Position numbers and translations under genes: made by a program. A stretch of DNA of 33,288 nucleotides from Bacteroidales bacterium (GTDB lineage: Bacteria > Bacteroidota > Bacteroidia > Bacteroidales > F082): the NCBI GenBank assembly GCA_017549805.1, contig JAFYNJ010000020.1, positions 1 through 33,288 of the forward strand, read 5' to 3'. The notes beneath the pieces were generated by a model that was not told the origin of the DNA, did not search any database, and saw only the letters and a program-made list of their open reading frames with translations. Below are positions 1 through 33,288 of this stretch, piece after piece (within the stretch, counting starts at the first letter, position 1; every line of letters begins with the position of its first letter).

Positions 1-21
1 CAGGATCAAACTCTTCATTGT
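1..21 (-). rRNA. 16S rRNA, 5' end only (partial)
   Basis: Read on the minus strand, the first 21 bases give the start of bacterial 16S rRNA, including AGAGTTTGATCCTG, the universal 27F primer site. The gene runs leftward and leaves the window after about 20 nt. The mature 5' end at about position 21 is placed by analogy with other 16S genes and could be off by a few bases. The leader, boxA-like site and promoter to its right support a real rrn operon start. Confidence 0.93.
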
Positions 22-210
22 AGTATTGTTGTACTTAATCTTTTTCCTGTTTTAGGGCTCCGCTATGATTCTTTTGCTGTTCCTTACCGCGCGGGTCCGC
101 GCCACCAAGGCGCCCCCCGCTCGACTCTTGCTTCTTTTGCTGGCCTCAAGCTTTCAAAGAACTGTATTCCGGCCTTCCAATCTTCACTGCCCTTTTCTCA
201 TGGCCGAAAA
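22..210 (-). other. rRNA operon leader (5' external transcribed spacer)
   Basis: This stretch lies between the inferred start site (about 210) and the 16S 5' end. On the transcript strand it holds a boxA-like site (153-162), a GC-rich hairpin (arms 99-103 and 109-113) with a competing small stem (90-93 with 98-101), and two copies of an 11-base direct repeat (+ strand TTCTTTTGCTG at 69-79 and 132-142) flanking the hairpin. The only reading frame here, 65-271 on the plus strand, is antisense to the leader and is not taken as a gene. Confidence 0.7.
153..162 (-). promoter_or_regulatory. boxA-like antitermination site of the rRNA leader
   Basis: The transcript strand reads GTTCTTTGAA. This resembles the boxA element of rRNA leaders (E. 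coli TGCTCTTTAA), which binds NusB/NusE for antitermination. It sits about 50 nt after the inferred start site, a usual place. The assignment rests on likeness and position only. Confidence 0.5.
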
Positions 211-216
211 CGGGTG

Positions 217-247
217 CAAAGGTACTACATTTTCCATTACACGCAAC
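217..247 (-). promoter_or_regulatory. rRNA operon promoter, Bacteroidota type
   Basis: The minus strand has GTTG, 19 bp, then TACCTTTG (box at 217-224). This matches the Bacteroidota housekeeping sigma consensus TTTG-N19-21-TAnnTTTG. The bases just upstream (251-275) are very A/T rich, as in an UP-like region. The start site should be near 210, giving a leader of about 190 nt. Confidence 0.8.
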
Positions 248-323
248 ACTTTTTACAACTTTTTTTCATAAAAAATTTTGACTAATCATAGTACTCTGGT
301 TATCAGAATAATACGAAAACAAA

Positions 324-357
324 AAAATAGGGACGCACTGTTGTGCATCCCTATTTT
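324..357 (-). terminator. Intrinsic terminator after the YegP-like gene
   Basis: A 15-bp stem with one G-U pair (arms 324-338 and 343-357, loop TGTT) is followed on the minus strand by a T-rich run. It lies 30 bp after the stop codon of the YegP-like gene and separates that gene from the rRNA promoter. Confidence 0.85.
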
Positions 358-386
358 CTGTCTTCTGTCTTCCGACTTCTGACTAC
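358..386 (+). repeat. Heptamer array, CTGTCTT/CTGACTT family
   Basis: Four consecutive 7-bp units (CTGTCTT twice, then CCGACTT and CTGACTA) fill the space between the terminator hairpin and the stop codon of the YegP-like gene. This is the same family as the arrays at 4284 and 31733, but in opposite orientation relative to the adjacent gene. Confidence 0.75.
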
Positions 387-722
387 TTATTCAGCAGTCA
401 TGTCAACAACAGGTGCATCAGGAGCGTTCTTCTGGACAGAAGCAACACCATTGAGCATGTTCTTTTCGTTGACATACATCTGGCTGGAACCAATGATCTG
501 ACCATTGGAAGCCTTCAGGTTAAAGAATGGCTTGCCGTTGGAAGCCACCTTCTTGTCGAAACGAGCCTCTGTCTTGCAGTTCTTTCTCACGGATTCAATG
601 CCGTTCATGCAAGCGCTTTTGGTAGTGTAGCCTTCGCTGGTGAGGATCACCTGACCATTGGTGGCTTTCAGATTGAATTGGAATTCACCGTTCTTTCTAA
701 GTGTAATGACAAATTTACCCAT
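387..722 (-). CDS. YegP/DUF1508 family protein, two repeats
   Basis: This 111-residue protein is two copies of the roughly 50-residue DUF1508 (YegP, UPF0339) unit. The signature FNLKATNGQ is at residues 16-24 and FNLKASNGQ at 67-75, each preceded by a short beta stretch and followed by a helix with NGIxSV or NGVxSV. YegP-type proteins are small, soluble and widespread, and their biochemical role is not established. The C-terminal 12 residues (PDAPVVDMTAE region) lie outside the repeats. It has its own consensus promoter at 779-809 and a terminator at 324-357, so it is probably monocistronic even though the efflux cluster lies just upstream. There is no signal peptide, so it should be cytoplasmic. 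Confidence 0.9.
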   Translation of the reverse strand: MGKFVITLRKNGEFQFNLKATNGQVILTSEGYTTKSACMNGIESVRKNCKTEARFDKKVASNGKPFFNLKASNGQIIGSSQMYVNEKNMLNGVASVQKNAPDAPVVDMTAE

Positions 723-778
723 TTCTTTTCTTGTTTAAGTGTTTATAGTTGAATTGATTAAATGTTGTTTTAATGATG

Positions 779-809
779 CAAATATAATCAATTATTGAAT
801 AAACAACAA
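779..809 (-). promoter_or_regulatory. Promoter of the YegP-like gene
   Basis: The minus strand has TTG, 20 bp, then TATATTTG (box 779-786), an exact -7 match. It lies in the 91-bp gap after the PII-like gene and about 57 bp before the ATG. Confidence 0.75.
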
Positions 810-813
810 AAAA

Positions 814-1107
814 TCAAATCATTTTTTCAATCTGCCACACAAAAGCCCTGAGACCCAATTCCGGTGCCTTCGCATCGCGTTCATGCAATTCACGCAAAAT
901 GCCATCCACCTGATCATCCTCCACCATCGAGACGATGGCGTTGTTCAAGGTAGGCCAAGCATGACTACCCAGATGCGGTTCACCCGTATCGCTACCATGA
1001 CCCTTGATTTCATTCCATTCGGTATAGCCCTTCACACCGTTGTTGTTCAATACCAAGGCGATGTCGTCGTAATAAGCCTGGTTGTATGTGATCAATATCG
1101 CTTTCAT
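814..1107 (-). CDS. PII-like, PG0541-type transporter-associated protein
   Basis: This 97-residue protein has the size and secondary-structure order of PII-like ferredoxin-fold proteins: a beta strand at residues 1-8 (MKAILITY), a helix, then a loop (about 30-52, rich in G, H and E) where PII proteins carry the T-loop, and a second beta-alpha-beta half. It resembles the Bacteroidota PG0541 family, found beside RND efflux genes. Here it directly follows the pump gene, with 35 bp between them filled by a heptamer array, and is the last gene of the efflux operon. A role in sensing or regulating the pump is inferred from context. No ligand has been assigned from sequence. Confidence 0.75.
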   Translation of the reverse strand: MKAILITYNQAYYDDIALVLNNNGVKGYTEWNEIKGHGSDTGEPHLGSHAWPTLNNAIVSMVEDDQVDGILRELHERDAKAPELGLRAFVWQIEKMI

Positions 1108-1111
1108 TGCA

Positions 1112-1146
1112 AACTCTAAACTCTAAACTTTAAACTCAAAACTCAT
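1112..1146 (+). repeat. Heptamer array, AACTCTA (TTTAGAG) family
   Basis: Five units of exactly 7 bp (AACTCTA, then variants AACTTTA, AACTCAA, AACTCAT) span the gap between the pump and PII-like genes. The stop codon of the pump gene (1143-1145) lies in the last unit. The same unit recurs at 17134 and 27310. Confidence 0.85.
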
Positions 1147-4100
1147 CTAATATTCTCCGTTTTCGTCTTCGCCTCTTCTGCCTTGCGTTGTTTGCGGCGT
1201 ACAGCACGAGTCTCCAAAGAACAATACAACGCCGGTATTAATAATAAGGTGATTAATGTTGAAACTGTAAGACCCCATGCCACGGTAACACCCAACGAGT
1301 TCCACATCTCAGCACCTTCGCCGCGGCCGATGGCCAACGGGATCATACCCAATACGGTGGTAAGGGTGGTCATCAAGATGGGACGCAAACGCGAGCGGGC
1401 TGCCTTCACAGTAGCCTCCTTGACCTCAACACCACGCTCCTCAAGCAAGGTAGTGTAGTCAATCAACACGATACCGTTTTTCACGACGATACCCATCAAA
1501 ATCAAGACGCCGACAAAAGCCATGGCACCCAAGGCAGTGTTGGTGACCCATAGACCGAGCAACACACCAGTAAAGGTGAAGGGCACGGAGAACATGATGA
1601 CGAAAGGCTTCATCAAGTTTTCAAATTGCGAGGCCATCACAATGTAAACCAAGATGATGATGAGGATCAACAAGGTGAGCAGATCGCCGAACATCTCCTG
1701 CTGAGTCTCATAGTCACCAGCAATTTTGGTCATGATCTCAGGCGGAATGGCTGCTTCGGCAATGACTTCCTCGCACATCTTGACCACATCGCTCAGCACC
1801 TGTCCCTTGCCGACGACGGCTGTAACGCTAACCATACGCTCACGGTCCTTGCGCTGGATCTGAGGCGGTGTCAGCGACTCGACCACTTCGCCAAGGTCGC
1901 CTACACGGACAGCCTGTCCATAGCTATTGTAGATCTTGATGTCTTCGATATCCTCTACGCTCTTGCGGAACTCAGGAGCATAACGCACGCGGATGTCATA
2001 CTCCTCACCGTCCTCACGATAGTAGGATCCAACCGATCCGTTGATACGGTTCTTCACATAGGTGGCTGCCGTGGTGCTGTTCAAGCCGTTGTAGGCGAGC
2101 TTCTCACGGTCGAAATCGATTTGGTATTCCGGCGTGTAGGCGTCACGTCCCACGATGACCTGCAAGATGCCGCGATCGCGGAGCTTCTGGGCGATTTCGT
2201 TGGCCACTTTGTCGGTCGTGGCGAAGTCGTAACCATAGACCTCTACCTGCACCGTACTCATGCCACCCATTCCACCACCGCCTTCATTGACGTTGGCTTT
2301 CTTGATTTCTGGCATGGCGTTGAGTTTGGCTCGGATTTCATCGGCCACCTCACTGGTCTTGCGCAGGCCTGCCTTGCGGCGTTCCGTCTTGGTGCCAAGG
2401 CGAAGGTTGAACGACATGATATGGGTGCCATTGCTGCGCATCGAGGCGAAGGCATTGTCGGAGTCGGCCTGACCGAAGCTATAGTTGCAAATCTTCACTT
2501 CGGGAATCTGCATGAAATCTTCAGCGAGACTCTTGGCAAAGGCACCGGTGACGTCTTGGCCAGTACCCGTCGGCAACTCGATGTTGATGCTCAAACGGCC
2601 TTCGTCCAACTTAGGCATCATCTCAGTCTTTAAGGTTGGAGCTAACAAAACCACCGATAGGACAAACAACCCCAACATGCTGAAGATAATCACCTTGCGA
2701 TGGTTGACACACCAGTTGATCAAACGGGCGTAGCCATTGCTGATGGCATCCAATCCTTTGTTGATAGGACGGAAAATCGCCTTATGGAACTTGCTTTCAT
2801 GCGGGTTCATCACCAACATCTTGGAGCACATCATCGGCACCAGCGTCAAGGCGCCAGTGGTAGAAACGATCATGATGATGGACACAATCCAGCCCAACTG
2901 CTTGAACATCACGCCAGTGGTACCCTTGATCATCGTCAACGGCAGGAACACCGCCAACATGGTCAAGGTGGAGGCAATCACCGAAAGCTGTACCTCTTGG
3001 GTGGCGTGTACGGCGGCCTCCTTGGGCTTGGAGCCGCGTTCGATATGCGTGGTGATGTTCTCCAGCACCACAATGGCATCGTCCACCACCATACCGATGG
3101 CAATGGTCAGTGACGACATGGAAATGATGTTCAGCGTGTTACCGGTGGCATACAGGTAAATCAACGAAGCCAACAGCGAAATCGGAATGGCCAGCACAAT
3201 GATGAAAGTGGCACGCCAGCGACCCAGGAAAACAAACACGACCAGCATCACCAAGATGAAGGTGATGAAAATGGTGTCGCGCAGGTTGTTGATGGTGTTC
3301 TGGATGGAAGTGGATCCATCGACAATGACGTTCAATTTGACATCGGATGGCAACGTAGGCTCAATCTCTTTCAACTGTTTCTTGATGCCCTTGATGACGT
3401 TGACGGCGTTGGCGTCGGTCTGCTTTTGGATAACGATGGTGGCACCTTGGCGACCGTTGCTATAAGACTCTTGAATGCGTTCCTCCGAGCCGTCGATGAC
3501 GGTGGCCACATCGCGCAGATAGATGGGCGCGGTGCCGCGTGAACCGACGATGACACTCTCCATCTCCTTGGCGGATGTGAATTCCTTCTGGATACGCAGG
3601 CTATAGCTGTTTGAGCCGATGTCGATATAACCGGCGGGCACGTTGCGATTTTCCGTGGCCAAGGTGTTGGAGATGCTTTCCAACGTCAAGTTATAGGCCT
3701 CCAGCTTGTTGGGATCGACATAGACCTGAATCTCGCGCTTCGGGGCACCATTGGCTGACACCGTACCCACGCCACTCACACGCGCCAATGGCGTGGTGAC
3801 ACGGTCTTCGATGATCTTGTCCAAGGCAGGCAAGCTCTCTTCTGCCGTCACGCTGAGGAGCATAATGGGCATGTCCTCGGCGTTAAACTTGAATAGGACG
3901 GGGTTGGTGGCGCCATCAGGCAGATAGTTGCGCACCATGTCGATCTTGTCGCGCACATTATTGGTGGCGGTTTCAATGTCGATGCCGCTCTCAAATTCCA
4001 ATGAAAGCACCGAGGTGTTCTCACGCGAGGTGGACGACAGGTGCTTTAGGTCAGGGACGGCATTCAAGGTATTCTCCAAGGTCTTGGAGATGTTAGTCTC

Positions 4101-4277
4101 GATATCGGCGGCACTGGCTCCAGGATAGGAGGTCATCACCATGATGAAGTTGGTCTCCATGTTGGGCAATTGGTTGATGGAGAGGTTCATCAAGGAGAAG
4201 ATGCCGAATATGGCAATGGCGACAAAGACCAAGGCCGTTGTCACCGGATTGTTGACTGCTGTTCGTTGGATGCTCAT
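1143..4277 (-). CDS. RND efflux pump, inner-membrane subunit (HAE-1/AcrB type)
   Basis: At 1044 residues this has the normal length for a hydrophobe/amphiphile RND pump. TM1 is at about residues 13-32. A large porter domain follows. The next membrane block starts near 335 and carries the proton-relay pair in GMVVDDAIVVLENI (Asp399-Asp400). A second porter domain with a Gly-rich stretch (GGGGMGG) comes next, and the last TM block contains the relay lysine in GIVVKNGIVLIDY. Such pumps take drugs or lipophilic compounds from the periplasm and pass them through an adaptor and a TolC channel, driven by protons. The adaptor and TolC genes lie just upstream in the same direction, so the tripartite set is complete. 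The substrate cannot be read from sequence. The C-terminal tail is basic and cytoplasmic. Confidence 0.96.
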   Translation of the reverse strand: MSIQRTAVNNPVTTALVFVAIAIFGIFSLMNLSINQLPNMETNFIMVMTSYPGASAADIETNISKTLENTLNAVPDLKHLSSTSRENTSVLSLEFESGIDIETATNNVRDKIDMVRNYLPDGATNPVLFKFNAEDMPIMLLSVTAEESLPALDKIIEDRVTTPLARVSGVGTVSANGAPKREIQVYVDPNKLEAYNLTLESISNTLATENRNVPAGYIDIGSNSYSLRIQKEFTSAKEMESVIVGSRGTAPIYLRDVATVIDGSEERIQESYSNGRQGATIVIQKQTDANAVNVIKGIKKQLKEIEPTLPSDVKLNVIVDGSTSIQNTINNLRDTIFITFILVMLVVFVFLGRWRATFIIVLAIPISLLASLIYLYATGNTLNIISMSSLTIAIGMVVDDAIVVLENITTHIERGSKPKEAAVHATQEVQLSVIASTLTMLAVFLPLTMIKGTTGVMFKQLGWIVSIIMIVSTTGALTLVPMMCSKMLVMNPHESKFHKAIFRPINKGLDAISNGYARLINWCVNHRKVIIFSMLGLFVLSVVLLAPTLKTEMMPKLDEGRLSINIELPTGTGQDVTGAFAKSLAEDFMQIPEVKICNYSFGQADSDNAFASMRSNGTHIMSFNLRLGTKTERRKAGLRKTSEVADEIRAKLNAMPEIKKANVNEGGGGMGGMSTVQVEVYGYDFATTDKVANEIAQKLRDRGILQVIVGRDAYTPEYQIDFDREKLAYNGLNSTTAATYVKNRINGSVGSYYREDGEEYDIRVRYAPEFRKSVEDIEDIKIYNSYGQAVRVGDLGEVVESLTPPQIQRKDRERMVSVTAVVGKGQVLSDVVKMCEEVIAEAAIPPEIMTKIAGDYETQQEMFGDLLTLLILIIILVYIVMASQFENLMKPFVIMFSVPFTFTGVLLGLWVTNTALGAMAFVGVLILMGIVVKNGIVLIDYTTLLEERGVEVKEATVKAARSRLRPILMTTLTTVLGMIPLAIGRGEGAEMWNSLGVTVAWGLTVSTLITLLLIPALYCSLETRAVRRKQRKAEEAKTKTENIR

Positions 4278-4283
4278 TGTTAT

Positions 4284-4318
4284 AGAAGTTAGAAGTCAGA
4301 AGACAGAAGTCAGAAGTC
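4284..4318 (+). repeat. Heptamer array, AGAAGTC family
   Basis: Five 7-bp units (AGAAGTT, AGAAGTC, AGAAGAC, AGAAGTC, AGAAGTC) fill the 39-bp gap between adaptor and pump genes. The adaptor stop codon TGA (4317-4319) is formed by the array itself. Confidence 0.88.
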
Positions 4319-5339
4319 AGTTTTTCACAGTAACGGCTACGCCATCCTTGAGTCGGGCTTGACCTTCGGTGACAATCTTGTCGCCCTCGTTGATGCCGCT
4401 GATGATCTCGTATCTGCTGCCAAGACGCTTGCCAACCTCCACCAACTGGTATTTCACGGTGTTGTCGGGTTGCAGCACATAGATGAAATGCTCACCCGAT
4501 CCCATCTGTTTCACCACTGCCACATCGGGAACCACCACATGATGGTTGGTACCGAAATTGGCCGTCACACGGGCAAACATACCGGGACGCAACCGCTGGT
4601 CGGTATTCTGGCTGATGACCTCCACCGAGAAGGTGTGTGTGGCGGCACTGATGGTGGGATAAATCAAATTTACCTTGCCCTTGAACACCTCGTTGGGGTA
4701 GGCATCCACGGTGATGTCGAACTCCATGTCTTTAGTCACTTGGGTAAACAGGCTCTCAGAGACGTTGATCAGCATCTTCACGGGCGTGATCTGCTGCACC
4801 ACGAAGATGGGTTGGGCCATGGAATACATGTCACCCTTGTCGTAGTTACGCGCCGTGACCACTCCATTGATAGGACTGCGAAGGTAAGTGTTTTCAGCCA
4901 GGTTGTAATAAGTCTTCTTGGTGATGTTCAATGAGAGTTTCGCCAGGTCATAGTCGGCTTGTGCGACGGCACCGATGTTGTAGAGCTCGGTAAGACGAGC
5001 AAGTTCGGTGGAGTCGTTGACATACTGCATTCGAGTCTTGGCAAGATTGACATCGTCCATCCTGGCGAGCAGCTGACCCTTGCGGACTTGGCTTCCCACC
5101 TCCACATTGATGCTCGAAATACGTCCTGCCGTTTGGGAAGCGATATTGTTCTCCGCAAACGGCTCGATGTTCGAGGTGAAGGTATTGGTAATGTCAACAT
5201 CCTCTGCCTGGGCGGTAACCACGCTGACCACGGGAGCGGCCATCGGAGCGGCGCCGGTTTTTTCATTCGTCTTTGATTTACAGCCTGTCAAAAGAACGGC
5301 GGCGACAAAAGCAAACAAGAAAAATCTAGTGTATTTCAT
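4317..5339 (-). CDS. RND efflux periplasmic adaptor, lipoprotein
   Basis: This 340-residue protein starts with a lipoprotein signal (hydrophobic stretch, then LLTGC with the lipid cysteine at residue 20), so it is anchored facing the periplasm. Barrel-sandwich halves flank a short helical hairpin (about residues 90-140), followed by beta-barrel and membrane-proximal domains ending in EGQARLKDGVAV, a typical HlyD/AcrA-family end. It bridges the RND pump and the outer-membrane channel. It sits 11 bp after the TolC-like gene, and its stop codon lies inside a heptamer array shared with the gap before the pump gene. Length and order are normal for an AcrA/MexA-like adaptor. Confidence 0.95.
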   Translation of the reverse strand: MKYTRFFLFAFVAAVLLTGCKSKTNEKTGAAPMAAPVVSVVTAQAEDVDITNTFTSNIEPFAENNIASQTAGRISSINVEVGSQVRKGQLLARMDDVNLAKTRMQYVNDSTELARLTELYNIGAVAQADYDLAKLSLNITKKTYYNLAENTYLRSPINGVVTARNYDKGDMYSMAQPIFVVQQITPVKMLINVSESLFTQVTKDMEFDITVDAYPNEVFKGKVNLIYPTISAATHTFSVEVISQNTDQRLRPGMFARVTANFGTNHHVVVPDVAVVKQMGSGEHFIYVLQPDNTVKYQLVEVGKRLGSRYEIISGINEGDKIVTEGQARLKDGVAVTVKN

Positions 5340-5350
5340 ATCCTGATAAT

Positions 5351-6649
5351 TTATTCTTTTCCAATCAATTCATCCAGAGATGCCTTGGCCACCATGAACT
5401 CATAGATGGCTTGGGCCTGTGTCAGTTGGGCTTGTTGCAGCGCCAGCTGCGCGTCGTTGAGTTCCACCAAAGTGGCCTTGCCCACCTCATACATCTTCGC
5501 CGATATCTCATAGCTCTTTTGGGCAATCTCCACCGTAGCATTAGCAGCCGTGTAATTCTTCACGCAAAGCGCAATCCGATCGTTGTAGTTGCGAATGGCG
5601 ATGCGGATCTGGCGTTCGGTATCTTCACGCTGCACATTGAGCATGTCCCTGTTGATCTTGCTTTGCTTGATGGCATAATGCTTCTGGAAGCCGTCAAACA
5701 CAGGAATGTTGAGACTCAAGGCGGCATTCGACGACGGGAACCAACTCAGTTGTTCGTCACCCATGGCGCTATAGTTGTAGTTAATGCTGGCGGCAAGCGT
5801 CGGCAAGTATTGTTTCTTCTGCATCCTGAGGTTGGATTCCAGCATACGGTCCTGAATGTCCAGCTGAAGCAAAGAGCTGTTGTTGCTGATGTCGTCTTCG
5901 CTGACGTATGGAGCGAGCAGCTCCTGGGTATAGTCCTTCAAGTCGCCTACGGCCTCAATATCCGTTTCAAGGTTGAGTCCCATGACGGCTTTCAACTGCC
6001 AAGTGGCCAGCAGCACCGCGTTCTCGGCGCTTGAAACATTGGGCTCGGAATTCATCACATTGACCTGAGCGCGAAGCTTCTCCACCTCCGACACCTTACC
6101 CACATTGAAACGCTGCAAGGTCTTCTCGTAGTTCGCCCGGGCATTCTCATACACCTGGGTAACCACGGCGAGCGACTCCTTGGCCAGCAACACACCATAG
6201 AAGGCCTGCTTGACCTGAGAGATCATCGACACCTTGGAAGAACGCGCCTGCTCAACGGCCAACTCCACGTCGAGGGCCGACAGTTTGAGGCTTTCCCAAA
6301 GCTGGGCATTCACCAGAGGCATGCTGGCACTGGCCGAAGTGCTGATGTTGTTATCGCGGCCCACCTTGATTTCCATCGGCTGCCCACCCATGTCCATTAC
6401 CATCACCTGCTTGAGCAGGGTGCGCTGGTAGGAACTGCTGACATTAACATTCGGATAAAGGGAGGCATAACTACCTTTTTTGGCATAGCCGCTCTTTTCG
6501 ACCGTCATGTCAGCGATCTTGATGGTGTTGCTTTCCGAAAGGGCAATCTCCAATGCCTGGTCCAAGGTAATCCTCATCGGTTCCTGGGCAAAGGAATAGC
6601 CAATAAATAAACTGAATATCAGTGAGATAATAACAATCTTCTTTCCCAT
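5351..6649 (-). CDS. TolC-family outer-membrane efflux channel
   Basis: This 432-residue protein has an N-terminal signal peptide (MGKKIVIISL..., cleavage likely after residue 21, before QEP). It then shows the two-fold OEP pattern of long amphipathic helices (for example residues 120-200 and 330-425) alternating with short beta strands such as ASINYNYS. TolC-type trimers form the exit duct of tripartite pumps. It is the first gene of the efflux operon: its promoter -7 box is at 6694-6701, and its 5' untranslated region is almost entirely the heptamer array 6654-6688. The order outer channel, adaptor, pump, PII-like protein is a coherent single operon. Confidence 0.95.
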   Translation of the reverse strand: MGKKIVIISLIFSLFIGYSFAQEPMRITLDQALEIALSESNTIKIADMTVEKSGYAKKGSYASLYPNVNVSSSYQRTLLKQVMVMDMGGQPMEIKVGRDNNISTSASASMPLVNAQLWESLKLSALDVELAVEQARSSKVSMISQVKQAFYGVLLAKESLAVVTQVYENARANYEKTLQRFNVGKVSEVEKLRAQVNVMNSEPNVSSAENAVLLATWQLKAVMGLNLETDIEAVGDLKDYTQELLAPYVSEDDISNNSSLLQLDIQDRMLESNLRMQKKQYLPTLAASINYNYSAMGDEQLSWFPSSNAALSLNIPVFDGFQKHYAIKQSKINRDMLNVQREDTERQIRIAIRNYNDRIALCVKNYTAANATVEIAQKSYEISAKMYEVGKATLVELNDAQLALQQAQLTQAQAIYEFMVAKASLDELIGKE

Positions 6650-6653
6650 GTTT

Positions 6654-6688
6654 TAGATAAAAGATAAGAGATAAAAGATAAAAGTTAA
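6654..6688 (+). repeat. Heptamer array, AAGATAA family, forming a 5' UTR
   Basis: Five 7-bp units (TAGATAA, AAGATAA, GAGATAA, AAGATAA, AAGTTAA) lie between the efflux promoter and the ATG. With the -7 box at 6694-6701, transcription should start near 6688, so nearly the whole leader of the efflux mRNA is the complement of this array. The same unit recurs between thyA and folA. Confidence 0.85.
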
Positions 6689-6693
6689 GTTTG

Positions 6694-6724
6694 CAAAGAT
6701 AGCACTATTTCTGTGACACTGGAA
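6694..6724 (-). promoter_or_regulatory. Promoter of the RND efflux operon
   Basis: TATCTTTG on the minus strand (6694-6701) is an exact -7 match. The -33 position, 19 bp upstream, reads TTCC rather than TTTG. This is the end of a direct repeat, so the promoter may be weak and subject to control. Confidence 0.65.
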
Positions 6725-6744
6725 TAGTTTAACGGAATAGTTTA
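6721..6744 (-). promoter_or_regulatory. Possible operator: 13-bp-spaced direct repeat at the efflux promoter
   Basis: The 11-bp sequence TAAACTATTCC occurs twice on the minus strand (6721-6731 and 6734-6744), 13 bp apart. The proximal copy ends exactly at the -33 position of the efflux promoter. Tandem half-sites over a -33 element are a common arrangement for a regulator, but no regulator gene is adjacent and the role is inferred. Confidence 0.4.
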
Positions 6745-6771
6745 GGCGCTTCAGCAAATAAAAAGGGCGAT

Positions 6772-8526
6772 TCAAGACCATTCGTCCAGTTCAAGCCAAC
6801 GCATTTCCTTCTCATCCAAAAGATCCTTGATCTCTTGCAAACGCTTGCCCAGCTCCTGCAGTTTCTGGTAATCCGAGATGTTGGCCATTTCCTGGTGGAT
6901 CTGCTCCTTTTCGGCTTCCAACGCAGCAATGTCGGTAGTGAGTTGCTGGAATTCCCTTTCCTCCTTGAAACTGCGCTTCGTCTTCTCACGAACCGTTTTG
7001 GGCTGCTCCTCGCGTTTCTGAACGGCTTGCACCTTGCGCTCCTGTTGCTCTTTCTCCCGAAGGTATTCCTTGTATTGGGAGTAGTTGCCCATAAAGCCCT
7101 TGACCTTGCCGTCGCCTTGGAACACGAACAGCTGATCAACCACTTCATCCATAAAATAGCGGTCATGCGAAACTACGAGTAGGCAGCCTTTGTAGGCTTT
7201 CAGGAAATCCTCCAACTTCTGGAGCGTCAGCAGGTCGAGATCGTTGGTGGGCTCGTCGAGAATGAGGAAATTAGGGTTCGACACCAGCACCGTCAGCAGG
7301 TAGAGACGGCGTTTTTCTCCGCCTGAAAGCAAAGCGATGGGCTGTCGCTGCATCTTGTAGGGAAACATGAAATGCGCCAACAATTGGTCGGCAGTATAGA
7401 CCTGGTCCTTGCCGTAATGCAACACATCTGCGATATCGCGGATGGCGTCGATGACGGTCTTGTTCTCATCGAACTGGATGCCTTCCTGACGGTAATAACC
7501 GTAGGTGACCGTATCGCCCACAATGATTCTGCCATGGTCAGGTGCAACCTGTTGAGTAATGAGATTGAGGAACGACGACTTCCCCACCCCATTGGGTCCA
7601 ATAAGCCCGATACGCTCGCCCCGCTTGAACACATAGTCGAAGTCGCGCAGCACTGTTATGTCGTCGTAAGTCTTGGTGACATTATACATCTCAAGGATCT
7701 TGCCGCCGAGGCGTTGGGCTTGAAGGCCAAACTGCAGTTTGTCGTCGGCTTCCTGGTATTTGGCTTTTTCCTTCAAGTCATAGAAGGCATCGATGCGGCT
7801 TTTCGATTTACCCGTTCGTGCCTGTGGAGTGGATCGTATCCACTCCAGCTCGCGGCGAAGCTGCGAGGCCGCCTTTTCGGCGGTGGCACGTTTCACCTCC
7901 TCACGTTCACGGCTCTTCTCAACATAATAGTCGAAGTTGCCGTTGTGCGTGTACATCACGCCTTGATACAACTCGAAGATCTTATTGCAAACCCTGTCGA
8001 GGAAATAGCGGTCATGGGTGACCATCAGCAAGGTGACACTCGACTGGGAGAGGTATCTCTCAAGCCATTCCACCATCTCCACATCAAGGTGGTTGGTAGG
8101 CTCGTCAAGAATCAGGAAATCCGGCTCATGAAGCAACACCAGGGCCAAGGCAAGACGCTTCACTTGTCCGCCTGATAGCTCATCGACGCTTTGCTCCAGG
8201 TTGTTCAATGAAAAACGGGTAAGGTATTGACGCGCTTTCAGCTGCTGCTCGTCGTTCAGGTCGGCAATCAGATCCGAGACATGCGTTCCCTTAGGATATA
8301 CAGGCAACTGTTCCAGATAGCCAACCTTGATGTCGTTGGCGTAAGTAATCGACCCCGTATCGGGACTCTCCTTCCCCACCAAGATTTTCAGCAAGGTGGA
8401 CTTGCCCGAGCCGTTGGTGGCAATCAAGGCCGTCTTGTCGCCCTTCTCGATGCCAAAGGTAACTTGGTCGAACAGCACCTTGATGCCATACGACTTGGAA
8501 ATACCGTCAACACTGAGATAATTCAC
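6772..8526 (-). CDS. ABC-F family ATPase (Uup-like)
   Basis: This 584-residue soluble protein has two ABC domains and no membrane segments, the ABC-F plan. The first Walker A is NGSGKST (about residues 38-44), with signature LSGGQVKRLAL and Walker B ending LDEPTNHLD. The second domain has GPNGVGKSS, LSGGEKRRLYL and LDEPTNDLD. Between them is the basic, helical ABC-F linker (about 200-260). The C-terminal 80 residues form a charged coiled coil, as in Uup. ABC-F proteins act at the ribosome E site or protect it; a specific antibiotic role cannot be claimed. The start is GTG and overlaps the mutarotase stop (GTGA), which suggests translational coupling and fixes the start. Confidence 0.93.
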   Translation of the reverse strand: MNYLSVDGISKSYGIKVLFDQVTFGIEKGDKTALIATNGSGKSTLLKILVGKESPDTGSITYANDIKVGYLEQLPVYPKGTHVSDLIADLNDEQQLKARQYLTRFSLNNLEQSVDELSGGQVKRLALALVLLHEPDFLILDEPTNHLDVEMVEWLERYLSQSSVTLLMVTHDRYFLDRVCNKIFELYQGVMYTHNGNFDYYVEKSREREEVKRATAEKAASQLRRELEWIRSTPQARTGKSKSRIDAFYDLKEKAKYQEADDKLQFGLQAQRLGGKILEMYNVTKTYDDITVLRDFDYVFKRGERIGLIGPNGVGKSSFLNLITQQVAPDHGRIIVGDTVTYGYYRQEGIQFDENKTVIDAIRDIADVLHYGKDQVYTADQLLAHFMFPYKMQRQPIALLSGGEKRRLYLLTVLVSNPNFLILDEPTNDLDLLTLQKLEDFLKAYKGCLLVVSHDRYFMDEVVDQLFVFQGDGKVKGFMGNYSQYKEYLREKEQQERKVQAVQKREEQPKTVREKTKRSFKEEREFQQLTTDIAALEAEKEQIHQEMANISDYQKLQELGKRLQEIKDLLDEKEMRWLELDEWS

Positions 8527-9644
8527 TGCTTCACGCTAAACTTGTAAATGCATGTGTGGGTGTATTGCTCCCCTGGATTCAACACCGGCTTGATGGAAAA
8601 GTTTTCCTGATGGATGGCATCAGGGAAGTTCTGCGTTTCAAGCGCAACGGCACCACGATAGAGATGTTTCCCCCATTTGCCCTGAGCTTCCCCATCAAAG
8701 AAATTGCCGCTATAGAACTGCAATCCAACTTGGTCGCTGAGCACTTCCAGCATGCGACCGCTCATGGGCTCATACAACGTGGCCACAGGTACTATCTTGC
8801 CGTTCACGGCACTGTTGATGATCCAGTTGTGGTCATAGCCATGGCCATTGACCAGCTGGAAATGGTCGCCATCAATGTTATCGCCGATAGCATGCATTTC
8901 ACTGAAGTCAAACGGAGTATCCTTCACCGAAAGGAAACCACCCGTGGGAATCAGAGCCTCGTCCACCGGAAGGATCCATTTGCTGTTGATTTGGAGCTGA
9001 TGGTCCAGCACGGTGTTTCCTTCCCCTTTCAGGTTGAAGAAAGTGTGATTGGAAAGGTTGCACAAGGTCGGCTGGTCTGTAGTGGCAAGATAGTCGATGC
9101 GGAACTCATTATTCTTTGTCAAGGTATAGGTCATGGTAATGTCCAGGTTGCCTGGAAAACCATCTTGACCGTCAGGCAGCACGACATGCATCACCAGCGC
9201 TGAATCGTTGGCACTCACCACATTCCATACCACTCTATCGGTACCAAGAGTACCGCCATGAAGGGTGTTTTCACCGTCGTTCTTCGGCAATTGATATACG
9301 GAGTCGTTCAAGGTGAAGCTGCCGCCAGCAATTCGGTTGGCGCAACGGCCCACCACGGCACCCAAGTAACGTTCGCCCTTGTTGTTCAAATATTGTTCGA
9401 TGTTGTCATATCCCAAAGTGACATCCTCGAAGTTTTTCTTCTTGTCGGGCACCCACAATGCCACCACACGGCCACCATAGTTGGTCACCTGCATGGTGAT
9501 GTCGCCATTGTGCATGGTATAAAGCGACACCTGCTTGCCATCCACTTCCTTGTTGAAATTGGCAGCATCGATGAGTTGTACCTTCTTTCCGCCACAGCTT
9601 ACCAACAGCAACACCATGGCAACCAAAACGAATAGTCTTTTCAT
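8523..9644 (-). CDS. galM: Aldose 1-epimerase (galactose mutarotase), lipoprotein
   Basis: This 373-residue GalM-type enzyme interconverts alpha and beta anomers of aldoses. It begins with a lipoprotein signal ending LLLVSC (Cys17), so it acts outside the cytoplasm, which is frequent in Bacteroidota. Family motifs include NYGGRV near the start, GRCANRIAGG, NDGENTLHGG, LSNHTFFNL (catalytic His region) and VALETQNFPDAIHQ (catalytic Glu region). It is followed with a 4-bp overlap by the ABC-F gene, an unrelated function. A -7 box lies at 9672-9679. Length is typical for the family plus signal. Confidence 0.94.
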   Translation of the reverse strand: MKRLFVLVAMVLLLVSCGGKKVQLIDAANFNKEVDGKQVSLYTMHNGDITMQVTNYGGRVVALWVPDKKKNFEDVTLGYDNIEQYLNNKGERYLGAVVGRCANRIAGGSFTLNDSVYQLPKNDGENTLHGGTLGTDRVVWNVVSANDSALVMHVVLPDGQDGFPGNLDITMTYTLTKNNEFRIDYLATTDQPTLCNLSNHTFFNLKGEGNTVLDHQLQINSKWILPVDEALIPTGGFLSVKDTPFDFSEMHAIGDNIDGDHFQLVNGHGYDHNWIINSAVNGKIVPVATLYEPMSGRMLEVLSDQVGLQFYSGNFFDGEAQGKWGKHLYRGAVALETQNFPDAIHQENFSIKPVLNPGEQYTHTCIYKFSVKQ

Positions 9645-9671
9645 AAAGTCAGTCCTTTAAATAAGAAGCCG

Positions 9672-9679
9672 CAAAATTA
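9672..9679 (-). promoter_or_regulatory. -7 box for the mutarotase and ABC-F genes
   Basis: The minus strand reads TAATTTTG, a match to TAnnTTTG, 28 bp before the ATG. There is no clear TTG at -33 (that position reads TTTT), so the call is moderate. Confidence 0.5.
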
Positions 9680-9692
9680 GTCATTTTTTCAT

Positions 9693-11129
9693 TCAATGAA
9701 AAGCGCGGCGCACACCTTTATATGAAACGGTCTTTTGTTGACGCAGATACATGATAACCATCTCTTCGGAAGTCATATACTGGCTCTCGCCATCGTCAAG
9801 ACTCTCGAAACGCAAGGTGGATGCCATATAGCTGTTCATGGCCACCTTATAGGTAGCATCTTTCGAAAAGCGGCCTTTGTCGGGTATGATTTCAACCGAT
9901 TTCGGATAGCCGTCGTAATCGGTGTTGACCGTATAGGTCATGCCTGAGACAAACGAAGGATATCGACCGTTTTTCTTATAGGTTTCCATGATGAAATGTT
10001 CCAGCTGCTTGCCCTTCATGGTGTAAACAATCACGTCGTTATTGAAAGGATCGATGTTATAGACATCCTTGACCGTAATCGGACCCGTCTTAAGTCGGTC
10101 GATCCTGATGCCACCGGTATTGTTAAAGGCAAAATCAGCGCCACTGACCGATCGAATGGCATCGGTTACAAGGCAGCCAAGCTCTTCCCTGTCTTCAAAG
10201 GGCGTAATGGCAGTGGCCAGCGCCTCGCTGAAGCTCTTGTTGCTATTGAAACTGTCAAGAAGCGACTTGACCTTAGCATTTTTCTTGCTGAAATGCTGCA
10301 CGTCGAAGTTCTGGGCTTTCACCTCCGTCACCTTGCCTCGCTGGACTGTAAACAGGACCAACGTGGCATATTTCAGGCTCGATCCGGCCTGCGTAACCAT
10401 GACACCATTGTGTTTTTGTGGCGTTTCCACAAAGGTATGGGAATGGCCGCCCAAGATGGCATCGAATTCAGGAAAGCGCATCGCAACATCCACATCCTCC
10501 TCAAAACCCAGATGCGACAAGAGGATGAACACATCTGCCTTGTTCCTCAAGAACATGTAGTCGGGAAGCACATCGATGCCCTTCTCAAAACTGATGTCCT
10601 TGAAATGCATGGGATGTGCTCCTGGAATCCCGCTGGCTCGGGTTTCCACGATACTTACCACGGCGATATTCAGCCCTTGGTTGTTCAAAATCGCGTAGGG
10701 TTGGACATCCAACTTCACCTTGTTGGGAATCACTAAATTGGCGCACAGGAAAGGAAAATGGGCATCTTCAATGTTCCGTTGCAGACCCTCTATACCACCG
10801 TCAAACTCGTGGTTGCCTACCGCCGAAAGGTCAAAGCCCACTTCGTTCATCAAGGCGATCATAGGATAGTTGGTGGGGTCATACTGGTCGTTGATGGGAT
10901 TCCCCGTTCGGTTGTCGCCTGCCGAGAACACCAACAAGTCGGGATAAACACCTCGCAAACTGTCCACCAGACCCGCGAACTGCGGCATCTGGTCGATAGC
11001 TGCATGCATGTCATTCACGGAAAGCACCGCCACCACCTTCGACGCCCCGGTTTGCGAAGGCATCTTACATGAGCTCAGAAAACACACAAGGGCTGTCAGC
11101 AAACAGCCGAGAGTCAACAACTTTTTCAT
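9693..11129 (-). CDS. Metallophosphatase / 5'-nucleotidase lipoprotein (UshA type)
   Basis: This 478-residue protein has a lipoprotein signal (lipobox FLSSC, Cys21). The N-terminal calcineurin-like phosphoesterase domain carries the metal-ligand motifs in order: VNDMHAAID, SAGDNRTGNP, AVGNHEFDGG, LLSHLGF and GGHSHT. From about residue 280 a C-terminal 5'-nucleotidase substrate domain follows (NTGGIRID, then FNNDVIVYTMKG). Such enzymes hydrolyse nucleotides and related phosphate esters outside the cytoplasm, freeing nucleoside and phosphate for uptake. The first metal motif reads NDMH rather than the more usual ND(F/L)HG, a mild variation. The gene diverges from the hybrid kinase with a shared 62-bp promoter region. 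Confidence 0.93.
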   Translation of the reverse strand: MKKLLTLGCLLTALVCFLSSCKMPSQTGASKVVAVLSVNDMHAAIDQMPQFAGLVDSLRGVYPDLLVFSAGDNRTGNPINDQYDPTNYPMIALMNEVGFDLSAVGNHEFDGGIEGLQRNIEDAHFPFLCANLVIPNKVKLDVQPYAILNNQGLNIAVVSIVETRASGIPGAHPMHFKDISFEKGIDVLPDYMFLRNKADVFILLSHLGFEEDVDVAMRFPEFDAILGGHSHTFVETPQKHNGVMVTQAGSSLKYATLVLFTVQRGKVTEVKAQNFDVQHFSKKNAKVKSLLDSFNSNKSFSEALATAITPFEDREELGCLVTDAIRSVSGADFAFNNTGGIRIDRLKTGPITVKDVYNIDPFNNDVIVYTMKGKQLEHFIMETYKKNGRYPSFVSGMTYTVNTDYDGYPKSVEIIPDKGRFSKDATYKVAMNSYMASTLRFESLDDGESQYMTSEEMVIMYLRQQKTVSYKGVRRAFH

Positions 11130-11146
11130 ATTGTGGAATTTTATTG

Positions 11147-11154
11147 CAAAAATA
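11147..11154 (-). promoter_or_regulatory. -7 box of the nucleotidase gene
   Basis: TATTTTTG on the minus strand, 17 bp before the ATG, so the leader is about 10 nt. No TTG is visible at -33. It faces away from the kinase -7 box at 11176-11183, so both promoters share upstream DNA. Confidence 0.55.
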
Positions 11155-11175
11155 CAATTTTTTCGGAATTAGTAT

Positions 11176-11183
11176 TATTTTTG
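11176..11183 (+). promoter_or_regulatory. -7 box of the hybrid kinase gene
   Basis: TATTTTTG on the plus strand. Transcription should begin about 11188-11191, only a few bases before the ATG at 11192, so the mRNA would be leaderless or nearly so. No good -33 element is visible. Confidence 0.5.
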
Positions 11184-11191
11184 CCAGAAGA

Positions 11192-13567
11192 ATGGTCAGG
11201 CATATTGAAAGAAGAACGAGCTGGAGAGTGGTTTTCACCAATCTGTTGGTCATCGCCTTGTGCGGTGCCATGTTCTATTATATCTACAAGTTGCAGGGAT
11301 CCATACAAAACCAGCGGGTCAACCTCGATGTGCAGAACGATGCGCTCAACCTCACGAACCGCTTCACCCAGCTGGTCCATCAAGCCCAATCCGAAGCCAA
11401 TCTTTTTGCCTTTACCGACAATCCCAAGCACTTGAAGCAATTCGGTGTCTTGAACAATGAGATCAACCAGTGTGCCGATTCCATCCTCGTCCTATTGCCC
11501 AGCAAGGAGAACGAATCCCGTATCCGTGAAGTCGAACGACTCATCATGCGGAAAGGGCAAATCAGCTATGTGCTTTCGCGACAGTTCTACTATTACGATC
11601 CCTTGGCGGAAATCGACGCCCGCCTGAAGGCTTTCACACCCCCCACTCCGCCTACATTCAACCCCAACGACAAGGACAGCATTGCTCAAGCCAGTAGCAG
11701 CATCACACTGGTCAACGACTCGACCATCGACATCCTGAGCGACCTGAAGATTCTCTCGGAAAAGGCCAAAACCGAATACAAACGGCGCATCAAGGAATAT
11801 GAGAAAAAGACGGCTGAGCTGATCACCGACGACAACCACCTATCGGAAGAGATCTCCGAGCTGTTGCTTGCACTCAACAAGGAGATTCTTGAATCGGCGC
11901 TATTGGAGATGGAAATCAGCGAGAGCATCATCGACGAGAACATGACTGCCTCGACCTATATCGGAGGCATCGTAGTCATATTGATCATCATTTTCGTCAT
12001 CTTGATTCTCAGCGACGTAAACAAAGGATTCAGGGCCAGAAAAGCAGCAGAAAAGGCCCGAAACGACGCCGAGGAAGCGCGGAAAAAGACAGAGGAAATC
12101 ATGGAAAACCGCCACAAGATGCTCCTCACCGTCTCACACGACATCAAAACCCCGCTGGCTTCCATCTTGGGCAATTTGGAACTGATGGACAACACCGGCA
12201 ACGAGAAGGAGGCCAACTCGATACAGCAATCGGCCGACCATATCCTCAACCTCCTGAGCAACTTGCTTGAGTTCTCCAGTCTGGAACAAGGCATGCTGCA
12301 AGTGGAGAAAAAGCCTTTCAACGCCCGCCAGCTGTGCGACGAAACCGCCTCGATGTTCGAGCCCATTGCCCAAAAGAAAAACCTTGTCTTCGATTATAGG
12401 AACGACATCAAGGATACCCTGTATGTCAATTCCGACCAGCTGAAGATCAGACAAATTATCAGCAACCTCATTTCCAATGCCATCAAATACACCATTGAAG
12501 GCAAGATCGGTTTCAAAGCCAGCTATGAAAACGGCAGTTTGGTATTCCGCATTCAGGATACCGGCATCGGCATCCCGAAAGACAAGGTCGAGGATATCTT
12601 CAAGCCCTTCGTGCGCACCGACAGCGGCAGCAAGCTTTCGGAAGGCAGCGGCTATGGCCTTTCGGTGGTCAAGGGTCTCACCGACCTGATGAAAGGCAGC
12701 ATTGACGTGGATTCGGAAGTTGGAAAAGGGAGCCTGTTCACCGTGAGCATTCCAGCAGAAGTTGAGCTGGTAGAAGACGGCCAACTCATCGACACCTCGA
12801 ACACCGAGTCCAGCAAGGAAGTTGTTCCTGAGACTGCGGAGCACCACATCTTGATCATCGACGACGACGAGTCGCTACTTACCGTTATCAGCAACATGAT
12901 CGGCAAGTTGGGCCATCAAGTGCGTATCTGCCGTTCAAAGATCGACCTGGATGATGCCATGCAGCAGCCCGACACCTTCGACTGCGTCCTCACCGACCGC
13001 GAGATGGGTGCCTTGAGCGGCAACGACATCTTGAAGCTGTTCAAGGCGGCCACCCCCGACAAGCCCGTCTATCTGATGACTGCTCGCATGGACTACGACA
13101 CCGAGAAAGCCAAGGAAGAAGGCTTTGACGGGTTCCTGCAAAAGCCTTTCAACCTTAAAACCTTGGAAGGACTTTTCGGACGTCACATCCCAGAGGAAAA
13201 AACGGAGAAGATCTCCAGCTTCACCGACTTTCCCGAGTTTTGCCAGATGATGGATGACGATGAAGAAGCCATCAGAGGCATCCTTACCGTTTTTGCCCAC
13301 TCCACCGCCGACAATCTTGTGGCGCTAAACGAATCTATGGAAACCGACGACTTTGCCACTGCACAGGCACTATGCCACAAGATGCTGCCCATGTTCATCC
13401 AACTACAACAGGACGAGGCTGTCCCCTTCCTTTCCAGGATGAACGAATCGAAAGGCAGTGCCGAGGGTGCCATCGCCTATCCTGAATGGAAAGACGAAGC
13501 TGTCAAGTTCATGGCAAATGCCGATGCTTTAATGGAACTGCTCGCGGAAAAATACGGCATTGAATAG
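11192..13567 (+). CDS. Hybrid sensor histidine kinase with receiver and Hpt domains
   Basis: This is a 791-residue membrane kinase. TM1 is at about residues 11-30. A roughly 240-residue extracytoplasmic, mostly helical sensor region follows, then a second TM segment (around 255-275, GGIVVILIIIFVILIL). The HisKA domain has phospho-acceptor His316 in VSHDIKTPLASILGN. The ATPase domain has DTGIGIP and GSGYGLSVV. A receiver domain has Asp602 in LTDREMG and the IDDDE acidic pocket. The C-terminal Hpt-like domain has His729 in LCHKMLPMF. This gives a full His-Asp-His relay, whose final acceptor is plausibly the NtrC-type regulator encoded convergently 2 bp downstream. The frame is open from 11069, but 11192 is preferred because the promoter lies between and TM1 starts soon after. 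The signal sensed is unknown. Confidence 0.92.
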   Translation: MVRHIERRTSWRVVFTNLLVIALCGAMFYYIYKLQGSIQNQRVNLDVQNDALNLTNRFTQLVHQAQSEANLFAFTDNPKHLKQFGVLNNEINQCADSILVLLPSKENESRIREVERLIMRKGQISYVLSRQFYYYDPLAEIDARLKAFTPPTPPTFNPNDKDSIAQASSSITLVNDSTIDILSDLKILSEKAKTEYKRRIKEYEKKTAELITDDNHLSEEISELLLALNKEILESALLEMEISESIIDENMTASTYIGGIVVILIIIFVILILSDVNKGFRARKAAEKARNDAEEARKKTEEIMENRHKMLLTVSHDIKTPLASILGNLELMDNTGNEKEANSIQQSADHILNLLSNLLEFSSLEQGMLQVEKKPFNARQLCDETASMFEPIAQKKNLVFDYRNDIKDTLYVNSDQLKIRQIISNLISNAIKYTIEGKIGFKASYENGSLVFRIQDTGIGIPKDKVEDIFKPFVRTDSGSKLSEGSGYGLSVVKGLTDLMKGSIDVDSEVGKGSLFTVSIPAEVELVEDGQLIDTSNTESSKEVVPETAEHHILIIDDDESLLTVISNMIGKLGHQVRICRSKIDLDDAMQQPDTFDCVLTDREMGALSGNDILKLFKAATPDKPVYLMTARMDYDTEKAKEEGFDGFLQKPFNLKTLEGLFGRHIPEEKTEKISSFTDFPEFCQMMDDDEEAIRGILTVFAHSTADNLVALNESMETDDFATAQALCHKMLPMFIQLQQDEAVPFLSRMNESKGSAEGAIAYPEWKDEAVKFMANADALMELLAEKYGIE

Positions 13568-13569
13568 CA

Positions 13570-14898
13570 TTAAAGGTCCATCCCGTATTGATGCATCTTG
13601 TTGTATAAGGTCTTTCGGTCCACTTGAAGAAGCTTGGCGGCTACTGTTTTGTTGCCACGAGCCTTCATAAGCGCCGCTTCGATCTGTTCCCTTTCGTTAC
13701 CTGGACGAAGCGCAAAGCTGTCATTTGATGTTTCAGCTGGTTTTTCAGGTTGCTCCAAATAAACCGGGAGATCCTCCACCTCGATGTAGTCGCCCTCTGA
13801 AAAGAGCACGCAACGACGGATCACATTGCGCAGTTCACGGAGGTTGCCGTTCCAAGGCATCTTCTTCATCGCAGCGATTGCCTTGGGAGAAACGCCCTTG
13901 ATGTCTTTGCCCAACTCCTCATTGGCCTGTGAGACGAAGAAGGTCACGAACTCCTCCAGGTCATCCATACGGTCGCGCAGCGGCGGCACTTGCAGGGTGA
14001 ATTCGTTCAAACGATGATAAAGGTCTTGGCGGAAACGTCCCTGTTCTATGGACTTCTCGATGTTTTCGTTGGTGGCGGCCACGATTCTCACGTCCACATT
14101 CACATCGACTGCCGAACCCACGGGACGCACCTTCTGTTCCTGAAGCGAACGCAGCAGCTGCATCTGCACCTCGTAGGGCAAGTTCCCCACCTCATCGAGA
14201 AACACCGTGCCGCCCTTGGCTTGTTCAAAGACGCCTTTCTTGTCGGCAATGGCCGAGGTAAAGGAGCCCTTCAGATGGCCGAAAAGCTCACTGGGAGCAA
14301 GCTCCTTGGAAAGACTCCCACAGTCCACAGCGATGAACGGCTTATCGCGTCGCGGGCTGCATTCATGAATCATCTCAGCAATGTATTCCTTTCCAGTGCC
14401 ACTCTCACCCAAAATCAGTACGGAGAACTTGGTAGGTGCCACCAGCTCCACATGCTTGTAAAGGCGTTGGATGGCTTCACTCTTGCCTTTGACCATCACC
14501 TTCTTGGGCAGGAACAGTTCTTCGATCTCCGGTTCCGACTCCAAGGCAGCCACGATCTTTTCCTCCAGCAAGCTGGGGTTAATGGGCTTTTTCAGATAGT
14601 CGAACGCTCCCAGCTTCATGGCCGAGACAGCGGTCTGTACTTCTGCGTATCCTGTCATCACGATAAAGGGGACATGGCTTTTGAGCTGTTCACGGACCCA
14701 CGACATCAACAGGATGCCGTCCCCGTCGGGAAGACGGAGATCCGTCAAGATCAAATCGATTTTCTTTGAAGAGATCTCCTTCTTGGCTTGGGCATACTGG
14801 GTGGCCAGTACGACGTCATAGTCGTTCTTTTTCAGCCAGGTCTGAAGCATCACTCCAAAAGAGGCATCGTCTTCGACAATCAAAATGGTGTGTTTCAT
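13570..14898 (-). CDS. Sigma-54-type response regulator (NtrC family), GSFTSA variant
   Basis: This 442-residue regulator has the NtrC layout. The receiver domain (residues 1-120) has the acidic pair ED at 9-10 and acceptor Asp53 in LTDLRLPDGDG. The AAA+ domain has Walker A GESGTGKE and Walker B-type GGTVFLDEVG. The C-terminal Fis-like helix-turn-helix is KTVAAKLLQVDRKTLYNKM. The loop that contacts sigma-54, normally GAFTGA, reads GSFTSA here, so its ability to activate sigma-54 polymerase is open. Start 14898 is chosen because the upstream starts (14925, 14913) lie in or next to the promoter. It is the probable partner of the convergent hybrid kinase; the stop codons are 2 bp apart. Confidence 0.92.
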   Translation of the reverse strand: MKHTILIVEDDASFGVMLQTWLKKNDYDVVLATQYAQAKKEISSKKIDLILTDLRLPDGDGILLMSWVREQLKSHVPFIVMTGYAEVQTAVSAMKLGAFDYLKKPINPSLLEEKIVAALESEPEIEELFLPKKVMVKGKSEAIQRLYKHVELVAPTKFSVLILGESGTGKEYIAEMIHECSPRRDKPFIAVDCGSLSKELAPSELFGHLKGSFTSAIADKKGVFEQAKGGTVFLDEVGNLPYEVQMQLLRSLQEQKVRPVGSAVDVNVDVRIVAATNENIEKSIEQGRFRQDLYHRLNEFTLQVPPLRDRMDDLEEFVTFFVSQANEELGKDIKGVSPKAIAAMKKMPWNGNLRELRNVIRRCVLFSEGDYIEVEDLPVYLEQPEKPAETSNDSFALRPGNEREQIEAALMKARGNKTVAAKLLQVDRKTLYNKMHQYGMDL

Positions 14899-14914
14899 GA
14901 CAGGAATTATCATG

Positions 14915-14945
14915 CAAAGATACAAAAAGATGTCAAATGCACAAA
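14915..14945 (-). promoter_or_regulatory. Promoter of the NtrC-type regulator
   Basis: The minus strand has TTTG, 19 bp, then TATCTTTG (box 14915-14922), a full consensus match. The start site should be near 14908, about 10 nt before the ATG. The TTTG element lies in the T-run of the terminator of the preceding gene. Confidence 0.8.
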
Positions 14946-14978
14946 AAAAAGAAGCCTTGCAACGGGGAGAAGCAAGGC
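14942..14978 (-). terminator. Intrinsic terminator after the coiled-coil lipoprotein gene
   Basis: A 7-bp perfect stem (GCCTTGC at 14954-14960 with GCAAGGC at 14972-14978) is followed on the minus strand by TTCTTTTTTTTG. It lies 29 bp after the lipoprotein stop codon. The T-run also supplies the -33 TTTG of the next promoter. Confidence 0.85.
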
Positions 14979-15006
14979 ATTCGTAAAATTGAAAACGAGC
15001 AGAATT

Positions 15007-15894
15007 TTATTTGATGGAGATAATCAAATAATTAGATGTATTCCAAAAAGCGTCAGGGTTGAGGATATTGAGAGAGAGCATTCCATCATCGCCCTGAGTT
15101 AACTGGTAACTGCTTTCTGGATGATTTGTCAGTATTGTTGCTTTTTTGGTATTCAATGCAATGACCTTCAGTTGGCGCTTGTCAGCGGCAATCATCAAGT
15201 TCTTGTTGATATCGGAGGAAACGCCGGACTTGCTGAACAAACCGCCTTTGGTTGCCAATCCCAGTTCCTTCAGTGTTTCCATGGGTGCCACGAAATAATG
15301 CACCGTATTCAACTCGGTCTCCTGGATTTGAATGGTGGCTTTTTGTTCCGCATTCTGAATGTTGAGGCTGTCGATGTTCTCGTTCAGGTCACGCACATTC
15401 TGGTTGAGGTTGTCCACCTGTTCAGTGAGGTTGGCCACTTGCGCCTGGCTTGCATTCAGCTCATTACGCAGATTATTGATATAGGTGTCTTTTTCGTCCA
15501 ATTCTTTCTTCAAACGATTGATGGTGGCATTCAGCTGCTTCGATGTGGATCCTGATTGAGCCAATTGCTTTTCGAGTTCCTCGATTTTAGCCTTGTTCTG
15601 CTGAATGGTGCGGTCAATCGCTTCGATCTGTGAAACGGCATAGTTGGTGTTGCCTTCCTGATTCTCGATCATGATGATGTTTTCAGCTTCACGAACCGTT
15701 TGCAATGCCGTCTCGATCTCGTTGATGGTACGCAACGATGCTTCAAAATCGGTAGTGACATTGCTTGCCACAACCAACAGGGAGTCACGCTCTGCCACAA
15801 CGGTGTCATATTTGCTTGAGCTCACAAAACAAGCGTTGAGAACCATTGCAAGAGAGCAAATACCTAATATTGAAACGATCTTTTTCATATCCAT
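15007..15894 (-). CDS. Coiled-coil lipoprotein of unknown function
   Basis: This 295-residue protein has a lipoprotein signal (hydrophobic stretch, then LNAC near residue 22). Residues about 30-200 are an almost unbroken coiled coil rich in N, Q, E and L heptads (for example LTEQVDNLNQNVRDLNENID). A globular C-terminal domain of about 95 residues begins near HYFVAPMETLKELGLA and ends YLIISIK. I do not recognise a defined function. Coiled-coil lipoproteins of this shape occur across Bacteroidota, some annotated as Cbp1-like collagen-binding adhesins, but I cannot confirm that here. Two in-frame starts (15894, 15888) differ by two residues. It has its own promoter and terminator, so it is monocistronic, and it diverges from the ureohydrolase gene. 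Confidence 0.85.
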   Translation of the reverse strand: MDMKKIVSILGICSLAMVLNACFVSSSKYDTVVAERDSLLVVASNVTTDFEASLRTINEIETALQTVREAENIIMIENQEGNTNYAVSQIEAIDRTIQQNKAKIEELEKQLAQSGSTSKQLNATINRLKKELDEKDTYINNLRNELNASQAQVANLTEQVDNLNQNVRDLNENIDSLNIQNAEQKATIQIQETELNTVHYFVAPMETLKELGLATKGGLFSKSGVSSDINKNLMIAADKRQLKVIALNTKKATILTNHPESSYQLTQGDDGMLSLNILNPDAFWNTSNYLIISIK

Positions 15895-15928
15895 TTTAAT
15901 TCGCCGCTCCTAAGCGCCAAATTCGTGC

Positions 15929-15936
15929 CAAATGTA
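15929..15936 (-). promoter_or_regulatory. -7 box of the coiled-coil lipoprotein gene
   Basis: The minus strand reads TACATTTG, 34 bp before the ATG. No consensus -33 element sits at the right distance, so the call rests on the -7 box and position. Confidence 0.5.
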
Positions 15937-15996
15937 GAATTTCAAATAAATCTCTGATTTTCAATAATTTAAAAACTCTGTCATTTGTAATTGTTG

Positions 15997-16055
15997 TGTG
16001 GAAAGTTGTGGAACCGATTCTACAATTATCGGCGATTGTGGAAAATTGTGGAATT
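15997..16055 (+). promoter_or_regulatory. Four phased TGTGGAA motifs, possible protein-binding array
   Basis: TGTGGAA occurs at 15997, 16007, 16037 and 16047, all on the plus strand, at offsets of 0, 10, 40 and 50 bp, that is, on one face of the helix. An inverted repeat CCGAT/ATCGG (16014-16018 and 16028-16032) lies at the centre. The copy at 16037 (TGTGGAAAA) fits a relaxed DnaA box (complement TTTTCCACA). The array sits between two divergent genes, just upstream of the ureohydrolase promoter. The binding protein is unknown. Confidence 0.5.
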
Positions 16056-16087
16056 TGTGCAAGGCAAAGCAAGTATTTGTATCTTTG
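16054..16087 (+). promoter_or_regulatory. Promoter of the ureohydrolase gene
   Basis: TTTG (16054-16057), 22 bp, then TATCTTTG (16080-16087). The -7 box is exact and the spacer is one base longer than usual. The ATG at 16109 leaves a leader of about 15 nt. Confidence 0.65.
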
Positions 16088-16108
16088 CCGTGAGAAAAGA
16101 CAACAACC

Positions 16109-17131
16109 ATGGAAAACACCTTTGATCCCAATGCAGCCGCTGTTGCCGATTCCGGCATTTACGGCCTGCCCTGCACCGCCGAAGAGGCGCAAATCATCAT
16201 CATTCCCGTGGAATGGGAGCTGACCACAAGCTACAACCGTGGCACTGTGGACGGTCCCGCAGCCGTCATGGAGGCCTCCCTCCAGGTGGACCTCTGCCAT
16301 CACGACTATCCCGACCTGTGGCAGAAAGGCATCTGGATGGACGAATTCCCCAAAGAGCTACGCGCCTTGCACGACACCTTGGCACCTGTCAGTGAGGAGA
16401 TCATCGAGGCCCTGTATGAGGGCACCATTGACAACGATCCCGACAAGTACAACGGAATGTATGCTGACATCGAGCTGGCCACCGAGAAGAAGAATGCGTG
16501 GCTCCGCGACAGGATTGCCTATTGGAAGCGCCAAGGCAAGGTTGTGGGATTGTTGGGCGGCGACCACAGCTGTCCACTCGCCTACCACCAGTACTTTCAC
16601 GAGCAAGGTGTGGAATATGGCATCCTGCATGCCGATGCGCATTGTGACTTGCGCGACGCCTTCGAGGGATTCAAGTATTCCCATGCCTCCATCTTTTTTA
16701 ATACGCTGCAATTCCCCAATGTGAAGAAGCTCGTCCAGGTGGGCATCCGCGATTACTGCCACCAAGAGAAAGAACTCGCCTTGCAACAGTTCGACCGCAT
16801 CAAGATCTTCTTCGATCGTGACAACCGCCGAAGGATGTTTGAAGGCACACGCTGGAAGGACATTGTGGAAGAGATGATCGAAGAGCTTCCACAAAAGGTG
16901 TATCTCTCCATCGACATCGACGCCCTCGACCCGAAGCTGTGTCCCAACACCGGAACGCCCGTCCCTGGCGGCATGGAATACGAAGAGCTGATGTACCTGC
17001 TCAACAAGATCCGAGAGGCGGGAAGAGAAATCATCGGCTTCGACCTCTGCGAGGTGTCGCCCGGCGACAACGACTGGGACGGCAACGTAGGCGCCAGAGT
17101 ATTGTTCCATTTGTGCGGAGTGGCAAGCTAA
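16109..17131 (+). CDS. Agmatinase-like ureohydrolase (arginase/agmatinase family)
   Basis: This 340-residue enzyme carries all the manganese-binding motifs of the ureohydrolase fold: GGDHS (residues 150-154), DAHCD (176-180) and SIDIDALDP (267-275). Family members hydrolyse guanidino compounds (arginine, agmatine, formiminoglutamate or guanidinobutyrate), releasing urea or formamide. Agmatinase, which makes putrescine, is the commonest assignment in Bacteroidota, but substrate specificity is not decided by these motifs. It is somewhat longer than E. coli SpeB (306 residues), with an N-terminal extension and a charged insertion near residues 75-130. There is no signal peptide, so it is cytoplasmic. 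It has its own promoter and no cotranscribed polyamine gene. Confidence 0.9.
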   Translation: MENTFDPNAAAVADSGIYGLPCTAEEAQIIIIPVEWELTTSYNRGTVDGPAAVMEASLQVDLCHHDYPDLWQKGIWMDEFPKELRALHDTLAPVSEEIIEALYEGTIDNDPDKYNGMYADIELATEKKNAWLRDRIAYWKRQGKVVGLLGGDHSCPLAYHQYFHEQGVEYGILHADAHCDLRDAFEGFKYSHASIFFNTLQFPNVKKLVQVGIRDYCHQEKELALQQFDRIKIFFDRDNRRRMFEGTRWKDIVEEMIEELPQKVYLSIDIDALDPKLCPNTGTPVPGGMEYEELMYLLNKIREAGREIIGFDLCEVSPGDNDWDGNVGARVLFHLCGVAS

Positions 17132-17133
17132 AG

Positions 17134-17161
17134 TTTAGAGTTTAGAGTTGAGAGTTGAGAG
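17134..17161 (+). repeat. Heptamer array, TTTAGAG/TTGAGAG family
   Basis: Four 7-bp units (TTTAGAG twice, TTGAGAG twice) begin 2 bp after the ureohydrolase stop codon. They belong to the same family as the arrays at 1112 and 27310. Confidence 0.82.
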
Positions 17162-17167
17162 AGGCAA

Positions 17168-17201
17168 CAAAAAAATCGGAGATGGCGATCGCCATCTCCG
17201 A
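17168..17201 (-). terminator. Perfect palindrome with minus-strand T-run
   Basis: Bases 17176-17201 are a 26-bp perfect palindrome centred on GGCGATCGCC. On the minus strand it is followed by TTTTTTTGTTG, the form of a leftward terminator. On the plus strand it lies 45 bp after the ureohydrolase stop but has no T-run, so it is less likely to end that transcript alone. Confidence 0.6.
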
Positions 17202-17271
17202 AAGATCCCAGGTTTATTGAGGTTTGATGATTGCCTTTCGGCAACCGTTATTTCATTTAAAGAAAGGACAT

Positions 17272-17309
17272 AAAAAAAGCGTGGGTATCAAAACCTTTGC
17301 TTACCCCGC
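17272..17309 (-). terminator. Leftward intrinsic terminator in the gene-poor gap
   Basis: A stem with a one-base bulge (arms GCGTGGGTA 17279-17287 and TACCCCGC 17302-17309) is followed on the minus strand by seven T. No accepted gene lies upstream on this strand, so it implies a leftward transcript starting in 17310-17532. Confidence 0.7.
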
Positions 17310-17525
17310 TCTTTAGGCTCTCGCATCGCCTTCCCGCTGAGGATAAGCAATGCCGAAGCCCACGCTGTATTGTGCATACAACATGAACGCCGACCTTGCC
17401 TTACCTTGCAGCGGGATATAGAATTTGCGAGATTCCAAGAGCCGCAGATAAAACGCTGGTTCAACGTTTCTACTAATATGTCCATGTCTCGACCAAATCC
17501 ACAAAGGGCTTCGGCTTGACATTGC
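17310..17525 (-). pseudogene. Possible gene remnant or structured RNA in the 17132-17594 gap
   Basis: This is the only gene-like part of the gap. On the minus strand a frame running to a stop near 17323 reads like a piece of an outer-membrane beta-barrel (NVEPAFYLRLLESRKFYI, later YAQYSVGFGIAYP). An earlier segment (KPKPFVDLVETW) is in another frame with stops between, which suggests frameshift decay. Alternatively it is RNA: bases 17347-17361 pair with 17506-17525 (15 bp with a 5-base bulge), a -7 box lies at 17525-17532 and a terminator at 17272-17309, giving a transcript of about 250 nt. The sequence does not decide between these, and both may be wrong. Outside this part, the gap holds the heptamer array, the palindrome, a small GAAA-loop hairpin (about 17231-17244) and the nptA-type promoter. 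Confidence 0.3.
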
Positions 17526-17532
17526 AAAAATA
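17525..17532 (-). promoter_or_regulatory. Leftward -7 box in the gap before the Na/Pi symporter gene
   Basis: TATTTTTG on the minus strand, directly at the outer end of the long inverted repeat 17347-17361/17506-17525. No TTG is visible at -33. It would drive the leftward transcript ended at 17272. Confidence 0.4.
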
Positions 17533-17567
17533 AACAAAAAAATAGAGAATCGCATCTTTAGTTTTAT

Positions 17568-17575
17568 TATTTTTG
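17568..17575 (+). promoter_or_regulatory. -7 box of the Na/Pi symporter gene
   Basis: TATTTTTG on the plus strand, 19 bp before the ATG, giving a leader of about 12 nt. The -33 region lacks TTTG. No Pho-box-like repeat was recognised. Confidence 0.5.
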
Positions 17576-17594
17576 ACCGATTTTTATTCATAGT

Positions 17595-19325
17595 ATGAAT
17601 ACCATTCTACAGATCCTTACCCTCCTCGGAGCGGTTACCCTTTTCCTATTCGGCCTCAACCTCCTCAGTAACGGCCTCCAAAAAGTGGCTGGCGACGGCA
17701 TGCGCCGCATCCTCGCCGCCATGACTTCCAACCCCTTCACGCAAATCCTGACTGGCATCGGCGTCACGGCACTCATCCAAAGCTCAACGGCTACCACGAT
17801 TATGGTGGTCAGTTTCGTGAACGCCGGTCTGCTGGAGTTAGGCCAAGCCATTGGCGTCATCATGGGTGCCAACATCGGCACCACCATCACCGCATGGATT
17901 CTAGCCGTATTCGGTTTCTCGTTCAATATGGCCGATTTTGCCTTCCCCTTACTGCTGTTTGGCTATATCTTGCTGCAAATGAAGAAAAACCAAAAGCGGC
18001 ACGACACGGGCGAAATCATCATCGGCTTCTCTCTGTTCTTCATCGGTTTTGCCACCTTACGCTCCACAGCGCAAGGTCTCCTCACCGCCGACAACCTTGG
18101 ATTCCTTGTCTCATGGTCTAATCTGGGATGGTGGTCTATCCTCATCTACATGATTATCGGTATTGTGTTGACGATATGTTTCCAATCATCGGCGGCAACA
18201 ATGGCCATCACCATGACGCTCATCACGACAGGCATATTGGACTTCAGGCTGGCAACAGCCATCATGATGGGAGGAAACATTGGAGCCACCTTCGCAGCCA
18301 ATATTGCAGCCACGGTAGGTAACGTTGCCGCAAAGCGGACGGCAATCTCTCACACCCTTATGAATACCGTCGGCGTCATCTTCGTGCTGATTATCTACCC
18401 CTGGTTCCTCCAAGCCATCGGATGGATGGTGGAGCTTTTCGGTCTTCCCAATCCCAACACCGCAGATTTGACCCTCTCCTCTGGACCCGAAGCTAATGCA
18501 GTGCAGAAATCCTTATTATATAGCGTTTGCGTGATGCACACGCTATTCAATGTGGTGATCACCTTGATTTTCGTATGGTTTGTGCCGCAATTCGTGAAAC
18601 TGCTTTGCAGGATTTTCCCCTCGAAGACCGAGGAAGAGGAATACCGCCTGCTCTACATCAGCGGCGGCCCCCTATCCACCCCCGAACTCTCTTTGGATGA
18701 AGCCAAGCAAGAGATCTGCAACTTCAGCAGGATCTGCCATAAGGGATTTGTCCACCTCAGAAACGCCATCAACGAGACCGATCCTGAGAAGATGGACAGC
18801 CGCATCGCAAAACTGGTGTATTACGAGGAGATTACCGATAAAATCGAATATGAGATTGCCAGCTATCTGAACGAGGTGTCGAAGGGCGAGATCACCAACG
18901 CGTCAGCCAAGCGCATCAAATCGATGTACAAGATCGTGGGTGAAATGGAGAGCCTCGGCGACTCCGGCGAGTCGATCAGCCGCATCCTCACCCGCGCCAG
19001 GTCACACAACAGGAAGTTCGACAAGGACATGATTCAACGGCTCAACCACATGATGGACACCATGGAAGCGGCCTACCAAGCCATGGCCGACAACCTCCAT
19101 GCACCATACCATCAACTGAAAGACATCAACAACGCCCAGAAAGCCGAATTTGAGATCAACGCCTGCCGCGACCGCCTTCGCGAAGAGCACATCAACAACA
19201 TCGAAAACCCCAACTACAACTACCAAACCGGAGTGTATTACATTGACATCGTCTCCGAGTTGGAGCGCATGGGCGACTTCATCATCAACGTTTCGGAGGC
19301 AGTGATCGAGGAAGGTGAAAACTGA
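17595..19325 (+). CDS. Na/Pi cotransporter family protein with PhoU-like domain
   Basis: This 576-residue protein belongs to the PNaS (NptA/YjbB) family. Its two inverted halves each carry the QSS signature, IQSSTATT (Gln62-Ser64) and CFQSSAAT (Gln198-Ser200), within about eight membrane segments (residues 1-345). The C-terminal 200 residues are cytoplasmic, helical and PhoU-like. The family moves phosphate with sodium; bacterial members may import or export phosphate. The gene precedes a DUF47-Pit-DUF47 set, so this locus appears devoted to phosphate. The stop codon lies inside a heptamer array. A separate -7 box follows for the next genes, so it is probably its own unit. Confidence 0.93.
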   Translation: MNTILQILTLLGAVTLFLFGLNLLSNGLQKVAGDGMRRILAAMTSNPFTQILTGIGVTALIQSSTATTIMVVSFVNAGLLELGQAIGVIMGANIGTTITAWILAVFGFSFNMADFAFPLLLFGYILLQMKKNQKRHDTGEIIIGFSLFFIGFATLRSTAQGLLTADNLGFLVSWSNLGWWSILIYMIIGIVLTICFQSSAATMAITMTLITTGILDFRLATAIMMGGNIGATFAANIAATVGNVAAKRTAISHTLMNTVGVIFVLIIYPWFLQAIGWMVELFGLPNPNTADLTLSSGPEANAVQKSLLYSVCVMHTLFNVVITLIFVWFVPQFVKLLCRIFPSKTEEEEYRLLYISGGPLSTPELSLDEAKQEICNFSRICHKGFVHLRNAINETDPEKMDSRIAKLVYYEEITDKIEYEIASYLNEVSKGEITNASAKRIKSMYKIVGEMESLGDSGESISRILTRARSHNRKFDKDMIQRLNHMMDTMEAAYQAMADNLHAPYHQLKDINNAQKAEFEINACRDRLREEHINNIENPNYNYQTGVYYIDIVSELERMGDFIINVSEAVIEEGEN

Positions 19326-19344
19326 AAACTGAAAACTTAAAAAT
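19317..19344 (+). repeat. Heptamer array, GAAAACT family
   Basis: Three exact GAAAACT units and one TAAAAAT variant. The array begins inside the symporter gene and supplies its stop codon TGA (19323-19325). Confidence 0.75.
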
Positions 19345-19357
19345 GAAATAAAAATAG

Positions 19358-19365
19358 TATATTTG
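19358..19365 (+). promoter_or_regulatory. -7 box of the DUF47-Pit-DUF47-pncB operon
   Basis: TATATTTG, 28 bp before the ATG of the first DUF47 gene. The -33 region shows no TTG. This is the only promoter candidate before the four tightly spaced genes. Confidence 0.55.
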
Positions 19366-19393
19366 TGCCATCATTCAAAACCATTTTGAAACA

Positions 19394-20044
19394 ATGGCAC
19401 TGAACAACCTTTTTACCAAAGGAAGCAGCCGCGAGAAGCACTTCTTCCCTACTTACCTGCAGCAGGCCGAGGCGGCACAGATTGCCGCCAAATACCTCAA
19501 GGAACTCGTCAAGAGCGAGGATCCCGAGGAACGCAGGTTGCTCACCCGCATGATCAAGAAACAGGAGACCACCGGCGACGAGTTGTTGCGCGAGTTCTAC
19601 ATTGAGTTCAACGAAGCTTTCGTCACGCCCTTCGACCGCGAGGATATGAACGCCCTCGCCATGGGTCTTGACACCTTCCTCGACTTCATCAACCACTCGG
19701 CCAAGACCATCCTGATGTACACACCCAAGAAAATCGACAAGCAGATCAAGGAAATCGTGGACAACATCCATGAGGATGCCAGCACCATGATCCAGATCTT
19801 CGGTCTGCTAGACGACCTCGGCAAAAACCACCAACAAATTGGCGAGCTGTGCGACAAGGTCACCCAAATCGAGCATGTGGTGGACGACATCTACGGCGAC
19901 TACATCTCCTATCTATTTGAGAACGAGAAAGATGAAATCGAGTTGCTGAAATACAAGGAGATCGCCCAAGTGGTGGAAGACACCACCGACCGCGCAAAAG
20001 ACATCACGGGCATCGTGAAACTGTTGATCATAAAAGAATCGTGA
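19394..20044 (+). CDS. DUF47 (PhoU-like) protein, first copy
   Basis: This 216-residue, all-helical, soluble protein belongs to the DUF47/TIGR00153 family related to PhoU. It is charged throughout, with acid motifs typical of the three-helix repeats (FDREDMNALAMGLDTFLDF and the C-terminal KYKEIAQVVEDTTDRAKDI). DUF47 proteins are encoded with Pit transporters and are thought to control them, probably through metal binding. Its stop overlaps the Pit start by one base (TGATG), indicating coupled translation. A second DUF47 gene follows Pit, with the same layout but clearly diverged sequence, so the two are not a recent duplication. Confidence 0.92.
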   Translation: MALNNLFTKGSSREKHFFPTYLQQAEAAQIAAKYLKELVKSEDPEERRLLTRMIKKQETTGDELLREFYIEFNEAFVTPFDREDMNALAMGLDTFLDFINHSAKTILMYTPKKIDKQIKEIVDNIHEDASTMIQIFGLLDDLGKNHQQIGELCDKVTQIEHVVDDIYGDYISYLFENEKDEIELLKYKEIAQVVEDTTDRAKDITGIVKLLIIKES

Positions 20045-21111
20045 TGAACCTACTGACCATAGCCATCATCCTCTCCATCGTCCTTGCCTTCGTCTTTACC
20101 TTCCTGAACGGCATGAACGATGCGGCTAACTCCATCTCTACCATCATCGCCACCAAGGTGATGACGCCAGTGCAGGCCATCATCTGGGCCTCGTTTTGGG
20201 AGTTCGCCGCCTTCATCATCATCAGGCTGGTGTTTAACCAGCAGTTCGCCGTGGGTAACACCATGGCCAACTTCGCCGAGCAAAGCGTCATCGACCCCTA
20301 CCTCATCCTGGCAGCCCTCGTCGGCGCAGCCATCTGGGTGTGGGTCTGCACCAAGAGCGGCATGCCCATTTCCACCTCTCACGCCCTCATCGGCGGCATC
20401 ATCGGGGCAGCATGGTTCGTCAACGGCAGTGCAGTGCTTCACATGAAGCCCATCATCATTACCCTTGCCTTCATCGTCCTGTCACCGCTCATCGGCTTGT
20501 TCTTAGGTTTCTTCCTCGAATGCATTTTCTTGAGGGTTTTCAAAAACAAGCCCCGCAAGAAAGTCGATAAGCTCTTCAAGATCTTACAGCATTTCTCGAC
20601 GGCAGCCTTCTGCATCGGCCACGGCTCCAACGACGCGCCCAAGACCATGGGTATCATCGCCGTGCTGATGGCCAGCGTGTTCACCACCCAAGGCGTCAGT
20701 CCGGGGATGCAAGACTTCATCGGCAACTTTTACGATCACAGCCAAGGCTTCCACATTCCCGACATCCTTGCTGTCGTCTGCTATATCATCATGTCGTTAG
20801 GCATCCTGATCGGTGGCAAGAACGTCATCAAGACCATGGGCGGAGGCTTGGCCAAGATTACGCCTGTACGCGGCTTCTCGGCCGAGTTTGCAGGTGCCAC
20901 CACCTTGATCGCCACCTCATTCTTGGGCATCCCCGTGAGCACCACCCACACCATCACTGGCGGCGTTATCGGCGTAGGCCTTACCGACGGCATGAAGTCC
21001 GTGAGATGGGTCACCGCCAAGCGCATCGTGCTCTCCTGGATCCTCACCATCCCTGTGCCGTTGGTCATCGGCGGTGTATTGAACCTGTTGTTTCACCTCT
21101 TAGTCAAGTAA
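20044..21111 (+). CDS. pit: Low-affinity inorganic phosphate transporter, Pit family
   Basis: This 355-residue membrane protein has the two PiT signature regions: NGMNDAANS (residues 22-30) near the N terminus and GHGSNDAPKTMGI after the central cytoplasmic loop. It has about ten membrane segments, plus the STSHA and STTHT motifs of each half. PiT proteins import phosphate, usually as a metal-phosphate complex with protons (PitA) or with sodium. A basic loop (FKNKPRKKVDKLFK) marks the cytoplasmic centre and is a plausible contact site for DUF47 proteins. A GTG three bases upstream is also possible, but the ATG at 20044 that overlaps the preceding stop is preferred. It lies between two DUF47 genes with gaps of -1 and 3 bp. 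Confidence 0.95.
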   Translation: MNLLTIAIILSIVLAFVFTFLNGMNDAANSISTIIATKVMTPVQAIIWASFWEFAAFIIIRLVFNQQFAVGNTMANFAEQSVIDPYLILAALVGAAIWVWVCTKSGMPISTSHALIGGIIGAAWFVNGSAVLHMKPIIITLAFIVLSPLIGLFLGFFLECIFLRVFKNKPRKKVDKLFKILQHFSTAAFCIGHGSNDAPKTMGIIAVLMASVFTTQGVSPGMQDFIGNFYDHSQGFHIPDILAVVCYIIMSLGILIGGKNVIKTMGGGLAKITPVRGFSAEFAGATTLIATSFLGIPVSTTHTITGGVIGVGLTDGMKSVRWVTAKRIVLSWILTIPVPLVIGGVLNLLFHLLVK

Positions 21112-21114
21112 GCC

Positions 21115-21768
21115 ATGAGTCTCAGCAGTTTCTTCCAATATTTCGTTCCCAAAGAAGAGAGGTTCTACCCACTCTACCAAAAGCAAGCGGAATATATCGA
21201 AAAAGGGTCCAAGCTGTTACGGCAGATGCTCCTCGAGACCGACCTTGAGCGCCTGCAAAGCCTGAAGGCAGAGGTCAAAGCCTGCGAGACAGGAGGCGAT
21301 GCCGTTTTGGACGACTTCCACAACACCCTTTTCCGTACCGTCTTGACGCCCTTCCAACGCGAAGATGTGCATGAGTTGGCCGAGCTGATGGACGACTTCA
21401 TGGACCGTATCGACGACTGCGGCAACATCATCTTCACCCGTCGTTTCCTGGACGTGGATGTGGATCTTACCACCATGGCAGAAAACATCATGTTTGCCGC
21501 AGAAAGTTTGAGCAACATCATCAGCCGTCTTCCCAACCTGTCGGATGCCAGCAAACGCAAAGAGATCAGCCGCCTTTGCCAGGAGATCAAGACCCTTGAG
21601 CACGACAACGACGAGCTCTATGGCAGCTACATCAGCAAACTGTTCAGCCAAAACTACAGCCTCAACGAGATCATCAAACGCAAGGACTTGGTGCAGGTGC
21701 TCGAAGACGCCACCAATTCCGTGAAATACATATCCGATAAAATCAGAAGTATTATTAGCAAACTATAA
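21115..21768 (+). CDS. DUF47 (PhoU-like) protein, second copy
   Basis: This 217-residue all-helical protein is of the same family and length as the copy before Pit. It shares the overall pattern FFP or PKEERFYPLYQKQAE at the N terminus, LTPFQREDVHELAELMDDFMDRID in the middle and KRKDLVQVLEDATNSVKYI at the end. It starts 3 bp after the Pit stop. Family knowledge says DUF47 partners Pit; two different copies flanking one transporter suggest a hetero-oligomer or opposing control, which is inference. No membrane segments or signal are seen. Confidence 0.92.
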   Translation: MSLSSFFQYFVPKEERFYPLYQKQAEYIEKGSKLLRQMLLETDLERLQSLKAEVKACETGGDAVLDDFHNTLFRTVLTPFQREDVHELAELMDDFMDRIDDCGNIIFTRRFLDVDVDLTTMAENIMFAAESLSNIISRLPNLSDASKRKEISRLCQEIKTLEHDNDELYGSYISKLFSQNYSLNEIIKRKDLVQVLEDATNSVKYISDKIRSIISKL

Positions 21769-21771
21769 ATC

Positions 21772-22965
21772 ATGAGAAGAATCATCAACAGCTTATTAGA
21801 CAACGACCTTTACACATTCAGCGTGTGCTATGCCTATTTGCAGAAGTTCCCACGCGCCATGGGTCAATATACCTTTGTCGATCGCAACAACACGGTCTAT
21901 CCGAAAGGCTTCGCCGAGAAGCTGCGCGAACAGTTCGACAGCTTTGCCGACCTCCGCATCACCAGTGAAGAAGCGCGTTTCATGAAACAGAAGTGCTATT
22001 ACTTTCCGTTGTGGTTCTTCACCTTCCTGAAAGGCTTCCATCTGAGACCTTCCGAAGTCGAGGTGAGCCAAGACGAGGAAGGCCATCTCCACATCACTGT
22101 CACGGGCCTGCTGTGGCGCACCGTATTCTGGGAAATGCCTATCCTGGCTACCGTTTCGGAGCTTTCGCATGAGCTGAAAGGCGAGTTTGAGCACTATGAC
22201 CCCGAGAAGGAATACAAAAAGTCGTACGACAAAGGCATCCGTTTGATTGGCAATGGCGTGAAGTTTAGCGACTTCGGCACCCGACGCCGTTTCTCGTTTG
22301 AGCATCAGGACCTGGTGATCCGCTCGTTCATTGAGGCGCAGAAACAGTTCACCAAGACTTGCTTCGTAGGTACTTCAAACGTGTTGTTGGCCATGAAGTA
22401 CAACCTCACCCCCATCGGCACCATGAGTCACCAGTTCATCGAGACCTGCTCATTATATGGCTACAACGAGGCCAACTACCTCGCCATGGATTATTGGCAG
22501 GAGGTATATGCAGGCAGCTTGGGCGTGTTCCTCTACGACACCTACACCCGCAAGGCCTTCTTCCAAAACTTCACCACACTGCACGCCAAACTGTTCGACG
22601 GTCTGCGTGTCGATAGCGGCGACAACATCGAGGCTTTGGAGGAGATCATCCTGAAATACAAGGAGCTCGGCATCGACCCAGCTCAGAAGTCCATCATCTT
22701 CAGCAACGGCTTGAATGTAGATGAGGCCATCGCCATCCATGAAGCCGTGGCAGGCCGCATGCAGGACTCCTTCGGCATTGGCACCCACCTCACCTGCGAC
22801 ATCGACAACGTGAAGGCCATGAACATCGTGGTGAAGCTCACCGCCGCCAAGATCACTGAGAAACGTACTTGGAAGAAGGTGGTCAAGCTCTCCGACGACC
22901 ACGGCAAATACACCGGCGATCCCGAGGAGATCGAAATCTGCAAGAAGACGCTGGAGATCAGTTGA
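21772..22965 (+). CDS. pncB: Nicotinate phosphoribosyltransferase
   Basis: This 397-residue PncB makes nicotinate mononucleotide from nicotinate and PRPP with ATP hydrolysis, in the Preiss-Handler route to NAD. Family features seen are NDLYTFS near the N terminus, FSDFGTRRR, FVGTSNVLLA, GTMSHQFIE (the region of the regulatory His phosphorylated in Salmonella PncB) and RVDSGDNIE for the phosphoribosyl site. Length matches E. coli PncB (400). It starts 3 bp after the second DUF47 gene, so it is in the phosphate-transport operon, an uncommon partner whose reaction releases pyrophosphate and phosphate. The gene ends convergently with topB, and its stop lies in an octamer array. Confidence 0.95.
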   Translation: MRRIINSLLDNDLYTFSVCYAYLQKFPRAMGQYTFVDRNNTVYPKGFAEKLREQFDSFADLRITSEEARFMKQKCYYFPLWFFTFLKGFHLRPSEVEVSQDEEGHLHITVTGLLWRTVFWEMPILATVSELSHELKGEFEHYDPEKEYKKSYDKGIRLIGNGVKFSDFGTRRRFSFEHQDLVIRSFIEAQKQFTKTCFVGTSNVLLAMKYNLTPIGTMSHQFIETCSLYGYNEANYLAMDYWQEVYAGSLGVFLYDTYTRKAFFQNFTTLHAKLFDGLRVDSGDNIEALEEIILKYKELGIDPAQKSIIFSNGLNVDEAIAIHEAVAGRMQDSFGIGTHLTCDIDNVKAMNIVVKLTAAKITEKRTWKKVVKLSDDHGKYTGDPEEIEICKKTLEIS

Positions 22966-22996
22966 TCAGTTGTTCAGTTATTCAGTTTGCAGTTAG
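22959..22996 (+). repeat. Octamer/heptamer array, CAGTTGAT family, between convergent genes
   Basis: Three 8-bp units (CAGTTGAT, CAGTTGTT, CAGTTATT) pass into two 7-bp units (CAGTTTG, CAGTTAG). The array contains both stop codons: pncB TGA at 22963-22965 and topB TAA (complement, 22993-22995). Confidence 0.75.
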
Positions 22997-25044
22997 AAAG
23001 GCTTGCGATAAGTGCAACCATTCCGCCACTCTGAACAGCCATAGGCGGTCTTGCCTTTGATGATATGGCCCTTGCCACATAAGGGACAAGGTTGCCCGAT
23101 GATGGCATCGGGATTAGTTTCAGTTGGAGCTGCTGGGGCCTTTTTCGGCTTGGGTGTCGCAGTTCTTTTTGGTCCGGCTTTTTTCGGCTTTTCTTCCTGA
23201 GCCACAACAGTCACTCGGCGATTGCTGTTGTCGAGCATCACCTGATTGACAATCTCTGAAACCATCTGTTTTAGCTCTTCGAGAAACTGTCGGGCTTCGT
23301 ATTTGTGCTGCTCAATCTCACGGAGTTTCTTTTCCCAGATGCCCGTCAACTCAGCGCTTTTCAGCAATTCTTCATGAATCAAACCGATGAGCTCGATGCC
23401 TGTGGGCGTAGGCTCAAGGCTCTTGCGCACTTTGCGGATATAGTTGCGTTTGAACAGCGTTTCGATGATGGCGGCACGGGTGGATGGCCTGCCAATGCCG
23501 TTTTCCTTCATCACCTCGCGGAGGGAATCGTCATCGACCAATTTGCCTGCCGTTTCCATGGCACGGAGCAAGGTGGCTTCGGTGTAGGGCTTGGGGGGTT
23601 GGGTCCATTTTTCAGCCAATTGTGGCTTGTGGGGACCATGCTCGCCTTTTGCAAAGATGGGCAACGTCTTTTCTATAGAGCTAGCATCCTCTGACGAGGA
23701 TGCGGAGGAATTATCGGCACCATCAGCTACCGAGCTAGTATCCTCTGACGAGGATGCGACGGGTTTGATGACGGTGCGCCAACCTGGTACAAGAATTTGC
23801 TTTCCCGAGGTCTTAAACTCAACATCTTCAACCTTACCCAAAACTGTGGTCGTGGCAAACTGGCAATCGGGATAAAACACGGCGATGAAATGGCGACAAA
23901 CTTCATCATAGACCTTCTCTTCCGCGAATGACAAGCCTTGCGGCACCACGCCCGTCGGGATGATGGCATGGTGGTCGGTAACCTTGCTATTATCGAACAC
24001 CTTCTTACTCTTGGGCAGCTTCTTCCCTGCTAGAGGTGCCGTCAAGTCGGCATAATTGGTCAGTTTGGCCAAGATACCCGGACACTTTGGATAGATGTCG
24101 TCGCTCAAGTAGGTGGTATCAACACGCGGATAGGTGGTGTATTTCTTCTCGTAAAGGCTCTGGATGGTCTGCAAGGTCTGCTCGGCCGACATGTTGTACT
24201 TCTTGTTGCACTCCACCTGCAAGGAAGTCAAGTCGTAGAGCCGTGGTGGCGCCTCCGTGCCTTTCTTTGTGGAGATTTCGGTCACGGTAAACTCCTTCCC
24301 TTTTACGCTTTCCAAATCTTTCTGTCCGTCCTCGACGGATCCATACTTACCCTTGGTGGCAGTAAAGGTGGTGTCGCGATATACGGTGGATAACACCCAA
24401 TAAGCTTCCGGCTTGAAATTCTGTATTTCCTGATAACGCTTGACAATCAAGGCCAATGTGGGCGTCTGCACACGCCCGATGGACAAGACCTGTCGGTTTT
24501 GACCGTATTTCAAAGTATAGAGCCGGGTGGCATTCATGCCTAACAGCCAATCGCCAATGGCACGCGACAGCCCTGCCTCGTAAAGAGATTGGTATTCCGA
24601 CTGATCCTTCAAGGTTTTAAAGCCTTCACGGATGGATTCTTCCGTCAACGAAGAAATCCACAAGCGCTGAACGGGGCATTTCACCAAAGCCTTCTGCATC
24701 ACCCAACGCTGGATGAGTTCGCCTTCCTGGCCAGCATCACCGCAGTTCACGATCGAATCGGCTTTCTGGAACAAGGATTCAATGATCTTAAACTGCTTCT
24801 CAACGCCTTTGTCAGCAATCAACTTGATACCGAAACGCGGTGGGATCATCGGCAACCGACTCAACGCCCAAGCCTTCCACTGGTCTGTATAGTCGTGTGG
24901 CTCTTTCAGCGTGCAAAGATGGCCGAAAGTCCAAGTCACCTGATAGCCGTTGCCTTCCATATACCCCTCGTGGGCGGTATTGGCTCCCAGCACCTTCGCG
25001 ATGTCACGCGCTACACTCGGCTTTTCGGCAATACAAACAATCAT
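22993..25044 (-). CDS. topB: DNA topoisomerase III (type IA)
   Basis: This 683-residue type IA topoisomerase relaxes and decatenates DNA by single-strand passage. The TOPRIM domain has AEKPSVARDIAKVLG and GDAGQEGELI (in which the second Asp of the usual DxDxE is Gly, as in several TopB relatives). The catalytic Tyr lies in TTYPRVDTTYLS. A late helical part follows (NGIGRPSTRAAIIE). The C terminus has a basic linker rich in K, P and A and a zinc-ribbon-like end (CPLCGKGHIIKGKTAYGC). Start 25044 is chosen over 25089 because it overlaps the antiporter stop as ATGA. A Ser/Asp/Glu-rich insertion near the middle contains an 18-codon tandem duplication (see repeat at 23678). It is probably cotranscribed after the antiporter gene. 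Confidence 0.93.
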   Translation of the reverse strand: MIVCIAEKPSVARDIAKVLGANTAHEGYMEGNGYQVTWTFGHLCTLKEPHDYTDQWKAWALSRLPMIPPRFGIKLIADKGVEKQFKIIESLFQKADSIVNCGDAGQEGELIQRWVMQKALVKCPVQRLWISSLTEESIREGFKTLKDQSEYQSLYEAGLSRAIGDWLLGMNATRLYTLKYGQNRQVLSIGRVQTPTLALIVKRYQEIQNFKPEAYWVLSTVYRDTTFTATKGKYGSVEDGQKDLESVKGKEFTVTEISTKKGTEAPPRLYDLTSLQVECNKKYNMSAEQTLQTIQSLYEKKYTTYPRVDTTYLSDDIYPKCPGILAKLTNYADLTAPLAGKKLPKSKKVFDNSKVTDHHAIIPTGVVPQGLSFAEEKVYDEVCRHFIAVFYPDCQFATTTVLGKVEDVEFKTSGKQILVPGWRTVIKPVASSSEDTSSVADGADNSSASSSEDASSIEKTLPIFAKGEHGPHKPQLAEKWTQPPKPYTEATLLRAMETAGKLVDDDSLREVMKENGIGRPSTRAAIIETLFKRNYIRKVRKSLEPTPTGIELIGLIHEELLKSAELTGIWEKKLREIEQHKYEARQFLEELKQMVSEIVNQVMLDNSNRRVTVVAQEEKPKKAGPKRTATPKPKKAPAAPTETNPDAIIGQPCPLCGKGHIIKGKTAYGCSEWRNGCTYRKPF
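23678..23758 (-). repeat. In-frame 54-bp tandem duplication inside topB
   Basis: A 27-bp segment occurs at 23678-23704 and again at 23732-23758 with one difference, a period of 54 bp or 18 codons. It encodes the acidic SSSEDTSS and SSSEDASS repeats in a poorly conserved linker. Each copy contains a perfect 7-bp inverted repeat (CATCCTC/GAGGATG, with T for C in the second copy). It keeps the frame open. Confidence 0.85.
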
Positions 25045-27302
25045 GACTTTATCAAGACTTCCGCTTTGGATTTTTGAGCGACAAACCACACATAGTCGTG
25101 AGGCTTGAAGGTAATGCGTGCTGAAGGATTCAGGATGAAAGTGCCGTCACGCTCAATGGCAATCACCATGGCCTCATAGTGGTCAGCCAGACCAGAATCC
25201 ATCAGGGTAATACCCACAAAGGGACTACTCTCAGGCACTTCTACCTTATAGAGATCGACTTCGCTTTCTTCGTGCTCCCGAATCAACTGTTCATCAAAAG
25301 CCTCCACCTTGCCCAACAACAGCCGCAGATGGTCCTCATGCCCAACGAAGGTGATTTTGTCGTAGGGAAACAGTTGGAAATCCGACTTGGGAAGCTCATA
25401 TATTTGCTTGCCACGTTCCACGCTAACCACACTCACATTGTAATTGTCACGGAAATCCGTCTCCTTGATCAATTTGCCTGAATAATCGCTGTCAGGACTG
25501 AGGGTCATCTTCTGCAAATGACAGTTCTCTTGTAAGATTTCCGGAATGGCAAACACCTGCGACGACTGCCGTTTGTTGAGGTTATCAGTAAAACGCGCTT
25601 CAATGCGTTTGTGGAACCGCATGGCAGGACTCAGCACCCTAAGCATCACGGTATAAACCAAGGCCATGCCAATATTGAACAGGCGAAAATATGGTGCTCC
25701 AACACCCAGTTTCGACCAGAAATCCGCATTGAAATAATGCCGCAACACAGAAGTGGACACTACCCATACGATGATAAACCGCAGAATAAAAATGGATAGA
25801 ATCAAGGTCTTGTTGAATCGGCTGTTTTCCATCAGCTTCTGTGTGGTTTTCACAAGGGTATGCCTGAATCCGATAGCCCATAGGAAAGGCGACACCAGCA
25901 CCAGCGTAACAGCCGCACTGATGGCGTTACCCCAAATATTCGGCACATAATCCATAATGACGGAGCCACCCCAGAAGCAGAGGAACAACACGGCAATGAC
26001 TATGGCCACATAGATGATGATATGCTTGAACTGACGGCCCAAGAAGCTTGCCATACTTACCTTTTGTCCACTCTTTACCTTAATGCCGCTATCCTTGTTT
26101 TCGAAATGGCTCAACCATTGATGCGGAATGCGACCACTCACCCACTTGTATGTAGGAAGAGCTGCCTTGATGGCATACGGCGTGAGAAAAGTAGTAATGA
26201 TGGAAACCGAAACGATGATGGGATACAGGAACTCATCAATGACCCCATAGCTAAGTCCCAAGGTTGCGATAATAAACGAGAACTCACCAATCTGGCTGAA
26301 ACAGAAACCGCCTTGAATGGCCTGTTTCAAACCCAAACCGGCAATCAGGCGTCCAGCCACATTGCTCAAAGGCTTAAAGATGAGCAACACGATCGTGATC
26401 ACCAAAATCTGCCACCAATAGTTGACCAGGATTTGAGGATCCACCATCATACCCACAGAAACAAAGAAGACTGCTCCAAACAGGTTCTTGATAGGCGTGG
26501 TGAGCTTATGAATCATTTCAGCTTCCAGGGTCTCTGCCAAAATGGAACCCATGATGAAAGCGCCTAAGGCCGAAGAAAAACCAGCGAGGTTGGCCAGCAC
26601 GACCATCAAGAAACAAAGACCCACAGAAAAGACCGTCAACGTCTCTTCCGACATGAATTTCCTTGCCCAGCGCAAGATCGTAGGGACCAAAAAGATGCCG
26701 CCGATGAACCAGATAAGCAAGAAGAAGCCTAATTTGAGCATGCTGTAAAGCAACTGCATTCCGTCAAAGGTCTTACTCACCGCCAAGGTGGAGAGGATGA
26801 CCATGAGCAACACCGCTTCCAAGTCTTCCACCACCAATTCACCAATGACATTGCCGCTGAACTTCTCACGATACAGCTTCATGTCCTCAAAAGCCTTGGC
26901 GATAATGGTAGTGGATGAAATCGAGAGCATGGCACCAAGGAAGATGCAGTCCATTTGCGACCAACCCAAGAGTTTACCCAACAGGAAACCCACCAGGCAC
27001 ATCGTCACCAATTCGGTAAGGGCTGTAATGCCCACCGTCCCTCCTACTTTCTTCAGTTTCTTGAAACTGAATTCCAAGCCAATGCCAAAGAGCATGAACA
27101 CCATACCGATCTCACTCCAGGTCTCAACGCTGGTGTGGTCGTTGATGACCGGAAACCACTCGAAATTGGGACCAATCAAAAAGCCGGCGATGATGTAACC
27201 CAGGACAACAGGCTGTTTCAACCATTTGAAGATAATGGTCGTGATGCCGGCTGTAACCAGAATCAAGGCGAGATCGGAGAATAGTGCAGGAAGGGATTCC
27301 AT
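25041..27302 (-). CDS. KefB-type cation:proton antiporter with two TrkA-C domains
   Basis: This 753-residue CPA2 antiporter has about twelve membrane segments in residues 1-400, including GFLIGPN, the LFGIGLEFS motif and the SSTTIIAKAF region. A second hydrophobic block of about four segments (around 430-570) is an extra part not found in E. coli KefB. It ends in two TrkA-C-like domains (about 600-660 and 685-748, for example YDKITFVGHEDHL and PHDYVWFVAQKSK), which usually bind ligand to gate the channel. It lacks the full nucleotide-binding TrkA-N Rossmann domain of KefB/KefC. It probably exchanges K+ or Na+ for H+. It lies downstream of the membrane pyrophosphatase, and its stop overlaps the topB start by 4 bp. 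Confidence 0.92.
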   Translation of the reverse strand: MESLPALFSDLALILVTAGITTIIFKWLKQPVVLGYIIAGFLIGPNFEWFPVINDHTSVETWSEIGMVFMLFGIGLEFSFKKLKKVGGTVGITALTELVTMCLVGFLLGKLLGWSQMDCIFLGAMLSISSTTIIAKAFEDMKLYREKFSGNVIGELVVEDLEAVLLMVILSTLAVSKTFDGMQLLYSMLKLGFFLLIWFIGGIFLVPTILRWARKFMSEETLTVFSVGLCFLMVVLANLAGFSSALGAFIMGSILAETLEAEMIHKLTTPIKNLFGAVFFVSVGMMVDPQILVNYWWQILVITIVLLIFKPLSNVAGRLIAGLGLKQAIQGGFCFSQIGEFSFIIATLGLSYGVIDEFLYPIIVSVSIITTFLTPYAIKAALPTYKWVSGRIPHQWLSHFENKDSGIKVKSGQKVSMASFLGRQFKHIIIYVAIVIAVLFLCFWGGSVIMDYVPNIWGNAISAAVTLVLVSPFLWAIGFRHTLVKTTQKLMENSRFNKTLILSIFILRFIIVWVVSTSVLRHYFNADFWSKLGVGAPYFRLFNIGMALVYTVMLRVLSPAMRFHKRIEARFTDNLNKRQSSQVFAIPEILQENCHLQKMTLSPDSDYSGKLIKETDFRDNYNVSVVSVERGKQIYELPKSDFQLFPYDKITFVGHEDHLRLLLGKVEAFDEQLIREHEESEVDLYKVEVPESSPFVGITLMDSGLADHYEAMVIAIERDGTFILNPSARITFKPHDYVWFVAQKSKAEVLIKS

Positions 27303-27309
27303 TATTTAG

Positions 27310-27393
27310 TTGAGAGTTTAAAGTTTAGAGTTTAGAGTTGAAAAATGAGAGGTGAAAGGAAAAAACCTCTCACCTCTCATCTCTCACCTCTCA
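27310..27393 (+). repeat. Compound heptamer array, TTTAGAG then CTCTCAC families
   Basis: Twelve consecutive 7-bp units keep phase without a break. TTGAGAG, TTTAAAG and TTTAGAG units come first, then ATGAGAG and GTGAAAG, then after an A-run CCTCTCA and TCTCTCA units. The two halves are inverted relative to each other, so the array folds into the terminator hairpin at 27341-27380. It fills the gap between the pyrophosphatase and antiporter genes. Confidence 0.85.
27341..27380 (-). terminator. Terminator hairpin of the pyrophosphatase gene, made of heptamers
   Basis: Arms 27345-27359 and 27366-27380 pair over 15 bp with one G-U. The loop is six A on the plus strand (six T in the RNA orientation), followed on the minus strand by TTTT. 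It lies 19 bp after the stop of the pyrophosphatase and before the antiporter gene, so it may reduce read-through. Confidence 0.7.
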
Positions 27394-27398
27394 ATTAA

Positions 27399-29645
27399 TT
27401 ACAGCAGGTGGCAAGTGACGGTCAGACCGGCCATCACGATGGAGACCATGCTCATCAGCTTGATGAGGATGTTCAGTGAAGGACCTGACGTGTCTTTGAA
27501 CGGGTCGCCGACGGTGTCACCCACGACGGTGGCTTTATGGTTGTCAGAGCCCTTGCCGCCGAAGTTGCCTTCCTCAACATACTTCTTGGCATTGTCCCAA
27601 GCACCGCCCGAGTTGGCCATGAACACAGCCAGCACGAAACCAGTGGCCAGGCCGCCGATCAACAGACCGAGAACACCCGGAACACCGAGAATCAAACCTG
27701 TGAGAATCGGGACCAGAATGGCGAGGATGGAAGGCACCAGCATTTCATGCTGGGCACCCTTGGTGGAGATGGCCACGCAGCGCTCATAATCGGGTTCAGC
27801 ATGACCCTCAAGAATACCCTTGATGGTGCTGAACTGACGGCGCACCTCTTCAACCATCTTCTGGGCAGCACGCCCCACAGCATTCATGGTCATGCCACAG
27901 AATACGAAGGCCATCATGGCGCCAATGAAGATACCCACCAGAACAACGGGGTTCATCAAGTTGACTTGGTAGAACTCCATGAAGTCGATCAAGGAAGCTT
28001 GGGCAGTGTCGACCACTCTTTCGCCAATCTCCAAGGTAGCTTCACCCACGCGGACCAAAGCGATCTTGATTTCCTCTACATAGGAAGCCAGCAGGGCGAG
28101 GGCTGTCAGAGCAGCAGAACCGATGGCGAAACCTTTACCGGTGGCAGCGGTGGTGTTGCCGAGAGCATCGAGGGCATCGGTGCGCTTGCGAACCTCTGGA
28201 TCGAGGCCGCTCATTTCGGCGTTACCGCCAGCGTTGTCGGCGATGGGACCGTAAGCGTCGGTAGCCAGGGTAATACCCAATGTGGAGAGCATACCCACAG
28301 CAGCGATACCGATACCGTAAAGACCTCTGGAGAGGTTGACGGCGGTAAATTCAATGTTGAAGCCGTTGGCGCAGAGATAAGCGAGCACAATAGCAAAGCC
28401 CACGGTGATCACCGGGATGGCGGTGGAAAGCATACCCAGACCCAAACCGGAGATGATCACGGTTGCAGGACCCGTCTTGGAACTCTCAGCCACCTTTTGG
28501 GTGGGCTTGTAACTTTGTGAAGTGTAGTATTCAGTAGCCTTTCCGATAATCACGCCAGCCAGCAGACCGACCACCACGGAAAGTGAGGTTTGCCACCACA
28601 TGTTGGCATATTCGCCCGTTTCTTTTCCAAAGAGGAAGTACATGATGCCGAAAGTAGCGGCAGCGATCAAGAAAGCAGCGGTGTTGGTACCGCGGCTCAG
28701 AGCGCCCAGCAACTGTTTCATGCCGGCGTCTTCCTTTGTGCGGACCAAGAAAATACCAATTAATGAAAGGAGCACACCTGCAGCGGCAATCAGCATAGGA
28801 GCAAACACGGCTTTCAGCTGCATTTCAGCACCGGCGGCACTTTGTGTGGCGGCAGTGGCGAAAGCAGAAGCGCCCAAGGCCATGGTAGCCAGGATGGATC
28901 CTGCGTAGGACTCATAAAGGTCGGCACCCATACCGGCCACGTCACCGACGTTGTCACCGACGTTATCGGCAATGGTAGCGGGGTTGCGCGGATCATCCTC
29001 CGGGATGTTGTATTCGGTCTTACCCACGAGGTCGGCACCCACGTCAGCGGCCTTGGTGTAGATACCGCCACCCACACGGGCGAACAAAGCCTGTGTAGAA
29101 GCACCCATACCGAAGGTCAACATGGTGGTGGTGATGGTCACCAAGTCAGCCTGTGCACCCACCATCTCGAGAAGTCTGGTGCCTTTCAACACCAAGAACC
29201 ACACCGAAACGTCGAGCAGGGCGAGACCCACCACGACGAGACCCATCACAGCGCCCGAACGGAAAGCGACCTTCAAGCCGCTGTTCAGCGAGCGACGGGC
29301 GGCGTTAGCCGTACGTGCTGAAGCATAGGTGGCAGTCTTCATGCCGAAGAATCCAGCCAAACCCGAGAAGAAACCACCCGTGAGGAACGCGAACCAAACG
29401 ATGGCGTTCTGCAGGTCGAATCGACTCATAACAAAGAAAACGATCGCCAACACGATAAAGACGATGATAACCACCTTGTACTGCTGTTTCAGGTAGGCCA
29501 TGGCGCCTTTACGGACGTGAGCGGCAATCTTCTTCATCAGATCGGTGCCTTCATCTTCTTTCATCATCGATTTGTAGAAGAAGAAAGCGAATGCCAGTGC
29601 CAAAATAGAGGCACCCAGCACCCAATAAACGATTGAAAGACTCAT
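27399..29645 (-). CDS. hppA: Membrane pyrophosphatase, K+-dependent type
   Basis: This 748-residue membrane protein of about 16 segments couples pyrophosphate hydrolysis to Na+ and/or H+ export. The catalytic motif DVGADLVGKTE (residues 201-211) and the acidic loops TIADNVGDNVGDVAGMGAD and DNAGGNAEMS are present. At the potassium site the protein reads GNTTAATGKG with Ala500 and Gly503, not the Lys and Thr of K+-independent enzymes, so it should need K+. K+-dependent types include Na+ pumps and dual Na+/H+ pumps, the latter known from Bacteroides. Which one this is cannot be settled here. It has a full consensus promoter and is followed by a cation:proton antiporter, which fits Na+/H+ balance. 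Confidence 0.95.
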   Translation of the reverse strand: MSLSIVYWVLGASILALAFAFFFYKSMMKEDEGTDLMKKIAAHVRKGAMAYLKQQYKVVIIVFIVLAIVFFVMSRFDLQNAIVWFAFLTGGFFSGLAGFFGMKTATYASARTANAARRSLNSGLKVAFRSGAVMGLVVVGLALLDVSVWFLVLKGTRLLEMVGAQADLVTITTTMLTFGMGASTQALFARVGGGIYTKAADVGADLVGKTEYNIPEDDPRNPATIADNVGDNVGDVAGMGADLYESYAGSILATMALGASAFATAATQSAAGAEMQLKAVFAPMLIAAAGVLLSLIGIFLVRTKEDAGMKQLLGALSRGTNTAAFLIAAATFGIMYFLFGKETGEYANMWWQTSLSVVVGLLAGVIIGKATEYYTSQSYKPTQKVAESSKTGPATVIISGLGLGMLSTAIPVITVGFAIVLAYLCANGFNIEFTAVNLSRGLYGIGIAAVGMLSTLGITLATDAYGPIADNAGGNAEMSGLDPEVRKRTDALDALGNTTAATGKGFAIGSAALTALALLASYVEEIKIALVRVGEATLEIGERVVDTAQASLIDFMEFYQVNLMNPVVLVGIFIGAMMAFVFCGMTMNAVGRAAQKMVEEVRRQFSTIKGILEGHAEPDYERCVAISTKGAQHEMLVPSILAILVPILTGLILGVPGVLGLLIGGLATGFVLAVFMANSGGAWDNAKKYVEEGNFGGKGSDNHKATVVGDTVGDPFKDTSGPSLNILIKLMSMVSIVMAGLTVTCHLL

Positions 29646-29686
29646 AGATTTGTTATTTAAGATTAATTTGTTTCACAAAGAATCAA

Positions 29687-29717
29687 CAAAAGTAGGAACA
29701 AATCAAAAGAATTCAAA
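29687..29717 (-). promoter_or_regulatory. Promoter of the membrane pyrophosphatase gene
   Basis: The minus strand has TTTG (29714-29717), 19 bp, then TACTTTTG (29687-29694), a full consensus promoter. The leader is about 35 nt. Confidence 0.8.
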
Positions 29718-29754
29718 GACAATTTTTAAAAAAAACACCCCTCGGCGATTTTTC

Positions 29755-29785
29755 TTGTTGATGTCAGGAATTATTCCTATTTTTG
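29755..29785 (+). promoter_or_regulatory. Promoter of the bifunctional nuclease gene
   Basis: TTG (29755-29757), 20 bp, then TATTTTTG (29778-29785), a full consensus match. The start site near 29790 excludes the open-frame ATG at 29783 and supports the ATG at 29831. Confidence 0.78.
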
Positions 29786-29830
29786 GCATTTGAAGTGGGA
29801 AAGGTTTTTTCCTCACCCATTGCTTTGAAA

Positions 29831-30409
29831 ATGAACAAGATTACATTAGAAATTAAAGAGCTGCTATTCAGCCAATCGTCCAGTGGAGCATACGTGCTGA
29901 TTCTTGGCGACAAACATTCCATGAGGCGTCTGCCCATCGTCATCGGCAGTGCCGAGGCACAATCCATCGCGTTGGGACTGGAAGGCAACCAACCCTCCCG
30001 TCCCCTCACCCACGACCTTTTCAAGAAGTTTGCCTTGAATTATGGAGTGGACCTGATGGAAGTGGTCATCACACGCTTTCTGGAAGGAGTATTCTATGCC
30101 ATGCTCGTTTGCAAGCAAGGTGACGACATCAACATGATCGATGCACGACCTTCCGATGCCATCGCTTTGGCGGTACGATTCAACTGCCCTATTTCCGCAT
30201 ACGAAAACGTTATGAACGAAGCCGGCATCGAGATGGATGAACTCAAGGACTTGGAACCGCAACCCGAACCCGAGGAACCAATAGAGACTTCCGACAGTCT
30301 CGAAGACCTGAGCGTTGAACAGCTACAAAAGCTGCTCCAGCTGGCCATCGACGAAGAAAACTACGAAAAAGCCGCTGAGCTCCGCGATTTGATTAATAGT
30401 AAATCTTGA
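29831..30409 (+). CDS. Bifunctional nuclease (BFN/DUF151) family protein with UVR motif
   Basis: This 192-residue soluble protein has a DUF151 domain in residues 1-130, with landmarks YVLILGDKHSMRRLPIVIG, EAQSIAL, TRFLEGVFYAML and DARPSDAIALAVR. An acidic proline-rich linker follows, then a UVR-type helical hairpin (LSVEQLQKLLQLAIDEENYE, then KAAELRDLI) like that in UvrB and UvrC. DUF151 members include a plant bifunctional nuclease, and bacterial roles are poorly defined. The UVR motif suggests contact with a partner. It is first in the run leading to the nucleoside symporter, thyA and folA, with heptamer arrays in each gap. Confidence 0.9.
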   Translation: MNKITLEIKELLFSQSSSGAYVLILGDKHSMRRLPIVIGSAEAQSIALGLEGNQPSRPLTHDLFKKFALNYGVDLMEVVITRFLEGVFYAMLVCKQGDDINMIDARPSDAIALAVRFNCPISAYENVMNEAGIEMDELKDLEPQPEPEEPIETSDSLEDLSVEQLQKLLQLAIDEENYEKAAELRDLINSKS

Positions 30410-30412
30410 TTT

Positions 30413-30447
30413 ATTCTTACTTCTAACTTCTGAATTCTAAATTCTAA
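30413..30447 (+). repeat. Heptamer array, CTTCTAA/ATTCTAA family
   Basis: Five 7-bp units (ATTCTTA, CTTCTAA, CTTCTGA, then ATTCTAA twice) occupy the 42-bp gap between the nuclease and nucleoside symporter genes, ending 4 bp before the ATG. No -7 box is present. Confidence 0.82.
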
Positions 30448-30451
30448 AATA

Positions 30452-31732
30452 ATGAAAGGTATCAAATTCAGACTCATCGTGATGAACTTCCTGATCTTTG
30501 CGGTTTGGGGAGCTTATCTCTGCTCGTTGGGCATCTACCTGGGCCGTATCGGCATGGGTGCCCATATCGGAAAGTTTTTCGCCATCCAAGGCATCGTCTC
30601 TCTGTTCATGCCCACCCTCATCGGCATCATTGCCGACCGCTGGGTGCCTGCACAGAAGATGTTAGGCATCTGCCATTTCCTGGCCGCCATCTTCATGGCA
30701 TTGGCAGGCTACATGGGTTACAAATATGGCAACGATGTCACCTTTGGCCAAATCTTCCCATACTATGCCATTAGCGTGGCGTTTTTCATGCCGACTATCG
30801 CCTTGGGCAACTCCGTGTCATACAACGCTTTGACCCAAGCAGGCCTCGATACGGTGAAGGCCTTCCCGCCCATCCGTGTGTTCGGCACCATTGGCTTCAT
30901 CCTCTCCATGTGGATTGTTAACTTCACTGGTTTCAAGGACAACTACATGCAGCTGTTCGTCTCCGCCGCATGGGGCATCATCCTTGGCTTCTATGCTTTC
31001 ACGTTGCCGAACTGCCCCGTCAACAAAACCGCCAAAGGCTCGTCGTTTGTGGATACCTTCGGCCTGCGGGCCTTCTCCCTGTTCAAGGACGGCAAGATGT
31101 GCGTTTTCTTCATCTTCTCCTTCCTTTTGGGCATGTGCTTGCAGGTGACCAACGGCTTCGCAACCCCATTCCTCGATGCCTTCGGCGCCGATCCCCAATA
31201 TGCCAATGCCTTTGCGGTGAAGAACAATGTGTTCCTCTCCTCGATTTCGCAGGTTTCGGAGACCTTATGCATTCTGTTGATCCCCTTCTTCCTGAAGAAA
31301 TTCGGCATCAAGAAGGTGATGCTCATCGCCTTTATCGCCTGGGCGTTACGCTTCTTCTTCTTAGGAGCAGGCAACCCCACCGGATTTGGCTTGGTGCTGT
31401 TGATCCTCTCCATGATCGTTTATGGCGTGGCTTTCGACTTCTTCAACATCAGCGGCTCGCTTTTCGTTGAACAGAACACCGACGAAAGCATCCGATCCAG
31501 CGCTCAGGGTGTATTCATGATGATGACCAACGGCCTTGGTGCCACCATCGGCTCGTTGTGCGCACAAGCTGTCGTAAACCGCTTCGTGTTCCATCCAGCC
31601 GCCGCCGACCCGAGCTTCAATGTCATGGGCGGTTGGTCCATGGCGTGGTATGTGTTCGCAGCCTTTGCGCTGGTGGTAGGCATCCTGTTCGCCATCCTGT
31701 TCAAATACAAACACACTCCAGAAAAAGCCTAA
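30452..31732 (+). CDS. Nucleoside:H+ symporter family MFS transporter (NupG-like)
   Basis: This 426-residue protein has twelve hydrophobic segments in two six-helix halves, with the MFS motif between TM2 and TM3 ([14 protein letters not shown]). Its closest recognised family is the nucleoside:H+ symporter group (NupG, XapB), from landmarks such as the N-terminal [17 protein letters not shown] and the late [20 protein letters not shown]. It should import nucleosides with protons. It lies directly before thyA (25 bp) and folA, so salvage of thymidine or deoxyuridine and de novo dTMP synthesis may be linked. Length matches E. coli NupG (418). Confidence 0.9.
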
Positions 31733-31757
31733 TTCTGACTTCTGTCTTCTGACTTCT
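31733..31757 (+). repeat. Heptamer array, TTCTGAC family, exactly filling a gap
   Basis: TTCTGAC, TTCTGTC and TTCTGAC, plus TTCT running into the thyA ATG, take up all 25 bases between the symporter stop and the thyA start. The family is the same as at 4284, in the same orientation relative to transcription. Confidence 0.85.
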
Positions 31758-32585
31758 ATGAAACAATACCTCGACCTGCTCCAGCACATCCTCGACCACG
31801 GTGTACAAAAGGGCGACCGCACGGGCACGGGCACTATCAGCGTGTTCGGCTACCAGATGCGGTTCGACCTCTCCGAAGGATTTCCTTTGGTGACCACCAA
31901 GAAGGTCCATCTGAAGTCCATCATCTACGAGCTATTATGGTTGTTGCGTGGTGACACCAACATCCAGTATTTGCAGGACCACAAGGTCAGCATCTGGGAT
32001 GAGTGGGCCGACGCTAACGGCGACTTGGGTCCTGTGTACGGCGCCCAATGGCGCAACTGGAATGGCGAGGGCATCGACCAGATTGCCGAGGTGGTGAAAA
32101 GCATCAAGGAGAACCCTAACAGCCGCCGCCACATCGTGACGGCGTGGAATCCCAGCGTTTTGCCGGATGAACATGAGAAAGACTTTGCCGCTAATGTCGC
32201 TGCCGGAAAAGCCGCTTTACCTCCGTGCCATGCGTTTTTCCAATTCTATGTGGCCAACGGCAAGCTCTCCTGCCAGCTTTACCAACGCAGCGCCGACGTG
32301 TTCCTGGGTGTGCCGTTCAACATCGCCTCCTACGCCCTTCTTACCATGATGATGGCACAGGTGTGCGGCTTGCAGCCTGGCGAATTCGTCCACACCTTCG
32401 GCGACGTGCACATCTACAATAACCTCATCGAACAAGTGAAGCTGCAACTTTCGAGAACACCCCGCCCGTTGCCAACGATGAGAATCAATCCAGAAGTAAA
32501 AGATATTTTTGAGTTTAAATACGAAGACTTCAAACTGGAAAACTACGATCCATGGCCGCCGATTAAAGGAGAAGTATCGGTTTAG
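31758..32585 (+). CDS. thyA: Thymidylate synthase
   Basis: This 275-residue ThyA methylates dUMP to dTMP using methylene-tetrahydrofolate, yielding dihydrofolate. The catalytic Cys157 lies in [10 protein letters not shown]. Other landmarks are DRTGTGT (residues 20-26), [25 protein letters not shown] and [19 protein letters not shown]. Compared with E. coli ThyA (264), an 11-residue insertion sits just before the catalytic Cys (around 137-152, [16 protein letters not shown]). It is followed by folA after a 71-bp gap holding the longest AAGATAA array. FolA regenerates the tetrahydrofolate that ThyA consumes, so the pair is functional. No separate promoter is seen. Confidence 0.97.
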
Positions 32586-32652
32586 ATAAGAGATAAAAGA
32601 TAAAAGATAAAAGTTAAAAGATAAAAGTTAAAAGATAAAAGTTAAAAATAAT
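32583..32652 (+). repeat. Heptamer array, AAGATAA/AAGTTAA family, ten units
   Basis: Ten 7-bp units run from the thyA stop codon (TAG, 32583-32585, in the first unit) to the folA ATG region. The second half alternates AAGATAA with AAGTTAA, a higher-order 14-bp period. It is the same family as at 6654, with opposite orientation relative to transcription. Confidence 0.88.
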
Positions 32653-32656
32653 AGTT

Positions 32657-33148
32657 ATGATATTATCGATAATAGTAGCGATGGCCAAAAACCGCGCCAT
32701 CGGCATCAACAACCAACTTATCTGGCACAACAGCAACGACCTCAAGCACTTCAAGGAAGTAACCCTGGGGCACTGCGTCATCATGGGACACAACACTTGG
32801 CTCTCCCTGCCGGGACAGAAAGCGTTGCCCAACCGTCGCAACATCATCATCTCCGACCGGCTGGACAAGGCACCGGAGAATTTCGAACTCGCCCTCTCCA
32901 TCCCTGAAGCCCTCGAAATGGTTCAGGACGAAGAGGAGGTCTTCATCATGGGCGGCGGCAGCATCTACGAACAGTTCCTGCCCAAGGCCGACAAACTTTA
33001 TCTCACCCGTCTCGACAAGGAGTTCGAGGCCGACACCTATTTCCCCTACATCAACTTCGAGAACTGGAACCTGATCGACTTGGAAGTCATCGACGACGAC
33101 CCGCAGGTGGATTATTCTTACCGGTTTGAGGTATGGGAGAGGAAGTGA
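32657..33148 (+). CDS. folA: Dihydrofolate reductase
   Basis: This 163-residue DHFR reduces dihydrofolate to tetrahydrofolate with NADPH. Landmarks in order are MILSIIVAMAKNRAIGINN (cofactor and Met20-loop region), WHNSNDLKHFK with the active-site Asp, VIMGHNTWLSLPGQKALPNR for NADPH binding, and VFIMGGGSIYEQFLPKADKLYLTRLD near the C terminus. Length is close to E. coli FolA (159). It follows thyA after a heptamer array and is probably cotranscribed. No terminator was found in the 140 bases to the window edge. Confidence 0.96.
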   Translation: MILSIIVAMAKNRAIGINNQLIWHNSNDLKHFKEVTLGHCVIMGHNTWLSLPGQKALPNRRNIIISDRLDKAPENFELALSIPEALEMVQDEEEVFIMGGGSIYEQFLPKADKLYLTRLDKEFEADTYFPYINFENWNLIDLEVIDDDPQVDYSYRFEVWERK

Positions 33149-33188
33149 GTTTAGAGTACCGAACCGGCGAACACCGGAAAGAATAGAA

Positions 33189-33288
33189 AATAACAGAAAG
33201 TACAGCAGTATATGAAAAAAGGAAGTATCTTTATGGAGCTAAGCAAGTAGGCCGTTCACAACTTGGATTCGCAGTCCAATTTAGAGTA
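33189..33288 (+). CDS. Possible Tn3-like transposase N-terminal fragment (DUF4158-like), partial
   Basis: A frame open from just after a TAG (33186-33188) runs off the window. It reads ...YLYGAKQVGRSQLGFAVQFRV, which resembles the LGFAVQ region of the DUF4158 domain at the N terminus of Tn3-family transposases. No ATG lies in this frame, so it is either a truncated fragment or starts at an unusual codon. No terminal inverted repeat was recognised before it. The match is short and the call is tentative. Confidence 0.28.

Follow-up and report, generated by a model that had tools for sequence, protein, structure and literature searches.

Outward strand polarity of gene-hugging heptamer repeats in a Bacteroidales genome suggests a process that adds repeats to DNA ends

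Many of the short gaps between genes in the window analysed here, a stretch of 33,288 nt from a rumen-type Bacteroidales bacterium, hold tandem units of seven bases, which raises the question of what process places such varied arrays beside genes. The initial annotation had listed eleven such sites, and Tandem Repeats Finder, run over the window, confirmed all 11, with a period of 7 except for one period-8 array at 22956. A twelfth array, of period 7, was called at 27365-27393, in the same gap as the array at 27308. The twelve arrays are as follows; the strand is that of the G-rich strand, except at 19316..19348, where G and C are almost equal and the strand was assigned by purines.

356..384, minus strand: period-7 array of TTCTGTC/TTCTGAC, outward, adjoining the gene at 387-722 (minus) at its 3' end
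1111..1145, minus strand: period-7 array of AAACTCT (AGAGTTT on minus), occupying a 35-bp gap with minus-strand genes on both sides
4283..4320, plus strand: period-7 array of AGAAGTC, occupying the gap between an RND pump gene and its membrane-fusion partner
6655..6688, plus strand: period-7 array of AGATAAA, 5 bp from the start of an outer-membrane efflux gene (5351-6649, minus)
17132..17161, plus strand: period-7 array of AGTTTAG/AGTTGAG, immediately past the stop of an arginase-family gene
19316..19348, plus strand: period-7 array of TGAAAAC, overlapping the stop of a Na/Pi cotransporter gene
22956..22987, plus strand: period-8 array of GATCAGTT, with convergent genes on both sides
27308..27339 (Tandem Repeats Finder: 27308/27315), plus strand: period-7 array of AGTTGAG/AGTTTAG, adjoining the start of the minus-strand gene 25041-27302
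27365..27393, minus strand: period-7 array of ACCTCTC, adjoining the 3' end of a pyrophosphatase gene (27399-29645, minus)
30413..30448, minus strand: period-7 array of TTCTTAC/ATTCTAA, occupying a gap with plus-strand genes on both sides
31733..31757, minus strand: period-7 array of TTCTGAC, forming the entire 25-bp gap from a nucleoside symporter stop to the thymidylate synthase ATG
32584..32651, plus strand: period-7 array of about 9 AGATAAA units, in the gap between thymidylate synthase and DHFR

The arrays at 27308..27339 (left arm) and 27365..27393 (right arm) form one G-then-C pair, and a TANNTTTG promoter-type box starts 13 nt ahead of the array at 6655..6688 in mRNA sense. The units had been taken to be unrelated, but families recur within the window: GTCAGAA/TTCTGAC at 356, 4284 and 31733, AGTTKAG at 1111, 17132 and 27308, and AGATAAA at 6655 and 32584. 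No link between the presence of an array and gene function was apparent in the window.

The period signal was measured in 427 gaps of 15 bp or more from 779 kb of the source genome, the window included, with counts at periods 2 to 24 and 10 dinucleotide shuffles as the chance control. The gaps contained 51 period-7 and 10 period-8 arrays, with further counts at 14, 15, 16, 21 and 24, which are sums of these two periods, and zero at the remaining periods, and the shuffled gaps gave zero arrays of any period. In called coding sequences 25 period-7 arrays were found, together with one to three arrays at each of the periods 6, 9, 12 and 18. The arrays are heptameric long simple sequence repeats, that is, tandem units of about 7 nt that extend beyond chance length.

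The position of 104 sampled arrays was determined relative to genes: 24 lie at a stop only, 14 at a start only, 33 fill a whole short gap, 27 lie within called coding sequences, 5 lie farther off and 1 was unplaced. The intergenic location reported by the initial annotation holds in the window, but not throughout the genome sample, where 15 of the 27 coding arrays lie in coding sequences of at least 900 nt and the genes affected include IleRS, MurE, SufS and a biotin-carboxylase-like gene. Gap arrays have their centre within 50 nt of a gene in 70 cases and farther away in 3, and their density is 2.34 per kb within 50 nt of genes compared to 0.07 farther off, a difference of about 30-fold. A TANNTTTG box is found within 80 nt upstream of 9 of the 14 start-side arrays, compared to 190 of 1328 intergenic windows overall.

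The 63 heptamers of the genome sample largely fit a single grammar, A-R-A-R-N-T-N. With the phase fitted, A occupies position 1 in 96% and position 3 in 94% of this vocabulary, and variation is concentrated at positions 2, 5, 6 and 7. In the commonest units, TGA or TAA spans the unit boundary on the purine-rich strand. In the 54 arrays with four or more units, adjacent units differ at an average of 1.00 base, the lowest of 500 permutations being 1.03, and the difference grows with distance along the array. Copying from a master template, as judged by unit order, was rejected, the direction of unlike neighbours being unbiased (72 of 110 in the majority; null mean 72.9). Sharing of imperfect 24-mers is somewhat more frequent than under unit permutation, with 52 arrays (null mean 37, maximum 50) and 51 pairs of arrays (null mean 34, maximum 57), and hints that sequence has been copied from locus to locus. 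Copying of whole arrays was also rejected, this excess being only weak, despite an identical 30-nt AGATAAA array found at four loci of the source genome and in two relatives.

Orthologous sites in related species carry other units or no array. In the gap between thymidylate synthase and DHFR, the approximately 9 AGATAAA units of the window correspond to 5 and 3 in two close relatives (L062 and L061, respectively), and further relatives have other units, other sequence or no gap. The IleRS and MurE loci of relatives were aligned with both strands. The IleRS gene (L150) of genome G057 contains heptamer arrays of other units, and REP-like palindromes occupying the same loop of IleRS were seen by eye in other species. 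A single period-7 array was found in 20 stretches taken from eight genomes that belong to other families of the order. Exact 26-nt arrays are also present in viral contigs, in 18 and 27 stretches. Turnover of unit families at one locus, proposed in the initial annotation as a check, is thus seen between species. The annotation would have been refuted by a period signal no higher than in shuffled sequence or by the absence of arrays elsewhere in the genome; the genome-wide signal, its specificity for periods 7 and 8 and the turnover at individual loci indicate that neither is the case.

Period and location had been regarded as the only common property of the arrays, but in addition to the grammar the arrays share a strand polarity relative to the gene. 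Among one-sided arrays of the source genome, the G-rich strand points outward from the gene in 35 of 38 (inward 2, tie 1). The outward orientation was similarly observed for 43 of 47 arrays in the genus set, 10 of 10 in a genome from another family of the order (G174), 7 of 9 in a genome from another family of the class (G068) and 7 of 8 at five Bacteroidaceae-type loci. The five data sets, which are not all independent and retain orthologous loci, together give 102 of 112 outward, 7 inward and 3 ties, with gene starts and ends alike. The G strand thus runs 5' to 3' outward at both flank ends, as in telomeres, and in mRNA sense arrays in leaders are rich in C and those in trailers rich in G. 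Array-free gap ends of the source genome are weakly biased, with starts giving 181 outward, 96 inward and 25 ties, so that they lean outward already (65% of non-ties), and stops giving 105 outward, 81 inward and 20 ties.

The strength of the polarity depends on the label. With purine in place of G it is weaker (86 outward, 22 inward and 4 ties; n=112), the change from purine to G raising the outward count from 33 to 35 of 38 in the source genome and from 31 to 43 of 47 in the genus set; note that the G-versus-C label was adopted after G068 and the period-8 arrays had been inspected, and was therefore chosen on the same data. Labelling by A versus T is poorer (73 of 112). The purine strand was rejected as the polar property, since it holds for period 7 and fails for period 8.

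Arrays no more than 60 bp apart have a preferred order. Among 51 neighbouring pairs, counted as distinct by their ends, 36 are G-then-C, 2 are C-then-G, 7 are GG, 1 is CC and 5 include a tie. Pairs are also found within genes, and a leader or trailer function therefore cannot set the order there. Matching between the arms of a pair was not significant within the source genome (12.1 compared to 10.2 expected, with a maximum of 16.1 in 200 re-deals).

The polarity and the gene-hugging position of the repeats suggest that repeats are added to DNA ends by a process not recognised so far. We tentatively regard the arrays as products of a DNA-level process rather than as conserved signals, and as a working model, quite possibly correct, propose that they arise through 3'-end repeat addition or slippage by a putative enzyme and are kept where tolerated. 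In the course of events that we infer, with its DNA end, fold-back, joining and enzyme, a free 3' DNA end at a break or gap would be extended by a polymerase with G/purine-rich units, in steps of 7 and sometimes 8 nucleotides, each unit being copied, with errors, from the preceding one. The extended end would then join the other side, or fold back and copy itself. Extension of both ends, or one fold-back, would produce the order flank, G-array, (spacer), C-array, flank; in other cases one array pointing outward would result. The insertions would survive where the cell tolerates them, in 5' leaders, 3' trailers and variable protein loops. The model is favoured by the polarity, the G-then-C pairs, including those within genes, the serial similarity of units, the period specificity and the turnover at orthologous sites. 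Against this model, neutral end-joining alone does not predict the roughly 30-fold higher density close to genes. The non-significant matching of pair arms, the hint of copying between loci, the outward lean of array-free starts, the weaker polarity under the purine label and the single array in other families of the order also count against it. Ku-dependent joining was rejected, no Ku having been found in 21 genomes. A bolder version, to which we assign a low probability, is that a telomere-like reaction is active on the circular chromosomes of many Bacteroidia. Broken 3' ends would be healed by G-rich 7- or 8-nt repeats and fused head to head, and over evolutionary time the polarised scars would have reshaped leaders, trailers and the loops of proteins, essential enzymes among them.

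Plain replication slippage would have random short seeds expand, with about 7 nt as the polymerase-interacting stretch, and the arrays then decay neutrally; PMC4679880 ascribes this polymerase-contact view to Mrazek et al. (2007). Slippage accounts for the specificity for period 7/8, the serial similarity of units and the whole-unit copy changes at the thymidylate synthase-DHFR gap, but predicts neither the strand polarity and G-then-C pairs, nor a vocabulary limited to 63 heptamers in which positions 1 and 3 are nearly always A, nor the focus of variation on positions 2, 5, 6 and 7. The polarity in particular argues against slippage as a complete account, which we consider unlikely to be correct.

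Equally doubtful is a role as functional mRNA elements under selection, with C-rich, G-poor, unstructured 5' leaders aiding initiation where a Shine-Dalgarno sequence is lacking and G-rich 3' trailers supplying three-frame stop codons, a role resembling that proposed for TAACTGA repeats in Beggiatoaceae. The gene-hugging position, the TANNTTTG box upstream of start-side arrays, the C-rich leaders and G-rich trailers, and the TGA or TAA across the boundary of the commonest units are consistent with such a role; the arrays within IleRS and the other genes named above, the difference in unit, and even in array presence, between close species, and the absence of an apparent gene-function link in the window are not.

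A palindromic mobile element akin to REP/BIME, moved in trans by a Y1 transposase, with heptamer arrays as arms and single arrays as decayed copies, is improbable. Such an element could explain the inverted G-C pairs, some of them short-looped, the REP-like palindromes at the IleRS loop and the identical AGATAAA array at four loci, and Y1_Tnp matches were found in 17 of 21 genomes, including the source genome. However, no conserved end sequence was seen among the many unit families and array lengths, and no target duplications were recognised by eye in the aligned loops. The single Y1 transposase gene found in the source genome (C7:7876) is followed by other palindromes, with no array in the surrounding 1.1 kb or so.

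The remaining alternative involves a reverse transcriptase encoded at C20 of the source genome, which matches RT_UG26 at 550 bits and RT_UG17 at 93 bits; a second, partial match lies at C26, the UG class being assigned to the C20 enzyme only. UG26 is found in 16 of 60 genus genomes (profile matches above 500 bits). No UG26-profile match was found in G010 (224 pattern matches, 84% complete), G035 (116, 90%), G038 (109, 99%) or G052 (54, 79%), the pattern-match count covering one unit grammar only. The UG26 enzyme, the only candidate examined, was rejected as the maker because it is missing from some pattern-rich genomes. Genome G057 has UG26 and zero pattern matches, yet carries IleRS arrays of other units, so that zero matches do not mean absence. 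It is very improbable that a reverse transcriptase working like DRT10 or telomerase adds repeats to chromosomal ends from a short RNA template, for although this fits the telomere-like polarity, the existence of bacterial reverse transcriptases making short tandem repeats (DRT10; PMC12632851) and the occurrence of UG26 in the source genome and in 6 of the 11 genus genomes whose pattern matches exceed 50, the class is UG26 rather than UG17/DRT10, pattern-rich genomes without any UG26-profile match exist, some ten unit families would require many templates, and no heptamer template RNA was seen by eye in the approximately 130 nt upstream of the gene.

If the polarity reading is true, an activity that adds repeats during repair or synthesis, with the same geometry as telomere healing, would exist in bacteria whose chromosomes are not linear. 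This would be directly relevant to the connection reported between telomerase and antiviral reverse transcriptases. It would also be an overlooked source from which a major gut phylum has gained new untranslated regions and in-frame additions to conserved proteins (NSQLSTL or LEVRGEK, for example). Even on plainer readings, the bacterial preference for seven bases becomes a testable, strand-resolved rule.

Heptameric repeats are known from cyanobacteria as STRR, and a quadruplex-forming heptamer has reportedly been described in Xanthomonas and Nostoc. We know of no report of gene-relative polarity or paired inverted arrays for heptamer repeats, and our literature search returned none of this polarity, grammar or coding invasion. 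According to PMC4679880, heptamers outnumber the other long unit classes in most of the genomes surveyed (Mrazek et al. 2007), and heptamer repeats, TAACTGA among them, occur in cyanobacteria, Beggiatoaceae and five Bacteroidetes. The repeats suggested by the initial annotation to be an undescribed system are thus of a known kind. As described there (MacGregor 2015; PMC4679880), TAACTGA repeats form many sets per genome, mainly intergenic and near start codons, sometimes mixed with other heptamers, and strains differ mostly by 7-nt steps; in the BOGUAY genome, where one unit was followed, most of them lie a few nt ahead of a start codon and related heptamers are rarely or never repeated. Our arrays are likewise heptamer direct repeats near genes, in many sets per genome. 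Unlike the repeats in that study, they consist of many units with one grammar, have the G-rich strand outward at both gene ends, form inverted G-C pairs and frequently lie inside essential-type coding regions, and in contrast to the start-codon placement in BOGUAY, stop-only arrays outnumber start-only arrays (24 and 14 of 104). TAACTGA, in any rotation, is not among the 45 commonest of the 63 units of the source genome, and in relatives (e.g. L080 and L095) it appears only singly, within AACTGA-type arrays.

DRT10 (PMC12632851) is an antiviral UG17 reverse transcriptase with a SLATT protein and an ncRNA, and makes a 9-nt repeat in the best studied case. Its short tandem-repeat DNA resembles the arrays, whereas the reverse transcriptase found here is UG26 and is not required for many pattern matches. 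REP/BIME sequences are short, dispersed, often palindromic and gene-adjacent, and the RAYT gene is flanked by copies. The arrays are similarly short, dispersed and beside genes, with the same insertion place in IleRS, but differ in having a tandem period of 7/8 and no conserved sequence among 63 unit types; the combination of a conserved palindrome and a copy-flanked cognate transposase gene was not found for them. Telomere repeats have units of 6-8 nt and a G-rich strand whose 5' to 3' direction leads away from the flanking DNA, and telomere fusion points have a head-to-head G-then-C order. Telomerase was not found, and unlike telomeres the arrays are interstitial, mostly of 3-10 copies, and belong to many unit families. 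The outward G-rich strand, the G-then-C joins and the unit length are shared with telomeres, and telomere repeats on two joined DNA ends would resemble the array pairs.

Each of the eleven intergenic sites at which the initial annotation had placed a short tandem repeat in the window carries a tandem array, with a period of 7 at ten and of 8 at 22956, and an additional period-7 array lies at 27365. A perfect hairpin (CGGAGATGGCGATCGCCATCTCCG) was observed at 17160-17210, just past the array at 17132. The gene content of the window is ordinary (RND pump operon, ABC protein, phosphate transporters, topoisomerase, pyrophosphatase, thymidylate synthase, DHFR), and it forms contig C21 of an assembly with 33 contigs and 2,730,596 bases. 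A nucleoside symporter search gave 38 named loci, all in metagenome assemblies of Bacteroidales or Bacteroidia, many of which carry a rumen, reticulum, deer, yak or horse label.

Tandem arrays of all periods between 2 and 24 were scored in the gaps and called coding sequences of a genome sample comprising the window and 745,989 further bases (779 kb altogether), with genes called by a simple codon-usage finder. Gaps of 15 bp or longer numbered 427 and held 51 period-7 and 10 period-8 arrays; arrays were also counted at periods 14, 15, 16, 21 and 24, and at none of the remaining periods. Ten dinucleotide shuffles of these gaps yielded no array at any period, and the period-7 signal thus stands clear of shuffled sequence, the comparison proposed initially. 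The called coding sequences held 25 period-7 arrays, and one to three each at periods 6, 9, 12 and 18. Period 7 was likewise first in 48 loci of genus relatives (59 arrays), followed by period 8 (17), with 12 (9), 9 (5), 10 (4), 11 (3) and 6 (1) as lesser periods; in eight genomes from other families of the order, 20 stretches together gave a single period-7 array. At a slightly lower threshold (13), the 779 kb gave 104 arrays when periods 7 and 8 are counted together.

Placement of the 104 arrays relative to genes
Flanked on each side by a gene no more than 15 nt away: 33
Adjoining a stop only: 24
Adjoining a start only: 14
Farther from both genes: 5
Inside called coding sequence: 27
Unplaced: 1

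For gaps of 20 bp or more, with arrays placed by their centres, the density was 2.34 per kb up to 50 nt from a gene (70 arrays) and 0.07 per kb beyond (3 arrays). The box TANNTTTG, which we take to be the Bacteroidota promoter box, was found within 80 nt upstream of 9 of the 14 start-side arrays, and in 190 of 1328 intergenic windows, whatever their kind. Start-side arrays that lie downstream of this box are therefore probably mRNA leaders.

The units follow a grammar. At threshold 12 the sample gave 104 period-7 arrays (116 including period 8), and all 389 units, read on the purine-rich strand, are made up of 63 different heptamers. Their best-phase consensus is A-R-A-R-N-T-N, with A at position 1 in 96% and at position 3 in 94%, T at position 6 in 80%, and purines at positions 2 and 4; these percentages are upper figures, as the phase of each array was rotated to fit the consensus. 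Differences between adjacent units fall mainly at positions 2, 5, 6 and 7 and seldom at 1, 3 and 4. Across the 54 arrays of four or more units, adjacent units resemble each other more than distant units do (mean difference 1.00; no value under 1.03 in 500 permutations), so the units arose by serial copying from each other. The grammar repeated four times, taken as a genome-wide pattern, was present in 76 of 149 genomes of the class (54 of 100 genera) and in 59 of 60 genus genomes, where counts ranged from 0 to 224 with overlapping matches counted. This genome had 195 matches against 17 for the reversed control. The control equalled or exceeded the pattern in many other genomes, as in G174, from another family of the order (pattern 63, control 75), and G068, from another family of the class (11 and 156), and the grammar as such is therefore a feature of this lineage. 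One imperfect 30-nt AGATAAA array is common to unrelated loci, at C8:27466, C9:216183 and C14:16206 of this genome and at 6655 in the window, and occurs in other species too (L141, L174). A short array of CCCTAAACCCTAAACTCTAAACT, the plant-type telomere heptamer, lies at C9:193991-194013. On viral contigs, exact 26-nt heptamer arrays were seen in 18 and 27 stretches, the DNA being phage or flanking host.

Turnover of units at one locus, which the initial annotation had suggested looking for between strains, was borne out between species.

Contents of the thymidylate synthase-DHFR gap in the window and in relatives
Window: AGATAAA, about 9 units
L062: AGATAAA, five units
L061: AGATAAA, three units
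L065: CGGAGAA
L069: GACAGAA
L081: TGCGGAA, then an 8-mer
L070, L074, L095: an 8-mer
L063, L064: other sequence, without a clear array
L066, L067, L072, L087: genes touch, no gap

Units and length also vary in the pyrophosphatase gap among five relatives with adjacent genes, and in the topoisomerase gap among three relatives.

The arrays are polarized with respect to genes. Each array was labelled by the commoner of its G and C, and was scored as outward when its G-rich strand ran away from the flanking gene. In this genome all 14 arrays at starts were outward, as were 21 of the 24 at stops (2 inward, 1 tie). The five data sets pooled gave 102 of 112 outward, 7 inward and 3 ties, a count in which orthologous loci were kept and events are not all independent.

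One-sided arrays pointing outward
This genome: 35 of 38
Genus: 43 of 47
G174: 10 of 10
G068: 7 of 9
Bacteroidaceae-type loci: 7 of 8

The genus set comprised 48 loci (L061-L088 and L207-L226, with L094-L098 left out), the G174 stretches were picked near listed pattern matches, and G198, a genome with one array only (outward by purines), was left out. Labelling the 112 arrays by purines instead of G gave 86 outward, 22 inward and 4 ties. Array-free gap ends of this genome lean only weakly outward, at starts (181 against 96 inward, 25 ties) and at stops (105 against 81, 20 ties). Of 51 pairs of arrays no more than 60 bp apart and distinct by their ends, 36 were ordered G-then-C, 2 C-then-G, 7 GG and 1 CC, and 5 included a tie; short loops separate the arms in some. 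Arms matched each other at 14.7, against 7.3 (maximum 10.2) for arms re-dealt across all loci. Within this genome alone (9 pairs) the match was not significant (12.1 against 10.2, maximum 16.1), so the better match over all loci may reflect just the common vocabulary of a species. In G068, L260:12524-12625 is a 102-bp array of the telomere-like units TTTAGGG, TTTTGGG and TTTCGGG, and at L260:17486-17625 about 80 bp of GTTTCGA units and 60 bp of ACCCGAA/ACCCAAA units are joined directly, head to head.

Arrays also occur inside genes, with 15 in coding sequences of at least 900 nt. Three array-bearing genes, IleS, MurE and SufS, scored above curated profile cut-offs, and a fourth, biotin-carboxylase-like, scored under them; translated, the arrays give heptapeptide repeats such as NSQLSTL and LEVRGEK. 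Among 30 IleRS and 30 MurE genes of the genus (each 30 loci from 60 genomes), equivalent loops hold a G-rich array, a C-rich array, a G-C pair or a short array-free loop and, by eye, a REP-like palindrome in the case of IleRS. Such palindromes lie in frame in the IleRS loop of L143, L149, L151, L154 and L156, where sister species have heptamer arrays. Also by eye, codons next to arrays sometimes depart from array-free relatives so as to fit the unit, as with AAACTGA in L146 against AAGTTGA in L148 and L155. On contig C7 of this genome a Y1 (RAYT-like) transposase gene (L137:7876-8700) is followed by three similar palindromic REP-type units.

We tentatively favor a mechanism, somewhat short of an even chance, in which a free 3' DNA end would be lengthened by serial, purine-rich additions of 7 or 8 nt and then joined or folded back. 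Such extension would bring together the period, the seriality, the single outward arrays and the head-to-head pairs; it leaves the enzyme and the hugging of genes unexplained. The arrays could instead have a regulatory or translational role, which would account for C-rich leaders and G-rich trailers, and the closeness to genes favors some part for transcription or selection; arrays in conserved enzymes, and the G-then-C order of pairs there, are not accounted for. A mobile palindrome accounts for the pairs and the dispersal, but the absence of conserved ends does not fit it. Slippage explains the period and serial similarity but not the polarity.

As maker of the arrays, the UG26 reverse transcriptase of this genome is unsupported, since G010, G035 and G038 have 224, 116 and 109 pattern matches and no UG26 profile match. 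G057 has the enzyme and zero pattern matches, but it provides no test because the heptamers in its IleRS gene (L150) are built of other units. In this genome the UG26-class gene lies at L202:1120-3018 (contig C20), preceded by about 130 nt of structured-looking sequence and a 178-aa gene. Ku was searched for in 21 genomes and not found.

At the level of titles and abstract openings, with subscription papers largely outside this scope, we recognized no description of polarity, grammar or coding invasion for Bacteroidota heptamers. Heptamers as such have precedent: MacGregor 2015 (PMC4679880) reports TAACTGA repeats in Beggiatoaceae, cyanobacteria and five Bacteroidetes, notes that further heptamers occur among them, and suggests that they act in translation or in rearrangement. 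The same paper relates, from Mrazek et al., that heptamers are the commonest class of long unit in most of the genomes surveyed. The bacterial enzyme DRT10 (PMC12632851) makes 9-nt repeats in the best studied case, and its authors draw a link from it to telomerase.
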